From the NCBI RefSeq assembly GCF_029338395.1, contig NZ_CP119809.1, positions 3,348,001 to 3,412,000 on the forward strand: a stretch of 64,000 nucleotides of DNA, in the 5' to 3' direction. Shown piece by piece: positions 1 to 64,000 of the stretch. Under the pieces are notes generated by a model. The model did not search any database and had not been told where the DNA came from. It saw nothing but the letters and a program-made list of their open reading frames with translations. Origin of the DNA: Halorussus caseinilyticus. GTDB taxonomy: Archaea > Halobacteriota > Halobacteria > Halobacteriales > Haladaptataceae. Position numbers and translations under genes: made by a program. Each line of letters opens with the position of its first letter. Positions within the stretch are counted from its first letter, which is position 1.

Positions 1-635
<635 letters not shown>

Positions 636-707
636 TTAGAAACTTTTAGATTTCTTTTGGCAACGTTTCCGTCGTTATCGTCTCTGTGGTCTCCGTCGTC
701 TCTGTCA

Positions 708-773
708 TCGCTGTCGTTGCGGTCTCTGTTGTCGTAGTCGTCGCTGTCGTTGCGGTCTCTGTTGTCGTAGTCG
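708..773. repeat. 33-bp tandem repeat, two copies
   Basis: Two adjacent copies of a GTC/GTT-rich 33-bp unit (starts at 708 and 741) lie between ligA and repeat A1. An AT-rich tract (about 595-660) precedes them and contains AGATTGCTTTTAGAA at 627-641, which recurs with one change at 25445-25459. No gene is supported between 522 and 1190; open frames here are low-complexity and overlap the repeats. Confidence 0.7.
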
Positions 774-785
774 GAGAGACAACAG

Positions 786-1080
786 TCTCGAAAGCCCCGC
801 CCGCTCGCCACCGGCAGACGTTCCTACTCACTGCGTTGTCGCCGAAAATCGGAGATTTTCGGGATGACGAGAGCGTCGCTCTCGAACCACGCGGGCGTGC
901 GACTGCCGAGGTCTGCGTCGCTTCGCTCCGCAGACGGTCGCTCAGTGACATATTCTCGCGCCTCACTTCGTTCGGCGCTCGAATAGGGGTCACTGAGACG
1001 ACCACGATAAACGCGAGCGGGCGGCCCCTTTATCCACCCGCGGTGAAAGGTCGGCCGGGCGCGTCCGTGGTAGAAAGTTA
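786..1080. repeat. Dispersed hairpin repeat family A, copy A1 (carries insert C)
   Basis: Opens with AAAGCCCCGCCCGCTCG (790-806) and closes with CGCGAGCGGGCGGCCCC (1012-1027), a complementary pair of arms. Inside, GTCGCTCAGTGAC (937-949) pairs with GTCACTGAGACGAC. It ends with GCGGCCCCTTTATCCACC as in the other copies, followed by imperfect GGCCG-type tandem tail repeats. Relative to copy A2 it carries a 124-bp insertion (812-935, called insert C here) placed within the left arm. Confidence 0.8.
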
Positions 1081-1190
1081 GCCGAGTGCGTCCGTGGTGG
1101 GTGTTCCGTCGAGGATTTCGTCCCCGGACTCCGCTCTCGGCTTCGAATCCAAAGGGCTATGAGTGGTCCGTGAAAGCACCAACCAAGCCG

Positions 1191-1990
1191 ATGCCCGCCC
1201 CGGATTCGAACGACCCTTCGGACCCTCTTCACTCCCGACCGGAATCGACAGACGACCAGTCCGAATCGCCGGACGACCACGCAGGCGACTCCCCGGAGGA
1301 CCCCCGGATGAACGACGAGTACGTCCGGCGACTCCCCGACGCGGGCGTGACCCTCGTCGGCGTCGTCCACGACCACCCCGCGAGCGTCCACCGCGCTCGC
1401 GCGGTGGTGCGCGAGCGCGACCCCGAAGTCGTCGCGCTGGAAGCGCCGCCGCTGGCGGTGCCCTCTACGAGACCTACGCCCGCGACACCCGGACCCCGCC
1501 CGCCTTCGGCGGCGAGATGAGCGCCGCGGCGCAGGCCGCCGACGACTGTGACGCCGAAGTCGTCGGCATCGACGCCCCGACCGGCGACTTCTTCGCTCGC
1601 CTCGCGCGCAACTGGTGGCGCGACGGCGCGTCGGTCGCCACGCTCCGACGGGTCGCCTCCGGCGTCGCGTCGGTGACGCGCCACGCGCTGACCTGCCGGG
1701 TCGCCGCCGCCGTCGCCGACCGAACGTCGCTCCGCGTCGAGGTAGACGACCCCGTGGAACACGACTGCGACCGGTCGGACCCGCCCGCGGTGCAGGCCAG
1801 CGACGAGCGAACGCAAGCCCGCCGGTCCCAGTCGCTCCTGCGGGCGTTCGACCCGCCCAAGCCGGTGGTCCTCCGCGACGAGACTCGCGAGGAGTGCATG
1901 GCCGACAACCTCGCGTCGCTCGACGGCGAGACGGTCGCAATCGTCGGTCTCGACCACCTCGACGGAATCGCACAAAGAGTGACGGCCTGA
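1191..1990 (+). pseudogene. TraB/PrgY-like protein, frameshifted
   Basis: An ATG at 1191 opens an acidic low-complexity N-terminus followed by a TraB-like start (VTLVGVVHDHPASVHRAR, then DPEVVALEAPPLA). Near 1460 the frame breaks and continues in another frame as LYETYARDTRTPPAFGGEM through TVAIVGLDHLDGIAQRV to the stop at 1988-1990. Adding one C to the CCC in the bases around 1461-1463 restores a single 266-residue protein reading ...APPLAVPLYETYARD.... TraB-family proteins are of unknown biochemical function in archaea; an N-terminal GxVH motif is typical. The product is either a recent pseudogene or an assembly error in a C run. Family assignment is by pattern, not by alignment. Confidence 0.6.
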
Positions 1991-2002
1991 CGGCCGAGTG
2001 GG

Positions 2003-3439
2003 TCAGTCCTCGATTTGAGCGTTGACGGCGTTCTCGATACCGCTGATGAGCATCGTCAGTTCCTCGTTCGAGGCCGTGATGGTCTCCATGCCGTTGGACA
2101 CCTCCGCCATGTCGCTCGCCGCCTCGTCTATCATCGTCGCCACTTCCTCGGAACTGACCGCCTGCTGGTCGGTCGCGTCCGCGACTTCCTCGATGCCGTG
2201 AGACACCTCTTGGATGGCCTCGCCGACCTCTTGGAGCGTCTCCATGGCGTCTTCGACGCGTTCGGTCCCGAGTTCGACGCGTTCGCTCGTCGTGCCGAGA
2301 CTGTCGATGGTGTCGTCGGTGTACTGTTGAATCTCGGCAATCATCTCTTCGATGTCGTCGGCGTGGGTCTGGGTCTCCTCGGCGAGTTCCTTGACTTCCT
2401 CGGCGACCACGGCGAACCCGGACCCGGCGTCACCGGCGCGCGCCGCTTCGATTGACGCGTTGAGTGCTAGCACGTTGGTTTGGTCGGCGATGTCGTTGAT
2501 GACCGCGACCACGTCGTCGATTCGTTCGACGTTGTCCCGGAGTTCGGCGAAGTCCGACTCGACGCTCGCACGGGCGTCTTCGACGCGGTGCATCTCCTCG
2601 ATTGCCTCTCGGGAGTGTTCGATGCCGTCCTCCGCGAGTTGTTCGGCCCGGTCGCTGACGGTGTTGACTTCCTCGGCGTTGGCCGCGATTTCCTCGGTCG
2701 CCGCGCTCAGGTCGGCGATTTCCTCGTTGAGGTCGCGCATGTTCCGCGACTGGGAGGCCGACAGCGAGTTTATCTCGTCGGCGTTCTCCGAGATGTCGGC
2801 GGTCGCCATGCCCAACTCGTCGACTGCTGGCTTCACGTCCTCGGTGAGGACTTCCCGCAACTCTTCGGCCTCGTCCGGTTCGTCCGAGTCGGCGTCTTCG
2901 GCGTCGTAGGCGTCGGCCGCGAGTTGCACGTCGCGGAACGTCGCTCGGGTCAGCGCCTGCATCCGGGTGACGGTCTCTTCGACGGCGCTCCGGACCGCCT
3001 CGTCGCCGCCGAACTCGTCGGCCACCTGCGAGACGAGTTGGTCGGCGGCCGACTCGTGAAGCGAGGCGTACATCCCAACGTGGTCGGCTAGCGACACGTC
3101 CGCCATCCGACCGAGGTGGCCGCCGCGAACTCTGTCGCGGAGCAACTCGTCGTCGTCGGTGTCGCCGCGACCGAGCATTGCGAGTTGCTCTTTCTGTGCC
3201 CGCTTGAGTTCCGCGACCGTGTAAGGGTCGTCGTCTTCCAGTTGGGGGTCGTCCACGGCCGCGTAGAGTTCCTCGACCGCGGCATCGCTCGCGGACTCGA
3301 AATCGACCGCTTCGAGACGGTCGGCGTCGTCGTCCGAGACCGAGACCAGCGTCGGTGGGCGCTCGACTTCCGCAGGCACGAACTCTCCTTCGAACTCCGT
3401 CGTGTCGCCCGCATCGGGCGAGTTGTCGTTTCGGCTCAT
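2003..3439 (-). CDS. Soluble methyl-accepting chemotaxis transducer with protoglobin-like N-terminal domain
   Basis: A 478-residue cytoplasmic transducer with no membrane segment. Residues about 45-190 match the layout of the HemAT sensor (TVAELKRAQKEQLAMLGRG, then a helix with DHVGMYASLHE). Residues about 200-478 form the coiled-coil signalling domain with the hairpin tip NVLALNASIEAARAGDAGSG and FAVVAEEVKELAEET, the CheA/CheW contact region. By position, the HemAT heme-proximal His (RIGKIHD) corresponds here to RGGHLGR, so the canonical His is shifted or lost and heme binding is doubtful. The start at 3439 is chosen because it forms a TAATG overlap with the stop of the upstream V4R-like gene, implying translational coupling. 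It probably signals to the flagellar (archaellum) chemotaxis cascade on behalf of that partner; this last point is inference. Confidence 0.88.
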   Translation of the reverse strand: MSRNDNSPDAGDTTEFEGEFVPAEVERPPTLVSVSDDDADRLEAVDFESASDAAVEELYAAVDDPQLEDDDPYTVAELKRAQKEQLAMLGRGDTDDDELLRDRVRGGHLGRMADVSLADHVGMYASLHESAADQLVSQVADEFGGDEAVRSAVEETVTRMQALTRATFRDVQLAADAYDAEDADSDEPDEAEELREVLTEDVKPAVDELGMATADISENADEINSLSASQSRNMRDLNEEIADLSAATEEIAANAEEVNTVSDRAEQLAEDGIEHSREAIEEMHRVEDARASVESDFAELRDNVERIDDVVAVINDIADQTNVLALNASIEAARAGDAGSGFAVVAEEVKELAEETQTHADDIEEMIAEIQQYTDDTIDSLGTTSERVELGTERVEDAMETLQEVGEAIQEVSHGIEEVADATDQQAVSSEEVATMIDEAASDMAEVSNGMETITASNEELTMLISGIENAVNAQIED

Positions 3440-3987
3440 TACCACGAAACCTGATAGATACACTCGTTACCGCCCGAGGCCCGACACTGGTCGCTCACTT
3501 CTTCGACGCCGACCAGTGCGTCCTCCGGACTGAACTCCTCTACGACTGCAGTGACGATGCCTCGGTCGAAATCGCAGGGATACGGATTCTTACAGAAGAC
3601 TTTCCCTTCGGAGTCACCCTCTTTCTCGAACGCGTAGTAGCCGATGTCGCCGTTTCGGTGGTTCATCTGGTACGCTTCGTTGATGGATTCGAGACCCCCG
3701 GCAACGGAGTCGATTCCCGGCGGCCAGTCGGCGTTCTCGGGAATCTTCTTGCCGACGTTCGTGACGGTTCGAGAACCGACGGAATCGACAATCGACTCGA
3801 ACGCGTCGAGATACGCCTGCTGGGGATACCACTCGTCGGGTTCCGGCTCGTCGATTCCGTTCTCCGCGAGCGTCTCCTGCATCCGCTTCTCGAAGACGCT
3901 AGAGAGGTCCCCGACGCCTGTTAACATCGAACGGACCGTCTGTCCGTTGACTTCGACGCCCTCGTCGAACGCTTCAAATTGACCCAT
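3439..3987 (-). CDS. V4R-like small-ligand sensor protein paired with transducer
   Basis: A 182-residue soluble protein ending EEVSDQCRASGGNEC-IYQVSW, the Cys-containing tail typical of V4R (4-vinyl reductase) ligand-binding domains. A second Cys pair (FCKNPYPCDFDRG) lies about 35 residues earlier. It is directly upstream of, and overlaps by one base, the soluble chemotaxis transducer, so the two are very likely co-translated and functionally linked. An in-frame ATG at 4014 would give nine more residues, but the TATA-like TTTAAATA at 4027-4034 predicts transcription starting near 4005, downstream of that codon, and a GGAGAG lies upstream of 3987; hence the shorter start. The ligand is unknown. 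Confidence 0.75.
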   Translation of the reverse strand: MGQFEAFDEGVEVNGQTVRSMLTGVGDLSSVFEKRMQETLAENGIDEPEPDEWYPQQAYLDAFESIVDSVGSRTVTNVGKKIPENADWPPGIDSVAGGLESINEAYQMNHRNGDIGYYAFEKEGDSEGKVFCKNPYPCDFDRGIVTAVVEEFSPEDALVGVEEVSDQCRASGGNECIYQVSW

Positions 3988-4026
3988 GAAGACAACTCTC
4001 CATTGCTGCGACATATATCTTACCTA

Positions 4027-4034
4027 TATTTAAA
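4027..4034 (-). promoter_or_regulatory. TATA-like box for the V4R/transducer operon
   Basis: TTTAAATA on the minus strand. At the usual archaeal spacing of about 25 bp it predicts transcription start near 4005, between the two candidate start codons of the V4R-like gene, and decides for the ATG at 3987. Confidence 0.5.
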
Positions 4035-4133
4035 TGTGAGTATCAGACGTGATAGCTGACATAACTCACGACGAATTTTAGTTAAAAATATAACAAATCT
4101 GTCCGCGGGAAAGAGGTTGCGACGACTGCGCTT

Positions 4134-4370
4134 TTACAGGTCGCTTCGGAGTCGTACCTCGTCGTCGGTGATGGCATCGACCCGGTTCTCCTGAAGCGGG
4201 TAGGTGTCCTCGCCGCGGTCCCCCCAGTCGAGCGTCGCCTTGATTTTGTCGGTGATGCCGGGGTCCGGGTCTACGTAGGCAGTCCCGTGTTCGACTTCCG
4301 AAACCATCCCGACCTTCTCGTCGCCCATCACGACGGGTTTGCCCTCGTCGCTCTCGCTGAATTGTGCCAT
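4134..4370 (-). CDS. Small PRC-barrel-like protein
   Basis: 78 residues beginning MAQFSESDEGKPVVMGDEKV. The pattern KPVVMGDEKVGMVSEVEHGTAY followed by an acidic DPDPG turn and YPLQENRVDAITDDEVRL is that of small stand-alone haloarchaeal PRC-barrel proteins, a fold found in photosynthetic reaction centre H subunits and RimM, and used for protein or RNA contacts. No catalytic residues are visible. It lies alone, divergent from the aminotransferase at 4516. Function unknown. Confidence 0.72.
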   Translation of the reverse strand: MAQFSESDEGKPVVMGDEKVGMVSEVEHGTAYVDPDPGITDKIKATLDWGDRGEDTYPLQENRVDAITDDEVRLRSDL

Positions 4371-4515
4371 AGCAACGGTGATACACCGATGGTCGTGATG
4401 AGTACTCTGGCCACGAACTGTCAGGAGAGTCGCCGCCGGTCGCCCGACCGGACGGAGATGGCGGGAATTGCGGAGACCCCGCGTACTTAAGCCGAATCCG
4501 GTCCAAAGCGTACCC

Positions 4516-5685
4516 ATGCGCGAGGACTTTCTCCTCCTGAACCCCGGACCGGTCCCCGTGACCCGTGACGTACGACAAGCGATGAACGAACCGATGGTCT
4601 CCCACCGTTCGGCGGAATTCGAGGCCGTCTACGAGCGAGCGCAGGACGCACTCGACTACGTGTTCACCCAGTCCACGCTCGAGGGCGAAACGACTGCGAG
4701 CGACGGCACCAGCCTCGTCTTCAACGGGACCGCGACGATGGCGATGGAGGCCGCAGTCGCCAATCTCGTCGGCGACGGCGGGAAGGTCGTCCCCCTCGTC
4801 AACGGCAAGTTCGGTCGGCGATTCAAGCGAATCGCCGACCGCTACGCGTCGGTGGACTCCGTGGAAGCGACGTGGGGCCAGTCGCTGGACCTCGACGCCG
4901 TGGCCGAGACCGTGGACGACGACACCGACGTAGTGACGATGGTCCACAACGAGACCAGCACGGGCCTGCTGAACCCCGTCGAGGAAGTCGGCGAAATCGC
5001 CGACGAACACGACGCCACCTTCGTCGTGGACGGCGTGACCTCCATCGGCGGCGACGAGTTCCGAATCGACGACTGGAACGTGGACGTGGCGGTCACGGAC
5101 GCCCAGAAGTGTCTGGCCGCGCCGCCGGGCACCTCGGCGATGTACGCCACCGAGGCCGCACAGGAGGCGTTCGACGGCGACGCCGCGCCGTTCTACGAGG
5201 ACTTGGACTGGCACCTCCGGAAGGCCGAGTCCCACCAGACGCCGTTCACGAGCGCCGTACCGCTGTTCCGGGCGCTCGCCGTCGCCGTCGAGAACATCGT
5301 CGAGGAGGGCATGCCCGAGCGAATCGAGCGCCACCGCGAGCAGTCGCGGGCGTTCCGCGAGGCGTTCACCGCGATGGGACTGGAACTGTTCGCCGAGCGC
5401 AACGACGCGACCGAGTACTCCAACACCCTGACCGGCGTGTCGCTCCCGGCCCACACCCGCGAGAACCCGGGCGACTTCTTCGACGCTATCGAGGCGCGCG
5501 GCGTCTCCATCTCGGGCGGACAGGCCCACCTCGGCGGCGAAATCTTCCGCGTGAGCAACATGGGCAACCTCTCGTCCGAGCAGATTCTCCGCGGCGTGCG
5601 GACCATCGGCGAGGCCTTCGAAGAGACCGGCGAGGACGTAGACACCGAGGCGGGCGTCGAAGCGGCGCGCGACGTGCTTCGGTAG
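4516..5685 (+). CDS. Class V aminotransferase, alanine-glyoxylate / serine-pyruvate type
   Basis: 389-residue PLP-dependent aminotransferase. It starts MREDFLLLNPGPVPVTRDVR, typical of the alanine-glyoxylate/serine-pyruvate family. It has HNETSTG and FVVDGVTSIGG in the cofactor region and the Schiff-base lysine in DAQKCLAAPPG (about Lys198). A closing RVSNMGNLSSEQIL is also family-typical. Substrates are likely small amino acids and 2-oxoacids, but the exact pair cannot be read from sequence. The start at 4516 is preceded by a TATA-like CTTAAG about 28 bp upstream, fitting a leaderless transcript; a longer frame upstream lacks family similarity. Confidence 0.9.
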   Translation: MREDFLLLNPGPVPVTRDVRQAMNEPMVSHRSAEFEAVYERAQDALDYVFTQSTLEGETTASDGTSLVFNGTATMAMEAAVANLVGDGGKVVPLVNGKFGRRFKRIADRYASVDSVEATWGQSLDLDAVAETVDDDTDVVTMVHNETSTGLLNPVEEVGEIADEHDATFVVDGVTSIGGDEFRIDDWNVDVAVTDAQKCLAAPPGTSAMYATEAAQEAFDGDAAPFYEDLDWHLRKAESHQTPFTSAVPLFRALAVAVENIVEEGMPERIERHREQSRAFREAFTAMGLELFAERNDATEYSNTLTGVSLPAHTRENPGDFFDAIEARGVSISGGQAHLGGEIFRVSNMGNLSSEQILRGVRTIGEAFEETGEDVDTEAGVEAARDVLR

Positions 5686-5830
5686 GCGTCCGACGATTCT
5701 ATCTCGTTCCGAGAAAATCGTAGATACGTCTTAGACACAGAATCTTCGTTGCTTCGGCAATTTTCCGAAGGCTCGACGCCGGGGCGCGCGAGTCCGGACA
5801 TTTTTCAGCGCGGTCTCCGAACCCCGGGCC

Positions 5831-5998
5831 ATGACCGACCCGGAGGACCTCGCCGCCCGACTGGACCGCATCACCTTCCTGTTGGTCGGCGTCGTCGTGC
5901 TTCAGGCGGCCGACCTGCTCGGCCTCGGACCGGCCGGACTCATCCTGTTCCTCGTCGTCGGCCTGTTCGTCACGGCGCTGTACAACGCCGACGTGTGA
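5831..5998 (+). CDS. Small haloarchaeal membrane protein
   Basis: 55 residues: a short charged start (MTDPEDLAARLDRITF) followed by two hydrophobic stretches separated by LLGLGPAG, ending ALYNADV. The charged start and first helix closely resemble the protein at 9430-9642 (RLDRITYLLVALLVLQVV), so the two are probably paralogues. No function is known. The stop at 5996-5998 is followed by a 36-bp perfect palindrome that separates it from the convergent MFS gene. Confidence 0.65.
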   Translation: MTDPEDLAARLDRITFLLVGVVVLQAADLLGLGPAGLILFLVVGLFVTALYNADV

Positions 5999-6071
5999 GG
6001 GTCGGTCGTCGCTTTCCGCTGAGACCGGGGCATCGACGCACGAGAGCGCCCGACGGCGTGGATAGACGACT

Positions 6072-6107
6072 GTGCGACCGTCGAGTCCGCGGACTCGACG
6101 GTCGCAC
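6072..6107. terminator. 36-bp perfect palindrome between convergent genes
   Basis: Every base from 6072 to 6089 pairs with 6090 to 6107, giving an 18-bp stem with essentially no loop, between the plus gene ending at 5998 and the minus gene ending at 6200. It lacks a long T tract, so a termination role is inferred only from position. It could equally be a protein-binding or cruciform site. Confidence 0.4.
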
Positions 6108-6199
6108 TGAACGACGAGAACGACGCGCTCGAACTCCTCGTGGTCGAGCGCGCGAACGTGGTCGAGACGAGCGAGTGACGGCCCACCGACTCGCCGTCC

Positions 6200-7393
6200 T
6201 TACCCGCCGAACGCGCTCGCGCCCTCGGGGTCCATCCGGAGGAGCGTCGGAATCGACACCACCGCGATGGCGATTTCCAGCGCGCCCGCCGTCAGGAACG
6301 CCGCGAGAAAGCCGAACTCGTCGGCCACGGTCCCGCCGACGACGATGCCCGCCAGAAACCCGAGGCTCCCGAAGACGTTGAACCCGGCCATCGCCGTCCC
6401 TCTGCCCGAGTCGGCCGACAGGTCCGAGACCAGCGCCATCGTCGCGGGGGCCATCACCGCGCCGACGACGCCGACGACCACCATCGCCACCGCCGCCGTC
6501 GGCACCGTCGGCGAGAGTCCGACGCCGACGACGGCGAACCCGTAGAGCGCCGACCCCGCGACCACGGGCGCGGTCCGACCGATTTTGTCCGAGAGAACCC
6601 CGAACGGGTACTGGAGGAGCGCGAACGGCGCGAAGAACAGGCCGAGCATCACGCCGGTCGCCGCGGCGTCGAGACCGAACCCCTCCCGGAAGTAGACGGT
6701 GCCGACCAGCGCGAAGAACCCGGCGGTGAACCGGTCCACGAACCCGAAGGTGTAGGGGAGTCCGAGGACCGGACGCTCGGTCAGCGTGGCGACGGCGCGG
6801 CGAACCCGGTCGCCCTCCGAGGAGGGCGCGCGGTCGGGTATCGAGAGGGCCAGCGCCGCGGCGACGACCAGCAGTCCCCCGGCGGCGTAGAGCGGAACGA
6901 ACGGCCCGAGACCGTAGAGTCGCCCGCCGAGGGGTGCGCCAACGGCGGTTCCGAGACCGATGGCGATGCCCGCCGCGCCCATGTTCTTGCCGTGGCCGCC
7001 CTCCAAGTCCATCAGCATCGTCATCGACAGCGAGAACGCGCCGACGGTGGTCGCGCCCTGAAGCGCCCGAACCGCCAGCACGCCCGCGAACGACAGCGAG
7101 AGCGCGCCGGGCAGAACCGCGAGCGCGAAGTAGCCCAGAGACCCGCCGAGCGCGCCCGCGACGACGAGCGGTGCCCGTCGGCCGAGTCGGTCGCTGAGCG
7201 CGCCCCAGAGACCAGCGAAGGCGACGAACGCCGCGAACTCGGCCGCGAGAAACCACATGCTCGCGTCGAGGGCCGTGGTCGCGCCGACGGCGGCCACGAG
7301 GTCCGTGACGCCCGGATAGAGCAACACCTGTGCGAGGAGAACGGCGAACACGACGGCGGCGAGTACCAAACGGTCGCGTCGAACTGAAGTCAC
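6200..7393 (-). CDS. MFS transporter, drug-efflux-like
   Basis: 397-residue membrane protein with about twelve hydrophobic helices, the length usual for the major facilitator superfamily. The loop after helix 2 reads [17 protein letters not shown], matching the MFS signature GxLsDrfGRR; the second half repeats it as [16 protein letters not shown]. The likely role is proton-coupled export of a small molecule; the substrate cannot be inferred. The start is a GTG at 7393, with a TATA-like box about 7424-7430 on the minus strand. It converges on the 5831 gene across the palindrome at 6072-6107. Confidence 0.9.
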
Positions 7394-7493
7394 GGTGGAC
7401 AGTCGAACGTGCGGGACTCTCGGTCTTATAATCGGTGAAAGAAGTTTCGTCGCCGAACGAGTGCGGCGCGGAAAACGGAGGGTCGGGCCTTAC

Positions 7494-7970
<477 letters not shown>

Positions 7971-7978
7971 AACGGAGG

Positions 7979-8006
7979 AATCCTCGCGCTTTAGCGCGCG
8001 GAGGAT
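7979..8006 (+). repeat. Right-end hairpin of the TnpB element
   Basis: ATCCTCGCGC, TTTA loop, then GCGCGCGGAGGAT: an imperfect stem typical of the right ends of haloarchaeal TnpB-type elements, followed by GTCAA. This is where the guide-RNA scaffold of intact relatives ends. Confidence 0.7.
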
Positions 8007-8007
8007 G

Positions 8008-8145
8008 TCAAAGTTTGGCGCACGACGTGACTATCGAGTATATCTCCGCGGTGGTCTCGGTGTCGGTCCCCCCGCTGTCGTAGGTCGTCTGAATCTCTCG
8101 CTTGATGGAGTCGGCGTCACCGTCGAACTGGTTGTGGATTGACAC
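8008..8145 (-). pseudogene. Gene start truncated by the TnpB element
   Basis: A GTG at 8145 opens a plausible haloarchaeal N-terminus (VSIHNQFDGDADSIKREI, then TYDSGGTDTETTAEIYSIV). It stops after 45 codons exactly at the right end of the TnpB element, the stop codon being made partly of element bases (TCA at 8008-8010). An AT-rich TATA-like TTTAATTA about 25-30 bp before the start supports a genuine promoter. The likely reading is a resident gene interrupted by the insertion; its family is not recognised and no continuation was seen on the other side. Confidence 0.4.
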
Positions 8146-8274
8146 CGAATCTCACGATTCACAGAAGACAGTAATTAAACTATTCATCAATTCACAAATA
8201 CGATATACTGGTATTTTGATTGATACAATCGTCACCGACCGCTCCGGAGCGGACCGCTCGTCAGTTCGGAGAAG

Positions 8275-9336
8275 CTACTCGAACGCGATTCGCTCGCGCT
8301 CGGGGTCAATTTCGACCCGACCGCCCACGGGGACCGGAACGGCGGGCGCGGTGTGACCGAACTCCACGTCGAAGACCACCGGCGCGTCCGGGTTGTATTC
8401 GCCGACGACCTCTGCAATCGCCTCTCGCTGTCGGTCGCGGTACTCGGTGCGGCCCTCGGTTCCGGGGTCCTCGAAGAGGTTGCGGGCCTTCGCCCGACCC
8501 ACGAGGACGCCCGCGAACCGTTCGAGCAGGCCGCGTTCGCCCATCCCGACGAGGAACTGCCGAACGTCCATCGCCGAGGGGAGTTCCTCCGAGGTTTCCA
8601 GCAGGAGGATTCGCCCGTCCAAGTCCTCGTCGGCCGGGAGGTAGCGGTCGGTCCGCAACTGCATGTCGAGCGTGGCCACACACCCGCCCCACGTCCGGCC
8701 GGAGACTGTCGTCTCCGGCCCGCGAAACTCCCGCCCCGGCGCGGGTTCCATCTCGCGGTGGCGGTCCAGATTCTCGGGGTCGTCCCAGTCCAAGTCATCG
8801 TCGGTGAACCGCTTGGCCGGGCGAACCTCGCCGAACGCGTCGAGGTCGTCGGCGAAGAACGCCGTTTCGAGGTACTCGACGGTGTAGTCGTGCATCGACC
8901 CCTGCATGGCGAGGTCGGTCATCACCGTCCCGCCGTAGAACGAGACGATTCCGAGGTTCCAGAGGTAGCACGCGAGGTTGGTGTTGTCGCTGATACCGTA
9001 GAATCTGGTCGGGTTCTCGCGCAGTACCTCGGGGTCGAGATGCTTCAGGATGCGGACTTGCTCGTAGCCCCCGATGACGGTCACGACGCCGGAGATGTCG
9101 GGGTCGGCGAACGCGTCCATCACGTCCTGCGCGCGCTCTTCGGGGTGGTCGTAGAGGTAGTCGCTGTCCTTCGTCGCGGTCGGGTACTCGACGGGTTCGA
9201 GGTCGAATACCTCCCGCAGGCGCTCCAGTCCGAGGTCGTAGACGTGCGGGTAGTCGGTCGCTCGGTTGGAACCGGGCGCGACGATTGCCACCTCGTCCCC
9301 GCGTTCGAGGGAGGGCGGGACGACGAACTCGCTCAT
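8275..9336 (-). CDS. LD-carboxypeptidase family (S66) protein, MccF-like
   Basis: 353 residues. Family S66 serine peptidases use a Ser-Glu-His triad. Here the nucleophile is in GISDNTN (Ser116), the Glu in LLLETSEE (Glu247) and the His in FGHTAP (His328), all in the expected order. The N-terminal ERGDEVAIVAPGS is the usual start. Bacterial members trim murein or inactivate microcin C-type peptidyl-nucleotides; haloarchaea have no murein, so self-immunity to or detoxification of acyl-peptide conjugates (MccF-like) is the more plausible role, though unproven. Stand-alone gene. Confidence 0.88.
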   Translation of the reverse strand: MSEFVVPPSLERGDEVAIVAPGSNRATDYPHVYDLGLERLREVFDLEPVEYPTATKDSDYLYDHPEERAQDVMDAFADPDISGVVTVIGGYEQVRILKHLDPEVLRENPTRFYGISDNTNLACYLWNLGIVSFYGGTVMTDLAMQGSMHDYTVEYLETAFFADDLDAFGEVRPAKRFTDDDLDWDDPENLDRHREMEPAPGREFRGPETTVSGRTWGGCVATLDMQLRTDRYLPADEDLDGRILLLETSEELPSAMDVRQFLVGMGERGLLERFAGVLVGRAKARNLFEDPGTEGRTEYRDRQREAIAEVVGEYNPDAPVVFDVEFGHTAPAVPVPVGGRVEIDPERERIAFE

Positions 9337-9429
9337 GACCCGAGATTGGCTGTCGCGTTTTCTATAGGTTACGACTGTGCGCGACCGAATCCCACACCTT
9401 GATGGGTCTCACCCCGCCAGCACTCGCGC

Positions 9430-9642
9430 ATGGCCGACAGCGACGAACTCCCGACCGGACTCGACCGCCTCGGGAAGCGACTCGACCGCATCACTTACCT
9501 GCTGGTCGCTCTGCTCGTCCTTCAGGTGGTCCACGTCTTCGGCGGGAACCTCGTCCACCTCAGTCTGGTCGCGCTACTCGCGCTCGCCGCCGCGTTCGTC
9601 CTGCTCGTCGCCCTCGGACTCGCCCGGTCGGTCTCCGGTTAA
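9430..9642 (+). CDS. Small haloarchaeal membrane protein (paralogue of 5831)
   Basis: 70 residues: polar start MADSDELPTGLDRLGKRLDR, then two hydrophobic helices (ITYLLVALLVLQVVHVF and LVALLALAAAFVLLVALGLA). The motif RLDRIT(Y/F)LLVxxxVLQ is shared with the 55-residue protein at 5831. No function is assigned. It sits alone between the divergent LD-carboxypeptidase and the metY operon. Confidence 0.62.
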   Translation: MADSDELPTGLDRLGKRLDRITYLLVALLVLQVVHVFGGNLVHLSLVALLALAAAFVLLVALGLARSVSG

Positions 9643-9751
9643 TCGAGCGACGACCTCGGCAGGTGACGCTTCCCCTGCGCCCCGGTGCGCCGTCCGCAAG
9701 CCTTGCCGTAACTGGCGGTTATAACTTCGCGTAGAAATATGCTTGTGATAC

Positions 9752-11056
9752 ATGACCTCCGAGGACGACCAGCCGCGCTTCGACACCCGAAGCCTCCACG
9801 CGGGCCACGAGGCCGACCCTGCGACGGGGGCGCGAGCGCCGCCAATCTACCAGACCACCTCCTACGAGTTCGGGGACGCCGACTACGCCGCGGACCTCTA
9901 CGCCCTCGACGGCGAGGGCGACATCTACTCGCGTATCTCCAACCCGACGACCCGCACGCTCGAAGAGCGACTCGCCTCGCTGGAGGGCGGCGCGGGCGCA
10001 GTCGCCACCGCCAGCGGGATGGCGGCGTTCGACGCGCTGGTACTGGTCCTCGCTGGCGACGGCGACAACGTGGTGTGTTCGACCGACACCTACGGCGGGA
10101 CCACCGCCCACCTCAGCCACACCGCGAGCAAGCGCGGGGTCGAACCCCGGTTCGTGGACACGCTGGACTACGAGGCGTACGAGCAAGCGGTGGACGACTC
10201 GACGGCGTTCGTCCACGTCGAGACGGTCGGAAACCCCTCGCTGGTCACGCCCGACTTCGAGCGCGTGGCCGATATTGCCCACGACATCGGGGCACCCCTC
10301 GTCGTGGACAACACCTTCGCTACCCCCGCGCTCTGCAAACCCCTCGACCACGGCGCGGACGCGGTGTGGGAGTCAACGACGAAGTGGCTCCACGGGAGCG
10401 GAACCACGGTCGGCGGCGTCCTCGTAGACGCTGGGAGCTTCGACTGGCAGGCCCACGCCGAGAGCTATCCCGAACTCGCTGGCGACAACCCGGCCTACCA
10501 CGACACCGACTTCTCGCGGGACTTCGCCGCCGCGCCGCTGGCGGCCGCTGCGCGCTGGCGGGCGCTCCGAAGTCTCGGCAACCAGCAGTCGCCGTTCGAC
10601 GCGTGGCAGACGCTTCAGGGTCTCGAATCCTTCCCGCTCCGGATGGACCGCCACTGCGAGAACGCCGCGATTCTGGCGGAGTACCTCGCCGACCACGACG
10701 AGGTGGCGTGGGTGGCGTATCCGGGACTGGAGAGCCACGAGACCCACGAGAACGCCAGCGAGTACCTCGATGGCGGTTACGGCGGCATGATTGCGTTCGG
10801 TCTCGAATCGGGGTTCGAGGCCGGGAAGACGTTCTGCGAGAGCGTCGAGTTGGCGAGCTTTCTGGCGAACGTCGGGGACGCCAAGACGCTGGTCATCCAC
10901 CCGGCCAGCACGACCCACGCCCAACTCTCGCCCGACGAACAGCGCGCGGCGGGCGTCTCGCCCGACCTGATTCGGGTCTCGGTCGGCATCGAGGACCCCG
11001 CGGACCTGCTGGCCGACGTGGAGCAGGCAATCGAGGAGGCGACGGACGACACATGA
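9752..11056 (+). CDS. metY: O-acetylhomoserine aminocarboxypropyltransferase (homocysteine synthase)
   Basis: 434-residue PLP enzyme of the Cys/Met metabolism family. It makes homocysteine from O-acetylhomoserine and sulfide. Family marks are [20 protein letters not shown] at the N-terminus, [16 protein letters not shown], and the PLP lysine in [11 protein letters not shown] (Lys211). The stop overlaps the metX start (ATGA at 11053-11056), so substrate-making and substrate-using enzymes are co-translated. A TATA-like TTATAA near 9719-9724 sits about 28 bp before the ATG, consistent with a leaderless mRNA. Confidence 0.93.
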
Positions 11057-12264
11057 ACCGCACCCGCGACACCGCCGAACTCGGCCGCTTCGAGTTCGAG
11101 TGCGGCCGGTCGGTTCCCCTCGACGTGGCCTACGAAACCTACGGCGAGTACGACGGCGACAACGCGGTTCTGGTGTGCCACGCGCTGACGGGGAGCGCGC
11201 ACGTCACCGGCCCCTCCAGAGGCGAGACCGACGGACAGGCCGCGGCGTGGTGGAGCGACGTGGTGGGTCCGGGCAAGGCCATCGACACCCGCGAGTACTT
11301 CGTCGTCTGCGCGAACGTGCCGGGGTCGTGCTACGGGACGACAGGCCCCGCGAGCATCGACCCCGAGACCGGCGACCCCTACGGAACCGACTTCCCGGCC
11401 GTGACCGTCGGCGACTGGACCCGTGCGCAGGCCCGCCTACTCGACCACCTCGGGGTGGGTCCGCTCCACGCCGTCGTCGGCGGGAGCGTCGGCGGCATGA
11501 ACGTCTTGGAGTGGGCCAAGCAGTATCCCGAACGCGTCGATAGGGTGGTCCCGGTCGCCACCGCCGCCCGCCTCGACCCGCAGATGCTCGCCATCGAAGC
11601 CATCGCGCGCCGGGCCATCACGACCGACGAGAACTGGCAGGGCGGGCGGTACTACGGAACCGACGCCGACGGGGACCCCCTCCCAGAACCGGACGAGGGC
11701 TTGGCGGTCGCCCGCCAGTTGGGACACGTCAGCTACCTCTCGAAGGAGTCGATTGACCGGAAGTTCGGCCGCCGGTCGGCCGGGCGGGAGATGCTCGCCG
11801 ACGCCTTCGCCCCGGACGACCCGGCGGGCGAGTTCTTCCCCTACCGCGAAGTCGAGTCGTACCTCGACTATCAGGCCGAGAAGTTCGTCGAGCGATTCGA
11901 CGCCAACAGCTACCTCTACCTGACGCGGGCGATGGACGACTACGACCTCTCGTCGGGCTACGACTCTGACACCGACGCCCTCGCGGGGTTCTCGGGCGAG
12001 GCGCTGGTCGTGAGTTTCACCGGCGACTGGCACTTCACCGTCGAGCAGGCCGACCGCCTCGCGGCGGCGTTCGAGGCGGCGGACGTGGACACCGCCAACC
12101 ACGTCGTGGAGAGCGACCACGGCCACGACGCCTTCCTCGTGGAACCCGAGGAAGTCGGCCCGCCAATCCGGGACTTCCTCGCGGCGGGCGTCGAGGGCCG
12201 GGCGGTCAGTGACGCCGACGAACGGGAGTTCGCGCCGGTCCACGCGAGTCTGTTCGGGAAGTGA
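11053..12264 (+). CDS. metX: Homoserine O-acetyltransferase
   Basis: 403-residue alpha/beta-hydrolase-fold acyltransferase giving O-acetylhomoserine from acetyl-CoA and homoserine. The nucleophile elbow is [12 protein letters not shown] (Ser145), the acid is in TGDWHF (about Asp325) and the base in DHGHDAF (about His358). [17 protein letters not shown] is a strong family signature. The start is set by the ATGA overlap with metY. The pair converts homoserine to homocysteine in the cytoplasm, upstream of methionine synthase. Confidence 0.94.
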
Positions 12265-12343
12265 GGAACGTCGTCATTTTGCTGTCGTCGGCTTCTGTCC
12301 GCTGTCTCCGATTCAGCACCGCAACTGCGGGAACTGTAGTGAC

Positions 12344-12548
12344 GAAGGCCCAGAAAGCCCCCGCCCGCTCGCGGTCGCTCAGTGACATATCCTCGACTCG
12401 CTTCGCTCGTCTCGGATAGGGGTCACTGAGGCGACTAAACTGAACGCGAGCGGGCGGCCCCTTTATCCACCCTGTCGGCTGTTCGGCCGGGCACGTCCTG
12501 TCGGCTGTTCGGCCGAGTGCGACTTGTCGGCTGTTCGGCCGAGCGCGG
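12344..12548. repeat. Dispersed hairpin repeat family A, copy A2 with 26-bp tandem tail
   Basis: The clearest copy. CCGCCCGCTCGCG (12361-12373) pairs with CGCGAGCGGGCGG (12445-12457), and GTCGCTCAGTGAC pairs with GTCACTGAGGCGAC. TATCC pairs with GGATA around a GAGCGAAGCG-type loop. After GGCCCCTTTATCCACC come three 26-bp repeats of CCTGTCGGCTGTTCGGCCG plus seven variable bases (12471, 12497, 12523). Read on the minus strand, a small open frame MSLSDRERAGAFWAFVTT starts at 12388 inside the stem and overlaps the end of metX. Confidence 0.85.
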
Positions 12549-12562
12549 CACTCTTGGACCGA

Positions 12563-15088
12563 CTAGCCCGCTCTCGCGGCGGTCCCGTTCTCGCTCTCGG
12601 CCAGACCCGGCCGGAGGTCCGCGAGGGCGTCGGTCGTCGGCGCGTTCACGATGGTCACGTTCGCGCCCTCTCGGACGACGCGGAAGGCGTCGGCGAACGG
12701 TCCCGAGTCCACGACCCACGTGTTCGGGCCGACGCGCTCGGCACCCTGTCCGCGGAGCAACGCCAGATACGCCCGGTGGAACTGCCGGGCGTCCCGCGGG
12801 GTGTCCCACGCGGTCCGCCAGACGTAGCCGAAGTCGGTCCCGCTCTCGGTCGCCTTCCGGTAGGGGACCAGCACGTCGTTGCCCCACCCTTCCGAGGGGA
12901 CGCTGGTGTAGTTGAACCAGTCGTAGGTCGGGTCGTTCGGGTAGAGGTGTTCGCGCACGTCCACGATGTCGGTGCCGTACTCGTAGCCCTGATACCAGAA
13001 CATCGTGAAGATGCCAACCTCGCCTACCGTCGTGGTGCCGTTTCTCCCGCTGAACGAGAGGTTCGACTGGTCGAACGGTCGCCACCCCGCGCGGGCGGCG
13101 TCCTCGAAGTCGATGGGAACCGGGGGTTCGTCGCGCTTCTCGGGGTGAATAACCTGCTCGGTGGTGTTGGGCGGGTCGTCGTAGTCGTCGTTGACAGCCC
13201 GCCAGTCACCCTGCTGGCGCAGGGTCTCTACGTAGTTCGGGCCGTCGGAGTAGGGTGCCAGCACCATCTGGCGCATGGCGAAGTTGCGGGCCGACGAGAT
13301 GTCGCCGCCGCGGGGTTCCTCCGATTCGACCTGCACGCAGTTCCAGACGACGCCGCAGAGTCGGTCGAAGCGCTCTTCGACGTACCGGGCGTCACCTTCG
13401 ACGAGACCGCTTCGGGCGCGGGACCCGTCTTCGGTCCGGGCCAACGAGAGGGTACTCCGGTCGCTGAGGTCGAAGTGCTGGTCCTGTAGCGCGTGGACGA
13501 ACTCGTGGACGAGTGTCGTGCTACTGACCGTCAGCGGGTCGTCGTCCGAGACGATGACCATCTTGTCGGCGAAGAAGTTGTAGTACCCCGCGATGCGACT
13601 CGACTCGTTCTGGGCGACCCGCGTCGAGTTCTCGCCCTCGCCGACGACGAACGTCGCTTCCCAGAGCTGGTTCTCCCACGCCGAGACGGTCCGCGTCGGG
13701 TCGGGTTCGGCCTCGTTCCGGCGGCCGAGTTCCGCTTGGCTCACCACCTCGAACGACACCGACCCGACATACTCCAGTTGCCGGAGGTGTTCGGCCCGCG
13801 CGATGGCCCGGTAGACGTACGCCCGGAGTTCGGCGTCCGAGAGACCGTCGGACTGGTTCACGTCGATGGCGTCGTCGTGGCGATAGCCGCCCTCCGCGCC
13901 GATGGTCTCGTTGCCGGTCGATTCGAAGACGACCGCGCCGTCGCGGTTGTCCGCGACCCGAACGTCCGTCGAGTTTTCGAGGTACACCCCGTCGAAACTG
14001 TTGCCGAGGACGGTGTTGTTCAGGACCGCGCCGCCCGAGGTGTTCCGGACGTACACTCCCATCACGCCGTCGCTCGCAGTCGAGTCGGTGACGGTGGTAC
14101 TCTCCGAGAGGAAGAGATAGACGCCGTACCGACTCCGCGAGGCGTTGGTGGACGTGACCGCGCCGTCGGCGACTCCCTGCAAGAGGACGCCAGCAAGACT
14201 GTTGTTCGTCGCGGTGGTCTCGGAGACGGCGGTTCCGGTGGTGTTGACCGCGTAGACGCCCGCCACGTCGTTCTGTACTGCGGTCGCACCCGTCACCTCG
14301 CTGTCGGTGGTCTCGAAGAGGTAGACGCCGAACCGGTTGCGGTCGGCCGACGCGCCGCGGACGGACGCGCCGCGGGTCCTGTCGAGGAGGACGCCCGCCA
14401 CGTCGTTGTCGCTCGCGGTGACGTTCGAGACGGTGGCGGCCTGCGAGCGGGCTAGATAGATGCCCACGACGCCGTTTCCGTCGGCGGTGGTGTCGGCGAC
14501 CCGACTCCGACTGGCGTCCAAGAGTCCGACGCCGAACACCGCGTTCTCCGAGGCGGTGGCGTCGGACACCTCGACGGTCGGCGACCGGAGTACCGTGACG
14601 CCGAAGGCGGAGTCGACGGCGGTAACGCCGGTGAGTTCGCTCTCCCGGACCGCGGTGGCGACCAGTCCCCACCGCCAGTCGGTCACGGTCACGTCTCGCA
14701 CGGTGACGTTCGAGACGGGGAGTCCGCCGCCGACCGAGACCCCGATGCCCGTCCGGGGTTGGAGTCGCCCGGTGCGGAAGAATCGGTCTGTGGCCTCCTC
14801 GGGGTCCACTTCGGTCGTCCCGTCCACGACGTGGCCGCGGCCGTCCAGTACCACGTCGCTCGCCCGAATCCGGATGCAAGCGTCGTCGGAAGCGTTCTCG
14901 ATGTCGCTCCCGAGGATGTAGGTTCCGGACTCGGTGATGGTGGTACACGACGAGACGACGGTGAGTCGCGCCTGCGTTGCGTCCGTGGACTCTCCCCCGA
15001 TCCCTGCGCCGACCGCACCCACGACGCCAGCGACGGACCCCACCACCGCGAGCGCCGCGAGAAGTACCGCGAACGATTTGCCAGACAT
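12563..15088 (-). CDS. Surface protein: parallel beta-helix (NosD-type) repeats fused to Hvo_1808-like domain
   Basis: 841 residues. A Sec-type signal (MSGKSFAVLLAALAVVGSVAG) has no lipobox Cys. Residues about 45-420 are many copies of a right-handed beta-helix repeat (patterns such as VSNVTVRDVTV, GVYLENSTDVRVADN). Residues about 425-825 match the Hvo_1808 surface family represented again at 31486-33000 (shared HALQDQHF, then VEGDARYVE). This copy has an intact HEFVH, which with the downstream Glu looks like a gluzincin zinc site, so a peptidase is possible. Acidic and Thr/Ser-rich, it is presumably exported to the cell surface; no C-terminal anchor is obvious. It is the largest single gene here, and no neighbours suggest an operon. 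Confidence 0.82.
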   Translation of the reverse strand: MSGKSFAVLLAALAVVGSVAGVVGAVGAGIGGESTDATQARLTVVSSCTTITESGTYILGSDIENASDDACIRIRASDVVLDGRGHVVDGTTEVDPEEATDRFFRTGRLQPRTGIGVSVGGGLPVSNVTVRDVTVTDWRWGLVATAVRESELTGVTAVDSAFGVTVLRSPTVEVSDATASENAVFGVGLLDASRSRVADTTADGNGVVGIYLARSQAATVSNVTASDNDVAGVLLDRTRGASVRGASADRNRFGVYLFETTDSEVTGATAVQNDVAGVYAVNTTGTAVSETTATNNSLAGVLLQGVADGAVTSTNASRSRYGVYLFLSESTTVTDSTASDGVMGVYVRNTSGGAVLNNTVLGNSFDGVYLENSTDVRVADNRDGAVVFESTGNETIGAEGGYRHDDAIDVNQSDGLSDAELRAYVYRAIARAEHLRQLEYVGSVSFEVVSQAELGRRNEAEPDPTRTVSAWENQLWEATFVVGEGENSTRVAQNESSRIAGYYNFFADKMVIVSDDDPLTVSSTTLVHEFVHALQDQHFDLSDRSTLSLARTEDGSRARSGLVEGDARYVEERFDRLCGVVWNCVQVESEEPRGGDISSARNFAMRQMVLAPYSDGPNYVETLRQQGDWRAVNDDYDDPPNTTEQVIHPEKRDEPPVPIDFEDAARAGWRPFDQSNLSFSGRNGTTTVGEVGIFTMFWYQGYEYGTDIVDVREHLYPNDPTYDWFNYTSVPSEGWGNDVLVPYRKATESGTDFGYVWRTAWDTPRDARQFHRAYLALLRGQGAERVGPNTWVVDSGPFADAFRVVREGANVTIVNAPTTDALADLRPGLAESENGTAARAG

Positions 15089-15361
15089 TCTCTCCCGCAG
15101 AGACGGCGAGCGAGTGCATCAATTCCCGGGACGGATTCGGCCGCCGCGACGTGGATTCAATCCGCGCCGCGGGTGGTGGGAACTCCGCACCGCGCGTTCG
15201 GAGATTGGTGAAGACGTGCCCCAACGTTCGGGACCGGTTTCGAGACGCGAAACAGCGACTTCTCCACGACCGACTGCGCGTCTCGCAATCCCCGTCCGCC
15301 GTCGGAAACGGGTTCCGACGGGTCTGCACTCACGAGAACGTCGAAAACCAGTTTTGCCGTG

Positions 15362-15793
15362 CTACGCCCCGTTCTCCAACTGGCGAACCGTCAGCACCGG
15401 CACGGGACACGACCGAACGACGCGCTCGGCCACGCTCCCGATGAGAAAGCGGTTCTCGCCGTGTCGCCCGCGGGTCCCGGTCGCCACCATGTCGGCGTCC
15501 CGTTCGCGGGCGTACTCGGTGATTTCGGCCGCGGGGCGACCCTCGCGGACCGCGGTCGTCACGTCCCGGTCGGCGTGGTCGCGCACGGCGTCGAGCGCGT
15601 CCTCGCCTTGGGACTCCAACGCGTCCCGGAGTTCGTCCCGGAGTTCGTCGGGCGAGGAATCGACTTCGCCGGTGTCCACGACGTAGAGGGCGTGGACCGC
15701 GGCGTCGAACCGCTCGGCGAGGTCCAGCGCGACCCGGACCGCGCGAGTGACGCTCTCGGACCCGTCCGTGGCGATGACGACGGTATCTATCAT
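15362..15793 (-). CDS. Universal stress protein family (UspA-like), ATP-binding type
   Basis: 143 residues starting MIDTVVIATDGSESVTRAV, one complete Usp domain. The C-terminal ATP-loop GTRGRHGENRFLIGSVAERV fits G-2x-G-9x-G(S/T), so the protein should bind ATP. It is likely a cytoplasmic stress or energy-status protein acting as a dimer. The long upstream reading frame is not used: similarity begins exactly at the ATG complementary to 15791-15793. The 273 bp between this gene and 15088 shows nothing recognisable. Confidence 0.92.
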   Translation of the reverse strand: MIDTVVIATDGSESVTRAVRVALDLAERFDAAVHALYVVDTGEVDSSPDELRDELRDALESQGEDALDAVRDHADRDVTTAVREGRPAAEITEYARERDADMVATGTRGRHGENRFLIGSVAERVVRSCPVPVLTVRQLENGA

Positions 15794-16018
15794 GGCAGGT
15801 GCTACTGTCGGACGCCTCTTAAAGTTCGGTGGGTCGGCGGGTGTCGGACGCGGGAGGTGTTCGGTAGACTGCTTCGGTTTGGCATTTCTTTGTATTTGCT
15901 TGAGAATTATTTCTATTGCTTTTACATTTGTATGGGTTGCTCTCGTCCGTCGTTTGGCGGGGAGACACGCGAGGAAGTACGGAAAACGGGGGCGACGCAC
16001 GAGACCGTGTAGAAGATG

Positions 16019-16215
16019 AGAGGAGCTAGCTTCAGGCTTGAATTGTGGAGGACGAGAGGAGCTAGCTTCAGGCTTGAGCCAATCATACCGCAACCGCGAC
16101 CGCACCGCCACCGCGGGCCACACGCCTCCCCAACCGACTCGCTCACTGTGTTCGCTCGTCCCTCGCGCGGACGGGCGCGGCCACGAGAGGCCGCGCCCGC
16201 ACGCGCCGACGTGGA
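16019..16215 (+). repeat. Dispersed hairpin repeat family B, copy B1
   Basis: Two copies of the core GCTAGCTTCAGGCTTGA (16026 and 16062, 36 bp apart), the second followed by GCCAATCATACC, then ACCGC-type tandem bases, CCTCCCCAACCGACTCGCTCACT, and a hairpin CGGGCGCGGCC / GGCCGCGCCCG (16172-16182 / 16189-16199). A short ACGCCGACGTGGAAAA repeat follows. The whole 15794-16456 gap holds only this repeat and an AT-rich tract (about 15880-15940); no gene is supported. Confidence 0.82.
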
Positions 16216-16456
16216 AAATCAGCACGTAGCGCACGCCGACGTGGAAAACCCCCGGAGCGCACGCTCGAACGGAGAACCCTCTAGCCACCGCACAAACCGG
16301 CGACAGCATGAGGCTAACTGCGGTGGCCAATTTTGCGAGACGCACCGAGACGTATCTTTTGGGGTCACTACCGCGGTCCACGAGGTCTTTCGACCGGCGA
16401 AGGCGGTAGAAAAGTGGAAAGGTATTTGCCCGCGGGCCTACCACTTGCGACTAATT

Positions 16457-18952
16457 GTGAGTGACTTACTGTCAATCTCGAATCTGCGGACGCAGTTCAA
16501 CACCGAACGCGGTGTGGTCGAGGCGGTAGACGACTTCGACCTGTCGATTCGGGAGGGTGAGACGGTCGGTCTCGTGGGCGAGTCCGGGTCGGGCAAGAGC
16601 GTCAGCGCCCTGTCGCTGATGCAACTGGTCGAGGACCCCGGCGAAATCGTGAGCGGCGAAGCGACGTTCCGCCACCAAGGGTTGACCGACGAGTTCGCCG
16701 AGCGCTACCCGACCGGCGTTGGCGAGTTCGTCTTCCCCGACGAGGGGTACATCGACCTGCTCGCCGCGCCCGAGAACGCGATGCGCGAGATTCGCGGCGG
16801 CGAGATGAGCATGATTTTCCAAGACCCGATGACCTCGCTCAACCCCGCGCTGACCGTGGGCGAGCAAGTCGCCGAGAGCCTCCGCCTCCACCAGTACGGG
16901 GGCCAGCGCAAGGACTCGTGGTGGAACGCGGTCCGGGAAATCGCGCCGAGTCTCGGCGGGAAGGACATCGACGAGGAGGTCCTACAGGACACCATCGACA
17001 TGCTCGAAGAGGTCGGCATCCCCGAACCCACCGAGCGAGTCGAGGAGTACCCCCACGAGTTCTCCGGCGGGATGCGCCAGCGCGTCCTCATCGCCATCGC
17101 GCTGGCCTGCCAGCCGAAACTGCTCGTCGCCGACGAACCCACCACCGCGCTCGACGTGACGATTCAGGCCCAGATTCTCGACCTCATCAACGACTTGCAG
17201 GACGAACTCGGCATGTCGGTCCTGTTCATCACCCACGACCTCGGCGTCGTCGCCGAAACCTGCGACCGCGTGGCCGTGATGTACGCGGGCGACATCGTGG
17301 AGTTCGGTCCCGTGGACGAAATCTTCCACAACCCGAGTCACCCCTACACCTACGCGCTACTGGAGTCCATCCCCCAAGAGGACAAACAGCGACTCACTCC
17401 CATCGAGGGCAACGTCCCGGACCTCATCGACATGCCTCAGGGCTGTCACTTCGCGCCGCGGTGTCCGTGGGCCCAACCCGAGTGTACCGAGGGCGAGATT
17501 CCGAACCTCCAGCACGGTCCCGACGACGTGGACCACCGCGCCAAGTGCGTCCTCGAAGACTTCGACACGAGTCAGTACGGCGAGGACCTAGAGAGCATCA
17601 CGACCGGCGACCACGAAATCGGCGACCGACTCCTCGAAGTGGACGGCATGAAGAAGCACTTCTCGCGGGCCGACGGACTGCTAGACGAGTGGCTCTCCGA
17701 CGAAATCGAGAGCGTGAAAGCCGTAGACGGCGTGAGCTTCGACATCTACGAGGGCGAGACGGTCGGACTCGTCGGCGAGTCCGGATGCGGGAAGTCCACC
17801 GCGGGTCGAACTCTGCTCCACCTCGAAGAACCCACCGACGGCCGCATCGTGTTTCAAGACACCAACCTCTCGGAACTGGACCGCGAGGAGTTGCGCGACA
17901 AGCGCAAGGACATGCAGATGATTTTCCAAGACCCGCTGTCGAGTCTCGACCCGCGGATGACGGTGGGTCAGATTATCGCCGAACCCCTCAAGATTCACGC
18001 CCTGCCCGACGAGGCACCGCCGGAGGGAATGTCGAAGAAGCAACAGCGTAGGAATCGGGTCGCCGAACTCATGGAGGCGGTGGGTCTCGAACCGGGCCAG
18101 TACGACCGCTACCCCCACGAAATCTCCGGTGGCCAGCGCCAGCGTGTCGGCATCGCCCGAGCGCTCGCGGTCGACCCCGACTTCATCGTCGCCGACGAAC
18201 CCGTCTCGGCGCTGGACGTGTCGGTGCAGGCCCAGATTCTCAACCTACTGGAGGACCTGCAGGAGGAGTTCGGTCTGACCTACCTCTTCATCGCTCACGA
18301 CCTGAGCGTCGTCCGCCACATCTCCGACCGCATCGCGGTGATGTATCTGGGCGAAATCGTGGAAGTCGCCGACACCGACGAACTGTTCGCCGACCCCAAA
18401 CACCCCTACACGCAGGCGTTGCTCTCGGCGATTCCGGAACCCGACCCCCGCATCGACACCGACGACCGGGTTATCCTCGAAGGCGACGTGCCCTCGCCCA
18501 TCGACCCGCCGTCGGGGTGTCACTTCCGGACCCGGTGTCCCCAAATCATCCCGCCCGAGGGTCTCGACATCGAACAGGACGCCTACCGCGAGGTGATGGA
18601 CTACCGCGAACGCGTCGAGGACCGCGCCATCGACCTAGACGCCGTGTGGGAGAAGGCCGCTGGCGGCGACGGTGCGCGGCCAGAGACCACCGCGGCGGCC
18701 GACGGCGGACGCCCCGGTGCCTCCGCCTCGGCGTTCAAGCAGGTCCTCTGGAACCGCCTGTTCGACGCGGAACCGACGGGCGAACCCCGCGCCCTCGTCG
18801 AGGAGTCGTTCGACCACCTCGCCGACGGCGACTGGGAGCGCGCCGAGTCGCTCCTCCGCGACAACTTCGAGAGTGTCTGCGAGCGGAAGGGACCGGTCCT
18901 ACAGGACGAGGCCCACCCCGCGGCCTGTCACCTCTACGACCAACCCGAGTAG
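16457..18952 (+). CDS. Peptide/opine-type ABC transporter ATPase, two ATP-binding domains fused
   Basis: 831 residues equal to DppD and DppF joined head to tail. Domain 1 has Walker A GESGSGKS (41-48), signature FSGGMRQRV and Walker [13 protein letters not shown]. Domain 2 has GESGCGKST (about 440), ISGGQRQRV and [12 protein letters not shown]. Each is followed by the oligopeptide-transporter tail with GCHFAPRCP or [10 protein letters not shown] roughly 100-residue acidic extension (with a [15 protein letters not shown] segment) ends the protein. The GTG at 16457 is chosen because similarity begins there; no ATG lies closer. It energises the permeases at 22673 and 23683 and heads the operon. 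One fused chain presumably supplies both nucleotide-binding sites. Confidence 0.9.
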
Positions 18953-19063
18953 CGACTCGACGGCGGCGATGGTTCCGCACTGCACCGAGATTTGAACCAA
19001 CCGAATCGCCCGCCAATCCCCTCCCGTACGCTTTTATCCAAAATGATTGATTTGTAGCAGTGG

Positions 19064-20731
19064 ATGACTTCAAACGACACATCCGTTTCAAGACGGAACT
19101 TGCTGAAGGCGGCCGGTGGAGCGGCGGCGTCGGCGTCGGTTGCCGGGTACGTCGATACCGGGAGTGCGGAGGACGTACAGCAACAGGGCGGTGGGACGCT
19201 CACGTACGCGCGCGGGAACGACTCGGGTACGCTCGACCCGCAGAACACGACCAGCGGCGAGGACGTGAAGGTCACGAACCAGATTTACGACAGACTCATC
19301 GAGTTCAAACCGGGCGAGTCCTCGCTGGTCGCGGGGTTGGCGACGGAGTGGAACCTCGAAGGCCAGCAGGCGACGGTCACGATGCGGGAGGGCGCTACCT
19401 TCCACGACGGTAGCGAGTGTACGGTAGACGACTTCATCGCCACGTACCGGCGGTTCACCGACTCGAACTACGAGTACTATCCGGGCGACGAGTACGTCTC
19501 GTCGTACGGTCCGTTCACGCTGGGTAACTGGGTCAGCGGCATCGAGAAGAACGGCGACTACCAGATGACCATCCAGTTGGAACAGCGCTACGCGCCGTTC
19601 CTCCGGAACCTCGCCATGTTCGCCTCCAGCGTCCTCTCCGAACAGGCGATACAGGAGCGCGGCACGGACCTCAGTCGGAACCCGATGGGGACCGGTCCCT
19701 TCCAGTTCGAGAACTGGGACACCGGCAACCAGCGCATCCGCCTGTCGGCCTACGGCGACTACTGGGGCGAGGGACCGAACGTGGACGAAGTGGTGTTCAC
19801 CGCCATCGGGTCGAACACGACTCGCGCCCAGACGCTGGTCTCGGGCGGCGCGAACGTCATCGACGGCTTGGGTTCGCAGGCCGCCCAAATCGTGGACAAC
19901 TCCCGGAACGCCCAACTGCTGGAGAAGCAGGGCATCAACATCGGCTATCTGGCGTTCAACATGGCTCGCGTCGAGGCGTTCCGCGAGAAGCAGGTCCGGC
20001 AGGCCATCAGTTACGCCATCAACACGAAGGCCATCGTGGACACCATCTTCCGGGGCATCGCGGTGCAGGCGAGTCAACCCATCCCGTCGAACGTCCTCGG
20101 CTACAACGAGGAACTCGACCCGTACCCATACGACCCCGAACGGGCACAGCAGATGCTCGACGACGCCGGGTACGGCGACGGCTTCACCTTCGAGTTGGCG
20201 ACGTTCCAGAACCCGCGGGCGTACAATCCCTCGCCGATTCAGGCGGCCCAGACGGTCAAGTCGAACCTCGAACAGGTCGGCATCACGGTCAACATCAACC
20301 AGCAACCGTTCAACCCCTTCCTGAACTACACCAGTACCGGGAAGCACGACGCCTGTTTCCTCGGGTGGATGACCGACAACGCCGACCCGGACAACTTCTA
20401 CTACGCCCTGCTCCACCCCGGCATCCCGCAGGACCAAGTGCCTCAGGGACAGGACTGGGTTGGCTGGGACACCGACGGGTTCAACACGCTCGACGTGGCG
20501 GCGTGGGCCAACACCGAATTCATGAACGTCACCGAAGAGGCCCAGCAGACGTACAACCAACAGGAGCGCGCCGACCTGTACAAGCAGGCGGCCCAAATCG
20601 CCCACGAGGAGGCACCGTGGGTGTTCATGGACCACGCCAAGGAACTCCGCGGCGTCGGCAACAACGTCGAGAACTTCGTCGTCGCGCCCATCGGCGGGCC
20701 GTTCCTCAAGCAGGTTCGGTTGACGGGATAG
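19064..20731 (+). CDS. ABC transporter substrate-binding protein, family 5 (no lipobox Cys)
   Basis: 555 residues. A Tat signal SRRNLLKAAGG is followed by SVAGYVDT where the sister protein has LAGC, so the lipid-attachment cysteine is replaced by Tyr. The mature domain is a peptide/nickel-type binding protein (GGTLTYARGNDSGTLDPQ, then LRVGMREG-like VTMREGATFHDGSE, FLGWMTDNADPDNFYY). It is about two-thirds identical by eye to the next gene, clearly a tandem duplication. It is probably exported folded by Tat. Without the Cys it may be released, or retained by the uncleaved helix. Ligand unknown, likely peptides or a related solute. Confidence 0.9.
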   Translation: MTSNDTSVSRRNLLKAAGGAAASASVAGYVDTGSAEDVQQQGGGTLTYARGNDSGTLDPQNTTSGEDVKVTNQIYDRLIEFKPGESSLVAGLATEWNLEGQQATVTMREGATFHDGSECTVDDFIATYRRFTDSNYEYYPGDEYVSSYGPFTLGNWVSGIEKNGDYQMTIQLEQRYAPFLRNLAMFASSVLSEQAIQERGTDLSRNPMGTGPFQFENWDTGNQRIRLSAYGDYWGEGPNVDEVVFTAIGSNTTRAQTLVSGGANVIDGLGSQAAQIVDNSRNAQLLEKQGINIGYLAFNMARVEAFREKQVRQAISYAINTKAIVDTIFRGIAVQASQPIPSNVLGYNEELDPYPYDPERAQQMLDDAGYGDGFTFELATFQNPRAYNPSPIQAAQTVKSNLEQVGITVNINQQPFNPFLNYTSTGKHDACFLGWMTDNADPDNFYYALLHPGIPQDQVPQGQDWVGWDTDGFNTLDVAAWANTEFMNVTEEAQQTYNQQERADLYKQAAQIAHEEAPWVFMDHAKELRGVGNNVENFVVAPIGGPFLKQVRLTG

Positions 20732-20846
20732 CCGTCGCTTCTCTTTCGACCGCCGTCGGAAGGGAAACTCAATACCGAGTGATTGTTTTATTTTAACTTC
20801 TCACAGGTTCGGCATACTTATATGGGAGGTACGAGCATGGTGGCCT

Positions 20847-22586
20847 ATGGCGACAGATGACAGTGTCAAGCGGCGTAGTTTCTTGAAGGCGGCCGGTGGT
20901 GCGGCGGCGGCGGCGACGCTCGCCGGGTGTACCGGCGGCGACGGCGAGGGCGACTCGACCGAGACCACCGAATCGACCGACGGGACGACCCAGAGCGGTG
21001 AAACCGAGGAGACGACCGAGGAGTCGTCGGGCGAGGGCGGGACGCTCACGTTCGCCCGCGGGAACGACTCGGGTACCCTCGACTTCCAGAACACGACCAG
21101 CGGCGAGGACGCCAAGGTCACGAACCAGATTTACGACGGTCTCATCGAGTTCGAACCGGGCAAGACCTCGCTCAAGGCCGGACTCGCCACCGACTGGAGC
21201 GTGGACGGCAAGACGGTCAGTCTGACTCTCCGCGAGGGCGTCAAGTTCCACAACGGCGACGAGTTTACCGCCGAGGACTACGTGGCGACCTACCGCCGGT
21301 TCGTGGACAAGGAGTACGAGTACTTCCCCGGTCAGGAGTACGCCTCGTCGTACGGACCCTACGCACTCGGCCGCTGGATTGATTCGGTCGAGAAGGCCGG
21401 TACCTACGAGGTCACCATCAAACTCGGTCAGGCGTACTCGCCGATTCTGAAGAACCTCGCCATGTTCTGTTCGAAGGTCCACTCGCTGAAGGCCATCAAG
21501 GAACACGGTAAGGACCTCGCCAAGAACCCGGTCGGGACCGGCCCGTTCAAGTTCGATAACTGGGACACCGGCAACCAGCGCATCCGCCTCACCAAAAACG
21601 AGAACTACTGGGGCGAGACCAAGGCCAAGGTAGACGAAGTGGTGTTCACCGCCATCGGGTCGAACACGACCCGCGCCCAGACGCTCATCTCGGGCGGCGC
21701 GGACATCATCGACGGTCTGGGCGCGCAGTCGTCCCAAATCGTGGACAAGTCCGACAAGGCCGACCTCCTCGAACAACCCGGCATCAACGTCGGCTACATG
21801 GCGTTCAACATGTCGAAGTTCGAGCCGTTCCGCAAGAAGAAGGTTCGGCAAGCCGTCAACTACGCCATCAACACGAAGAACATCGTGGACACCATCTTCA
21901 AGGGCATCGCGTCGCAGGCGAGTCAACCCATCCCCGAGAGCGTGATGGGGTACAACGAGGACATCGACCCGTACCCGCAGGACCTCGAGAAGGCCAAGTC
22001 GCTCCTCGAAGAGGCCGGATACAGCGACGGTTTCGAGTTCGAGCTGGCGACGTTCAAGAATCCGCGGACCTACAACCCCTCGCCCAAGCAGGCCGCGCAG
22101 GTCGTCAAGTCGAACCTCAACGAGGTCGGCATCACGGTCAACATCAAGACGATGCCGTTCAACCCCTTCCTCGACTACACCGACAACTACAAACACGACG
22201 CCTGTTTCCTCGGATGGATGACCGACAACGGCGACCCGGACAACTTCTACTACGCCCTGCTCCACCCCGGCGTGGACCGGAGCGACGTTCCGGACGGACA
22301 GAATTGGGTCAACCCGGACGACCACCCGGACACCATCAACACGCTCGACGCGGCGGCGTGGGCCAACACCGAGTTCATGAAACTCACCGAGGAAGCCCAA
22401 GCCTCCTACAAGACGAGCGAGCGCAAGCCCAAGTACCAGAAGGCTGGCGAAATCTTCCACGAGGAGTGCCCGTGGGTCGCGCTGGACCACGCGAAGGACC
22501 TCCGCGGCGTCAGTAGCGGCGTGGAAGGCTTCATGGTTCCGCCAATCGGCGGCCCGTTCCTCAACCACGTCTCGCTGAAGCAGTAG
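20847..22586 (+). CDS. ABC transporter substrate-binding lipoprotein, family 5
   Basis: 579 residues. A Tat signal (VKRRSFLKAAGG) leads to a proper lipobox TLAGC, then a Ser/Thr/Glu linker (about residues 27-60) that spaces the domain from the membrane. The binding domain is a close paralogue of the protein encoded just upstream (shared GNDSGTLDFQNTTSGEDAKV, AIGSNTTRAQTLISGGAD, NFYYALLHPG). It delivers solute to the permeases that follow at 22673. It lies in the same operon as the fused ATPase. A T-rich stretch TCTTTTTTG at 22638-22646 just after the gene may attenuate transcription into the permeases. Confidence 0.92.
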   Translation: MATDDSVKRRSFLKAAGGAAAAATLAGCTGGDGEGDSTETTESTDGTTQSGETEETTEESSGEGGTLTFARGNDSGTLDFQNTTSGEDAKVTNQIYDGLIEFEPGKTSLKAGLATDWSVDGKTVSLTLREGVKFHNGDEFTAEDYVATYRRFVDKEYEYFPGQEYASSYGPYALGRWIDSVEKAGTYEVTIKLGQAYSPILKNLAMFCSKVHSLKAIKEHGKDLAKNPVGTGPFKFDNWDTGNQRIRLTKNENYWGETKAKVDEVVFTAIGSNTTRAQTLISGGADIIDGLGAQSSQIVDKSDKADLLEQPGINVGYMAFNMSKFEPFRKKKVRQAVNYAINTKNIVDTIFKGIASQASQPIPESVMGYNEDIDPYPQDLEKAKSLLEEAGYSDGFEFELATFKNPRTYNPSPKQAAQVVKSNLNEVGITVNIKTMPFNPFLDYTDNYKHDACFLGWMTDNGDPDNFYYALLHPGVDRSDVPDGQNWVNPDDHPDTINTLDAAAWANTEFMKLTEEAQASYKTSERKPKYQKAGEIFHEECPWVALDHAKDLRGVSSGVEGFMVPPIGGPFLNHVSLKQ

Positions 22587-22672
22587 TCTCGCCGACGATT
22601 CGCCACCGTCGCCGACTGACGGCGGGGCGGTAGCGAGTCTTTTTTGACCCCTGCGGTCAATTTTGCGAGTGA

Positions 22673-23686
22673 ATGATTTCCAAGCGGTTCGTTATCAAAC
22701 GACTTCTACTGCTCGTCCCGGTGCTGTTCGGGGTGGCGACGTTCGTCTTCGCCATCCTGCACCTCGCGCCGGGCGACCCCGCGCGGGTCATCGCGGGTCA
22801 GCGAGCGTCCGAGGAGTTCGTCCGACAGATTCGGACGGAACTCGGACTCAACGACCCCATCTGGGTACAGTACGGCCGGTTCCTGCTGGAGGCGGTCCAG
22901 TTGGACTTCGGGAACTCCTACCAGATTCAGAAGGGGACCCCCGTCAAGCAGATTCTGCGCTACAAGCTCCCGGTCACGCTGGAGATGGCCCTCTACGGCC
23001 AGTTCCTCGGCATCCTCTTTGGCATCCCAATCGGTCTGCTGGGAGCCATCAAGCAGGACTCGTTCAGCGACCACGCGACCCGAATAGGCGCGCTGACGGG
23101 TATCAGCGTCCCGATTTACTGGAGCGGTCCGCTCGTCATCCTGCTGTTCGCTCAGGTTCTCGGCTGGTTCCCGGCGAGTGGCCGAATCGCTTCGCAGTTC
23201 GACATCAACCCGCTCACGGGCATCATCACGCTCGACACGCTCCTCCGGGGCAACTTCGGGGCGTTCCAGTCGGCGGCGATGCACCTGTTCCTCCCGGCAG
23301 TCGTCATCGGCATCTACTCGATGGCGCTCATCTCCCGGATGATGCGGTCGTCGATGCTGGAGGTCATCCGGCAAGACTACATGCGGACCGCCCGCGCCAA
23401 GGGCCAAGGCTCGAAGATTACCGTCATGAAACACGGCTTCCGGAACGCGCTCATCCCGGTGGTGACGGTCATCGGTATCCAGTTCGGCACCCTGCTGGGC
23501 GGCGCGGTTCTGACCGAAACCATCTTCGGGATTCCGGGCATCGGCACCCTACTGGTGGACGCGATTCAGGTCGGCGACTACCCGGTGGTGCAGGGTACCG
23601 TCCTGATGTTCGCGTTCCTGTTCACGCTGGTGAACCTGCTCGTGGACGTGACTTACTCCTATCTCGACCCGAGGATTGAACAATGA
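22673..23686 (+). CDS. ABC transporter permease, DppB type
   Basis: 337 residues, about six membrane helices: the N-terminal helix VIKRLLLLVPVLFGVATFVF and a large extracytoplasmic loop. The EAA loop (DYMRTARAKGQGSKITVMKH) contacts the ATPase. RNALIPVVTVIGIQFGTLLGGAVLTETIF is the family's closing signature. It forms the channel with the next gene, whose start overlaps its stop (ATGA at 23683-23686). Confidence 0.93.
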   Translation: MISKRFVIKRLLLLVPVLFGVATFVFAILHLAPGDPARVIAGQRASEEFVRQIRTELGLNDPIWVQYGRFLLEAVQLDFGNSYQIQKGTPVKQILRYKLPVTLEMALYGQFLGILFGIPIGLLGAIKQDSFSDHATRIGALTGISVPIYWSGPLVILLFAQVLGWFPASGRIASQFDINPLTGIITLDTLLRGNFGAFQSAAMHLFLPAVVIGIYSMALISRMMRSSMLEVIRQDYMRTARAKGQGSKITVMKHGFRNALIPVVTVIGIQFGTLLGGAVLTETIFGIPGIGTLLVDAIQVGDYPVVQGTVLMFAFLFTLVNLLVDVTYSYLDPRIEQ

Positions 23687-24639
23687 GTACCGAAACCCAA
23701 ACCGAGGACGTGGGTCAGCGCGGCGTCGTAGAGCGACTCCGCGCCTCCCCGTTCCTCTCCGAACTCCTGTCGAATCGCCTCGCCGTCGCCGGACTCACCA
23801 TCATCTTTGCGATGGTCGCCATCGCGCTCTACGCCCGACTGTTCATCGAAATCGGGTCGGTGACTCAGAGCCAAATCGGGACGAACCCGAACCTCGCGCC
23901 GCCGAGTTGGTTGAGCAAGAAGACCGCCATCGTCGGCGAGTACGGTACGTGGGCCTACCCGTTCGGCACCGACATCCAGTCGCGGAACATCTTCCGGCGG
24001 ACGCTGTACGGCGCGTGGCTTGCGATGAAGTACGGCACCATCACGGTCGGGGCTTCGACGGTGCTGGGCGTCGGTCTCGGCATCCTCGCGGCCTACTACG
24101 GCGACATCACGGACAACGTAATCATGCGGACGATGGACGTGCTGTTGGCGTTCCCGAGTCTCCTATTGGCGCTGGCGCTTGTCTCCATCTTCGGCACGGG
24201 TCTCTGGAAGGTCGTCATCGCGCTGACGCTGGTCTACACCCCGCGGTTCGCCCGCGTCGTCCGTGGTGCCGCGCTGAAGGTGCTGGAAGACGAGTACATC
24301 GAGGCGACGGAGGCGCTCGGGGCCAAAGACCCGCGGGTCATCGTCCGCCACATCCTGCCCAACTGCCTCGCGCCAATGACGGTCCAGTCCACGCTCAACT
24401 TCGGACTCGCCATCATCGACATCGCGGCGCTCTCGTTCCTCGGGTTCGGTGCCGAGGCCGGGACGCCCTCGTGGGGCCTGATGCTGTCGAACGGCGTGAA
24501 TCAGGGCCTGCTGACCGGCGACTGGTGGTGGTCTTTCTTCCCCGGTCTGTTCATCGCCATCACCGTCCTCGGGTTCAACCTCCTCGGCGACGGGATGCGT
24601 GACGCCCTCGACCCGCGGATGCGCGAGACCGTGGACTAG
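23683..24639 (+). CDS. ABC transporter permease, DppC type
   Basis: 318 residues. A polar N-terminal tail precedes the first helix (LAVAGLTIIFAMVAIALYAR). Then follow the FGTDIQSRNIFRRTLYGA segment and EAA loop (EDEYIEATEALGAKDPRVI), ending with ALSFLGFGAEAGTPSWGLML, all hallmarks of DppC. Translation is coupled to DppB by the four-base overlap. A short gap leads to the next, unrelated membrane-protein gene at 24642. Confidence 0.93.
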   Translation: MSTETQTEDVGQRGVVERLRASPFLSELLSNRLAVAGLTIIFAMVAIALYARLFIEIGSVTQSQIGTNPNLAPPSWLSKKTAIVGEYGTWAYPFGTDIQSRNIFRRTLYGAWLAMKYGTITVGASTVLGVGLGILAAYYGDITDNVIMRTMDVLLAFPSLLLALALVSIFGTGLWKVVIALTLVYTPRFARVVRGAALKVLEDEYIEATEALGAKDPRVIVRHILPNCLAPMTVQSTLNFGLAIIDIAALSFLGFGAEAGTPSWGLMLSNGVNQGLLTGDWWWSFFPGLFIAITVLGFNLLGDGMRDALDPRMRETVD

Positions 24640-24641
24640 CG

Positions 24642-25052
24642 ATGTCCTCGGGCGACTCGGGCGACTCCGGCGACTCGACTCGGGGCGAGACCATCCGCGA
24701 CGACTCGCCGACCCGCCGAGAGCGCGCACGCCAACTCGGTCGGGCGCTCGCGTTCGGCGCGGTACTGGCCGGACTCGCGGTCCCGGTGCTGGTCGCGTCG
24801 GGCGAGTCGGTCCAGTTCGCCAGCGAGAAGGTCTTCGCCGTCGGTGCGCTCGTGTTCGGATTCTCGTTGCTCGGGTGGTCGGGGTCGGTGTTCGCGGGCC
24901 GGGGCATCGAGAACTTCCAACGACACATCGGCGGGCGGTCGGACTGGTCGGAGGCCGACTCCCGGCGGGCGATGGCGGTCCTCGGGAGCGTCGGCGTCGG
25001 CGGCATGGTCGGCGCGAGTCTGGCGACGCTGGTCGTCGGAAGCGTGGCGTGA
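24642..25052 (+). CDS. Haloarchaeal membrane protein (DUF7268-like)
   Basis: 136 residues: a low-complexity GDSGDS start and a basic segment (PTRRERARQLGRALAFG), then three hydrophobic stretches (about 38-56, 66-85, 108-135) separated by an amphipathic RGIENFQRHIGGRSDWSEADSRR loop. It resembles small uncharacterised haloarchaeal membrane proteins; the DUF7268 link is from memory and not certain. It starts 3 bp after the transporter operon's last stop, so it may be co-transcribed, but nothing links it to transport. Confidence 0.65.
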   Translation: MSSGDSGDSGDSTRGETIRDDSPTRRERARQLGRALAFGAVLAGLAVPVLVASGESVQFASEKVFAVGALVFGFSLLGWSGSVFAGRGIENFQRHIGGRSDWSEADSRRAMAVLGSVGVGGMVGASLATLVVGSVA

Positions 25053-25149
25053 CCGCCGCGGACGCCGAGTCCGCTCGGCGTTCTCTGCTTCTGCGCGAGC
25101 GGTGAACACAACCGTTCCAGTTTAGCCGACCCTCGTCGTACCCCTGCGG

Positions 25150-25308
25150 GTGAACGAGACCACGCGCCAAGCGGTCGCCGTCGCCCTCGGACTCGGGTTC
25201 GTCGTCTGGCAGGCCTCCCAAGAGACTGGCCGCGTGTTCGCGGCGATTCTGCTGGTCAGCGCGTTTGCCTACGCCTTCGTGCCGGTGATACGCGACGGCG
25301 TGGCGTGA
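25150..25308 (+). CDS. Very small membrane protein
   Basis: 52 residues from a GTG: VNETTRQAVAVALGLGFVVW, then QASQETGRVFAAILLVSAFAYAFVPVIRDGVA in pieces, giving two short helices around a polar QASQETGR turn. Codon positions show the high third-position GC of neighbouring genes, which favours real coding. No family recognised. Confidence 0.5.
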   Translation: MNETTRQAVAVALGLGFVVWQASQETGRVFAAILLVSAFAYAFVPVIRDGVA

Positions 25309-25346
25309 CTGGCGAGCGAGCGGCGATACCTCCCTCGCGGGTTCGA

Positions 25347-25376
25347 AGCGGCGCATCGACGCGTCGATGCGCCGCT
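25347..25376. terminator. 30-bp perfect palindrome between convergent genes
   Basis: AGCGGCGCATCGACG and its exact reverse complement lie back to back, between the plus gene ending at 25308 and the minus gene ending at 25513, followed by CTTTTAGGGTTT. It could end transcription in both directions. An AT-rich tract with AGATTGCTTTTGGAA (25445-25459) lies further right. Confidence 0.4.
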
Positions 25377-25512
25377 GGCCGCCCGGACCGGGAGACGCTT
25401 TTAGGGTTTCATGGGAATTGTAGAAGTTGTTAATGTATAGGTAAAGATTGCTTTTGGAAGTAGGGAGACACGTCTTCTAGCTCCTGAAACGAGTGACGCC
25501 GACTCGTCGGCG

Positions 25513-26148
25513 TCACTCGTCGCCGAGGTGGTCGGCGAACCAGTCGGCGGCGGCGTCCGCGACCACCTCCAGTTTTCCGGGTTCCTCGAAGAGGTGGGAA
25601 GCCCCTTCGACGACGGCCAACTCCTTCTCGCACCGGAGTCGGTCGCACTCCCGGCGGTTCAGCGACAGCACCGCCTCGTCTCGCGCGCCGACGACGAACA
25701 GCGTCGGCGCGCGGACTTCGGGATTCGCCTCGGACGCCATGTCTACCCGGCCGCCGCGCGAGACCACGGCGTCCACGTTGTCGCGTTCGGCCGCGGCCCG
25801 GAGCGCCGCGGCCGCGCCGGTGCTGGACCCGAAGTACCCGAGGCGCAGGTCGGCCGTCTCGGGTCTCTCCCGTAGCCAATCGGTCGCCGCGAGCAGTCGC
25901 TCGACCAGCAGGTCAACGTCGAATCGCGTCTCGTAGTCGCGGTCCTCGCTCTCGGTCAGCAGGTCGAACAGGAGCGTCCCGAGTCCGCGCTCTCGAAGTC
26001 GCTCGGCGACGAAGTTGTTCCGCGGACTGAACCGCGAACTCCCGCTTCCGTGCGCGAAGACCACGACCCCCTGTGCGCCCTCGGGAACGAGCAGTTCGCC
26101 GTCGAGCGTCACGCTATCTGTCGGTATCTCTACGTCTCCCCCACGCAT
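25513..26148 (-). CDS. Alpha/beta hydrolase (dienelactone hydrolase-like)
   Basis: 211 residues from the ATG complementary to 26146-26148. The fold markers are VVVFAHGSGSSRFSPRN (oxyanion loop), the nucleophile elbow GSSTG (Ser109), the acid in GARDEAV (Asp157) and the base in EGASHLFEEP (His185). Close haloarchaeal relatives are annotated as dienelactone hydrolase or phosphoribosyltransferase-linked hydrolases; the substrate is unknown. A longer upstream reading has no similarity. The 275 bp between 26242 and 26516 shows no gene. Confidence 0.85.
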   Translation of the reverse strand: MRGGDVEIPTDSVTLDGELLVPEGAQGVVVFAHGSGSSRFSPRNNFVAERLRERGLGTLLFDLLTESEDRDYETRFDVDLLVERLLAATDWLRERPETADLRLGYFGSSTGAAAALRAAAERDNVDAVVSRGGRVDMASEANPEVRAPTLFVVGARDEAVLSLNRRECDRLRCEKELAVVEGASHLFEEPGKLEVVADAAADWFADHLGDE

Positions 26149-26516
26149 GGCTACGTCATCGTCGTCGGGGACAGTAAGTCTCACGCCGGTCACGACTCGG
26201 CGGTTCGGACTGAGAGAATGACGACGGGAACGGCCGAGCAAGCAGTCCCGTCTAGGTTCCGTCGGCGGACGAGTACCCTTCTGGTTGAGTAGTTTCGGTG
26301 GCGGTGCGTCAGTCGGCGGGTGTGCGCCGACATTACTCTCTACGGTGGGTTTTCACATAATGGCGTCTGTTTGGGCAACTCTTTCCATTCTGAGGGCGAG
26401 AAGAAAACGAACGTCGGGATATACTGCCTGTATTTTTTTGTATGGCGAATTCGAAACCGCCGACTCGCCCGTCCGATTGCGAATCGTCTACTTCCGGGGG
26501 TCGGTCCGGTGGACGC

Positions 26517-27815
26517 TCACCCCCGCACGTTCTCGCCGACCGCTTCGCCGAACTCGCCATCCTCTGGCTCGCCGTCGCGTCCGTCGTACACGACGTTTCC
26601 GCGGACCATCGTCAACTCGGGGAACACGCCGCGCATGCCCTCGAACGGCGTCCATCCGCACTTCGAGTGGAGGTCTTCGCCGCGAATCTCGCGGCTCGCG
26701 TCGGGGTCTACCAGCACGAGGTCGGCCATCAGGCCCTGTTCGACCTTCCCCTTCCGGGTCAGGCCGAACACGTCGGCGGGGTTGGCCGCGGTCAGGTCCC
26801 GGACGCGCTCGTAGCTCAGTTCGTCCTTCCGGGCCGCTTCGAGCAGGAGCGGCAGGGCCGTCTCGACGCCGGGGACGCCGCTTGGCGCGTCCCAGATGCT
26901 GGCGTCTTTCTCCTCTCGGGTGTGGGGGGCGTGGTCGGTCGCCACGATGTCCACGGTGCCGTCCGCGACTCGCTCGAAGACGGCCTCCCGGCGGTCCTCG
27001 CTCCGGAGCGGCGGGTTCATCCGTCCGAAGGTGCCCAACTCGTCGTAGTCCTCGCGCGAGAGGAACAGGTGGTGGGGCGTGACCTCGCAGGTCGCGCCGC
27101 CCGACTTGGCCGCATCGACGCCTTCCGGCGTGCTGGTGTGGGCGACGTGGACCTTCGCGTCGGCCTCGTCGCCGATTTCGACCGCGCGCTCGACCGCTTC
27201 GGCCTCCGCTTCGGCGGTCCGGTAGGCGCTCCACGCGTCGTAGTCGTCGCCGGGGCGCTCCGTGGCTTCCTCGGCGAACAGGTCGGCGTCCTCGGCGTGG
27301 ACGGTCACGACCCGGTACTCGTCGGTCGCGCGCTCTACGGCCTCCCGGAACAGGTCTTCCTCGATGCCCATCTCGCCGGTCGAGTCCGCGAGGAACACCT
27401 CCCCGAGCGCCAGCAGGGACCGGTCGAACAACTCGTCTGGGTTCCAGTCGGGCGTCACGCCGCCGTTGATGCCGTAATCGACGTACGACGCCTCGGCGAC
27501 GTCGGCCTTCCGGTCGAAGGCCTCGCCGTCCACGGTCGGCGGGTCGGTGTTCGGTTGGTCCACGACGGTCGTCACCCCGCCCGCCGCGGCAGACCGACTG
27601 CCCGTCTCCCACGTCTCCTTGTGGTCGAATCCGGGTTGCCGGAAGTGGACGTGGGCGTCAATCATCCCCGGCAGGAGGAGTTTCCCGGCGGCGTCGATGG
27701 AGTCGCCCGATTCGGTGAGCGTCGAACCGACGCCCGTGATGCGGCCCGCGGACGTGTCGATTCGCACGTCCACCTCTCGACCGTCGGCCAGCGTCGCGTT
27801 CCGGATGGTGAGCAT
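26517..27815 (-). CDS. pyrC: Dihydroorotase
   Basis: 432-residue amidohydrolase of pyrimidine synthesis (carbamoyl-aspartate to dihydroorotate). The binuclear metal site begins GMIDAHVHFRQPG and continues with later His/Asp motifs (VTVHAEDADL; AHTSTPEGVDAAK; VATDHAPHTREEKD). EVTPHHLFLSREDY and NPPLRSEDRR are typical of archaeal class I dihydroorotase. The C-terminus closes the composite beta-sandwich (VYDGRDGEPEDGEFGE). Stand-alone gene upstream of repeat A3. Confidence 0.95.
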   Translation of the reverse strand: MLTIRNATLADGREVDVRIDTSAGRITGVGSTLTESGDSIDAAGKLLLPGMIDAHVHFRQPGFDHKETWETGSRSAAAGGVTTVVDQPNTDPPTVDGEAFDRKADVAEASYVDYGINGGVTPDWNPDELFDRSLLALGEVFLADSTGEMGIEEDLFREAVERATDEYRVVTVHAEDADLFAEEATERPGDDYDAWSAYRTAEAEAEAVERAVEIGDEADAKVHVAHTSTPEGVDAAKSGGATCEVTPHHLFLSREDYDELGTFGRMNPPLRSEDRREAVFERVADGTVDIVATDHAPHTREEKDASIWDAPSGVPGVETALPLLLEAARKDELSYERVRDLTAANPADVFGLTRKGKVEQGLMADLVLVDPDASREIRGEDLHSKCGWTPFEGMRGVFPELTMVRGNVVYDGRDGEPEDGEFGEAVGENVRG

Positions 27816-27942
27816 TCGTGGTCGGGCAGTTCGGGGGTGGGCGTCCTAAGCGTCCCGGTTCACCTTTTCGGCGTGGATAGCGTCCCGGCTCGTTCGCCGT
27901 ACTTTGTCGGGAAGGTGAGACCACCCGCAGGTATCGCGGTGA

Positions 27943-28260
27943 AGAACCCTCAGAAAGCCCCCGCCCGGTCGCTACGCATCGTTGCCCCAGGAACCGCCAC
28001 CGTGAAGGCTCAGAAAGCCCCCACCCGCTCGCTACGCATCGTTGCCCCAGGAACCGCCACCGTGAAGGCTCAGAAAGCCCCCGCCCGCTCGCGGTCGCTG
28101 ACCGGCATATCCTCGTTCGCTTCGCTCACTTCGGATAGGGGCCGGTCAGACGACTGAAGTGGACGCGACCGGGCGGCCCCTTTCGTCCACCCGAACCGCG
28201 GCGGTTGGTCGGTCGAGCGTTCGCTGGTGGATTGATGGGTTGAGCGTTCGCTGGTGGAGG
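27943..28260. repeat. Dispersed hairpin repeat family A, copy A3 with 60-bp tandem left arm
   Basis: The left-arm sequence CAGAAAGCCCCCGCCCG is repeated at exact 60-bp spacing (27951, 28011, 28071); the intervening bases contain CGCTACGCATCGTTGCCCC. The final unit continues into the stem: GTCGCTGACCGGCATATCC pairs with GGATAGGGGCCGGTCAGACGAC, so the inner arm has the same fold as A2 with different bases. It ends CGACCGGGCGGCCCCTTTCGTCCACC and a GAGCGTTCGCTGG(T/C)GG tail repeat. The minus-strand mini open frame of A2 is broken here by TGA at codon 13. No gene between 27816 and 28320. Confidence 0.82.
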
Positions 28261-28320
28261 GTTCCACTGAGCGCGGGCGTTCGCTGGCGGCGGTCGCCAG
28301 CGAACGTCCGCGGAACCCCG

Positions 28321-29025
28321 TCAATCGTCGGTCTCGCGGTCGGCGAGGTCCGAGACGGCTTCGACTTCCGACTCCTCGTCGTCGACGAGCAACTCCTCGA
28401 CGGTCCGGGCGACCGTCTCCGGGTCGGCCTCGCCGCCCGCCTTGTCGATGCTTCCAATCGAGTCCGAGTCGAAGGGGATGTCGAGGGCGGCGTACACCGG
28501 GTCGAGGACGCCCGCGAGTTCCTCGTGGTCGCGCACCACGACGACTCCCGAGACTAGCGCCGCGTTCTTCCGGACGCGCTGGGCCACCCCGACGAGTTTC
28601 CCGTCTCGCTGGAGCGAGTAGTCGCCCGGACAGAAACTTGCCTCGGGTTCGCCGCGACTCGCCGGGACGCCGAGTCGCCAGAGCGCCCGCTGGATGGCCC
28701 GCGTCACCGTCTCGTAGCGTTCGTCCATCCCGACGCGCATGTCGTCTAACGGGACGACCTTGGCGAACGCGACGGTGTTGCCGGTGTAGGCGACTGCTCG
28801 GCCGCCGACGGACCGCTCGACGGGCGGGAAGTCGCAGGCGTCGGCGACCTTTTTGGCGACTTCGTAGTGGTCGGCACGGGAGTCGCGCCGCCCGAACGCG
28901 AGTTGCCGGTGGGGTCGCCACGCCCGGACCGACGCCTCGCCGTCCTCGGCCGCCCGTTCGAGCATCCCGGCGACGACTTCGCGGTCGGCGTTCCGCCCCG
29001 CCGCCCGGCCGCGGAGTACGCGCAT
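28321..29025 (-). CDS. Lipoate-protein ligase-like (biotin/lipoate A/B transferase family)
   Basis: 234 residues of the LplA fold. RSVGGRAVAYTGNTVAF takes the place of the RR(x)SGGG(A/T)V(Y/F) substrate loop, FCPGDYSLQRDGKLVGVAQR carries the conserved Lys that contacts lipoyl-AMP, and NAALVSGVVVV follows. It probably transfers a lipoyl or octanoyl group to E2 or GcvH proteins, or salvages lipoate. The ATG at 29025 is preferred over a GTG at 29034 because a TATA-like TTTAGGTA at about 29050-29057 predicts transcription starting near 29028. A long acidic tail follows the domain. Divergent from the next gene. Confidence 0.82.
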   Translation of the reverse strand: MRVLRGRAAGRNADREVVAGMLERAAEDGEASVRAWRPHRQLAFGRRDSRADHYEVAKKVADACDFPPVERSVGGRAVAYTGNTVAFAKVVPLDDMRVGMDERYETVTRAIQRALWRLGVPASRGEPEASFCPGDYSLQRDGKLVGVAQRVRKNAALVSGVVVVRDHEELAGVLDPVYAALDIPFDSDSIGSIDKAGGEADPETVARTVEELLVDDEESEVEAVSDLADRETDD

Positions 29026-29071
29026 GTCCGACACTTCACAGTCGGAGTACCTAAACCCTCGCGTCTCCGAG

Positions 29072-29956
29072 ATGCGACCGATGATTTCGGTCGCCCCGGA
29101 GATGCTGGAACGGTTCCCCCGGTTTTCTCTCTACAACTCGCCGTACACGGCCCACGACGAGGGGTGTGCCATCGACCTCTATCCCCACGAGGGCGACTGG
29201 CGTGACGACGGCGACGGACCCGGGAAGACCGACGAGCGCGAAACCGCCGCGCCGAGTCCCGTCGCGGGCGAAGTCGTCGCCACCCGGAGCGTCTCGGCCC
29301 CGCCCAAGGAGTACGCCGTCGAACGCGACCACCTCATCGTGGTGGACACCGGCGACCACCTCGCTCGGATGCTCCACGTCCGGCCCGCGGTCGAACCCGG
29401 TGACGAGGTGGCCGTCGGCGACTCGCTCGGCGAGATGGTTCGCTCGGGGTTCTTCGCGCCGTGGGTGGACAACCACATCCACCTCGGCTTTCGCTCGCCC
29501 GACGCCGACCCCTTCCGGGCCTCGGGGTCGCTTCCCCTCGAACTGGCCCCGGAGGTCGAACTCGCTGGCGTCCCGTGGGACGGCCGGGGAACCGTCGTCG
29601 CCGCGGGCGACACTTACGCGGTCCTCGACGCGCCCGACCACCCCTCGCCGGGCGAGTGCTTCGCGGGAATCGCGCCGGACCGCGACGACTCGGGCGTCCT
29701 CGACGGCGGGTTCCCCCACTACGACGGCGGCGGCGTCGTCGGCGGCGTGGGAGGTCCGGTCTCGCTCGCAGGCGAACGCGTCGGCACCGCCGAGGACCGA
29801 ACCGTCGCGTGGGTCGACGCGACGGTGGTAGCGAACGAGACGCCGATTACCGGCATCTCCTTTTTCTTCGCGCGCGAAGCGCTCGGCCTGAAACTCGTCT
29901 GTCCGGACGCGTCGTTCGAGGTGGGCGAGGAAGTCGAAGTGAGCGTCACTCGGTAG
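29072..29956 (+). CDS. M23-like (lysostaphin-fold) haloarchaeal protein, function unknown
   Basis: About 294 residues; starts at 29024, 29072 or 29081 are all in frame, and 29072 is preferred because the earlier start overlaps the divergent gene. An all-beta domain with SPVAGEVVATRSVSAPP, then LARMLHVRPAVEPGDEVAVG and NHIHLGFRSPDADPF has the order of an M23/lysostaphin-type domain, where HxH (here HIH) binds zinc. The first His of the usual HxxxD is at AHDEGCAID, so a metal site is possible. It is cytoplasmic (no signal). A beta-rich C-terminal half is specific to haloarchaea. The role is unknown; peptidoglycan is absent in these cells. Confidence 0.72.
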   Translation: MRPMISVAPEMLERFPRFSLYNSPYTAHDEGCAIDLYPHEGDWRDDGDGPGKTDERETAAPSPVAGEVVATRSVSAPPKEYAVERDHLIVVDTGDHLARMLHVRPAVEPGDEVAVGDSLGEMVRSGFFAPWVDNHIHLGFRSPDADPFRASGSLPLELAPEVELAGVPWDGRGTVVAAGDTYAVLDAPDHPSPGECFAGIAPDRDDSGVLDGGFPHYDGGGVVGGVGGPVSLAGERVGTAEDRTVAWVDATVVANETPITGISFFFAREALGLKLVCPDASFEVGEEVEVSVTR

Positions 29957-29977
29957 TCGGCCGGGTCGGAGCGACCC

Positions 29978-30005
29978 CGCCGATTTCCGTTGACGGAAAT
30001 CGGCG
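29978..30005 (+). terminator. Hairpin downstream of the M23-like gene
   Basis: CGCCGATTTCCGT, loop TG, ACGGAAATCGGCG: a 13-bp perfect stem 22 bp after the stop at 29956. No T tract follows, so its role as a terminator is inferred from position. The remaining bases to 30200 hold the promoter region of the next gene. Confidence 0.45.
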
Positions 30006-30200
30006 TACTCGGGCTCGAATTCCGTGGTAGCACGCGGAAAACGCTCTGTCCGGCGGCGTCGGGAAGTAGTTTGAACGTTCGCCGTCGGTTTCAGGGTTCG
30101 TCTCCCGAAATAAAAACGTCACTGAGAATAGATGTATCGAACCCCGTAACCTACGTTTCGAGGGCGAAGGTCCATCCGGCCGTTGTTCGTCTACTGGAGT

Positions 30201-30701
30201 ATGGAAGACGACGGTCACACCTCCACAATGAGCGGGGAACGGAAAGACCACGAGCGGGCGGCGACGGACGAATCCCACGGAAACAGTCTCGACCAGATTC
30301 TGACCGCGTTGTCGGAGGGCCGACGCCGTGCGGTCCTGAACTACTTTCGGAACGCCTCGGACGACGTGGCGACGGTCGCCGACCTCGCCGAACACGTGAC
30401 CGACCGGGCGGACGACGCCGACTTTCAGGAGGTATCAGTCGCGCTACACCACCGAGACGTGCCGAAGTTAGCGCAAGCGGGTCTCATCGAGTACGACTCC
30501 CGGAGCGAGACCGTCCGGTACGTCGGGTCAGGGTTCGCCGACTCGCTGTTGGACAGTGTTGAGGACGGGCCGAGCGACGGGGCACTCGCGGACAGCGAGA
30601 ACGTCGCCCGACACCTCTCCGAGGCACTCTCGGTCGAAGACCCCGTGGAGAAGGACTACCACGTCCGGCAGGCCCTCCAGCACGTCCACCTCGGCGAGTA
30701 G
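30201..30701 (+). CDS. Winged-helix transcriptional regulator (DUF7344-type)
   Basis: 166 residues. The HTH domain lies at about residues 30-105: SLDQILTALSEGRRRAVLNYF, then VATVADLAEHVT, EVSVALHHRDVPKLAQAGLI and EYDSRSETVRYV. This is the standard haloarchaeal DUF7344/ArsR-like layout in which the helix SVALHHRDVPKL presents the recognition surface. The C-terminal tail (ADSENVARHLSEALSVEDP) may be for dimerisation. A second in-frame ATG at 30228 is an alternative start. The target is unknown; the divergent isochorismatase family gene downstream is not an obvious one. Confidence 0.82.
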   Translation: MEDDGHTSTMSGERKDHERAATDESHGNSLDQILTALSEGRRRAVLNYFRNASDDVATVADLAEHVTDRADDADFQEVSVALHHRDVPKLAQAGLIEYDSRSETVRYVGSGFADSLLDSVEDGPSDGALADSENVARHLSEALSVEDPVEKDYHVRQALQHVHLGE

Positions 30702-30767
30702 TCACGTCCGCGGCCACCGTTTCGACCGTCGCCGCCTTCCGCAACTCCGTCCGATACCGGTTCGGCC

Positions 30768-31340
30768 CTACTCGAACTCGATTTCGTCTTTCGTCGTCAC
30801 TTCACCGAACAGGAAATCAGCGTGTTCTACCGCGTACTGCTTGTGGTCTTCCTCGATGTAGCCGAGTGCGTCCTCGATTAGCGCCGGTCGGTAGTCGCGC
30901 AGTCCCGCGCTCCCCGCGGTGTGGAGGACGCAGACGTTGGCCAAGGTTCCACAGATGAGCAGGTCGTCGATTTTGTGCGCGTCGAGGTAGCCCTCCAAGT
31001 CGGTCCGGTAGAAGGCGTCGTAGGTGTGTTTCTCCACGATGTGGTCTTGCTCGCGTACGTCGAGGTCGGCGTGGAGTCGGGCCTCCCACGAGTCTTCGAG
31101 GACGTGTTCGCCCCATCGGTCGAACTCGTCGTAGTAGTGGTTGCCCTCGAACTGCTCGGGAGGGTGTACGTCGCGGGTGTACACGACGGACGCGCCCGCG
31201 TCGCGGGCCTCCGACACGACATCGGCCACGTCCGCGACGACTTCCTCGCTGGCGGGCGCGTGGAGACTCCCGTCCGGGTGGCAGAAGCCGTTCTGCACGT
31301 CCACGACCACGACTGCGGTCGAATCTGGGTCGAAGTGCAT
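30768..31340 (-). CDS. Isochorismatase-family cysteine hydrolase (nicotinamidase-like)
   Basis: 190 residues with the full catalytic triad: Asp14 (VVVVDVQNGF), Lys104 (IVEKHTYDAFYRTDL) and Cys137 (GTLANVCVLHTA), and the cis-peptide ANVC. A nicotinamidase metal site would use Asp/His in DVHPPEQFEGNHYY; the pattern is close. With nicotinate phosphoribosyltransferase at 33596 nearby, nicotinamide to nicotinate conversion (NAD+ salvage) is a reasonable guess. Other amide substrates remain possible. Confidence 0.88.
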   Translation of the reverse strand: MHFDPDSTAVVVVDVQNGFCHPDGSLHAPASEEVVADVADVVSEARDAGASVVYTRDVHPPEQFEGNHYYDEFDRWGEHVLEDSWEARLHADLDVREQDHIVEKHTYDAFYRTDLEGYLDAHKIDDLLICGTLANVCVLHTAGSAGLRDYRPALIEDALGYIEEDHKQYAVEHADFLFGEVTTKDEIEFE

Positions 31341-31485
31341 GTCCGAAAGTTGTGCCTCGGGGTCGAAAACGTTTTCCGACGATTCGGTCCGGGGCGCACC
31401 CCGTTCGCGGATTCGCTCCCGCGATTGTTTCACTGCGCTATCAAGAGGTTTTTGACCGTGTAGACCTTCGTCATGGTCACAGGAA

Positions 31486-33000
31486 ATGCGTACGACTATC
31501 GCAATCGCGGTCGCTTTGATGCTCGTCGTCGCGGGGTGTTCGCAGGCCCCCGGCGCGGGGACGACGACCGATACGGCAGACGAGACGACGGTACCTCCGA
31601 CGGCGGACACGGCGACCCCCTCCGACGAGACGACCACCGAGTCGCAGGTCGTCAAACCCGACGACCCCGAGACGGACGTTCTCGGGTGGGAAGCGGGCTA
31701 CTGGTACAACGAGACGCTCGACGTGAACCCCGACGACGGACTCAACGAGACCGAACTCGACCAGACGGTCGCTCGCGCGATGGCCCGCGTCGAGCGAGTC
31801 CGGCAACTCGAGTTCGAGGAACGGGTTCCGGTCGAAATCGTGACCCGCGACGAGTTCCGGTCGGACCAGTCGAACCGCTCGACGCCCGACGACCGGCGAC
31901 TGTTCGACAACGCCAAGTACGAGTCGCTGTTCATGATAGGCGAATCGACCGACTCCATCGCGGTCCAGAACCGCAACTCTGGGTCGTCGGTCGGCGGATA
32001 CTACAGTCCGTCCAAGGAGGAAATCGTCGTGGTATCGGAGAACACCTCGACGCCGAAACTCGACGAGATTACCCTCTCGCAGGAACTGTTCCACGCGCTT
32101 CAGGACCAGCACTTCAACCTCTCGAAGTTCGACCAGTCCACACGCGAACTCCACAACGCCAAGGACGGCGTTATCGAGGGCGACGGCAACTACGTGGACC
32201 ACCTCTACTCCAAGCGGTGCGAGAACCAGTGGAACGGCGACTGTCTGACTCCCGACGACGGTTCCGGGTCGAGCGGCGGTCTGGCCAACATCGGGCCGTA
32301 CCTCATCAAGTTCCAACCGTACAGCGACGGCCCGGCGTTCGTCCGCGGGGTCCAGAAGCGCGGCGGATGGGACGCGGTTAACGCTCTCTACGAGAACCCG
32401 CCCGCGAGTACCGAGCAGGTCATCCACCCCGAAAAGTACGGCACGGACACCCCCGCCGAGTTCGACATCGAGGACCGGACCACCAACGGGTGGGAGCGCC
32501 TCGAACTGCAGGGTCGCCCGAACTACGGGAGCGTCGGCGAAGCGGGCATCTTCGCCATGTTGATGTACCCCTACTACCCGAGTCAGGGTCAGACGCAGGT
32601 CGTCCCCGCCCGCCAGTTCTTCAACCTGAAACAGGGGACCGACCAACTCCGTAGCTTCGACCCGCTGAACTACAACAGCACCTACTCGACGGGATGGGAC
32701 GGCGACAAGTTGGCCGTCTACACCAACGACGCCGCCCGGACCAACGAAACCGGCTACGTCTGGAAGACCGTCTGGGACTCCAACCAAGACGCCGCGGAGT
32801 TCGTGGAGGGCTACCGGAAAGTGCTGGAGTACAACGACGCGAAGCAGGTCGATAACCGCGCCGACACGTGGCGCATCGAGGGCAACGGGTTCGCCGACGC
32901 CTTCTACGTCCAGAAGCAGGGCGACACGGTGGTCATCGTGAACGCGCCCACCGTCTCGGACCTGCCGGACGTGCGCCGCGGCGCGGCACCGGTCCAGTAA
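31486..33000 (+). CDS. Hvo_1808-family surface lipoprotein
   Basis: 504 residues. A Sec lipoprotein signal MRTTIAIAVALMLVVAGCSQ with the Cys in the lipobox leads into a Thr-rich linker, then the Hvo_1808-like domain: DGLNETELDQTVARAMARVE, later LSQELFHALQDQHFNLS (about 196-212) and VIEGDGNYVDHLYSKRC. Compared with the larger protein at 12563, the first His of HExxH is Gln (QELFH), so a zinc-peptidase site would be lost. It sits on the outer face of the cell membrane. The beta-helix part of the larger protein is absent. Stand-alone. Confidence 0.85.
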   Translation: MRTTIAIAVALMLVVAGCSQAPGAGTTTDTADETTVPPTADTATPSDETTTESQVVKPDDPETDVLGWEAGYWYNETLDVNPDDGLNETELDQTVARAMARVERVRQLEFEERVPVEIVTRDEFRSDQSNRSTPDDRRLFDNAKYESLFMIGESTDSIAVQNRNSGSSVGGYYSPSKEEIVVVSENTSTPKLDEITLSQELFHALQDQHFNLSKFDQSTRELHNAKDGVIEGDGNYVDHLYSKRCENQWNGDCLTPDDGSGSSGGLANIGPYLIKFQPYSDGPAFVRGVQKRGGWDAVNALYENPPASTEQVIHPEKYGTDTPAEFDIEDRTTNGWERLELQGRPNYGSVGEAGIFAMLMYPYYPSQGQTQVVPARQFFNLKQGTDQLRSFDPLNYNSTYSTGWDGDKLAVYTNDAARTNETGYVWKTVWDSNQDAAEFVEGYRKVLEYNDAKQVDNRADTWRIEGNGFADAFYVQKQGDTVVIVNAPTVSDLPDVRRGAAPVQ

Positions 33001-33091
33001 CCTCTTCGGACTTTTCCGTTTTTCTGGCTTCTACCGGTGTTCGGTCGCGAGTCTCGTCGGAGTCGGAGGTGTCGGACGAACGTGGGAAACG

Positions 33092-33345
33092 GGACGGGAG
33101 GACGCGATGGGATGGAGGTGAGCGACGGGAGGACGCGATGGGATGGAGGTGAGCGACGGGAGGACGCGATGGGAGAGAACGAGAAGACGGGAAGAGCTAG
33201 CTTCAGGCTCGTACCAATCAGGACCGCCCCGCACCGCCACCGCGGGCCACACGCCTCCCCAACCGATTCGCTCACTCGCTCCGCTCGTTCGCTCATCCCT
33301 CGCGCGGGTGGGCGCGGCCACTTGCGGGCCGCGCCCGCACGCACC
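33092..33345 (+). repeat. Dispersed hairpin repeat family B, copy B2 with 31-bp array
   Basis: A 31-bp unit (GACGGGAGGACGCGATGGGA plus TGGAGGTGAGC) repeats about 2.6 times, then GCTAGCTTCAGGCTCGTACCAATCAG, CCGCACCGCCACCGCGGGCC, CCTCCCCAACCGATTCGCTCACTCG, and a hairpin GGGCGCGGCC / GGCCGCGCCC (33310-33319 / 33327-33336). An AT-rich tract follows (about 33360-33410). There is no gene from 33001 to 33595. Confidence 0.83.
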
Positions 33346-33455
33346 GACCGGTGAGATTGGCAGATAATTGCTATAGAATCCGAAATATTTCTAAGAGCAA
33401 TACATAGATGGTCGAACCAGTCGCGTCACCCGACCCGGCACGAGCCATCGTCACC

Positions 33456-33493
33456 GCGCGCCGACGGCGCGGGAATCCGCGCCGTCGGCGCGC
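33456..33493. repeat. 17-bp perfect inverted repeat
   Basis: GCGCGCCGACGGCGCGG, loop GAAT, and its exact complement, 100 bp upstream of pncB. It could be a terminator or operator; position does not decide. Confidence 0.5.
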
Positions 33494-33595
33494 TCGCGGC
33501 CGATTTCCGGAGGGCGCGCGTCGTTCGCCGCCAAGCGGGGGTTTTTTCGCTCCAGCGGCGGTACGTCCGACCATGCATCACCCGAGGTGGTGGCG

Positions 33596-34747
33596 ATGAG
33601 CGACGGGTTCGACGTGGTATCCGAGTCGGCTATCCGCGACGGGACGGCGACCGACGCCTACTTCCTGCGGACCGAAGAGACCCTTCGGGCGGCCGACCGC
33701 AACCCGCACGTCGTGGCCGAAGTGACCCGAGACCAGTTTCCGACCGGCGAGTTCGACCTGCTGGCTGGCGTGAAAGACGCCGCCAATCTGCTCTCCGGTC
33801 TCTCCATCGACGCGGACGCCATGCGCGAAGGCCGACTGTTCGACGGCGGTCCAGTCATGCGAATCGAGGGTGATTACCTCGACTTCGCCCGGTTCGAGAC
33901 CTCCCTGCTCGGGTTCCTCTCCCACCAGAGCGGCGTGGCGACGGCGGCGCTCGAAACGCGGCGAGCCGCGCCCGACTCGTCGGTGCTGAGTTTCGGCGCG
34001 CGCCACGTCCACCCCGCAATCGCGCCGATGGTCGAACGCGGGGCGCTGGTCGGCGGACTCGACGGCTTCTCGCACGTCGCGGCAGGCGAAGTTCTCGGTC
34101 GGGAGGCAAGCGGAACGATGCCCCACGCGCTGGTCATCGCCTTCGGCGACCAAGAGACGGCGTGGGAGGCCTTCGACGAGGCAGTCGCGCCCGAGGTTCC
34201 CCGCATCGCCATCTGCGACACCTACTCCGACGAGAAAGACGAGAGCATCCGCGCCGCAGAGACCCTCGGTGACGCCTTAGACGGCGTGCGCCTCGATACG
34301 ACGAGTTCCCGGCGCGGGGACTTCCGCCACATCGTCCGGGAGGTCCGGTGGGAACTCGACGCTCGGGGCTACGAAGACGTTGACATCTTCGTCAGCGGCG
34401 GTCTCGGCCCCGCGAACCTCCGCGAACTCCGGGAACTCGCCGACGGGTTCGGCGTCGGCGGTTACGTCAGCAACGCCGACCCGCTGGACTTCGCGCTCGA
34501 CATCGTGGAACTCGACGGCGAACCAGTCTCCAAGCGCGGCAAACTCTCGGGCGTGAAGCAGGCGTTCCGGACGCCCGACGGCGGCCACCACGTCGGACTG
34601 GCCGACCGCGCCGACCCCGAAGGCGGCGAGGCCCTGCTCGAACCGCTGATTCGAGACGGCGAAGTCGTCCGGGACTTCGACGTGGACGAGGCGGCCGAGC
34701 GCGCCCGCGAGGACGCCGAGCTGGTCGGATTCCGAGAAGAAGCGTAG
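33596..34747 (+). CDS. pncB: Nicotinate phosphoribosyltransferase
   Basis: 383 residues. It joins nicotinate and PRPP to nicotinate mononucleotide in NAD+ salvage. Type II NAPRTase/quinolinate phosphoribosyltransferase-like fold: N-terminal sheet DAYFLRTEETLRAADRNPHV, then FETSLLGFLSHQSGVATAAL with the PRPP-contacting SFGARHVHPA. The phosphate-binding loops IFVSGGLGPANLREL and GFGVGGYVSNAD complete the barrel. The ATG at 33596 follows a GAGGTGG (33584-33590) suitable as ribosome-binding site, so the upstream GTGs are not used. The nearby isochorismatase family gene may act in the same pathway. Confidence 0.92.
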   Translation: MSDGFDVVSESAIRDGTATDAYFLRTEETLRAADRNPHVVAEVTRDQFPTGEFDLLAGVKDAANLLSGLSIDADAMREGRLFDGGPVMRIEGDYLDFARFETSLLGFLSHQSGVATAALETRRAAPDSSVLSFGARHVHPAIAPMVERGALVGGLDGFSHVAAGEVLGREASGTMPHALVIAFGDQETAWEAFDEAVAPEVPRIAICDTYSDEKDESIRAAETLGDALDGVRLDTTSSRRGDFRHIVREVRWELDARGYEDVDIFVSGGLGPANLRELRELADGFGVGGYVSNADPLDFALDIVELDGEPVSKRGKLSGVKQAFRTPDGGHHVGLADRADPEGGEALLEPLIRDGEVVRDFDVDEAAERAREDAELVGFREEA

Positions 34748-34792
34748 CTACCGGAGCCGGTCATCGGTCAAAATTACGGAAAAGTACCGCTT

Positions 34793-35395
34793 CTAAAGCT
34801 CTTCGACGGTCCCTTCCGGTTCGCGTTCACTGAAGACCTGTCCGTCGAACAGCGTCACCATCACGTCGTCGTCTTCCCACGCGCCCTTCGGGAGTCCGGC
34901 TTTCCGGCAGGTTCGGTCGAGGTACTCGAAAACGCTCCACCCGTTCTCGATTGGAAGCGTCGGGTACATCCACGCTTGCTCGCCGCGGCCCTCGATTGCG
35001 ACGCCGTGAGTGCCGAGTTCGATGTCTTCGATGGGGTCCTCGGTGAACTCCGTCTCCCGGACGACGCACACCGAGATTTTCAGGTTCGGAAGCTCTGCTT
35101 CCTCCACTTCGGAGCCACACGAGGTGTCGCTGGCCGCGCTGATGGCCGAGTCCACGATGAGGTGGCCGAGTTGGTCGGTGCCTTCGTAGGCACCGTCGCA
35201 CCCCCGGAGTCGGCCGCGTCCTCGCGTGGACGAGAGCCGAACGAACACGCCGGTCCGAGCGTAGAACGCCTCGCGCATGCTCCCCGGTTGTTCGCGTTGC
35301 CCGTTGATGACGTAGGATTCGACGGATTCGCGTGCGAGTTCTACGGCCCGCGTACCATCCTCGTAGGAAAGAGTCACTGCCTGAGCCTGTGCCAT
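34793..35395 (-). CDS. AMMECR1 / TIGR00296 family protein
   Basis: 200 residues, one whole AMMECR1 domain. The signature LRGC(I/D)G appears as LRGCDGAYEG after VFVRLSSTRGRGR, followed by AAASDTSCGSEVEEAELPNLKISV and WMYPTLPIENGWSVFEYLDRTCRKAGLP. The archaeal family is conserved with unknown function; its position near tRNA/RNA modification genes in other archaea suggests RNA-related work, but nothing here tests that. The start is from the ATG complementary to 35393-35395. Confidence 0.92.
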   Translation of the reverse strand: MAQAQAVTLSYEDGTRAVELARESVESYVINGQREQPGSMREAFYARTGVFVRLSSTRGRGRLRGCDGAYEGTDQLGHLIVDSAISAASDTSCGSEVEEAELPNLKISVCVVRETEFTEDPIEDIELGTHGVAIEGRGEQAWMYPTLPIENGWSVFEYLDRTCRKAGLPKGAWEDDDVMVTLFDGQVFSEREPEGTVEEL

Positions 35396-35590
35396 ACACG
35401 AACTCGTTAGGCTGGAAGTACCTTCAAGTCTTCCCTTCAATACTAAACACGGAAACGTCCCACTACGTTTCACACGGGAGCGATTGTCACGGGGTAACGA
35501 CCCTGTTCAGTCGGGGTAACAGCCGCTTTCGACAGTCGAATCGACCGGTCGCACCGAATTCCTTAAACCCGGCCGGGCGCTACGTTCGAC

Positions 35591-36026
35591 CGGCAGAGGG
35601 AGCCGAGTTCCCGCGAGGGCGCTGGCACACGCCAGCGCCCGCGTGAGGAAAGTCCCCACCGTCCGGGCAGGCGACCGGACGCAAGTCCGGAGCGGGAGAC
35701 CGCTGGCTCTGGAACAGAAACGAGACCGCTCTCCCCGACCCATGAGGTGCGCGAACCCGAACCGAACGAAGGCTCACGCCGAGTAAAGGAACGGGGAGTT
35801 AACCCACCGAGGGCGTGGCGAAGCCACGCGCACGGCGGCTCTGCCGCCGTGCGCTCCGTGCTGGCGACGCCAGCACGGAGACGGGAGAGAATGGATGGAA
35901 CGGTGAATCCTCGCCGGTGCAAGTCCGCGCTGTGCGATGCTCAGCATCGCACGGTAGCCCGGACGCTCGCGCGGACGCTCAGCCGAATACTCGGACGAAC
36001 AGAAGGGGGCTTACTCCCCTCAGCCG
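35591..36026 (+). ncRNA. rnpB: RNase P RNA (catalytic RNA, M1-type archaeal)
   Basis: Trims the 5' leader of pre-tRNA. Conserved region I is GAGGAAAGTCCCCACC (35644-35659) and conserved region V is ACAGAAGGGGGCTTAC (35999-36014), which form P4. P1 is closed by CGGCAGAGGG at the 5' end and CCCCTCAGCCG at the 3' end. Between them lie GC-rich P3 (GGGCGCTGGC / GCCAGCGCCC), P12-like arms and a GAACCGAACGAAGGC segment. A TATA-like CCTTAAACC about 28 bp before position 35591 and TTTT after 36026 fit a stand-alone RNA gene. Length about 436 nt is typical for haloarchaea. Confidence 0.95.
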
Positions 36027-36065
36027 TTTTCGCACGACCAGCCCCCGGTGTGTCGATTCCGTACC

Positions 36066-36182
36066 CTACTCCAACGCGACGACCAAGAGCGCGAGTGCGG
36101 CGAATACCTCGACGGCGAGGACCGTGACCGCGGCCCCTATCTTCAGGACGCTCGTTTCGAGTCCCATCTGGATGGCGCTCAT
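36066..36182 (-). CDS. Tiny membrane protein next to rnpB
   Basis: 38 residues: MSAIQMGLETSVLKIGAAVT followed by one hydrophobic helix (VLAVEVFAALALLVVALE) and TAG. A CTTATT-type box about 25 bp before the ATG fits a leaderless transcript. It runs against rnpB, whose 3' end is 40 bp away. Too short for most gene callers; the alternative is chance, but codon use matches local genes. Confidence 0.5.
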   Translation of the reverse strand: MSAIQMGLETSVLKIGAAVTVLAVEVFAALALLVVALE

Positions 36183-36434
36183 CGACTTCTACTTGAGAGT
36201 CTCTCACAATAAGTCGGACACACGGTTCGGTATCGTTCGCGGTTACGACCGATTCGTAACGCAATGAACGCTCGTGAACCGTTTCACGCTGACGGAAATC
36301 TATGCTTAAACCGAAGGAATCCGAGGTTACTCGCGTATTTAACAATCAAATCCTACTCGATTATTAAGAAATGCTATCTAACGCCGTCTATCTGACAGGG
36401 TAATTAATAACGCCTCGGTGACTATCGTCGTGTA

Positions 36435-38942
36435 ATGACCACCGACGAGCGCGAACGGACCGTCCGTCTCTCGGTACCCGAGATGGACTGTCCGTCCTGC
36501 GCTGGGAAGGTGTCCGCGAGCGTCGAGCGACTCGACGGCGTGCGCGACATCGAACCGGCACCGACGACCGGCACCCTCGCCGTCACCTACGACGCCGAGG
36601 CGACCGACCCGGAGGCGGTCCGTGACCGCGTGAAAGCCGCAGGCTACGCGGTCGAGGGCGAGACCGGAACCGGCGGCGAGCTTCGGCTTTCGGTGCCCGA
36701 GATGGACTGTCCGTCCTGCGCCGGAAAAGTCGAGAAGTCACTCGACGGCGTGGACGGCATCGAGAGCATCGAAACCCGACCCGCGACCGGCGAAGTTCTC
36801 GTGAGCGGTGACGCCGACCGCGAGAGCGTCGTCGCGTCCGTCGAGAGCGCCGGGTACGAAGTCGCGGACTCCGAAAGCGACGGCGACGGTGGCCCGGACG
36901 TGGCGGGACCGAGTGACGTGTGGAAGAGTCCGCGCGCGGTCAAAACGTGGGTGGGCGGCGTCCTGATGCTCGCTGGTCTGGTGCTGGAGTTCCTCGTCGT
37001 GAGTGCCGACGCCCTTCTCTTCTCGGCGCTGGGCCGCGAATTCCACGTCTCGGCAATCCTGCTCTTGCTGGCGGCGGGAGTCGCCGGACAGGAGATTCTC
37101 CGAAACGGCTACTACTCCGCGAAGAATCTGAGCCTCGACATCGACTTACTGATGGGAGTCGGCGTTCTCGCGGCCGTCGCGGTCGGTCTCTACTTCGAGG
37201 CCGCGACCCTCGCAGTCCTCTACAGCGTCGCGGAACTGCTCGAACGCTTCTCGATGGACCGCGCGCGCAACTCGGTCCGAGAGCTGATGGACCTCTCGCC
37301 CGACACCGCGACGGTCAGACGGAGCGACGGCGACGGTGGGACGGCCGAGGAAACTGTCCCCGTCGAGGAAGTCGCAGTCGGCGAGACTGTCGTCGTCCGG
37401 CCCGGCGAGAAGATTCCGGTGGACGGCGAGGTGCTTGAGGGCACCAGCGCGGTGAATCAGGCACCCATCACGGGCGAGAGCGTCCCCGTAGACAAGTCGC
37501 CCGGCGCGGAGGTGTACGCCGGGACCGTCAACGAGGAGGGCTACCTCGAAGTCGAGGCAACCGCCGAGGCCGACGAGACCACCCTCTCGCAGGTCATCGA
37601 GTTGGTCGGCGACGCCCAGCGCGACCGGACCGACCGCGAGCAGTTCATCGAGCGGTTCGCGGCCTACTACACGCCGATAATCGTCGTCGCGGCCCTGCTG
37701 ACCGCCTTCGGGCCGCCGCTCCTGCTCGACGGTGCCTTCCGCGAGTGGTTCGTCCGCGGACTGACCCTGTTGGTGGTGGCGTGCCCCTGTGCGTTCGTCA
37801 TCTCGACGCCGGTGTCGGTCGTCTCGGGCGTCACTAGCGCGGCCCGGAACGGCGTCCTCGTGAAGGGCGGCCCGCACCTCGAATCGATGGGGTCGGTCGA
37901 AGCCGTCGCGTTCGACAAGACCGGGACGCTCACCGCGGGCGAGTTGGCCGTGACCGACGTGGTTGCGCTCAACGGCAACGACGAGACCGACGTGCTTCGG
38001 TGCGCCCACGACCTCGAGCGCCGGAGCGAACACCCCCTCGCGGAGGCAATCGTGGAATACGCACACGACCACGGCGACCCCCACGACGAGGAGGGCCACG
38101 ACCGAGAAATCGAGAACTTCGAGAGTCTGACCGGCAAGGGCGTCCGCGCGGACCTCGGCGGGACGACCCACTACGCCGGAAAGCCCGCGCTGTTCTCCGA
38201 GTTGGGCTTCGACCTCGAACACGTCCATCTCTCGACCGACGGTGGACAACTCGCGGAGGCGGCCGACAGCAAGTGCGCCGACCGCGAGGACTGCCTCGAC
38301 CTGCTCGCTGACGTGGTGCCCCGGTTCCAGCGCGAGGGCAAGACCGTGGTGCTGGTCGGGACCGAAGACGAGTTGGAGGGCGTCCTCGCCGTCGCCGACG
38401 AGGTTCGGCCCGCCGCGCGCGAGACGGTCGCGCGCTTGCAGGAGTTCGGCATCGAGACGGTCATGCTCACGGGCGACAACGAGGGCACCGCCCGCGCGGT
38501 GGCCGAGGAAGTCGGCGTCGACGAGTTCCGGGCCGAACTTCTGCCCGAGCAGAAGGTCGAAGCCGTCGAGGAACTGACCGACCGCCACGACTCGGTGGCG
38601 ATGGTCGGCGACGGCGTGAACGACGCGCCCGCGCTCGCCGCCGCGACGGTCGGCGTGGCGATGGGCGCGGCCGGGACCGACACCGCCATCGAGACGGCCG
38701 ACATCGCGCTTCTGGGCGACGACCTCCGGAAGGTTCCCTATCTCTACCGACTCTCGCGGAAAGCCAACGGCGTCATCCGACAGAACATCTGGGCGAGTCT
38801 CGCGGTCAAGGCGGTGCTTGCGGTCGGCGCGCCACTCGGACTCGTCTCGGTGGCGATGGCTATCGTCGTCGGCGACATGGGGATGAGCCTCGGCGTGACC
38901 GGCAACGCGATGCGACTGGCGCGGGTGGACCCGGAGGAGTAG
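36435..38942 (+). CDS. P1B-type heavy-metal ATPase (Zn/Cd/Pb-type)
   Basis: 835 residues. Two N-terminal HMA domains with MDCPSCAGKV (Cys19/22 and Cys92/95). The membrane ion site VVACPCAFVISTPVSVVSG (CPC at about 449-451) is of the ZntA rather than CopA kind. DKTGTLT carries the phospho-acceptor Asp494, HPLAEAIVEYAHDHG (about 530) is the nucleotide-binding His, and MVGDGVNDAPALAAATVGVAMG the hinge. Two His/Asp-rich stretches in the ATP-binding domain (AHDHGDPHDEEGHD) may also bind metal. It exports divalent soft metals from the cytosol. A TATA-like TAATTAATAA near 36400-36410 gives a leaderless start. Confidence 0.93.
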   Translation: MTTDERERTVRLSVPEMDCPSCAGKVSASVERLDGVRDIEPAPTTGTLAVTYDAEATDPEAVRDRVKAAGYAVEGETGTGGELRLSVPEMDCPSCAGKVEKSLDGVDGIESIETRPATGEVLVSGDADRESVVASVESAGYEVADSESDGDGGPDVAGPSDVWKSPRAVKTWVGGVLMLAGLVLEFLVVSADALLFSALGREFHVSAILLLLAAGVAGQEILRNGYYSAKNLSLDIDLLMGVGVLAAVAVGLYFEAATLAVLYSVAELLERFSMDRARNSVRELMDLSPDTATVRRSDGDGGTAEETVPVEEVAVGETVVVRPGEKIPVDGEVLEGTSAVNQAPITGESVPVDKSPGAEVYAGTVNEEGYLEVEATAEADETTLSQVIELVGDAQRDRTDREQFIERFAAYYTPIIVVAALLTAFGPPLLLDGAFREWFVRGLTLLVVACPCAFVISTPVSVVSGVTSAARNGVLVKGGPHLESMGSVEAVAFDKTGTLTAGELAVTDVVALNGNDETDVLRCAHDLERRSEHPLAEAIVEYAHDHGDPHDEEGHDREIENFESLTGKGVRADLGGTTHYAGKPALFSELGFDLEHVHLSTDGGQLAEAADSKCADREDCLDLLADVVPRFQREGKTVVLVGTEDELEGVLAVADEVRPAARETVARLQEFGIETVMLTGDNEGTARAVAEEVGVDEFRAELLPEQKVEAVEELTDRHDSVAMVGDGVNDAPALAAATVGVAMGAAGTDTAIETADIALLGDDLRKVPYLYRLSRKANGVIRQNIWASLAVKAVLAVGAPLGLVSVAMAIVVGDMGMSLGVTGNAMRLARVDPEE

Positions 38943-38968
38943 TTCTCGTCGGTCGAGCGACCCCGAAC

Positions 38969-39984
38969 TTATCCTTCGAAAACCGGGTGCGACGCCCGAA
39001 CCTCTTCGAGTAACTCCGTCACGTCCTCGCTAGCGTCCTCGTCGGGCGTCAGCGGCGGTTTGCCGTCGAAGGTCTCGTGGACTTCGGCCACGCTGTCCGA
39101 GAGGGTGTCGAGACCGTAGCCCCCTTCGAGGACGAACCCGAGGGCGGCGTCCGTCTCGGCGGCGAGGTCCCGAACCCGGTCGGTCAGCATGCCGTAGCCC
39201 TCCGTCGAGACGCGCATCCGCGAGATGGGGTCGTGTCGGTGGGCGTCGAACCCGGCGCTGACGAGCAGGAGGTCCGGGTCGAACTCGCGGAACGCCGGGG
39301 CGACCAACTCGTCGAAGGCGTCGCGGTACTCGGGGTCGCCCGCGCCCGCCGGGAGCGGGAAGTTGAGCGTCGTGCCCGCGCCGTCGCCCTCGCCGGTCTC
39401 GTCTCTCTCCCCGGTGCCGGGGTAGAGACCGTCCTCGTGGAGCGAGGCGTAGAACACGTCGCCGTCCTCGTAGAAGATGTCCTGCGTGCCGTTGCCGTGG
39501 TGAACGTCCCAGTCGAAGATGGCGACCCGCGAGGGGGTCTCGTTCGGCGATGGCGTGGCGGGCGGCGACGGCGACGTTGTTGAAGAAACAGAAGCCCATC
39601 GCGTCGTCTTCGAGCGCGTGGTGGCCCGGCGGTCGGCCGAGCGAGAAGGGGGGTGTCCCGGCCGTCGTCGCCGTCGAGGGCGGCCTCCGCCGCCCAGCAA
39701 GCTAACCCGGCCGATTGAAGCGCGGCCTCCCACGTCGCTCGGACCGCCACGGTGTCGGGGTCCCAGTTGCCGCCGCCGGATTCGCAGAACTCCCGAAACT
39801 CCGCAACGTAGTCGGCGTCGTGAACCGCCTTCACGCAACTGTCGGTTGCCGGACTCGTGTCTACGTACTTGACGCCGTGTTTCCGCGCCAGTCGCTCCTT
39901 GATGGCGCGAAGTCGGTCGGGGTTTTCGGGGTGGCGCTCGCCCGTGTCGTGGGCGAGACAGTCCTCGCTGTAGCCGAAGTTCAT
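38969..39984 (-). pseudogene. Histone deacetylase family protein (HdaI-like), two frameshifts
   Basis: A class I/II-type zinc deacetylase read in three frames. The start (MNFGYSEDCLAHDTGERHPE, residues 1-113) is in frame one. Next, [20 protein letters not shown] with [15 protein letters not shown] is in frame two. The rest ([19 protein letters not shown] to [20 protein letters not shown]) is in frame three. Removing one C from the C6 run near 39650 and one from the C5 run near 39535 joins everything into a 337-residue protein with the HH dyad and DVH zinc ligand intact. It overlaps the histone gene by ATGA, so it should be co-translated with it. In Haloferax the equivalent gene is reported as important for growth, so an assembly error is more likely than loss. 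Confidence 0.8.
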
Positions 39985-40412
39985 TCGAAGAGTTCGAAGT
40001 ACGTATCGATGTCCTCGGCCTTAACAGTTCGCCGGTCGGCGTGGCGTGCGAGGACGGCCGCGGCCTTGGCAACGTTGTCCGCGTAGTCCTCCAAGATGTC
40101 CGCGAGCGCGATTCGGGCGTCCATCGCCACCCGGTAGCTGTCGTCGATTTCGAGTCGCGCGATGCGGTCTACGGGCGCGACTGGGAGTTCGAGGTCGTCT
40201 TTGTCCACGACCTGTCCGACGCCGAAGTCCTCGCTCATCAGGGTCTTGCGACCGTCGGTGGTGGCGTGTTCGGCGGCGTCGACCGCGAGTTCGGCCCCGT
40301 GGCGCTGAATCCGCCGCGCGAGTTCCTCGGCGGCGTCCGCGCTGACCCTGAGTTCGCCCGCGTTTCGTCTGATAATCGTATCGACCGGCGCGAACGGCAA
40401 CTCGACGCTCAT
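39981..40412 (-). CDS. Archaeal histone, fused doublet of two histone folds
   Basis: 143 residues made of two tandem histone-fold domains: MSVELPFAPVDTIIRRNAGE to MSEDFGVG and DLELPVAPVDRIARLEID to TVKAEDIDTYFELFE. Each has the loop-1 Arg (IRRNAG, ARLEID) and the C-terminal (K/R)T(L/V) (GRKTLMSEDF, RRTVKAEDI). Haloarchaeal histones are such internally fused dimers and are unusually acidic. In this clade they act more as regulators than as bulk packers. Its stop overlaps the start of the deacetylase gene. The start at 40412 is fixed by the domain boundary. Confidence 0.93.
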   Translation of the reverse strand: MSVELPFAPVDTIIRRNAGELRVSADAAEELARRIQRHGAELAVDAAEHATTDGRKTLMSEDFGVGQVVDKDDLELPVAPVDRIARLEIDDSYRVAMDARIALADILEDYADNVAKAAAVLARHADRRTVKAEDIDTYFELFE

Positions 40413-40611
40413 ACCAAAATCCGGGAATCTTGCGCCCTTAGTTCTTTCCAAAGCGTCTTTCGAGGAACCTACGGCCGTTTTGGACGCGCCGGTCCAAGTC
40501 GCCGACGAACGCCCGCGTTCGTCGGCGTGCGTTTTGGTCGCACGGCTATCGCTCGTCGCGCCCGTCAGGGCTTCTCCGTCGGTTTCGATGGGGTCCCGGT
40601 CTCGGCGGATG

Positions 40612-40680
40612 CGCTCGGTTCTCCGCTCTTCGTTCGGGCAGGCGCGGGCGCGGTCACTCGGGGCCGCGCCCGCGCCGCGA
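40612..40680 (+). repeat. Possible family B relic: GC hairpin only
   Basis: GGCGCGGGCGCGG / CCGCGCCCGCGCC (about 40632-40666) preceded by CGCTCTTCGTTCG resembles the 3' part of family B, but the GCTTCAGGCTTGA core is missing. An AT-rich tract with TCTAAGAAATATATG (about 40770) follows. Another hairpin, GCCGACGAACG / CGTTCGTCGGC, lies at 40501-40526. No gene between 40413 and 40783. Confidence 0.4.
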
Positions 40681-40783
40681 AGCCGTCGGATTCCCGTCGG
40701 TCTCGTCGTCGCCGTGGTCACGCGCGAAGAGCAATACGAATATGTCTTATAGAATGGCTTTTCGGCCTCTAAGAAATATATGA

Positions 40784-41221
40784 TTAGTCCACCGACTCGA
40801 CTTTCATCAGCGGATAGCCGTCCTCCATCTCCATCCGGGTGAGGACTTCGACGCCCTCGTACTCCACGAGAATTTCGACTTCGAGGAACCGGCCCGTGAG
40901 TTCCGTGTAGCCACCTGAGGACGCTTCCTCGCCTTCGGCGAGACTGCCTCCTCCGAGTTCCCCCTCGCTATCGCTCGCGGGAACGTGGTCGATTTCCGCG
41001 GCCAACTTCTCGGTCAGAATCTCGACGCTCACGTCCTCGCAGAATGGTTGGTTCTCGATGGACTCCTCGATGGCGGTTTCGAGACTCGGCGCGCTCTCGG
41101 GACTGACGGGCGTCCCGGCGAACTGGTGGTAGAGCGCGCCGAACTTGATGCCCGCCTCGAAGCAGGCCAACTCGCCGTCGGTGGGTTCGGTCGCGTCGGC
41201 GTCGGGGTCGCTGGCGTCCAT
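40784..41221 (-). CDS. mptD: Dihydroneopterin aldolase, archaeal type
   Basis: 145 residues. The N-terminal part ELACFEAGIKFGALYHQFAG and TPVSPESAPSLETAIEESIE, then ENQPFCEDVSVEI, match the archaeal MptD (formerly DUF381) family, which cleaves 7,8-dihydroneopterin in (tetrahydro)methanopterin/folate biosynthesis. Haloarchaea use folate-type pterins. An acidic insert (about 90-110, SEGELGGGSLAEGEEASSGG) looks halophilic-specific. Family assignment by pattern, and the gene symbol is by analogy. Confidence 0.78.
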   Translation of the reverse strand: MDASDPDADATEPTDGELACFEAGIKFGALYHQFAGTPVSPESAPSLETAIEESIENQPFCEDVSVEILTEKLAAEIDHVPASDSEGELGGGSLAEGEEASSGGYTELTGRFLEVEILVEYEGVEVLTRMEMEDGYPLMKVESVD

Positions 41222-41358
41222 GTCTGACCCGACGCGGGCCGACGAAAAAAGCCGCCCGGTCCGTGGGCCGGTCCACTCGGTCCCCCGACGGTCCGCCCGC
41301 GGAGTCGTGCGTCCGGAGAACACGGAACGCCTTTTAGTGTCCGACGCCTCATTCGCCT

Positions 41359-41967
41359 ATGGACTACGCATCTAACCTCGACCGAGCGATGGACGCCACA
41401 CCCGACTTCGAGGGTCAGAGCGAGCGATTCAGCTACCCCGACGCCGCCGCGCAGAAGGACGGCGCGTTCACGCGACTCACGAACCTGAGCGACATCGCCG
41501 ACGCGCTCAGCCGCGACCCCGAACACATCCATAGCGCGCTCCAGCGCGAACTCGGGACCAACGGGAAACTCGAAGACGGCCGCGCACGCTACAACGGGAC
41601 CTTCTCCGGGTCGGACTTCGACGCGGCGCTCGAAAGCTACGTCCAAGAGTTCGTCCTCTGTTCGGAGTGTGGCCTGCCGGACACCCGCCTCGTCCGGGAG
41701 AACCGCAACCTGATGCTCCGATGTGACGCCTGCGGTGCGTTCCGGCCGGTCACCAAACGCTCGACTTCGACCCAGAACCAGAACCGCGAAGCCGTCGAAG
41801 AGGGCGCCACCTACGAGGTCAAGATTACCGGCACCGGCCGGAAGGGTGACGGCGTGGCCGAGAAGGGCAAGTACACCATCTTCGTCCCCGGTGCCCAAGA
41901 GGGCGACGTGGTGCAAGTCTACATCAAGAACATCAGCGGCAATCTGGCGTTCGCGCGACTGGCCTAA
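41359..41967 (+). CDS. Translation initiation factor aIF2 beta subunit with TRAM domain
   Basis: 202 residues. Residues about 20-135 are the eIF2-beta/eIF5 fold with ALQRELGTNGKLEDG and a Cys4 zinc ribbon (Cys101, Cys104, Cys122, Cys125: LCSECGLPDTRL and LRCDACGA). Residues about 145-202 form a TRAM domain (GATYEVKITGTGRKGDGVAE, FVPGAQEGDVVQVYIKNI), a nucleic-acid binding beta-barrel. The haloarchaeal fusion of aIF2-beta with TRAM is known; beta binds the gamma subunit of the initiator-tRNA carrier. Stand-alone. Confidence 0.93.
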   Translation: MDYASNLDRAMDATPDFEGQSERFSYPDAAAQKDGAFTRLTNLSDIADALSRDPEHIHSALQRELGTNGKLEDGRARYNGTFSGSDFDAALESYVQEFVLCSECGLPDTRLVRENRNLMLRCDACGAFRPVTKRSTSTQNQNREAVEEGATYEVKITGTGRKGDGVAEKGKYTIFVPGAQEGDVVQVYIKNISGNLAFARLA

Positions 41968-41975
41968 CTCTCTCT

Positions 41976-42203
41976 CTATTCGGTCAGCGGCAGAATGACG
42001 CCGAACACCAGCGGCGAGAGCAACGCGCCGAGTGTCCCGACTATCTCCATGTCCACGAACAGCGCGTTCTCCCACGCGGGAAGCGTGACGTGCATCGCCG
42101 CGGCGGTGAGTTCCGCACCCGCGCCGATTGCGAACAGCGCGATGCTCAGCAGGAATCCGGTCTTGGCCCACCACTGGTAGTTCAGGTCTCCGTATCGTCC
42201 CAT
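41976..42203 (-). CDS. Small membrane protein
   Basis: 75 residues: polar MGRYGDLNYQWWAKTG, then two helices (FLLSIALFAIGAGAELTAAA and a second about 50-70, EIVGTLGALLSPLVFGVILP). It converges on aIF2-beta with 8 bp between stops. Similar short membrane proteins occur widely in haloarchaea without a known role. Confidence 0.7.
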   Translation of the reverse strand: MGRYGDLNYQWWAKTGFLLSIALFAIGAGAELTAAAMHVTLPAWENALFVDMEIVGTLGALLSPLVFGVILPLTE

Positions 42204-42294
42204 GCGCTCGTGGTATTGCGTCGGACGAGAAAAACGTTCCCGAATTTCTCGGTTCGCAAAACGCATTTATATACTGAATCCCTCTACCGACGTG

Positions 42295-42531
42295 ATGCAG
42301 GAACTACTGGCGGAACTCGGTGGCGAACTCCTCGCCGTCGTCGCGTACGCGCTCGGAACGCTCGCACTGTCGTTGCTCGGTCTCGTCGCGGAGTACAACA
42401 GCCTTCAGCGACTCCTCGGCGGCGAGGGACTGCTGGCGGGTTGGTTCGCGGTCATGGGTCTCGTCGCGTTGGCGTTCGCGGTGAACCTCGGCCGGGAGAA
42501 ACTGCTTCCGCGAGTCGCGGCCGACGAGTGA
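42295..42531 (+). CDS. Small membrane protein
   Basis: 78 residues, MQELLAELGGELLAVVAYAL, three hydrophobic runs (about 8-30, 42-62) and a basic end (NLGREKLLPRVAADE). The TATA box TTTATATA at 42265-42272 is about 26 bp before the ATG, an excellent leaderless promoter. Divergent from the 41976 gene. Function unknown. Confidence 0.75.
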   Translation: MQELLAELGGELLAVVAYALGTLALSLLGLVAEYNSLQRLLGGEGLLAGWFAVMGLVALAFAVNLGREKLLPRVAADE

Positions 42532-42583
42532 GGTTCGGACGAATCGCACTTTACTTATCACCCGCTTCCCTCCGTTCAGTTGA

Positions 42584-43351
42584 ATGGACGAACCAGTCCT
42601 GCTTACGGGCGCGGAAGGCCGCGTCGGGCAGGCCATCCTCTCGGACCTCTCGGGGGAGTACGAGTGGCGACTGCTCGACCGGGACCCGCCGACCCGCGAC
42701 ACCGACCACGAGTTCGTCGTCGCCGACATCACCGACGAGGAGGCCGTCCGCGACGCGATGGAGGGCGTCGGCGCGGTCGTACACCTCGCTGGCGACCCCC
42801 GTCCCGAAGCGCCGTGGAACAGCGTTCTGACCAACAACATCGACGGCACGCGCAACGTCTTGGAGGCCGCAGTCGAGGAGGGCGTCGAGAAGGTGGCGTT
42901 CGCCTCCTCGAACCACGCGGTCGGCGCGTACGAAACCGACGAGCGCACTCCAGACCTCTACCGCCCGCACGACGAGTATCGACTCGACGGCTCCGAGTTC
43001 CCCCGGCCCGGCAACCTCTACGGCGTCAGCAAGGCGACCGGCGAGGTTCTGGGTCGGTACTACCACGACGAACACGACCTGAGCGTCGTCTGCGTCCGCA
43101 TCGGCAACCTGACGAAGAACCACCCGCCGAAGGATTACGAGCGCGGACAGGCGATGTGGCTCTCTCACCGGGACTGCGCCCACCTCTTCGACCGATGCAT
43201 CCGAGCGGACTACGACTTCGAAATCGTCTACGGCATCTCGGACAACGACCGGAAGTACTACTCCATCGAGCGCGCCCGTGAGGTCTTGGGCTACGACCCG
43301 CAGGACAACTCCGCGGAGTTCCCGAACGCGGAGTGTTCAACGAGCGACTAA
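42584..43351 (+). CDS. azf: SDR-family NAD-dependent glucose-6-phosphate dehydrogenase, Azf-like
   Basis: 255-residue extended short-chain dehydrogenase: Rossmann loop LTGAEGRVGQA (6-16), D at the end of beta2 (LLDRD, NAD-preferring), catalytic SSNHAVG and YGVSKATGE (Tyr/Lys). The length and the NHAVGAYETDERTP and SHRDCAHLFDRCI segments match the archaeal zwischenferment described in Haloferax (as I recall it, HVO_0511), which oxidises glucose 6-phosphate. The nearest alternative is a uronate dehydrogenase of the same family. The 6-phosphogluconate dehydrogenase at 60850 supplies the next oxidative pentose-phosphate step. Confidence 0.72.
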   Translation: MDEPVLLTGAEGRVGQAILSDLSGEYEWRLLDRDPPTRDTDHEFVVADITDEEAVRDAMEGVGAVVHLAGDPRPEAPWNSVLTNNIDGTRNVLEAAVEEGVEKVAFASSNHAVGAYETDERTPDLYRPHDEYRLDGSEFPRPGNLYGVSKATGEVLGRYYHDEHDLSVVCVRIGNLTKNHPPKDYERGQAMWLSHRDCAHLFDRCIRADYDFEIVYGISDNDRKYYSIERAREVLGYDPQDNSAEFPNAECSTSD

Positions 43352-43451
43352 GCGAAGTTTTCGGTTTCCCTAGTTGATGAAGAGTTAAACCTCTCCTACA
43401 ATGTCCCAAGTAACCACAACATTAACTTCCGTCTAAAAAGACAGAGATGAT

Positions 43452-44318
43452 ATGAGTGACCAGTTTCGTTCTCTCTTCACCCGTGAACGAGAATTTGAAT
43501 CAAGGGTACATACAGAGCTAACCCAGAGAAGCCGCGAACGATTAGCTAGCATCACAAATATCTCAGATAAGTTATCAAATAGTGCACTAAGCGAATTAGC
43601 TGATGAAGCAGGGATGTCTACTATTGCCGAAGCCTCCGAGAAAGCCGAGCATTACGAATTCATGTTCAATGCCGACACCGTTCTTGCTTTATCTTACATT
43701 GAACATTATTTTCGGATAGGGTGGAACCGGACATCTAGTATCCACTCCCCCTGTAGTAAAAGCGATTTAAAAGAAATAAGAAATAAAATTGAGGACGTAT
43801 TGATTACAGAAGGTCTACTGTGGGAAATAGAGAATGGGAGAGGGACTATTCGTTTTCAGCCTCTTGAATCTGAAGCTATGGAAAGCATGGACAAAAAAGT
43901 TCAAGCTCTAGCCGAAGAGGAACCATGGGGTGATGCTCTGAAAGGTTACAATGATGCTTTTGAGAGGTACCTTGCTGGAGACTTTGATGAACTCATCCCG
44001 AAAAAGCTCTACAACAGTATCGAAGAAGTTCTGAAAACTATTTGTGTAGACTTAGAGAGATGGACCGATGACCGGGACATGAGTCATGCAAAGTATCTCG
44101 ATTTGTTAAACGAACACGATGTGTATAGTGCAAACGGAATTACTGCACCTGAGCTCGGTAGCCTCCTTGATTCATTGGAAAAAATGGTGAACAAAGTTGG
44201 ATACGACAGAAAACAGCGACACGCCTACCATGATCGGGCGTATTGCACGCTACTGATTCATCAAGTTGGAGCATATCTTTACTTCCTTATTGGAAGATAC
44301 GATGATTACAGTTCCTAA
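43452..44318 (+). CDS. Low-GC accessory protein of unknown function, possibly defence-related
   Basis: 288 residues, all helical by composition: MSDQFRSLFTREREFESRVH, LSELADEAGMSTIAEASEKA, and a C-terminal segment YLDLLNEHDVYSANGITAPE ending YCTLLIHQVGAYLYFLIG. GC is strikingly lower than its neighbours (about 42 percent by eye against about 65), and codon endings are A/T-rich. No signal or membrane segment. The C-terminal helix pair with YDRKQRHAYHDR resembles an Abi-C/HEPN-type fold (R...H spacing), as in some abortive-infection proteins, but this is a weak match. A short AT-rich tail (to 44460) holds a broken frame (GVELLIKLILGKVLQGEFEK), perhaps a second gene relic. Recently acquired. Confidence 0.72.
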   Translation: MSDQFRSLFTREREFESRVHTELTQRSRERLASITNISDKLSNSALSELADEAGMSTIAEASEKAEHYEFMFNADTVLALSYIEHYFRIGWNRTSSIHSPCSKSDLKEIRNKIEDVLITEGLLWEIENGRGTIRFQPLESEAMESMDKKVQALAEEEPWGDALKGYNDAFERYLAGDFDELIPKKLYNSIEEVLKTICVDLERWTDDRDMSHAKYLDLLNEHDVYSANGITAPELGSLLDSLEKMVNKVGYDRKQRHAYHDRAYCTLLIHQVGAYLYFLIGRYDDYSS

Positions 44319-44462
44319 CTTCGTTTCGTGTTAAATCACATTTTATTTTTGCTTGGGGGTAGAACTGTTGATCAAGTTAATTCTCGGCAAGGTTTTGCAG
44401 GGGGAATTTGAGAAATACTCCGAGGAAAATGACGATAAAAGAAAGTACCAAGCGACAAGTTT

Positions 44463-45080
44463 TCAGTCGAACAACCCTTCCACGTCCTCTTCCTCGTGTC
44501 GGCGCTTGCCCACCGCGCCCTCCAGTCGCTGGAAGATGATGCCCCGATTCGCCGCGTCCCGCGCGAAGTCCATCACGAACGTCACGAACTGGCTGGTTGC
44601 GCGCTCACTATTCAAGTCGTCTCGCGCGTATGCGATGGCCGACTCCATCACGCCCTCGTCGTAGCCGTACTCCTCGGCCAGCACGTCGGCCGCGACTGCG
44701 GCCGACTCGAAGCGCAGGTCCTCGGGCAGAAGCGCCACGTCCTCGTGGGTTAGTTCGGGCGGCGCGGCGCGTTCGACGTGTTCGGGGTCGGCGGCGACCC
44801 GCCGGAGGTACGCCCGAACCTCGCCGACGTTGACCGCGCGGTAGTCGTCGGGCAGGTCCGCGAGGTAGAGAACCGCGCTCTCGGCGAGACCCTTCACGCC
44901 CGGCCAGTTCGCGCCGTGAGCGTGGTGGACCGCGGCCGTGAACTGGATGAGACCGTGGAGGAAACACTCGTCGTCGGTCCCGGCGTCGAGTTCGAGCCAC
45001 TGGTCCTCCCACGCGTCGTGGGCCGCGTGAAACTCGCCGTCGTTGTAGATGGCGACTCCGGCCCGGAGGTGGTCTCTCAT
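44463..45080 (-). CDS. DUF309 domain protein
   Basis: 205 residues. EFHAAHDAWEDQWLELD and LHGLIQFTAAVHHAHGANWPG are the helix-pair signature of DUF309, a small all-helical family of unknown function. The second half (ESAAVAADVLAEEYGYDEGV) is a haloarchaeal extension. It converges on the low-GC island, 145 bp away. Confidence 0.85.
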   Translation of the reverse strand: MRDHLRAGVAIYNDGEFHAAHDAWEDQWLELDAGTDDECFLHGLIQFTAAVHHAHGANWPGVKGLAESAVLYLADLPDDYRAVNVGEVRAYLRRVAADPEHVERAAPPELTHEDVALLPEDLRFESAAVAADVLAEEYGYDEGVMESAIAYARDDLNSERATSQFVTFVMDFARDAANRGIIFQRLEGAVGKRRHEEEDVEGLFD

Positions 45081-45173
45081 CCCTTCGAGGTTCGAGTTCG
45101 GCGAGGGAAGTTCCTTCGGGATTCGAGTCGAGATGACGGAGAAGACTCTCGCGGGTTTGCGTCGCGGCAGAAA

Positions 45174-45246
45174 CGTCCTGACGGAGATTTGAACTCCGGT
45201 CCCTGGCTCCGCAAGCCAAGAGGATAGTCCACTACCCTATCAGGAC
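45174..45246 (-). tRNA. tRNA-Arg (anticodon GCG)
   Basis: 73 nt on the minus strand. The acceptor arms GTCCTGA and TCAGGAC pair, D-arm AGGGTAGTGGACTATCCT, anticodon arm TTGGC-TTGCGGA-GCCAG with anticodon GCG for CGC/CGU, and T-arm GGAGTTCAAATCTCC. Discriminator base G at 45174; CCA not encoded; no intron. Confidence 0.95.
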
Positions 45247-45376
45247 TCATCTCTACGTAGGCCGGTTCTACTAATAGGGGTTACGGTCTGTCGGCGCGGA
45301 TGGTACTGTTGACCAAACTCAAACCGCTATTTTTCCATCCGTGAAGTCTTTGAAAGGGCGTGTCGTGGTACTCGGT

Positions 45377-45937
45377 ATGGAACGACGCGAGATGCTCGCG
45401 CGTTTCGGTGCCGTTCTCGGTGCCGGTTCGCTCGGCGGCTGTCTCAGTCGGTACGAGGACATCGCGGGGGACGGCGGTGAGACGACCACAGCGGAGACCA
45501 CCGACGACGGGCAACCGACCGACGGCGGACGGACCACTACCCCCGAGCGCACTACCGAAGGCACGACCACGCTGGACGCCCAATCGACGCTGACCGACAC
45601 CGCCTTCGAAGTGACGAGCGCCGGGTGCGGCGAACCGAAGAGCGAGGCGAGCGTCGAGTTCCGGAACGGAACGACCGTCGTCACCGGGACAGTTTCGGGG
45701 TCGAACGCGTGCTACACGGCGACACTCGCCGACGCGAGCTACGACCCCGAGACGGGGACGCTGGAAGTGACCGTCGCCTCCGCGCAGAAGGAAGGCGCGG
45801 ACGCCTGCGCCCAGTGCATCGTGGCAATCGAGTACGAAGCGACGTTCTCGTTCGAGGGCGACCCGCCCGCTACCGTGAACGTCGTCCACGAAGCGATGGG
45901 CGAGTCCGAGACCGTCGCCAGCGCAGAGTCGGCCTAG
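45377..45937 (+). CDS. Secreted lipoprotein, function unknown
   Basis: 186 residues. A lipoprotein signal (MERREMLARFGAVLGAGSLG then GCLS) has the lipobox LGGC with a Tat-like ERREML start, followed by a Thr/Glu linker. The mature domain has four cysteines (TSAGCGEPK, SNACYTATL, GADACAQCIV) that could form disulfides on the outside of the cell. Such Cys-bearing haloarchaeal lipoproteins are common and uncharacterised. A tRNA-Arg precedes it divergently. Confidence 0.78.
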   Translation: MERREMLARFGAVLGAGSLGGCLSRYEDIAGDGGETTTAETTDDGQPTDGGRTTTPERTTEGTTTLDAQSTLTDTAFEVTSAGCGEPKSEASVEFRNGTTVVTGTVSGSNACYTATLADASYDPETGTLEVTVASAQKEGADACAQCIVAIEYEATFSFEGDPPATVNVVHEAMGESETVASAESA

Positions 45938-46104
45938 AGTTTATAGCCGGGGACGCGACCAACTCGGGGCGTGACCCACCGACGACCAGCCACGAACCCC
46001 GGACCGAGAGGCGCGCGAATCCCGCCCGACGAGAGCGAGGCGACCGTGCGCGCTCTGCAAAGACAATGCTTAAGCGCGGGCCACCCTTTCCGTGGAATAC
46101 GATT

Positions 46105-47562
46105 ATGGGCGCGATAGAGGACGTTTACGCCGACCTCGACGCCGACGTATCTCTGGAGGAGTTCCGCGAGGTGGTCGAGGAGAAAGTCGAGCAGATGGGC
46201 GGTCTCGCCGACGAGGAGACGGCCGCGATGCTCGTCGCCCACGAGATGGACGAGGAGGGTGGCGAGGTAGAGAGCGTCGCGGACATCGAACCGGGCATGG
46301 AGGAGGTGAAGTTCGTCGCCAAGGTCGTCGGCGTCGACGACGTTCGGACCTTCGAACGCGACGACGAGGACCGCGAGGACGGCCGGGTTCTCAACGTCGA
46401 AGTCGCCGACGAAACCGGGTCGATACGCATCACGTTCTGGGACAAGCAGGCCGACGCCGGGAGCGACGAACTCGAAGTCGGCGACACCCTCCGCGTCGCG
46501 GGCCGACCCAAGGAGGGGTACAACGGCGTCGAAGTCAACGTGGACAAGGCCGAACCCGACGACGAGACCGACGTGGACGTACAGGTTCGGGACACCTACC
46601 GCGTCGAGGACCTCTCGCTCGGTCTCTCGGACGTGAACCTCCGCGGGAAGGTGCTGGATACCGACGACGTGCGCACGTTCGACCGCGACGACGGGTCTGA
46701 GGGGAAAGTCGCCAATCTCAAACTCGGCGACTCCACCGGTCGCATCCGGGTGACGCTCTGGGACGAGCGAACCGAACACGCCGAGGAGTTCGCCCCCGGC
46801 GTCTCCGTCGAAGTCGTGGACGGCTACGTCCGGGAGCGAGACGGGAGTCTGGAACTCCACGTCGGCAACCGCGGCGCGGTCGAGGAGATAGACGAGGACG
46901 TGGAGTACGTCCCCGACACCGCCGACATCGCGGACCTCGAAATCGGCGACGAGGTGGACGTTGGCGGCGTCGTGCGCGAGACCCAAGAGAAGCGTACGTT
47001 CGACCGCGACGACGGCTCTGAGGGGCAGGTCCGGAACATCCGGGTGCAGGACGAGACCGGCGACCTGCGGGTCGCGCTCTGGGGCGAGAAGGCCGACGAG
47101 GACATCGCGCCCGGCGACGAAGTTCAGCTGGCCGACATCGAGATTCAGGACGGGTGGCAAGACGACATCGAAGGCTCTGCCGGATGGCGGTCTACCGTCA
47201 CCGTCCTCGGCGAGGCCGCCGCCGCAGGCGGTGTGAACGCCGGGAGTAGCGAGAACGCCAGCGGCGGCGATAGCGCCGACGACGGCGGAAGTAGCGCCGG
47301 TCTCGGTGCGTTCGGCGGCGACGGAGACGACGGCGGACCCGACGCCGCGGCGTCCGGGTCCGCCAGCGACGGCGCGAGTAACGACGCTAGCGAATACGTC
47401 GAGTTCACGGGCACCGTCGTACAGGCGGGCGACCCGATAATTCTGGACGACGGCCAAGAGACGGTCAGCGTCGATTCGAGCGCCGACGTGACCCTCGGTC
47501 AGAAAGTGACGGCGCGCGGCGAGTTACACGACGGGACCCTCGACGCCGAAGACGTGTTTTAG
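46105..47562 (+). CDS. rpa2: Replication protein A (ssDNA-binding) with tandem OB folds
   Basis: 485 residues beginning MGAIEDVYADLDADVSLEEF. At least three tandem OB folds begin near residues 65, 175 and 270, each with a repeated pattern (VGVDDVRTFERDDEDREDG; LDTDDVRTFDRDDGSEG; ETQEKRTFDRDDGSEG, each then GSIRITFWD or GRIRVTLWD). A Ser/Asn/Gly linker (about 380-430) leads to a fourth, shorter OB-like end. RPA coats single strands in replication, repair and recombination. The name rpa2 follows the Haloferax naming as I recall it; three RPAs exist there. The start at 46105 is the first Met with similarity. Confidence 0.85.
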   Translation: MGAIEDVYADLDADVSLEEFREVVEEKVEQMGGLADEETAAMLVAHEMDEEGGEVESVADIEPGMEEVKFVAKVVGVDDVRTFERDDEDREDGRVLNVEVADETGSIRITFWDKQADAGSDELEVGDTLRVAGRPKEGYNGVEVNVDKAEPDDETDVDVQVRDTYRVEDLSLGLSDVNLRGKVLDTDDVRTFDRDDGSEGKVANLKLGDSTGRIRVTLWDERTEHAEEFAPGVSVEVVDGYVRERDGSLELHVGNRGAVEEIDEDVEYVPDTADIADLEIGDEVDVGGVVRETQEKRTFDRDDGSEGQVRNIRVQDETGDLRVALWGEKADEDIAPGDEVQLADIEIQDGWQDDIEGSAGWRSTVTVLGEAAAAGGVNAGSSENASGGDSADDGGSSAGLGAFGGDGDDGGPDAAASGSASDGASNDASEYVEFTGTVVQAGDPIILDDGQETVSVDSSADVTLGQKVTARGELHDGTLDAEDVF

Positions 47563-47605
47563 TCCCGATTTCGGCCGCGTCTCGCTCTCGGACCGGAAAC
47601 GCGGT

Positions 47606-47830
47606 CTAACTCTCGAACGGTTCTTCGTCGCGGTGGCTGTCTACGTTCTCCTGCTCGCCAGCGGCGTCCTCGCGGGCCTCGTCCGCTTCGACGCGCGTCT
47701 CGTCTTCGAGTTCCTCCTCGCGGGCTTGCTCGGCCTCGGTCTCCGCTTCGTCCTCGTCGGACTCCTCGCCGGGTGCGCGCTTTTCCTCGGCCATCTCTCG
47801 GTCTCGCTGGTGAGGATTGTCGTCGGACAC
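47606..47830 (-). CDS. Small acidic protein
   Basis: 74 residues, MSDDNPHQRDREMAEEKRAP, then mostly Glu/Asp (EDEAETEAEQAREEELEDET). It has no hydrophobic segment and is possibly disordered or a helix. The frame on the opposite strand is a membrane-like artefact of the same bases. The alternative start is the Met at codon 13. Function unknown; some doubt that it is real. Confidence 0.5.
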   Translation of the reverse strand: MSDDNPHQRDREMAEEKRAPGEESDEDEAETEAEQAREEELEDETRVEADEAREDAAGEQENVDSHRDEEPFES

Positions 47831-48059
47831 GCGTCGTAGTTCGTCTGCGAAAACCTTAGACCTGCTGGCGGGTCGGGCAGAGCGCCGCCTCTTGGACTTC
47901 CATATATTTTCTTAGGAATCAGAATTATTTCTTTAACATCGGAAAATATGTCTTGACGTTCGAGCGTGCCGACTGTCGGCAACGTCGATGGCGGGGGCGG
48001 CGGAGTAGAAACGACGGCGGTGGGAGAGTGACAGTGGTGACTGGTGGGAACGACGACGA

Positions 48060-48189
48060 CAGGTTAGCTACGTCTTGAACCAATCAGTCCGCATCTGCAC
48101 TGCACTGCACCGCACCGCATCCGCACGGCACCGCAACTGCATCCGCACCGCCACCGCGCCGCGTTCGCGCGGAACCGCGCGAACGCGGC
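48060..48189 (+). repeat. Dispersed hairpin repeat family B, copy B3
   Basis: GTTAGCTACGTCTTGAACCAATCAG (divergent core; first half TAGCTACGTC), a long tract of TGCACTGCACTGCACCGCAC-type bases, then the hairpin GCCGCGTTCGCGCGG / CCGCGCGAACGCGGC (48158-48172 / 48175-48189). The same stem with a TT loop occurs in copy B4 in opposite orientation. An AT-rich tract (47900-47955) lies just left. No gene between 47831 and 48274. Confidence 0.75.
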
Positions 48190-48274
48190 ACCGCCCGCGG
48201 TCGGTGGCGATTCGCGGTACGCGTGGTGTTCGGGTGAAACAGAGCGTCCGAAGTTCCGACTCCGACGCGTCCGA

Positions 48275-48676
48275 TTACGACGGACTCGGGGTCTGGACGT
48301 GGGACATGTAGGCGGTGATGTCCGTCGTCGTGACGATACCGACGACGCCCTCCGTCTCGTCCACGACGGGGACGTGGTGGAATCCCTCCTTTATCATCAG
48401 GTCGGCGATGTCACGGACTTCCGTGTTCGCGTCGGTCGTCGTCACATCGGTCGTCATGTAGTTCTCCACCGTCGCGTCGATGTCTCGCTGTTCGGCCGCG
48501 AGGTGAACGAAGTCGGTTGCGGTGAGGATACCTTCCAACTCGCCGCTCTCGTCGGTCACGATGACCGACCCGATGCCCTCGTCTATCATTCGCTCGGCGG
48601 CGACGTGGACCTGCGTGTCTGGCGTGACAGTCTCGACCGGAGACGACATGAGTCGTCCGACAAAAATGTCCTCCAT
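48275..48676 (-). CDS. CBS-domain pair protein
   Basis: 133 residues with two CBS motifs: VGRLMSSPVETVTPDTQVHV to IVTDESGELEGILTATDFV, then VENYMTTDVTTTDANTEVR to VPVVDETEGVVGIVTTTDIT. Pairs of CBS modules bind adenosyl nucleotides (AMP, ATP, SAM) and act as energy sensors; there is no catalytic domain. Such stand-alone pairs are common in haloarchaea. The ligand cannot be predicted. Confidence 0.93.
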   Translation of the reverse strand: MEDIFVGRLMSSPVETVTPDTQVHVAAERMIDEGIGSVIVTDESGELEGILTATDFVHLAAEQRDIDATVENYMTTDVTTTDANTEVRDIADLMIKEGFHHVPVVDETEGVVGIVTTTDITAYMSHVQTPSPS

Positions 48677-48842
48677 ACCGTTTCATTTCCTCCGGTCGCT
48701 GATAAATATTCGCCCCGTTACAGGACCGCCGACGAGTCGGGTCGTCGCTTTCGGTTCGACTCGACGGTACCCCGGCGGGTAGTCGGGTTTCACTTCCGGT
48801 TTCGGGCGTGGTTTTAAAAGGAATCGCGCCAAACTGGGACGT

Positions 48843-49346
48843 ATGAGCCAATCGACACTCGACGAGGACGAGCTGTTCGGCGAGGCCGCCAGCGAGGTCC
48901 GCGAGGACGTGGAGGCGAGTCTCCGGGAGGCGGCCGCGGCGCTCCCCGACGCCGACGAAATCTGGAACGTCGATGCCGACAACACCCTCGGTGCGCTCAA
49001 CGCGCTTCGGTCGGCGCTCGACACCGGAGACGCCGAGGATGCCCTCCGAGACGCCAAGAAGTGGTACACGATGGGCAAGCGCGCCGACGCCTTCGAGGAT
49101 GCCGACGACCTCGAAGCCGAAATCCGGCACGTCGAAGAGACCATCGAGGACGTAGAGAGCGCCAAAGCGCAGGTCGGCGACCTCACCAGCACGATTCCCG
49201 GTCTCAAGAACGCGCTGGAGGACATCCAAGCCGAAGCGGAGGAAGCTGACGAGGGGGCCGAGACCGACGAGGCGGAAGCCGACGACGCCGAGGAAGACGC
49301 TGAAGACGAGTCGGCCGACGCCGAGGAAGCCGAGGCCGCGGAGTAA
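48843..49346 (+). CDS. DUF5790 family protein
   Basis: 167 residues: MSQSTLDEDELFGEAASEVR, then EVEASLREAAAALPDADEIW, DADNTLGALNALRSALDTGD and DAKKWYTMGKRADAFEDADD. These are the hallmarks of a haloarchaea-only soluble coiled-coil family. The tail is a poly-Glu/Ala run. The function is unknown; the helical heptads suggest oligomerisation. Confidence 0.9.
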   Translation: MSQSTLDEDELFGEAASEVREDVEASLREAAAALPDADEIWNVDADNTLGALNALRSALDTGDAEDALRDAKKWYTMGKRADAFEDADDLEAEIRHVEETIEDVESAKAQVGDLTSTIPGLKNALEDIQAEAEEADEGAETDEAEADDAEEDAEDESADAEEAEAAE

Positions 49347-49407
49347 CGCGCCGACTCGGGCCGACCGCCGACCCGCGATTCGCCGCGATTCGCCGCACCG
49401 CCGCTCG

Positions 49408-50145
49408 CTACTTGTGCGGTGGTAGCGTCACGTCCCGTGACGCGACGGCTTCCAGCAACGACACCAGTGCCTCGCCAGCCAACGACAGCAACTCCTCGCC
49501 GCGTTCGGGCGGTCCCTCTGCGGGGTCGCCGACGACACCGTTCTCCGTGAACTCCGCCGAGTCGAACGCCAGATTCGCGTAGCTGACCCACTCGCCCCAG
49601 CCGTCGCTGGCCCCCTCGCGGGCTTGTTCGATTCGCTCTTCGCGCACGAGGTCCGGAGCGACGTGCCGGAGCATCGCGGTTTCGAGCGGTCCGCCGTGGC
49701 CCATCTCGTCGCTGTGGTCGCCGACCGCCTCGAACCACGTGAACGGGACGGCGTAGGCCGCGTCGTAGCGCGCGATGGTGCCCGCGACTTCCCGGAGCGC
49801 GCCGACGTTGCCGCCGTGTCCGTTCACGAGAACCACTCGGTCCCATCCGTGGTGGGCGAGGCTGGCGACCGTCTCTCGAACGTAGTCCCGGAACGTCGAT
49901 TCGGAGACCCACAGCGTCCCGGTGAACTGGCGGTGTTCTTCGGCCACGCCGACCGGAATCGCTGGCGCGACGACTACCTCGTCGTCGTAAGCCGCCGCGC
50001 CCGCCTCGGCGACCGCCTCGGCGGTCAGCACGTCGGTCCCCAGCGGCGCGTGCGGGCCGTGCTGTTCGGTGCTTCCGACCGGCAGGAGCGCGAGGTCGGT
50101 CGCCGCGGCGTCGGCGTCAGTCCACGTCGAGTCGAAGAGGTCCAT
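49408..50145 (-). CDS. Creatininase-family amidohydrolase
   Basis: 245 residues with the metal-binding motifs: LPVGSTEQHGPHAPLGTD (Glu, His, Asp ligands), VLVNGHGGNVGALRE and EMGHGGPLETAML. Members include creatininase, mycofactocin MftE, and archaeal ArfB (a formylamide hydrolase of F420/riboflavin synthesis). In haloarchaea an ArfB-like role is plausible, but no neighbour supports it. The start is at the ATG complementary to 50143-50145; a longer version has no similarity. Confidence 0.88.
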   Translation of the reverse strand: MDLFDSTWTDADAAATDLALLPVGSTEQHGPHAPLGTDVLTAEAVAEAGAAAYDDEVVVAPAIPVGVAEEHRQFTGTLWVSESTFRDYVRETVASLAHHGWDRVVLVNGHGGNVGALREVAGTIARYDAAYAVPFTWFEAVGDHSDEMGHGGPLETAMLRHVAPDLVREERIEQAREGASDGWGEWVSYANLAFDSAEFTENGVVGDPAEGPPERGEELLSLAGEALVSLLEAVASRDVTLPPHK

Positions 50146-50244
50146 GCCGGGAAAGAGGGCGAGCGCGGACTTGTAGCCGGGGGATTCGGAAGGAAAGACG
50201 GTGACCGTCCGGAGTCGTGAAGTGTCGCCGACCACGGGACGTGC

Positions 50245-50425
50245 GCCGCGTTCGCGCGGTTCCGCGCGAACGCGGCGCGGGGAGGCACGGGGCGGCGGTG
50301 CTGTGGGACGGCGGTGCTGTGGGGCGGCGGTGCTGTGGGACGGCGGTGCTGTGGGGCGGCGGTGCTGTGGGACGGCGGTGCTGTGGGGCGGCGGTCGCGG
50401 TCGTGATTGGCTCAAGCCTGTTGCT
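50245..50425 (-). repeat. Dispersed hairpin repeat family B, copy B4 (inverted) with 16-bp array
   Basis: Left to right: hairpin GCCGCGTTCGCGCGG-TT-CCGCGCGAACGCGGC (50245-50276); GGGGAGGCACGG; six units of CGGCGGTGCTGTGGG plus alternating A or G (50293-50388); then CGGTCGCGGTCGTGATTGGC TCAAGCCTGTTGCTAG, the reverse of the family core. The array replaces the ACCGC-rich tract of other copies. This is the only copy on the minus strand. No gene between 50146 and 50500. Confidence 0.82.
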
Positions 50426-50500
50426 AGTATTCACGAGACGCTTATCGTCCGCGACGGAGGGGCCACACGCCTTATTCAGGTTCCGGGCGTACCTCCCGTC

Positions 50501-50815
50501 ATGAGTGACTCCGGCGACGACGACCGAACGCTCGGTCTCGACTTCAGCAACGTCGAAGACGACCTCGAAAGCGAGGACTACCCCATCTCCGCCGACGAAC
50601 TGCTCGACCGCTACGGCGACCGCGAAATCGGCACCGAGGACGGCTCGGAGTCGTTCGGCGAGGTGCTGGTGACGGGCGGCGACGAGGAGTTCGAGTCCGC
50701 CGACGAGGTGAAACAGACGGTCCTCAACCGCGTCGGCGGCGAGGCCGTGGGTCGGCGGGGCTACTCCGACAGAGGGGCCGGAAACGAGGGTGAGAACACG
50801 GACGAGTCGTTCTAG
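50501..50815 (+). CDS. DUF5789 family protein
   Basis: 104 residues, MSDSGDDDRTLGLDFSNVED, then DYPISADELLDRYGDREIGT, ESFGEVLVTGGDEEFESADE and NRVGGEAVGRRGYSDRG, the whole DUF5789 core (a small HTH-like acidic domain restricted to haloarchaea). Function unknown. Its end overlaps by four bases the minus-strand mini open frame of repeat A4. Confidence 0.88.
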   Translation: MSDSGDDDRTLGLDFSNVEDDLESEDYPISADELLDRYGDREIGTEDGSESFGEVLVTGGDEEFESADEVKQTVLNRVGGEAVGRRGYSDRGAGNEGENTDESF

Positions 50816-50925
50816 AGGTGTAGCACGTTCGGAAAGTCCCCGCTACGCAACGCCACTGTTACCGCCAGAATCGTAGTGACGAAGGTCCAGAAAGCCCCCG
50901 CCCGCTCGCGGTCGCTGGCCGACAT
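50812..50925 (-). CDS. Mini open frame inside repeat A4, 37 residues, putative membrane peptide
   Basis: MSASDRERAGAFWTFVTT continues as ILAVTVALRSGDFPNVLHL. Copy A2 has MSLSDRERAGAFWAFVTT with VPAVAVLNRR. Of 27 aligned codons, four differ only at silent third positions (TCA/TCG, ACA/ACG, GCA/GCG, GTT/GTA) while the hydrophobic character is kept. That is what selection on a peptide would leave, but the sample is small. Its start codon lies inside the repeat stem. Copy A3 is broken by a stop. Speculative. Confidence 0.25.
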   Translation of the reverse strand: MSASDRERAGAFWTFVTTILAVTVALRSGDFPNVLHL

Positions 50926-51150
50926 ATCCTCGACTCGCTTCGCTCATCGGCAGACGTTCCTGCTCGCTTCGCCCCGCGGGTGTGCGATTGCCGAGGTCTG
51001 GGTCGCTTCGCTCCGCAGACCGTCTCGGATAGTGGTCGCTGAGACGACCACGCGTTGTGCGACCGGGCGGCCCCTTTATCCACCCTGTCGGCTGTTTGGC
51101 CGTCGAGCCACTGTCGGCCGTTTGGCCGAGCGTTCGCTGGCGGTTGGTCG
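50870..51150. repeat. Dispersed hairpin repeat family A, copy A4 (carries insert C)
   Basis: Opens AGAAAGCCCCCGCCCGCTCG (50890-50909) and closes GCGACCGGGCGGCCCCTTTA TCCACC (51058-51083). Compared with A2 it carries a 73-bp version of insert C (50948-51020) in the loop, not in the arm as in A1. Tail repeats TGTCGGCTGTTTGGCCG and TGTCGGCCGTTTGGCCG follow. No other gene between 50816 and 51219. Confidence 0.82.
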
Positions 51151-51219
51151 GGTGCTTTCGTTGTCAATGGGTCTGCCGTCAGGGGAACGCCTAACCGCAG
51201 AGGGTGCGAACCACCCAGC

Positions 51220-52194
51220 ATGGTTCGCATCCTCTCCGACGCGCAGGTCGCCGACTGCCTCGCCCTCGACGACCTCCTTCCGGTCGTCCGCGAGGCGTTC
51301 CTGAAGCAGGGCCGCGGTGAAGTCGAGCGTCCCGACCGGCCGCACTTCCCGGTCGGTGCGGGTCTCTCCGGACCCGACCCCGCCGGAACCGGACTCGTGA
51401 TGCCCGCGTACCTCCACGGCGCGCGCTTCTACGCGACGAAGTTGGTCGGGGTCCACGAGGGCAACGCCGACCGGGACCTGCCGACCGTCAACGCCCAAAT
51501 CGCGCTCACCGAGGCCGAGACGGGGCTTCCGGCGGCCTTCCTCGCGGGGACGAGAGTCACCAGCGCGCGCACCGGATGCATCGGCGGACTCGCGGCCGCG
51601 GAGTTGGCCGACTCGCCCGTCATCCTCGCAGTCGTCGGCGCGGGCACGCAGGCGCGCTGGCAGGCGCGCGCAATCGCGGCCGCGACCGACCTCGAATCCG
51701 TGCGGGTCTACTCGCCGAGCGACTCGAAGGAGTCCTGCGCCGCCGACCTCCGCGAGGAGTTGGGGGTGCCAACGAAAGCGGCCGACTCCCCGGAGGAGGC
51801 CGTCTCGGGCGCGAACGTGGTTGTCACGGCGACGACGGCGACCGAACCGGTCTTCCCCGGCGCGGCGCTCGACCCCGGAACGCTCGTCGTCGCGGTCGGA
51901 GCCTACACCGCCGAGATGCGCGAGTTGGACGCCGAGACGTTCGAGCGCGCCAGCAGAGTCTTCGCCGACGTGCCCGCGGAGGTCGCCGAAATCGGCGACC
52001 TCCGCGGGGCTGGCGTCGGGGAGGAAGGGTTAGTCCCGCTCTCGGAAGTCTTCGAGGGGAGGTCCGGGCGCGAGTCCGACGACGAGATTCTGGTGGTCGA
52101 GAGCGTCGGGACCGCGGCGTTGGACGCGGCGACCGCCGAGTACGTCTTCGAGGCGGCAGAAGAGCGGGGAGTCGGGACCGAGGTGTCGCTGTAG
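51220..52194 (+). CDS. Ornithine cyclodeaminase / mu-crystallin family protein
   Basis: 324 residues with MVRILSDAQVADCLALDDLL, the NAD-binding AVVGAGTQARWQARAI, and catalytic region TKLVGVHEGNADRDLPTV. Members deaminate ornithine to proline or act as ketimine/alanine dehydrogenases, all using NAD(P)H and a Rossmann domain. Without the ornithine-specific residues mapped, the substrate is left open. It abuts the convergent MATE gene by one base. Confidence 0.88.
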   Translation: MVRILSDAQVADCLALDDLLPVVREAFLKQGRGEVERPDRPHFPVGAGLSGPDPAGTGLVMPAYLHGARFYATKLVGVHEGNADRDLPTVNAQIALTEAETGLPAAFLAGTRVTSARTGCIGGLAAAELADSPVILAVVGAGTQARWQARAIAAATDLESVRVYSPSDSKESCAADLREELGVPTKAADSPEEAVSGANVVVTATTATEPVFPGAALDPGTLVVAVGAYTAEMRELDAETFERASRVFADVPAEVAEIGDLRGAGVGEEGLVPLSEVFEGRSGRESDDEILVVESVGTAALDAATAEYVFEAAEERGVGTEVSL

Positions 52195-52195
52195 G

Positions 52196-53659
52196 TCACT
52201 TCCCGTCGGACGCCGAGGCGTCCGACTCCGCGGACCCGGCCCCCGGCGTCGGCGCTCCGGGGGTCTCTCCCTCGTCGATGACCGTCTCCTTCCACGTCCC
52301 GCGGGTGAACCAGAGCGCGGCGGCGATACCGCCGACCACGTTGCCCAGCGCCATCCCTATCCAGATGCCGGTCGCGCCCATGCCCGCGACGAACGCGAGG
52401 TAGTAGACCGTCGGCACCCGGCCCACCCAGAGCGCGACCATCGAGAAGCCCATCGCGGTCTTGGTGTTGCCCGCGCCGCGGTAGGCCCCGAGCATGACCT
52501 GTAGGACCGCCATGAAGGTGAACTCCACCGAGCGAATCCGGAGGTACTCCGACCCGTGGCGGACCGTCTCGCGGGCGGCGTCGGTCCCCGTTGCCATGAA
52601 CACCGAGACGATGGGTTCCGGGAAGAGCGCGGCAATCACCGCGACCCCGAACATCACGCCCGCGCCGACTTTGGTGGCTATCCACACCGCGCGCTCCGCG
52701 CGGTCGGCCTTGTCCGCGCCGAGATTCTGGCCGACCATCGTGTTGGTCGCCCGGCCGAGACCCATCGTCGGCAGGAAGACCAGCGAGACGAGGCGGTTGC
52801 CCAGACCGTAGGCCGAGACGACCGGCGGCGCGAACTGGACCACCATCGCGGTCAGCGTCACCATCGCCAGCGCGCTGGTGGACTGTTCGAGCGCGGAGGG
52901 GACGCCGATGCGAACGATGTCCCAGATGTAACCGAGGTCGGGCACCAGCGACTCGACGGTGACGTTCGGCCCGGCACGGGTCACGAACAGGACGTAGAGA
53001 CCGAGTGCGCTGGCGACCCCCCGCGAGAAGATGGTCGCCAGCGCCGCGCCCTCGATGCCGAGGTGCGGGAACGGGCCGACGCCGAAGATGAGCAGTGGGT
53101 CGAGGACGACGTTGAGTGCGACCGAGACCAGCATTATCCGCATCGGGGTCCGGGTGTCGCCGTAGCCACGCATCAGTGCCGAGAACACGAAGAAGCCGAA
53201 CAGGAACGGCAGGCCGAGGAAGAACACCTCCATGTACTGCTCGGCCAGCGGGATGATTTGGGCGGTGGTCGCGCTCTGACTCGGGAGTATTGCCAGCATC
53301 GGTTCGGTCACGACGTAGCCCAGAAGTGCGAGCGCCGCCGCTAGTATCGTGACGAACGACAGAATCTGGCCCGCGACGGTCCCCGCCGACCCTTCGCTGT
53401 CTGCACCGGTGTACTGGGCGACGAGGATGGACCCCGCGGTGGTGAACCCGCCCGCGATGGAGAGCAGGAGGAAGATGAGCGGAAACGCGAGGCTCAGCGC
53501 GCCCACCGCATCGGCCGACAGGCGTCCGAGCCAGAACGTGTCGGCGATGTTGTACGTCACCTGTAGAAGCTGGATGACGACGATGGGCCACGCGAGCCGG
53601 AACATCGGGCGGACGAGTCCGCCCTGAGTTATCGTGTCCTCGGTGGCTGTAGAGTCCAT
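52196..53659 (-). CDS. MATE-family efflux transporter (copy 1)
   Basis: 487 residues, twelve helices in two bundles. The start GGLVRPMFRLAWPIVVIQLL and TYNIADTFWLGRLSADAVGA mark the DinF/NorM-type MATE branch. FVFSALMRGYGDTRTPM and its second-half repeat (AYRGAGNTKTAMGFSMVA) show the internal duplication. An Na+ or H+ antiporter for cationic drugs. It is closely related to the copy at 56219 and lies in the same orientation 2.5 kb away. Confidence 0.92.
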   Translation of the reverse strand: MDSTATEDTITQGGLVRPMFRLAWPIVVIQLLQVTYNIADTFWLGRLSADAVGALSLAFPLIFLLLSIAGGFTTAGSILVAQYTGADSEGSAGTVAGQILSFVTILAAALALLGYVVTEPMLAILPSQSATTAQIIPLAEQYMEVFFLGLPFLFGFFVFSALMRGYGDTRTPMRIMLVSVALNVVLDPLLIFGVGPFPHLGIEGAALATIFSRGVASALGLYVLFVTRAGPNVTVESLVPDLGYIWDIVRIGVPSALEQSTSALAMVTLTAMVVQFAPPVVSAYGLGNRLVSLVFLPTMGLGRATNTMVGQNLGADKADRAERAVWIATKVGAGVMFGVAVIAALFPEPIVSVFMATGTDAARETVRHGSEYLRIRSVEFTFMAVLQVMLGAYRGAGNTKTAMGFSMVALWVGRVPTVYYLAFVAGMGATGIWIGMALGNVVGGIAAALWFTRGTWKETVIDEGETPGAPTPGAGSAESDASASDGK

Positions 53660-53998
53660 GGTACTTCGAAACGAAACGGGTATTTTTGAAGGTTGGTAAT
53701 TCGGCGTGGACTTCGCGGAAACGACGAGTGCCGTATCGTTCTTTTAAGTTACGTCCTGCATAAATCAGTTTCCGAGGCGTGCTACCGAAGGACATTTTCG
53801 CCGCCGACTTCCGCGACGGCCACGGTTTCGCCCCACTCGTCAGTTGTCGGTGTTTCCCTCGCGGCAGAATCACGGGCGGCATGGACGTTCGTTCGGACCC
53901 GGAACGGCGAGTTCATTTCTGGTGGTAGAGGGCTTCTGAATACCTATTCCAATCGAAGTTCTGACCGCCTTTCAGTCAACATCCCGTTCGTAGTGAGG
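53660..53998. other. Gap before the nucleotidyltransferase gene
   Basis: 339 bp of lower-GC sequence. It holds the promoter of MATE copy 1 at its left end. No gene, RNA or repeat could be supported in the rest; short open frames lack any family pattern. Confidence 0.5.
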
Positions 53999-54036
53999 GT
54001 AAACTATTATATGAGATGTAAACTATTACATCAGAT
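53999..54036 (+). promoter_or_regulatory. Two 19-bp direct repeats over the promoter: likely operator
   Basis: GTAAACTATTATATGAGAT (53999-54017) and GTAAACTATTACATCAGAT (54018-54036) are head to tail, two mismatches apart, and end nine bases before the ATG. They contain the TATA-like TATTATAT and the predicted start site. Their position is what is expected for autoregulation by the winged-helix domain of the encoded protein. Confidence 0.6.
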
Positions 54037-54045
54037 ATAATAAAG

Positions 54046-54705
54046 ATGCGCATCGAGATACGACTACCCCTCCCCGACGACCAGATTTTCAGGTACGAGG
54101 CGATGGACGACATCCTCGAAATAGCGGCGCAGAATCCGACCGAGGAGTTCACGAACAGCGAGCTACAGGAGCTCACCGGATTCGGCGGACCGAGCGTCTC
54201 GAAGGCGCTCTCACTGCTCGAAACGCTCGGGCTAATCGTCCGCCGCGACAGCGGCCGGAAGACCCTCTATCGAATCGAGGAGGCGCGACTCCGCGAGGCC
54301 GACGACCCGTTTCTGGAGATTCCACAGGCCGAGTTCCGGAAACCGCTTCGCGCGTTCGTGGGGCAAGTCACCGACGAGGTGGCGTCGGTCGCGGGAATTG
54401 TCTGCTTCGGAAGCGTGGCTCGCGGCGAGGCCGACCGGGTGAGCGACATCGACGCGTTCGTGCTGGTCGATAACGACGACGAGCTGGTGACCGCGCGCCG
54501 GACGATTTCGGACGTGAAGCGCGACCTCGAAGCGGACTCCATCGACGGCCAGCGATACGAGTTCGAGGTGTTCGTCGAGTCGGAGGAAAGTGCTCGCAAT
54601 CGAGGGGATGACCTCCAACCGATTCTGAAAGAAGGGATTGCCTTGCACGAAACCGAGACGTTCGACCGAGTGAAGCGCGACGTATTCGGGGGTGATGAGG
54701 AATGA
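54046..54705 (+). CDS. MNT-type nucleotidyltransferase fused to winged helix, antitoxin candidate
   Basis: 219 residues. Residues about 15-80 form a winged helix (FTNSELQELTGFGGPSVSKA, LETLGLIVRRDSGRKTLYRI). Residues about 95-205 are a minimal nucleotidyltransferase with GSVARGEADRVSDIDAFVLV (Gly122-Ser123, Asp134/Asp136) and a later acidic strand (RYEFEVFVE). In MNT/HEPN pairs the transferase AMPylates and silences the HEPN toxin; here the fused HTH probably also binds the repeats at 53999-54036. The stop overlaps the HEPN gene by four bases. Confidence 0.82.
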   Translation: MRIEIRLPLPDDQIFRYEAMDDILEIAAQNPTEEFTNSELQELTGFGGPSVSKALSLLETLGLIVRRDSGRKTLYRIEEARLREADDPFLEIPQAEFRKPLRAFVGQVTDEVASVAGIVCFGSVARGEADRVSDIDAFVLVDNDDELVTARRTISDVKRDLEADSIDGQRYEFEVFVESEESARNRGDDLQPILKEGIALHETETFDRVKRDVFGGDEE

Positions 54706-55184
54706 CCTCGAACGAACTGGCGGAAGCACTCGGTGAGGCGGAGGACGCCTTCCAGCGCAGGCCCGAAAATCCGGAGGTCGGATTGGAGTACGTCTCCGAT
54801 TCGTCGGTTCTCCAGTTACGGAAGGCGTGTCGGCTCCTCGACGCCGCGGGATTCCTCCTCGACCGTAATGGCCACTTCACCGTCATCATCGAGGCGTCGT
54901 TCGTCGCCATCGAGCGGTCGATTCAGTTCTACGTCGAGGAAAAGGGATACGACGTTGCCGGTCAGCGACACACCGAGGTCTACGACGAGGGCGTCCGTGC
55001 AGGACTGTTCACGCAGGACGTCGCCGACCGACTCGAAAAGCTCTGGGTCGAGAATCGGTCGGAATCGTACTATCGGACGGGCATCGCTGGCGAGTACCGC
55101 GCCGAGACGGTCTTCTCGCTCGCCGAGACGCTTCACGAGGAGGTCGTCGCGTTGACGCGGACTCAGGACTGCCTCTGCGGGTAA
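54702..55184 (+). CDS. HEPN-domain protein, toxin candidate
   Basis: 160 residues, four-helix HEPN-like: LQLRKACRLLDAAGFLLDRN, FTVIIEASFVAIERSIQFYV, YDEGVRAGLFTQDVADRLEK, then WVENRSESYYRTGIAGEY. Active HepT toxins have an Arg-x4-His-x-Tyr motif; here the matching stretch is E-N-R-S-E-S-Y-Y, where Tyr124 may correspond to the AMPylated Tyr while Arg and His of the RNase motif seem changed. It may therefore be an atypical or inactive nuclease, or my alignment is off by one turn. Overlaps its partner by ATGA. Confidence 0.72.
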   Translation: MTSNELAEALGEAEDAFQRRPENPEVGLEYVSDSSVLQLRKACRLLDAAGFLLDRNGHFTVIIEASFVAIERSIQFYVEEKGYDVAGQRHTEVYDEGVRAGLFTQDVADRLEKLWVENRSESYYRTGIAGEYRAETVFSLAETLHEEVVALTRTQDCLCG

Positions 55185-55232
55185 TACGCCGCCCCCTTAA
55201 TTTCAAAAGTGAGGGGGAAACTAGAGGGGACC

Positions 55233-55889
55233 ATGTTCTCTCACGAGAACTACGACGCGTTTGTCGATAATTTACTCACTTGGTACGACGATAACGGAAG
55301 GCACGACCTCCCTTGGCGCGAGAACGATGCGTCACCGTTTGAGGTACTCGTCGCCGAGCTCATGCTCCAGCAGACGTCCGTCGAACAGGTGCAGGAGGTA
55401 TTCGAGGAGTTCGTCGAGAAGTTTCCGGACCCCGAATCGGTAGTCGCGGTCTCCGAGAAAGAGATTACCGAGGAGATAGAGCCGCTCGGCTCACAGAAGC
55501 GAACGAAGTACTTCCGGAAAGCATCGCACGACATTATCGAACAGCACGGCGGGAATGTACCGGACGAGCAATCTGAATTACTCGACTTGCACGGCGTCGG
55601 CGAGTACACTGCGGCCTCGGTACTCGCTCACGCCCACGGGAAAGACGCCGTCGCCGTAGATACGAACGTGGCGCGAGTTCTATCGCGGGTGTTCGGACTC
55701 GACGCGGCCGACGAACCCAGCGCGGCCGAAAACTGGGACCTTGCCGAGCGGTCCGCTCCGGCGGGGAGATGTAGCGATTATCTGCACGCGCTCATCGATT
55801 TCGGGAGTGCAGTCTGCACGGCGTCGAACCCGAAGTGTTCAGACTGTCCGCTCGCCGATTTATGCGAATATCATGAACAAGGAGCGTAG
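55233..55889 (+). CDS. MutY-like adenine DNA glycosylase, short form with 4Fe-4S cluster
   Basis: 218 residues. Catalytic ELMLQQTSVEQVQEVFEEF (Glu42), helix-hairpin-helix LHGVGEYTAAS (Tyr125, not the Lys of endonuclease III), conserved Asp143 (AVDTNVARVLSRVFG) and Cys195-x6-Cys202-x2-Cys205-x5-Cys211 for the cluster. It excises A opposite 8-oxoG, or perhaps T from T:G mismatches as in Mig-type enzymes. The C-terminal NUDIX-like recognition domain of full MutY is absent. Ribosome-binding GAGGGG at 55224-55229 fits the start chosen. GC is lower than the core genome. It lies directly after the nucleotidyltransferase/HEPN pair. Confidence 0.85.
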   Translation: MFSHENYDAFVDNLLTWYDDNGRHDLPWRENDASPFEVLVAELMLQQTSVEQVQEVFEEFVEKFPDPESVVAVSEKEITEEIEPLGSQKRTKYFRKASHDIIEQHGGNVPDEQSELLDLHGVGEYTAASVLAHAHGKDAVAVDTNVARVLSRVFGLDAADEPSAAENWDLAERSAPAGRCSDYLHALIDFGSAVCTASNPKCSDCPLADLCEYHEQGA

Positions 55890-56094
55890 CTGATCCCTCC
55901 TTCCGTTTCTGAAATCCGTGGGGTGAGAGTATCGAACGAGCGAGAAGTCGGACATCCTCAGGCAAGTCAGAGAGATTTGACCGCACGAGAGAGGTGCTTC
56001 CGTTCGACTCCCGAACGAAGAGAAAGGGAGACAAAATGCCAATTCAGTAGAATAAGGCCGTAAGACGGTAGAAATACGGATATAAGTGTTCACG

Positions 56095-56167
56095 CGGGCG
56101 GCATGGGATTTGAACCCATGGCCTCTTGGTCCGGAACCAAGCGTTCTGTCCGCTGAACTAGCCGCCC
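56095..56167 (-). tRNA. tRNA-Arg (anticodon CCG)
   Basis: 73 nt on the minus strand. Acceptor GGGCGGC pairs with GCCGCCC; anticodon arm CTTGG-TTCCGGA-CCAAG gives CCG (reads CGG); T-arm CATGGGTTCAAATCCCATG. No intron, CCA not encoded. It borders the accessory segment and could have served as an integration site. Confidence 0.95.
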
Positions 56168-56218
56168 TCATACGGACGTACTTCGCTCGCGGGCTTAACG
56201 ATTGTGATAGCCGCAGGT

Positions 56219-57658
56219 TTAGTCTTCGCTCACTGTCGAGTCGCCGTCGGTCGGCATGCACACCCGTTTGTCGTCGTCGATGACGGCGTTCTTCCACGTC
56301 CCGCGGGTGAACCACGCTCCGGCGGCGATAGCCCCGACGACGTGGCCGAGTGCGACGCCAATCCAGATTCCGGTCGGGCCGAGGGTCGTCTCAAACGCGA
56401 GGAAGTAGACGGTCGGCACGCGGATGAGCCACAGCGTTATCATCGAGAACGCCATCGCGGTCTTGGTGTTGCCCGCGCCGCGGTAGGCCCCGACTAACAC
56501 TTGGAAGACCCCGATAAAGGCGAACTCGACCGTCCGAATCCGGAGGTACTGCGAGGCGTGTCCGACGGTTTCGGCCGCTTCCGCCGTTCCGGTCGCCATG
56601 AACACCGAGACGATGGGTTCGGGGAACGCCGCGGCGACGACGGCCAACACGAACATGACGCCCGCACCGACGTTCGCCGCGAGTTTGACCGCACTCTCGG
56701 CCCGGTCTGGGTTGTCCGCGCCGAGGTTCTGGCCGACCATCGTGTTGGTCGCCTTGCCCAAACCCACCGCCGGGAGGAAGACCAGCGAGATGAGGCGGTT
56801 GCCCAGACCGTAGGCGGCGATGACCGACGGGTCGAACGTCACTATCATCACCGTAATCGTCAGCATCGCCAGCGCACCCGCCGACTGCTCTACGGCCGCC
56901 GGAATCCCGATGCGAACGATGTCCCGGACGTAATCGAGGTCGGGGACGAGGTGGTCGAGTCTGACGTTCGGTCCGGCGTCCGCGAAAAACAGCACGTAGA
57001 CGCCGACGAGACCACCGACTGCGCGAGCGATGAGCGTTGCGAGGGCCGCACCCTCGATGCCCATCTCGGCGAACGGGCCGACGCCGAAGACGAGGATGGG
57101 GTCCAAGACCACGTTCAGCGCGACCGAAAGCGCCATCACGCGCATCGGCGTCCGGGTGTCACCATACCCCCGCAGGAGCGCCGAGAACGCCAGAAAGCCG
57201 AACATGAACGGCAGGCCGAGGAAGAATATCTCCATGTACTGCTCGGCCAACGGGACGACCTGCGCGGCGGTGGCGGCGTTGCTGGGGAACAGCGAGAGCA
57301 TCGGTCCGGACCCGAAGTGACCGACCACGCTCAGGACGACGCCGATTGCGACCACGAATCCGAGCGTCTGGCCCGCTACTTTCCCCGCCGACCCGTCGCT
57401 GTCTGCGCCCATGTACTGGGCGACCAAGGTGCTTCCCGCGACGTTAAACCCGCCGCCGAACGCGATGAGGAAGAAGATAATCGGGAACGCGAGGCTAATT
57501 GCCCCGACCGCGTGGGCCGAGTACCGGCCCAACCAGAACGCATCGGCGACGTTGTACGTCACCTGCAACAGTTGCGTGACGACGATTGGCCACGCGAGGT
57601 GGAAGAGAGGGCGCGCTAACCCACCATCAGTGATACCGTCGGATTGCGTCGATGCCAC
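56219..57658 (-). CDS. MATE-family efflux transporter (copy 2)
   Basis: 479 residues, a close paralogue of copy 1 (GGLARPLFHLAWPIVVTQLL; AFSALLRGYGDTRTPMRVMA; AYRGAGNTKTAMAFSMITLW). Same strand and similar over its whole length, including near-identical DNA stretches. Na+/H+-coupled efflux. The two genes are direct repeats that could recombine and delete the segment between them. Confidence 0.92.
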   Translation of the reverse strand: MASTQSDGITDGGLARPLFHLAWPIVVTQLLQVTYNVADAFWLGRYSAHAVGAISLAFPIIFFLIAFGGGFNVAGSTLVAQYMGADSDGSAGKVAGQTLGFVVAIGVVLSVVGHFGSGPMLSLFPSNAATAAQVVPLAEQYMEIFFLGLPFMFGFLAFSALLRGYGDTRTPMRVMALSVALNVVLDPILVFGVGPFAEMGIEGAALATLIARAVGGLVGVYVLFFADAGPNVRLDHLVPDLDYVRDIVRIGIPAAVEQSAGALAMLTITVMIVTFDPSVIAAYGLGNRLISLVFLPAVGLGKATNTMVGQNLGADNPDRAESAVKLAANVGAGVMFVLAVVAAAFPEPIVSVFMATGTAEAAETVGHASQYLRIRTVEFAFIGVFQVLVGAYRGAGNTKTAMAFSMITLWLIRVPTVYFLAFETTLGPTGIWIGVALGHVVGAIAAGAWFTRGTWKNAVIDDDKRVCMPTDGDSTVSED

Positions 57659-57749
57659 TGTTCATTCTCAGAACTGCTTGGGATTTTAATGCTTCGGGTT
57701 TAAATTGCAGTCCGTCCCTCGTGAAAGAGTCTCACCCGGTTGCGAACTG

Positions 57750-58325
57750 TTAGGGTGTCTCGTTGGTTTCGAGCGAGAAGTCGTCCGTCGGGTACGCCGT
57801 ACACGTCAGGACGTATCCCTTCTCAACTTCGTCTTCGCCGAGCGTCTCGTTGTTGCTGTGCTGGACGTATTCGTTGGCGTTGCCGTCTTGGACCTTCCCA
57901 CCGCAGGAGAGACACTGCCCCTGCCGACAGGCGTAGGGCAAGTCCCATCCCTCGTCTTCGCCAGCGTCCAACAGGTTCTCGTTGTTGGCGACTTCGATGG
58001 TCTCGCCTTCGTTGACGTACTCGATTTCGTAGTACTCCACCTCGTCGTCGGAGATGGAGGCGGGGTCGAAACCGGCCTCTTCCTCGTCCTCGCCTTCGAG
58101 TTCGCCTTCGGCACCACCGCCGACCGCGACCGCACCGCCACCGCCGCCGATGGAGCGGTTCATCGGTTCGGGGAAGTCGGTTTCCGGCACGGTCTCGGCC
58201 CGGCGTTCGAGGACCTCTTGGGAGATGTCGTCGGGAGTTCGCCACTCGGTGCCCTCCGAGTAGTGGAGCGCCACCACGATGACGACGAGCGTCAGCCCGA
58301 GTCCCAGACCCAGTGCGTCTACCAT
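57750..58325 (-). CDS. Membrane-anchored 2Fe-2S ferredoxin
   Basis: 191 residues. One N-terminal helix (LGLGLGLTLVVIVVALHY) anchors it, followed by a Gly/Ala/Glu linker (about 55-95). The ferredoxin domain binds 2Fe-2S through Cys133, Cys138, Cys141 and Cys175 (LPYACRQGQCLSCGG, LTCTAY). The plant-type order C-x4-C-x2-C-x33-C is right. It probably passes electrons to a membrane or surface enzyme. The start at 58325 is set by the helix; a longer version lacks support. Confidence 0.9.
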   Translation of the reverse strand: MVDALGLGLGLTLVVIVVALHYSEGTEWRTPDDISQEVLERRAETVPETDFPEPMNRSIGGGGGAVAVGGGAEGELEGEDEEEAGFDPASISDDEVEYYEIEYVNEGETIEVANNENLLDAGEDEGWDLPYACRQGQCLSCGGKVQDGNANEYVQHSNNETLGEDEVEKGYVLTCTAYPTDDFSLETNETP

Positions 58326-58394
58326 GCGCGGGACTACGGAAGGGTGGTTTAACAGCATTGTGATTACTGGCCGCCCTCCCGAAACGGGAACCCG

Positions 58395-58820
58395 CTACTC
58401 GTCGGCGTCCCGCACCTCGACCACGCCACTCCGCCGGACCGTCACCGCGTGCCCGTCGAGTACGAACGTGACCCGCCCGTCGCCCGGCGTCTCGCCCGCC
58501 CCTCGAAACAGCGCGTCGAGAGCGTCGGGGTCGATAGCCGAGTACAGCGGCCCGACTTCCGTCGGGCCCTCGCCCGTGACCGTCGAGAGTGCTTCGACGA
58601 CGGCGATACTCGGCGGCGTGGAACTGTCGAACGTCGTCCGGTAGGCGTCGTCTTCCGAATCCATGCTATCGTTTCGGGACTCCCTCCAATCGCGCTCGCT
58701 TCGTTCGGGTCGTGCAGTGGTCGGTGCAGTGTGAGAAGCGTCGGTCGTCGCCGGGTCGGTCGGACCGACTGCCGACTCTTCGGAGGCCGCCTGAGAAGTT
58801 GGGTTGTTGCCACGACTCAT
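58395..58820 (-). CDS. HalOD1 output-domain protein
   Basis: 141 residues. The last 75 form HalOD1: TTFDSSTPPSIAVVEALSTV, GPLYSAIDPDALDALFRGAG, GRVTFVLDGHAVTVRRSGVV. It is an unusual module found as the output of haloarchaeal two-component or bacteriorhodopsin-type regulators; here it stands alone after a low-complexity Ser/Thr/Pro start. A TATA-like TATAAT at about 58869-58874 predicts a transcript starting near 58846, so the ATG at 58820 is used rather than the GTG at 58856. Confidence 0.88.
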   Translation of the reverse strand: MSRGNNPTSQAASEESAVGPTDPATTDASHTAPTTARPERSERDWRESRNDSMDSEDDAYRTTFDSSTPPSIAVVEALSTVTGEGPTEVGPLYSAIDPDALDALFRGAGETPGDGRVTFVLDGHAVTVRRSGVVEVRDADE

Positions 58821-58906
58821 CGTGCGTACTTCGGATACGTCGACTGCGAGATTCACCGTGACGTTTGATTATACAACCCTTTTTTCACCGGGGGTGTAGC
58901 GTCCGG

Positions 58907-59545
58907 CTACTTGACTATCGTCTCGCCGAGCAGTCGGTGGGTCCCCCGCCGGATGCGAGACGCGAACGCCTGTTGGGAGATGTCGAGTTCCGCGGCGACT
59001 TCGGCGAGCGTCACCTTCCGCGGCGAGTCGAAGTATCCCCGTTCGTAGGCGAGTTCCAGCGCCTCGCGCTGTGGGTCGGTCAGTCCGTACGTCTCGCTGT
59101 CCATTGGCGTGAGGTCGTGGACCGCCGTGAGCGTCACCGGAATATCGCGCTCCAGACACACCTCCTGAAAGCGGGCGATGTCCGAACGGTCGTCGCCCCG
59201 GACCTCGAACGTCCAACTCCGTTCGGTTCCGGTCGCCCCCAGAAGCAGGGAGTCGGCTTCGGCGAGCGTCTTGAGAAACCCCTCGTAGTCCGGGTTCCAC
59301 TCGACTTTCAGGAGATACTCGTCGTCTACGCGGTCCACGAGTGCGATGTCACGCACGCCGGGGTGGTTCTCGAAGGCCGCCTCGATGTCGTCTACTCGCG
59401 CCCCGCGAACCCAGAAGTAGGGGATAACCGCGTCTTTCGCGGGCACCAGCCGCTCCAACTCGACGGTCACGTCGGGAAGGTTCTCGAACACCGTTCCGAG
59501 CGGGAACTGGTCGGCTTCGACCCGGAACGTGGCCTCTGTAGCCAT
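58907..59545 (-). CDS. Bat-type HTH-10 transcription regulator
   Basis: 212 residues. N-terminal sensor-like half (FRVEADQFPLGTVFENLPDV), then the C-terminal HTH-10 domain: GLTDPQREALELAYERGYFD, SPRKVTLAEVAAELDISQQA FASRIRRGTHRLL. This is the DNA-binding module of the bacterio-opsin activator and dozens of haloarchaeal regulators. It may control the divergent DJ-1 gene or the HalOD1 protein; neither is shown. Confidence 0.9.
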   Translation of the reverse strand: MATEATFRVEADQFPLGTVFENLPDVTVELERLVPAKDAVIPYFWVRGARVDDIEAAFENHPGVRDIALVDRVDDEYLLKVEWNPDYEGFLKTLAEADSLLLGATGTERSWTFEVRGDDRSDIARFQEVCLERDIPVTLTAVHDLTPMDSETYGLTDPQREALELAYERGYFDSPRKVTLAEVAAELDISQQAFASRIRRGTHRLLGETIVK

Positions 59546-59646
59546 TGCCGTAGTAAAGGACTCGGAGTAAATAGCGGTTTCCCCGCCGTATCGAATCGGA
59601 GACGACGCGAAGCCACGCTTTTGGTCCCGGCGTCCGAGCGTCCGCC

Positions 59647-60252
59647 ATGGCAACCGAAATCGCCGTCGTCATCTACGAGGGTTTCGACGAGATGGACGCC
59701 GTTGGGCCGTTCGAAGTGTTCTCGCACGCGAGCGAACGCGGGTGCGACCTCGACGTGAGCGTCCGAACGCTCGACACCGCCGACCGAGTTACCGCGAGCC
59801 ACGGTCTCACAGTCGCGGTGGACGGCCGACTCGCCGACGCGGACCCGGACCTCGTGGTCGTCCCCGGCGGCGGGTGGAACGACCGCGCCGACGCCAGCGC
59901 GTGGGCCGAGGCCGAACGAGGCGACCTGCCGGACGCTATCGCCGACCTCCACGAGCGAGGCGTGACCCTCGCGGCGGTCTGTACCGGCGGGATGTTGCTC
60001 GCCGAAGCCGGGATTCTGGACGGTCGGCCCGCCGTCACCCACGCGAGCGCGCTGGGCGACCTCCGCGAGACCGACGCAAAGGTCGTAGACGCGCGCGTCG
60101 TGGACGACGGCGACGTGGTGACTGCCGGAGGGATTACTTCGGGGCTGGACTTGGCCCTGCATCTGGTGGGTCGGCTCTGCGGGGAGTCGGTCGCCGAGGA
60201 GGTGGCGACGGCGATGGAGTACGAGCGACGGGGCGAGGTGTACGAGACGTGA
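59647..60252 (+). CDS. DJ-1/PfpI superfamily protein
   Basis: 201 residues. Glu15 (EGFDEMDAVGPFEV) and the nucleophile Cys112 (AAVCTGGMLLAEAG), with VVPGGGWND earlier and GGITSGLDLALHLVGRLCG later. The type is closer to the PfpI/YhbO/transcription-linked (AraC-like) amidase branch than to DJ-1 proper. Possible roles are glyoxalase or isonitrile hydratase. Divergent from the HTH-10 regulator at 59545. Confidence 0.9.
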   Translation: MATEIAVVIYEGFDEMDAVGPFEVFSHASERGCDLDVSVRTLDTADRVTASHGLTVAVDGRLADADPDLVVVPGGGWNDRADASAWAEAERGDLPDAIADLHERGVTLAAVCTGGMLLAEAGILDGRPAVTHASALGDLRETDAKVVDARVVDDGDVVTAGGITSGLDLALHLVGRLCGESVAEEVATAMEYERRGEVYET

Positions 60253-60395
60253 TTCGATTGTCTAAGGATTGGTGAAGATGGATTTTAGCAATGTTTTTAT
60301 TTTTTTAGAATCGGTAGAGTTGTCTCTCCTGTCTCATGTACTGCACACCACTCCACCGCCCCGCACAGCACCGCAAACGCGAACGTGATTACTTT

Positions 60396-60640
60396 GGAGA
60401 CTGAACGCGACTACTGTGAGGACCGAACGCGATTATCTTGAGGACCGAACGCGACTACTGTGAGGACCGAACGCGATTATCTTGAGGACCGAACGCGACT
60501 AGCTTCAGGCTTGAACCAATCATACCGCGACCGCACAGCACCGCACCTCGTCCTCCCCAACCTCCTCACTCCCTTCGCTTCGCTCGGTCGTTCGTCCCTC
60601 GCGTGCGAGGCGCGGCGCTCACGAGCGCCGCGCCCGCACG
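60396..60640 (+). repeat. Dispersed hairpin repeat family B, copy B5 with 22-bp array
   Basis: Five 22-bp units (GAGGACCGAACGCGA followed by alternating TTATCTT or CTACTGT; starts 60396, 60418, 60440, 60462, 60484). The last runs straight into CTAGCTTCAGGCTTGAACCAATCATACC, then ACCGC-type tract, CCTCCCCAACC, and a hairpin CGTGCG-A-GGCGCGGCGCT-CACG-AGCGCCGCGCC-CGCACG (about 60602-60640). An AT-rich tract (about 60285-60330) lies left. No gene from 60253 to 60849. Confidence 0.83.
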
Positions 60641-60681
60641 CGCCGGAAAATAAAGGAAAGCTTCGTTTCGACCGTTTCGCT

Positions 60682-60894
60682 TACTCCTCGCGCCGAGCGA
60701 CTTCGTGGCGACCGAACCCGTACCGCGACCTTTTGCCACGCTCGGTCGCGCAAGCCGTGGGCTTGCGCTCGGTCGCTCGCAAAACGTCGATGAAAAGCGT
60801 CCTCGCTCCCGATGGTCGCTCGTCGCCCTGCTCGCTCCGCTCGCAGTGACTACTCCTCGCGCCGAGCGACTTCGTGGCGACCGAACCCGTACCG
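60682..60894. repeat. 44-bp direct repeat (3' end of gnd copied) enclosing a 125-bp insert
   Basis: TACTCCTCGCGCCGAGCGAC plus 24 further identical bases occur at 60682-60725 and again at 60851-60894, 169 bp apart. The second copy is the C-terminal codons of gnd (ending RRYGFGRHEVARREE-like). Between them is a palindrome-bearing segment (CGCAAGCC / GGCTTGCG). In the first copy the preceding stop would be TAA, in the gene TAG. Confidence 0.75.
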
Positions 60895-61755
60895 AAGCCG
60901 ATTCGCCAGTCGCCGGGAGAACCGGCCGTCCTCGCGCGCCCGCGACCCGAATCGCTCGCCGAGCGCCTGATAGATGAGCGGCACCGGAACCTCCTGTTCG
61001 AGGGCCTCCTGTACCGTCCACGTCCCCGTCGAACCCCCGGCCACGTAGTCGTCCACGTCGCCGAGGTCCGTGCCTTCCTCGCGGAACGCCTCTTCGCAGA
61101 GTTCCAACAGCCACGACCGGATGACCGCGCCGTTGTTCCACGTCCGGGCGACCGCTTCGAGGTCGAGGTCGTACCGGCCCTCCGCGAGCAACTCGAAGCC
61201 CTCGCCGTAGGCCTGCATCAGCGCGTACTCGACGCCGTTGTGGACCATCTTGACGTAGTGGCCCGACCCCGCGGGACCCATCCGGTCGTGGCCCGCCGGT
61301 CCGGTCGCCACCGCGTCGAAGACGGGGGTCATCTCCTCGTAGGCCCACTCCGGGCCGCCGACCATCAGCGAGAAGCCGAGTTCCGCGCCCGCGGGTCCGC
61401 CGGAGGTCCCGCAGTCGAGGTACGCCGCCGGGGTCTCGTCGGCCCGGCGCGTCGAGTCCTCGAAGTAGGAGTTCCCGCCGTCTACCACCACGTCGTCGTC
61501 GCTCAGGTGCGATTCGAGGTCGTCCAGCGCGGCGTCCACCGCCTCGCCCGCCGGAACCATCAACCAGATTCGCTTGTCGTCGCCCAGTCGCTCGGCCAAA
61601 TCGACCACCGACTCGGCGGGGGTCGCGCCCGCGTCCGCGGCCGACGCGACGGCTTCCTCGTCCAAGTCGAAGGCCACCACGTCGTGGCCCTCGTCGAGTA
61701 CTCGGTCCACGACGATGCGACCCATCCGGCCCAGTCCGATGACGCCCAGTTGCAT
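60850..61755 (-). CDS. gnd: 6-phosphogluconate dehydrogenase, decarboxylating (short form)
   Basis: 301 residues, the short archaeal/bacterial type. NAD(P)-loop MQLGVIGLGRMGRIV, substrate region VDGGNSYFEDSTRR and CGTSGGPAGAELG, catalytic Lys in GSGHYVKMVHNGVEYA, and C-terminal helices with VARTWNNGAVIRSWL. It oxidises 6-phosphogluconate to ribulose 5-phosphate and CO2; with the Azf-like enzyme at 42584 it gives the oxidative pentose-phosphate route. The terminal RYGFGRHEVARREE is duplicated downstream. The start follows the N-terminal Rossmann motif. Confidence 0.93.
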   Translation of the reverse strand: MQLGVIGLGRMGRIVVDRVLDEGHDVVAFDLDEEAVASAADAGATPAESVVDLAERLGDDKRIWLMVPAGEAVDAALDDLESHLSDDDVVVDGGNSYFEDSTRRADETPAAYLDCGTSGGPAGAELGFSLMVGGPEWAYEEMTPVFDAVATGPAGHDRMGPAGSGHYVKMVHNGVEYALMQAYGEGFELLAEGRYDLDLEAVARTWNNGAVIRSWLLELCEEAFREEGTDLGDVDDYVAGGSTGTWTVQEALEQEVPVPLIYQALGERFGSRAREDGRFSRRLANRLRYGFGRHEVARREE

Positions 61756-61962
61756 GGGGGAGAGTGCGGGAAGGTGGCAGGTAGGGGTTGCGGTTCGGAC
61801 CGCCACAGACGTTCGAGCAGTCGGGTCGCCCCTGTTCCGTGCTACAACGCACCGTGGCTGATATTACCATATATCGGAAGAATGCACGTCACGTCCCGTA
61901 ATCGAAAATTCGATACCAAACTAATCTGAAATATTATCCCGAAACCCGCGAATGCAGACGAG

Positions 61963-61972
61963 AACCTTTATG
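61963..61972 (+). promoter_or_regulatory. Candidate valS promoter
   Basis: CCTTTATGAG, TATA-like, at about 61963-61972, would start transcription near 61992, leaving about 105 bases of leader before the valS ATG. Except for this, the 343 bp between 61755 and 62099 shows no gene; no T-box-like element was recognised. Confidence 0.35.
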
Positions 61973-62098
61973 AGTACACGTCTATTCCGTCTTCGTATGA
62001 GGCTGACTGCGTCGGTAGTACGTTGAACTGTCCAGCGCAGCGGCGCGTCTTTCTCGGCGGACTCTCCCCAAACCGACAGAGTCAGCTATAATTCCACT

Positions 62099-64000
62099 AT
62101 GACCGACATCCCCGACAGCTACGACCCCGAGCGAGTCGAACCGAAGTGGCAAGAGGAGTGGCGAGGCTCCGAGATTTACAACCCCGACGGTGAACCGGAC
62201 TACGTGGTCGATACCCCGCCGCCGTATCCGACCGGCCAGCTCCACCTCGGCCACGCGCTGGGTTGGAGTTACATGGACTTCGCCGCTCGGTTCCACCGAC
62301 TGCTAGGCGACGACGTGCTGTTCCCGCAGGGGTGGGACTGTCACGGACTCCCGACCGAGGTGAAGGTCGAAGAGGAAGAGGACATCCACCGGACCGACGT
62401 GCCCCGCGAGGAGTTCCGCGACCTCTGTATCGAGTACACCGAGGACCGCATCGACGGGATGAAAGAGACGATGCAGTCGCTCGGGTTCTCGCAGGATTGG
62501 TCGGCCGAGTACCGCACCATGGACGAAGACTACTGGGAGAAGACCCAGCGGTCGTTCGTGGAGATGGCCGACGAGGAGGAAGAAGACAACTACGTCTACC
62601 GCGACGAACACCCCGTCAACTGGTGTCCGCGGTGTGAGACCGCCATCGCGGACGCCGAAGTCGAGAATATCGACCGCGAGGGGACGCTCCACTACGTCAC
62701 CTTCCCCGGCGTGGACAACGACGACATCCAAATCGCCACGACCCGGCCCGAACTGCTGGCGGCCTGCGTCGGCATGGCGGTCGAACCCGGCGACGAACGC
62801 TACGAGGACCGCATCGGCGACACCTTCGAGGTCCCCCTGTTCGGTCAGGAGGTCGAACTGCTGGCCGACGACGACGTTGACAGCGACTTCGGGACCGGCG
62901 CGGTCATGATTTGCACGTTCGGCGACAAGCAGGACGTGGACTGGTGGGCCGAACACGACTTGGACCTCCGCCCCGTCTTCACCGAAGACGGCCACCTCGG
63001 AGAACTCGCGGGCGAGTACGAGGGCCTGACAATCGAGAAAGCGAAGGGCGTCGTCGCCGACGACCTCGAAGAAGCGGGTTACCTCGAAGACACCGAACCC
63101 ACCGACCAGTCGGTCGGCGCGTGCTGGCGCTGTGACACCCCCATCGAAATCCTGTCGAAAGAACAGTGGTTCGTGGAGGTCCGCCAAGACGAGATTCTGG
63201 AGAAGGCCCAGCAGGTCGAGTGGATTCCCGACCACATGTTCGACCGCCTCGAAGACTGGACCGAGGGGATGGAGTGGGACTGGGTTATCTCCCGTCAGCG
63301 CGTGTTCGCCACGCCCATCCCGGCGTGGTTCTGCCGCGAGTGCGGTCACGCCCACATCGCCAGCGTCGAGGAACTGCCGCTGGACCCCACCGACACCGAC
63401 CCCGCGGTCGGCGAATGTCCCGAGTGTGGTGCGGGCGCGGCGTCCGAGACGCCGCGCGACGGAGGCGGTGAAACCGCCGGAGAAACGCACTGGGAGGGCG
63501 AGACCGACGTGATGGACACGTGGATGGACTCGTCTATCTCGCCGATGCACGTTCAGGGCTGGCCCGACGAGGAGTTCACGCCGACCACGCTCCGCGAACA
63601 GGGCCACGACATCATCCGGACGTGGGCGTTCTACACCCTCCTGCGAGTCACCGCGCTCGAAGACGAGATTCCGTGGGAGGAGTCGCTGGTCAACGGCATG
63701 GTGTTCGGCGACGACGGCCACAAGATGAGCAAGTCGCGGGGCAACGCGGTCGGTCCCGAGGAGGCCATCGAGGAGTACAGCGCCGACTCGGTTCGCCAAG
63801 CCCTCGCCCTCGGGGGCCAACCCGGTAGCGACATCCAGTTCCAGTGGAAGGAGGTCAAGTCGGCCTCCCGGTTCCTCACCAAGTTCTGGAACATCTTCCA
63901 GTTCTCCTCGGAACACTTCGACGCCGACACCCCGGACATCGAGGCCCCGGCGTACCGCGACGCCGACAAGTGGATTCTGACGCGACTCTCGCGGACCGTC
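62099..64000 (+). CDS. valS: Valyl-tRNA synthetase, N-terminal 634 residues (runs off right edge)
   Basis: Class I synthetase charging tRNA-Val. [20 protein letters not shown] is the HIGH region. [20 protein letters not shown] and [20 protein letters not shown] belong to the catalytic core. The editing (CP1) domain includes [40 protein letters not shown] is [25 protein letters not shown] is the start of the anticodon part. Start [20 protein letters not shown] is typical for the haloarchaeal enzyme. The anticodon-binding end and stop lie outside the window. Confidence 0.93.

Follow-up and report, generated by a model that had tools for sequence, protein, structure and literature searches.

An overlapping gene pair of Halorussus that may encode a two-part cytoplasmic chemoreceptor

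Described receptors and the Halorussus gene pair

The CetB/CetA energy-taxis receptors of Campylobacter and Magnetospirillum are bipartite chemoreceptors with overlapping genes, whose two proteins interact (PMC12442639). The gene pair analyzed here resembles them in that a small cytoplasmic sensor gene lies directly 5' of an MCP gene (the two overlap in Magnetospirillum). However, CetB is of the PAS-FAD type and its partner CetA sits in the membrane, whereas the Halorussus sensor has a predicted H-NOX/V4R fold and its transducer is soluble, with a degenerate globin domain of its own. Pairs of genuine H-NOX and MCP genes in haloarchaea share with it the predicted fold, the gene order, cysteines of the C138/C168/C176 type and often the overlap, but these H-NOX proteins keep the heme His and the YxSxR motif, and their partners are membrane MCPs that showed no globin domain. 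The zinc/cysteine redox H-NOX proteins of V. cholerae and C. crescentus are similar to the sensor in fold and in having a C-x7-C arrangement with an upstream Cys; they carry the heme His and have the histidine kinase HnoK as their target, while the sensor lacks the heme His and has an additional cysteine, C132. The V4R domains of MopR, PoxR, DmpR and archaeal MetOD1 offer a related fold and a cysteine cluster, zinc-binding in MopR and PoxR, but are domains of regulators or kinases, whereas the sensor stands alone beside a transducer. Finally, HemAT (Htr10) of Halobacterium salinarum is, like the transducer of the pair, a soluble protein with protoglobin and MCP signalling domains, from which the latter differs by a proximal His displaced in the window species, the loss of many conserved globin residues, and the overlap of its gene with a partner gene.

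The window of this study is the complete stretch of 64,000 nucleotides of Halorussus caseinilyticus DNA that was analyzed (contig NZ_CP119809.1, positions 3,348,001 to 3,412,000). Its relevant features, in window coordinates, are:

3439 to 3987, minus strand: sensor, a V4R/DUF2378-family protein of 182 aa with a predicted H-NOX fold (reading frame, profiles, fold prediction)
2003 to 3439, minus strand: soluble chemotaxis transducer of 478 aa (translation, Pfam)
3437 to 3441, minus strand: TAATG stop/start overlap, 1 base common to both genes (identical at both orthologous loci)
3116 to 3118, minus strand: transducer codon 108, the His of RGGHLG (position computed from the reading frame)
4027 to 4034, minus strand: TTTAAATA, a TATA-like box 5' of the pair and putative promoter element (sequence, upstream alignment)

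The sensor, a cytosolic protein of 182 aa, ends in ECIYQVSW followed by TAA, the final A of which is the first base of the transducer ATG. The coordinates and the TAATG overlap given in a preliminary description of the locus are exact, and the same TGGTAATG junction is found at both orthologous loci (L134, from Halorussus ruber, and L080). Upstream of the pair, H. ruber shows good conservation of the surroundings of TTTAAATA and of the AAGATATATGTC stretch after it, and a further Halorussus genome (G176) shows it in part. From the usual spacing of archaeal boxes, transcription would start some 17 bases before the sensor start codon at 3987; because of the position of the box, this codon is favoured over the in-frame ATG at 4014. 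Two papers report that genes with 1- and 4-nt overlaps are tightly coupled in translation and that such pairs often encode subunits of a complex (PMC6728339, PMC10666635).

We consider it likely that the two genes form a partnership. The reading that we prefer, to which we assign a probability of about one half with its specific mechanism included, is that they encode a cytoplasmic chemoreceptor in which a heme-less sensor of H-NOX fold docks on the soluble transducer.

The transducer and its globin domain

The transducer consists of an N-terminal degenerate protoglobin (HemAT-like) domain, at about residues 30-185, and an MCP signalling domain, at about residues 200-470; it is soluble and its signalling tip is conserved. 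The HemAT-like layout proposed earlier holds at the level of sequence (Pfam MCPsignal E 2e-45; Protoglobin 23.6 bits with a cut-off of 25, or 25.2 bits with neighbouring matches). It does not extend to the structural comparison: for the modelled N-domain (pLDDT 80) no match at E<0.001 to a solved globin, or to any other PDB fold, was obtained, and a globin fold is thereby neither confirmed nor excluded; a PDB sequence search with the same domain returned chance matches only.

The heme His is indeed out of its usual place in the window transducer, as had been noticed. The HemAT F-helix motif RIGK-x-H is replaced by RGGHLG, so that the proximal-His column is occupied by Gly110, two codons past His108. 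Among 36 aligned relatives of the transducer, 35 have His at the last position of G-x-x-H. These include both orthologs, which have RGGQLH, and the displaced His is therefore peculiar to the window species, where it may be a recent change. The one exception (L069:1453-2049), a further HemAT-like transducer of haloarchaea, lacks the proximal His and has GYID for GKxH. It had been suggested that the sensing job possibly moved to the partner; this is not established, and since the orthologous transducers have the proximal His at its normal position, loss of heme sensing cannot be the basis of the pair, and loss of the His was rejected as the driver of the partnership.

The same retention of the proximal His in both orthologs, together with a Tyr59 present in all three transducers and a protoglobin score near the cut-off, is what one would expect if the transducer were an ordinary HemAT-type oxygen sensor working by itself, and the upstream protein were separate or accessory (it might provide a second input or help in assembly). 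We regard this as an unlikely account of the locus, because the proximal His is gone in the window species, conserved HemAT features (WRK, the DRSTKT segment, the YL and YF residues) are either changed or absent in all three transducers, and a canonical HemAT (L073) is already present elsewhere in the genome. Judged by its sequence, the transducer is a degenerate HemAT. The approximate dN/dS is 0.22-0.38 in the sensor and, within the transducer, 0.21-0.26 in the signalling domain and 0.38-0.45 in the globin domain: both genes are under purifying selection, with the weakest constraint on the globin domain.

Occurrence of the pair and of the sensor family

Occurrence was studied in 18 genomes of the genus, in 391 genomes sampled evenly across the class, and by a contig scan of GTDB release 220. 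In the genus and class genomes close relatives of the transducer N-domain (62-65% identity) were found only in G176 and in H. ruber (G395); the next relatives, with ordinary HemATs among them, are at about 30% identity. The GTDB scan with the transducer recovered one locus, in Halorussus ruber YC25. In both G176 and G395 a sensor 70% identical to that of the window is directly upstream of the transducer with the same overlap. The pair thus co-occurs in two Halorussus genomes beyond the window, the observation whose absence would have counted against the original idea, and three Halorussus genomes in all have both genes and the same overlap. Because synteny is common to the three loci, they are not three independent observations. 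In none of the three sets searched (18 genus genomes, 391 class genomes, GTDB 220) did a close relative of the transducer occur without the sensor.

The sensor family is far more widespread, being present in 115 of the 391 class genomes, often as several paralogs (five in the window's own genome). In only 3 of 80 neighbourhoods is a same-strand MCP directly downstream of a gene of this family, these being the loci of the two orthologs, and L146; for most of the other genes the next gene is convergent. At the syntenic locus of G274 (L084) the sensor ortholog adjoins a DNA ligase gene and the transducer is absent. In the tree the L084 sensor, whose branch is long, sits among the paired sensors, the four together being supported at 91/98, and from this placement a loss of the transducer at the G274 locus is likely. 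AU tests of the three paired sensors as one clade gave p = 0.28 without the solo ortholog and p = 0.22 with L146. Since nearly all its relatives, and L084 as well, stand solo, the sensor is able to exist without a linked transducer.

These data bear on the possibility that the neighbourhood is incidental, the sensor being a cytosolic regulator of general function and the overlap a matter of compact gene packing. The nearly always solo occurrence of the family, its presence in four genomes in which no MCP is detectable (G017, G061, G098, G335), and the ortholog without a transducer at the same locus are consistent with it, as is the fact that overlapping gene pairs are common in prokaryotes according to one source (PMC6728339). 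On the other hand, the overlap persists where protein identity is down to about 70%, the transducer was never seen without the sensor, and MCPs are present in 111 of 115 carriers of the sensor family versus 215 of 276 non-carriers (a comparison that ignores kinship). On balance an incidental neighbourhood appears improbable to us. Support for a partnership comes also from another family, as at L146 (in G174) a V4R-like gene 44% identical to the sensor is directly 5' of an MCP gene. The N-terminal part of that MCP gene (L146:6311-8216) is interrupted by stops or frame changes; a test with the A1 profile gave no support for its being an ortholog of the window transducer that has decayed.

Other members of the family were noted in passing. 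In five genomes (L088, L122, L148, L150, L151) a branch of the family lies 11-32 bases 3' of a rhodanese-like gene, the rhodanese domain being confirmed only at L088. Expansions to at least 8 V4R-like copies per genome, some of them in tandem, occur in G302, G124, G174 and G346. A full-length relative, 38% identical to the sensor, is carried by a bacterial plasmid, from Leptolinea sp. HRD-7 (L165:5983-6585; AP024711.1), and a sensor copy with an in-frame TAA, for which no gene is listed, is on a plasmid of Haloarcula marismortui (L016:1501-2049; NC_006395.1, 54817-55365).

Predicted fold, cysteines and possible working of the sensor

The sensor had been called V4R-like. This description is adequate at the superfamily level: Pfam V4R matches 11 of 96 sensor relatives (best 2.7e-8) and DUF2378 matches 18 of 96 (best 7.2e-8), although the sensor itself is sub-threshold against DUF2378 (E 0.0055). 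The predicted fold, however, is closer to H-NOX. An AlphaFold model built with 96 relatives (pLDDT 92) has H-NOX domains as its closest solved structures, over the whole chain (best E 5e-6, TM up to about 0.67), versus a TM of 0.40 to the V4R protein MJ1460, and hhalign of the sensor profile against haloarchaeal H-NOX gave a probability of 84 with E 7e-6. At the level of sequence, Pfam HNOB (PF07700) matched none of the 96 family members at E 0.01, and PDB searches returned chance matches, save for a weak H-NOX match with the sensor profile. We predict an H-NOX fold over about 180 aa on the strength of these models.

The proximal His is invariant in 17 haloarchaeal H-NOX proteins and YxSxR is invariant in alignment A6; the sensor has a CxNPYPC region in place of the latter. 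That the sensor is itself a gas sensor, with heme on a conserved His110 in an H-NOX-like pocket, is very improbable: the fold prediction, the conservation of His110-Arg111 (His110 in 85 of 96 relatives) and the pairing of genuine H-NOX genes with MCP genes in haloarchaea speak for it, but the column of the H-NOX proximal His is occupied by about N103 or about M108, depending on the alignment, neither of them a His and neither at His110, and the sensor has none of the Tyr, Ser and Arg residues of YxSxR.

The four cysteines of the sensor (C132, C138, C168, C176) are all present in 53 of 96 relatives, most of the remainder having none or one. In S. oneidensis H-NOX zinc is bound by Cys139, Cys164 and Cys172 (PMC7108781); the C168-x7-C176 spacing of the sensor is that of C164 and C172, and C138, upstream of these, is aligned to the zinc Cys of H-NOX. 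Oxidation of cysteines activates the H-NOX proteins of V. cholerae and C. crescentus, in V. cholerae without heme (PMC7108781, PMC12329717). MopR-type V4R domains hold zinc by three Cys and one Glu. Since the cysteines of the sensor match H-NOX zinc cysteines whose oxidation switches known proteins, the most economical guess, by analogy, is zinc-thiol redox sensing, with a small-molecule ligand, as in MopR, as the alternative.

The two-gene chemoreceptor that we favour would then work as follows. The upstream gene would yield a small soluble sensor of H-NOX/V4R fold without heme, and ribosomes leaving it would translate the transducer through translational coupling. The sensor would dock on the transducer, with its degenerate N-terminal protoglobin domain, and its state, set most likely by oxidation or zinc-thiol chemistry of the four-Cys site or by a small ligand in the V4R pocket, would alter the signalling tip that controls CheA. 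A CheA is present in the window's genome.

A two-protein cytoplasmic chemoreceptor had been thought new. As a kind it is not, because CetB/CetA is bipartite and overlap with an MCP gene is frequent among haloarchaeal H-NOX genes, and the Halorussus pair is probably a variant of the arrangement known in bacteria. A same-strand MCP is directly downstream of a genuine H-NOX gene at 26 of the 51 haloarchaeal loci examined, most of them overlapping and that of the window's genome included; independent cases are fewer, as many loci are from related genera. In the window's genome the genuine H-NOX (PF07700 E 1.7e-30, His and YxSxR present) is a stand-alone gene followed, after a gap of 120 bases, by a membrane MCP gene (G000:C1:859702-860181; L167:1501-2034 and 2158-3480). 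A second haloarchaeal group of the H-NOX family (L199, L201, L207, L208, L210, L216) has no proximal His and is unlinked to MCP genes; several of its members lie close to genes whose products carry Tat-like signal sequences. A literature search found no paper on H-NOX in haloarchaea or on its role in taxis, although papers may exist elsewhere. That H-NOX genes often overlap genes for membrane MCPs suggests that a taxis system for NO or O2 is likely in archaea.

A fuller picture, which we offer tentatively and hold less probable than the receptor itself, is a cytoplasmic archaeal receptor in which a heme-less four-Cys sensor of H-NOX fold serves a HemAT-derived transducer with a decaying heme site, with sensing moving from the fused domain to the partner; it would be one member of a broader class of H-NOX-fold/MCP pairs in haloarchaea. 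The pair with the heme His, the pair with the His displaced, and the sensor without a transducer form a natural comparison set, suited to testing how a chemoreceptor passes sensing to a partner. If the reading is correct, a fold (H-NOX/V4R) whose best-known roles are in the bacterial sensing of NO and phenol would serve archaeal taxis, and would do so without heme.

Follow-up and report, generated by a model that had tools for sequence, protein, structure and literature searches.

The window, by which we mean the whole stretch of 64,000 nucleotides of Halorussus caseinilyticus DNA analyzed here, holds five copies (B1 to B5) of a dispersed non-coding element, referred to as family B (Table 1). 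A tRNA scan of positions 7000-8500 found none. In the orientation in which the element was originally described, its body consists of CCTCCCCARCC, a variable hairpin, TCRTCCCTCGCGCG, a GC hairpin and GCGCGCC. Copies B1, B2 and B5 (type 1) combine this body with a 5' head and are recovered by the covariance model R1 with E values of 2.5e-19 to 5.6e-14; from head to end, type 1 copies measure approximately 120-190 bp, which leaves no room for a transposase gene. In B3 and B4 (type 2) the head is present, the body is replaced by one long palindrome, CCTCCCCAACC is missing, and R1 gives background values only (E 0.4 to 0.9). An earlier sequence-only reading had treated these two kinds of element as one. 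The core that it described as shared, GCTTCAGGCTTGARCCAATC, is found with at most two mismatches at 16065, 33200 and 60502 on the forward strand and at 50405-50424 on the reverse strand (four matches, against a mean of 0.00 in 100 shuffles), while B3 keeps only CTTGAACCAATCA, at 48074-48086. Reading the ends, GCTAGCTTCAGG and GCGCGCCGG, by eye revealed no inverted terminal repeats; both strong hairpins of type 1 lie in the 3' half, and the 5' head forms, also by eye, a stem of 4 bp at most. The ends of the copies are sharp, with flank identity dropping immediately to about 0.3.

Table 1. Copies of family B and associated features, in coordinates of the window.
Feature	Position	Strand	Details
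B1, type 1	16061..16209	+	head 16061-16085, then ACCGC tract, body 16125-16209; R1 78.7 bits, minus strand
B1 GA ladder	16136..16160	-	2 GA steps, ACA triloop; folds on minus strand
B1 terminal GC hairpin F	16173..16198	-	
B2 left-flank tandem repeat	33093..33174	.	31 bp x 2.6
B2, type 1	33196..33347	+	head 33196-33220, ACCGC tract, body 33254-33347; R1 101.9 bits, minus strand
B2 GA ladder	33265..33297	-	3 GA steps, GGA triloop
B2 terminal GC hairpin F	33310..33336	-	GCAA loop on minus strand
B3, type 2	48068..48189	+	degenerate head 48068-48086, ACCGC-like tract 48088-48157, palindrome 48158-48189
B4, type 2	50190..50458	-	269 bp missing in G005, G006, G016; core 50405-50424, tract 50289-50395, palindrome 50245-50276
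B5 left-flank tandem repeat	60380..60501	.	22 bp x 5.5; unit holds degenerate head-tip copy (sequence reading)
B5, type 1	60502..60646	+	core 60502-60521, body 60552-60646; R1 76.0 bits, minus strand
B5 ladder region	60563..60596	-	34 nt, one extra base in ladder
B5 terminal GC hairpin F	60609..60634	-	

The conserved unit of family B is the body, and not the core to which conservation had been ascribed. That core corresponds to a lineage-specific 5' head, restricted to part of the genus Halorussus: it has 141 matches at up to three mismatches in the genome under study (72 on the forward and 69 on the reverse strand; controls, 0 and 3), and it occurs in 7 of 17 other Halorussus genomes and in none of 41 genomes outside the genus, while the body is found without it in other species and genera. 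An exact pattern for the body matched 74 of 146 Halobacteriales genomes, with 0 to 166 copies per genome, and the covariance model search proposed earlier likewise recovered the family across this order, well beyond the five copies; outside Halobacteriales, a sample of the phylum yielded no match. Within the genus, counts are uneven, with 0 and 2 bodies in genomes G008 and G013, and 106 and 111 in G002 and G015. The sequence-only reading had named hairpins occurring apart from the core as a finding that would refute it. Such hairpins do exist, as bodies in other species lack this core; the supposed core is thus not the true one, but it does not follow that head and hairpins are unrelated, because of 30 bodies examined in other Halorussus genomes 19 are preceded by a head starting with GCTAGCT. 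That heads vary from species to species suggests expansion or homogenisation inside individual lineages. No copies were nearly alike (best pair 94%, median 79% over 582 pairs), and recent movement is therefore not demonstrated. As a side observation, CTAG is scarce in the window (31 occurrences, where a second-order model predicts 83), and 107 heads contain 78 CTAG sites; a CTAG methylation mark, which rests on these two facts, was kept as a lead only. No earlier description of the element was found in the titles and abstracts searched.

We then turned to the genomic context of the copies. Relative to their neighboring genes, 106 copies comprised 28 in convergent, 26 in divergent, 26 in codirectional and 24 in antisense arrangement, and two with one neighbor unseen; a terminator, UTR or promoter element was ruled out by this lack of gene-orientation preference. 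Only one of the 106 cores lies inside a predicted open reading frame, and the copies are discrete intergenic units in either orientation. In the window, the claim that copies lie only between genes agrees with the gene model for B1, B2, B3 and B5, but for B4 the modelled start of the right-hand gene, 50378, falls within the element; alignment to relatives places the conserved start of this gene near 50503. Copies are spread round the whole chromosome in both orientations, with no clustering of orientation (51 switches of 89, with 44.8 expected) and no lagging-strand bias seen along it. Some form inverted pairs, tail to tail (L161, L162, L164) or head to head (L167, L172).

Sites lacking the copy were found in related genomes for B4 (the three genomes in Table 1), B2 (G003, G004, G009, G014, G016) and B5 (G004, G010); loss could explain part of them. 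At the B4 site, the orientation of the element is opposite between the genome under study and G007/G009. The extra DNA extends approximately 35 and 52 bp past the conserved ends, so that what moved does not coincide exactly with the conserved unit, and any target duplication at this single site amounts at most to an ambiguous 2 bp. Moreover, tandem repeats are concentrated in the immediate flanks (33 of 86 and 22 of 86; bins farther out, 2-7 of 86). A CRISPR-like repeat-spacer origin of tandem heads, spaced by 67-79 bp, was considered and, on reading, rejected; the heads resemble tandem duplications of flank together with head.

Regarding the fold, the hairpin arms quoted in the sequence-only reading are all present and all pair, and its proposal that the structure is maintained through compensating change is borne out by the terminal GC hairpin F, which has a GCGCGC outer stem and a variable, covarying inner stem: over 64 copies from the genome under study, 557 of 576 cells are Watson-Crick, the best of 2000 shuffles reaching 497, and G.T (5) and A.C (7) are about equally frequent in an arm analysis that omits 38 of 127 rows. 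A second covarying hairpin, the GA ladder, had been missed; it lies on the opposite strand, and the folding strand of family B is the complement of the original orientation. Its design is a regular alternation, in which every two Watson-Crick pairs are followed by a tandem G.A mismatch that is invariant; the paired letters covary, the GA spacers stay constant and, in Halorussus, the triloop is mostly GNA.

Ladder regions were located 89 times in 127 bodies, 37 of them being 33 nt long. Three of these, without GA at positions 4-5 and 8-9, were dropped, hence those two spacers are fixed by the selection of the remaining 34; the unselected spacer columns are GA/AG in 33-34 of the 34 ladders, and the triloop is GNA in 32. 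Paired cells (92.8%, shuffled 72.4%), double-change cells (69, shuffled 20.3) and the covariation score (0.634, shuffled 0.248) were reached by none of 500 shuffles, while the two remaining measures were close to the shuffled values, namely pairs with a double change (7 against 5.3, 59/500) and pair types (12 against 12.0, 341/500). Over the whole body, 96.0% of cells are paired, against 83.1% when shuffled, and 86 cells show a double change, against 24.6 (both 0/500), with pair types not clearly above shuffles (167/500). In two genomes of another genus, where the ladder set was picked by flanking motifs alone (among the matches listed, 54 of 90, 52 distinct), minimum-energy RNA folds contained 93 GA/GA steps, with a shuffled mean of 3.0 and a maximum, of 50, of 6. 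In other genera, 14 of 17 loci of 33 nt gave 122 Watson-Crick pairs, three G.T and one other.

The assignment of the strand draws on several features: RNA folding energy is lower on the complementary strand for 81 of 89 ladders and for 24 of 25 whole bodies, outer-stem changes give G.U there in 14 cells (unpaired, 2 of 150), and tri- and tetraloops of the G..A kind in hairpin F number 30 of 89 on that strand and none on the other. With RNA parameters, all six ladders folded are predicted to form the ladder (-5.5 to -11.4, z -1.3 to -3.7). With DNA parameters, all six stay within 1.6 kcal/mol of zero on either strand, and none is clearly better than shuffles. These predictions speak against a stable DNA hairpin, unless the parameters miss the stability that tandem G.A and GNA loops have in DNA.

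Several known systems offer points of comparison. RAYT transposases read REPs as a folded single strand, and integron attC sites, with variable sequence, a conserved fold and a single active strand, provide an analogy to family B, for which no gene-cassette arrays were noted. REP and REPIN elements resemble family B as high-copy, intergenic, palindromic repeats, some in inverted pairs, but they come with a RAYT (Y1) transposase, whereas family B is larger, has two hairpins and resides in a genome without Y1. GTAG and CGTC tags, named in the title of PMC3733652, mark the base of REP palindromes; the RepRanger survey of bacterial and archaeal REPs (PMC12306157) has no word starting with "halo" in its main text. 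The closest parallel is with PATE of Haloquadratum, portrayed in the passages of PMC3119063 consulted as high-copy and transposase-free, with palindromes, no inverted terminal repeats and no clear target duplication, as able to occupy one site in either orientation ("switch repeats"), and as hosting other elements. Copy number, absence of a transposase, ends that are not inverted, palindromes and the B4 orientation switch are shared with family B. According to the same passages, however, PATE has a palindrome near both ends, in contrast to two hairpins on the 3' side, its palindromes are tied to IS605-type transposons, and no ladder is mentioned there. Haloarchaeal MITE and SMR elements are likewise small, non-coding and dispersed, but as described in that text both have inverted terminal repeats, which family B, by reading, lacks. 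Extra hairpins sit inside some family B bodies; SMR-A inserts within PATE palindromes (PMC3119063), a comparable arrangement.

In search of a mover, we found no Y1_Tnp domain (PF01797; IS200/605, RAYT) in the genome under study, with the control positive in 5 of 14 named genomes. Y1 is missing from 8 of 18 Halorussus genomes, five of which have 43 to 106 bodies. Around nine TnpB-domain matches (28.7 kb), R1 gave one strong match (L120), with about one expected from copy density; IS605 ends and an omega-RNA were discarded as explanations on this chance-level figure. A Y2_Tnp search for IS91-type ends gave no match, as did its control, and viral spread was set aside, there being no phage match.

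Of the three suggestions made from sequence (mobile element, structured RNA, protein-binding hub), a non-autonomous mobile element fits best, in view of the sharp ends and of the sites without a copy in relatives. We tentatively favor, with confidence a little short of even, a REP/PATE-like element whose folded single strand, either DNA or an RNA copy, would be read by a putative trans-acting factor. Family B would in that case represent, in Halorussus, one branch of a haloarchaeal family that spans the order and consists of dispersed, non-coding REP/PATE-type elements. A single strand would be exposed as DNA during replication or repair, or produced as an RNA copy, and would fold; the factor would recognize it and then copy or move the unit. 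No Y1 transposase gene that could encode this factor was found in the genome. Tandem duplications near the ends may stem from slippage of the polymerase at the folded element or from rounds aborted there.

The main rival, favored by the energy parameters and carrying an appreciable though smaller probability, is that the complementary strand of each copy gives rise to a structured non-coding RNA, or RNA element, whose ladder and GNRA/GNA loops would be bound by an RNA-binding protein, the repeat being kept or spread for that reason. Since DNA parameters give no stable ladder, the mobile-element reading is lowered and this one raised; the fold on one strand only, the outer-stem G.U pairs, the GNRA and GNA loops and the strong expression of a halovirus PATE reported in PMC10544981 also agree with it. 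Yet no Rfam family reaches the gathering score over the window (around B2, where matches with E up to 1 were admitted, two weak and unrelated ones lie far below it), unbiased gene orientation means that read-through cannot supply the folding strand everywhere, no TATA-like signal stands at a fixed distance in the promoter-side flank (at most 3 of 72 per 20-nt bin), and body counts differ greatly among related genomes. Improbable in our view is a chromosomal structure element under selection (fork barrier, nucleoid or repair site), where a host protein would bind the folding strand for the benefit of the cell and spread would be incidental: order-wide conservation of the architecture, copies round the chromosome in both orientations and end-proximal tandem duplications, expected of a replication obstacle, are set against the wide range of counts in one genus, the turnover of positions between species and the unclustered orientations.

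Still less probable is that family B is PATE in the strict sense, that is, fused ends of IS200/IS605-type transposons moved by TnpA; the shared features listed above, including both orientations at the B4 site, argue for it, but numerous bodies in Y1-less genomes, the chance-level association with TnpB loci and the confinement of strong palindromes to the 3' half count against it. Finally, arm complementarity could arise without structural selection, as a mutational by-product of template switching within hairpins, which we regard as very improbable. The few G.T/A.C intermediates in hairpin F (12 of 576 cells), the variation of entire hairpins between copies and the surrounding tandem duplications are consistent with this process, and some of the variation of hairpin F may be due to it; for the ladder it is contradicted, as template switching would yield perfectly complementary arms, and the ladder instead holds its GA mismatches while the letters between them change pairwise.

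Returning to the mobile-element reading, a bolder extension, which we consider rather unlikely, is that the GA ladder belongs to a class of nucleic-acid marks of its own. It would be a code written in a single strand, in which the tandem G.A steps are fixed and the covarying pairs are free, common to more than one repeat family across the archaeal order, and read by a putative protein that would drive single-strand-dependent spread without a Y1-type transposase. The strict design of the ladder lends itself to a simple binding assay, and the range of body counts over the 146 genomes allows the gene responsible to be sought by direct comparison. If the favored REP/PATE-like reading is true, these genomes would contain a haloarchaeal REP-like repeat recognized through a folded single strand of unusual and regular design, which would spread without the transposase that accounts for bacterial REPs, and part of their intergenic tandem repeats would be explained.

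The arms of the terminal GC hairpin of family B were claimed, in the sequence-only reading, to differ between copies but always to pair, and the wider comparison bore this out. The body of the element runs from CCTCCCCARCC through a variable hairpin, a conserved motif and the terminal hairpin to GCGCGCC; among 127 bodies, motif anchors allowed the terminal hairpin to be parsed in 89, the other 38 being dropped. For 64 copies of the organism's own genome, 557 of 576 cells over nine pairs were Watson-Crick, as compared to a mean of 475 and a maximum of 497 in 2000 shuffles, and 25 copies from other genomes gave 207 of 225 cells (shuffle maximum 195). Moreover, RNAalifold, given no structure, drew the terminal hairpin and seven of nine ladder pairs (see below) from a 25-row alignment, and double-change cells over the whole body numbered 86 versus 24.6 in shuffles.

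The region between CCTCCCCARCC and TCRTCC is seemingly unpaired on the strand that was read, and forms a regular hairpin on the complementary (folding) strand, in which Watson-Crick pairs alternate with tandem G.A mismatches. This GA ladder has the form GAC-GA-CC-GA-AC-GA-CC-GGA-GG-GA-GT-GA-GG-GA-GTC, plus variants. In the 33-base set (34 of 37 analysed, GA being required at two spacers), the spacer columns outside the selection were GA/AG in 33 or 34 of 34, and the triloop was GNA in 32. Covariation beyond chance was found in the paired columns: 69 double-change cells versus 20.3, with none of 500 shuffles as high, and 92.8% pairing versus 72.4% (again 0/500), slid versions falling far short. 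Two further measures do not stand out in this set: how many pairs show a double change (7 versus 5.3; 59/500 shuffles) and how many pair types occur (12 versus 12.0). As the set had been preselected on two spacers, and the loci from other genera (loop GNA in 10/14) had been obtained with the covariance model R1, a further set was chosen by the flanking motifs alone in two genomes of another genus, where 54 matches listed of 90 gave 52 distinct regions. Their minimum-energy folds contain 93 GA/GA steps (mean 3.0, maximum 6 in 50 dinucleotide shuffles), with at least one step in 44 of the 52 regions; a triloop closes 24 of them, 19 times of the GNA type, which makes the loop less regular in that genus. 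Within the window, four ladders have at least two GA steps, against none in 40 random sequences; when all 16 spacer dinucleotides are tried, ladders arise with GA and its complement TC alone. GA ladders also lie within another dispersed family (see table), and are therefore not private to family B. Judged by comparison of sequences, the structure of family B is well supported.

Features of the window located during the analysis of family B
Feature	Position	Remarks
GA ladders in another dispersed family (AGAAAGCCCCCGCCCG...GGATAGGGG...)	951-985; 12388-12418 (-)	
Copies of the AGAAAGCCCCCGCCCG...GGATAGGGG... family	near 978; 12317-12544; 27925-28191; 50854-51151	
TnpB-type C-terminal domain (PF07282)	~7617-7802	open frame of 213 aa; no Y1 transposase in genome search
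Long GC hairpin GCGCGCCGACGGCGCGG/CCGCGCCGTCGGCGCGC	33456-33493	after B2, apparently a separate palindrome
Archaeal RNase P RNA	35592-36025	Rfam RF00373, 131.5 bits
Direct repeat, 44 bp, gene 3' end	60682-60725 and 60850-60893	168 bp apart, around another hairpin right of B5

The grouping of the five window copies into one family was retained in part. B1, B2 and B5 (type 1, head plus body) score 76 to 102 bits with R1, a model of the folding strand of the body with 97 positions, but B3 and B4 (type 2) give background scores, their head and ACCGC-like tract being followed by a single long palindrome. Elsewhere, type 2 copies have GCGTCCCGTGG after the palindrome, and type 2 tails, as we read the sequence, fade in units of ~25-27 bases, each starting with the element's own tip. 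Some bodies contain extra perfect hairpins, in one place between TCRTCC and CTCGCGCG (loci L004, L008, L012, L062 and others) or directly before TCRTCC (L026, L089).

As for the shared core, four of the five window copies carry it at ≤2 mismatches (0 in 100 shuffles), whereas B3 retains a 13-base remnant only. The whole genome has 141 matches at ≤3 mismatches, 72 and 69 by strand (backwards-pattern control, 0 and 3); an apparent overlap of ~37 kb between the two ends of contig C1 would mean that two of these matches are counted twice, since positions 6658/3453058 and 22210/3468609, with an equal offset (~3446400) and with L081 and L109 near-identical, look like the same loci. In a scan of named genomes, three of 24 matched stretches were in Halorussus salinisoli and H. 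aquaticus, the remainder, in scattered bacteria and archaea, looking like chance matches. At ≤2 mismatches in 59 genomes, the core was present in the organism's own genome, in 7 of the 17 further Halorussus genomes, and in 0 of 41 outside the genus. Thirty bodies were read in other Halorussus genomes: 19 of them come after a GCTAGCT head with a different middle (e.g., GCTAGCTACTCCCGGTACCTATGAGA) and the same ACCGC tract, and 11 have further heads or no recognised head. A DNA search with B2 found many bodies in genomes that have no head match (such as G005, G010 and G016), and the sequence upstream of the body is different in other genera. The shared core is a head, and the body also occurs without it. 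CTAG is strongly depleted in the window (31 observed, 83 expected under a second-order model); 107 heads from fetched loci contain 78 CTAG sites.

The covariance-model search of haloarchaea that had been proposed matched 88 of 146 relatives and 33 of 55 genera at E ≤0.01, a list whose weak end is unsafe, as GC-rich palindromes alone reach E 0.003 to 0.05; by our count, the best E was ≤1e-6 in 63 genomes. Per-genome counts saturate, scoring having been limited to 28 candidates in each genome. A search with the two flanking motifs as an exact pattern, leaving the hairpin between them free, found matches in 74 of the 146 genomes and 23 of the 55 genera, with up to 166 copies in one genome, 75 in the organism's own and four control matches in all. 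In an even, phylum-wide sample of 196 genomes, R1 matched 15 at E ≤1e-4, all within the same order. Similar stretches are present in plasmid records (Halorussus 4, Halobaculum 2, Haloarcula, Natrinema and Haladaptatus 1 each), and none was found in phage records.

The unit has sharp ends, identity dropping at once to background outside GCTAGC and GCGCGCC, and the 20 bases preceding the head are 72% purine. An end could be recognised in 78 of the organism's own copies; among 582 pairings of these that are similar in length, agreement is 94% at best (median 79%). According to our own codon score, one of 106 cores lies inside a predicted ORF, and the copies are spread evenly over four gene arrangements. 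Sites of B2, B4 and B5 were compared with other Halorussus genomes (for B4, G001 to G010 and G012 to G016). In G005, G006 and G016 the B4 flanks join directly, and they are separated by 8 bases in G008 and 12 in G010; G007 and G009 have a type 2 element facing the other way, and by our own reading G004 and G013 retain short remnants; G012 has other sequence, G003, G014 and G015 show a rearranged region, and in G001 and G002 the two flanks do not lie together. At B4, the additional DNA extends ~35 and 52 bases past the conserved tips. At B2, the gap is 29-56 bases in G003, G004, G009, G014 and G016, 129 in G005 and 169 in G013; the 391 bases in G006 include that genome's own type of head plus an ACCGC tract, and the flanks are on separate contigs in G010. 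At B5, 24 bases separate the flanks in G004 and 36 do so in G010, with 760-970 bases of other, coding-looking sequence in G005, G006 and G013, and flanks 2.4-4.2 kb apart in G003, G009, G014 and G016. Of 86 copies, 33 have a tandem repeat no more than 150 bases from the 5' end and 22 have one equally close to the 3' end, versus 2 to 7 copies in more distant, more genic bins, and the array touches the element itself in 12 and 8 copies, respectively. By eye, the repeat unit of B1, B5, L005 and L103 includes the element tip, the element-proximal unit being best preserved; these arrays have the appearance of synthesis that repeatedly slipped or aborted at a folded obstacle.

Some bodies stand as inverted pairs across a short spacer, meeting tail to tail in L161, L162 and L164 (G005) and head to head in L167 (G005) and L172 (G006), and resemble the BIMEs of bacterial REPs. 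The mechanism of these REPs relies on Y1_Tnp, with no counterpart found in the organism's own genome, in a search whose control was found in 5 of 14 named genomes. None was found in 8 of 18 genus genomes either, with body counts of 75 (own), 75, 11, 54, 2, 106, 0 and 43, and therefore the REP mechanism does not at present explain the copies. A search for Y2 was uninformative because its control was silent, and of nine TnpB-domain loci one has a body nearby, about as many as chance would give.

Alternatively, family B may act as RNA, for which GNRA loops, G.U pairs and folding energies are suitable. With RNA parameters, the complementary strand folds better in 81 of 89 ladder regions and 24 of 25 bodies. 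Both strands of six ladders and two bodies were modelled with RNA and DNA parameters: with the former, the folding strand takes up the ladder in all six cases (-5.5 to -11.4 kcal/mol; z, -1.3 to -3.7), whereas the strand read folds worse than its own shuffle mean in all six; with the latter, the ladder is stable on neither strand (0 to -1.6 kcal/mol, none clearly beating shuffles), and both bodies fold about equally on the two. The ladder energies as computed favour RNA, although the DNA parameter set may miss the unusual stability that DNA gains from tandem sheared G.A pairs and from GNA triloops. The odds of an RNA role are lowered by the lack of any Rfam family matching the elements at gathering score in the window, or of a credible match around B2 at E ≤1, of any gene-orientation preference among copies, and of a TATA-like signal at a set distance.

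The complementary strand is favoured as the one that folds, based on RNA energy, on GA steps there versus TC steps on the strand read, on the outer GCGCGC stem (14 G.U and 2 unpaired of 150 cells) and on G..A tri- and tetraloops at the terminal hairpin tip (30/89 versus 0); mismatches inside that hairpin (5 G.T versus 7 A.C) give no strand signal. Overall, the family B unit is likely mobile, its active form may be single-stranded DNA or RNA, and the folded strand would be read by some factor.
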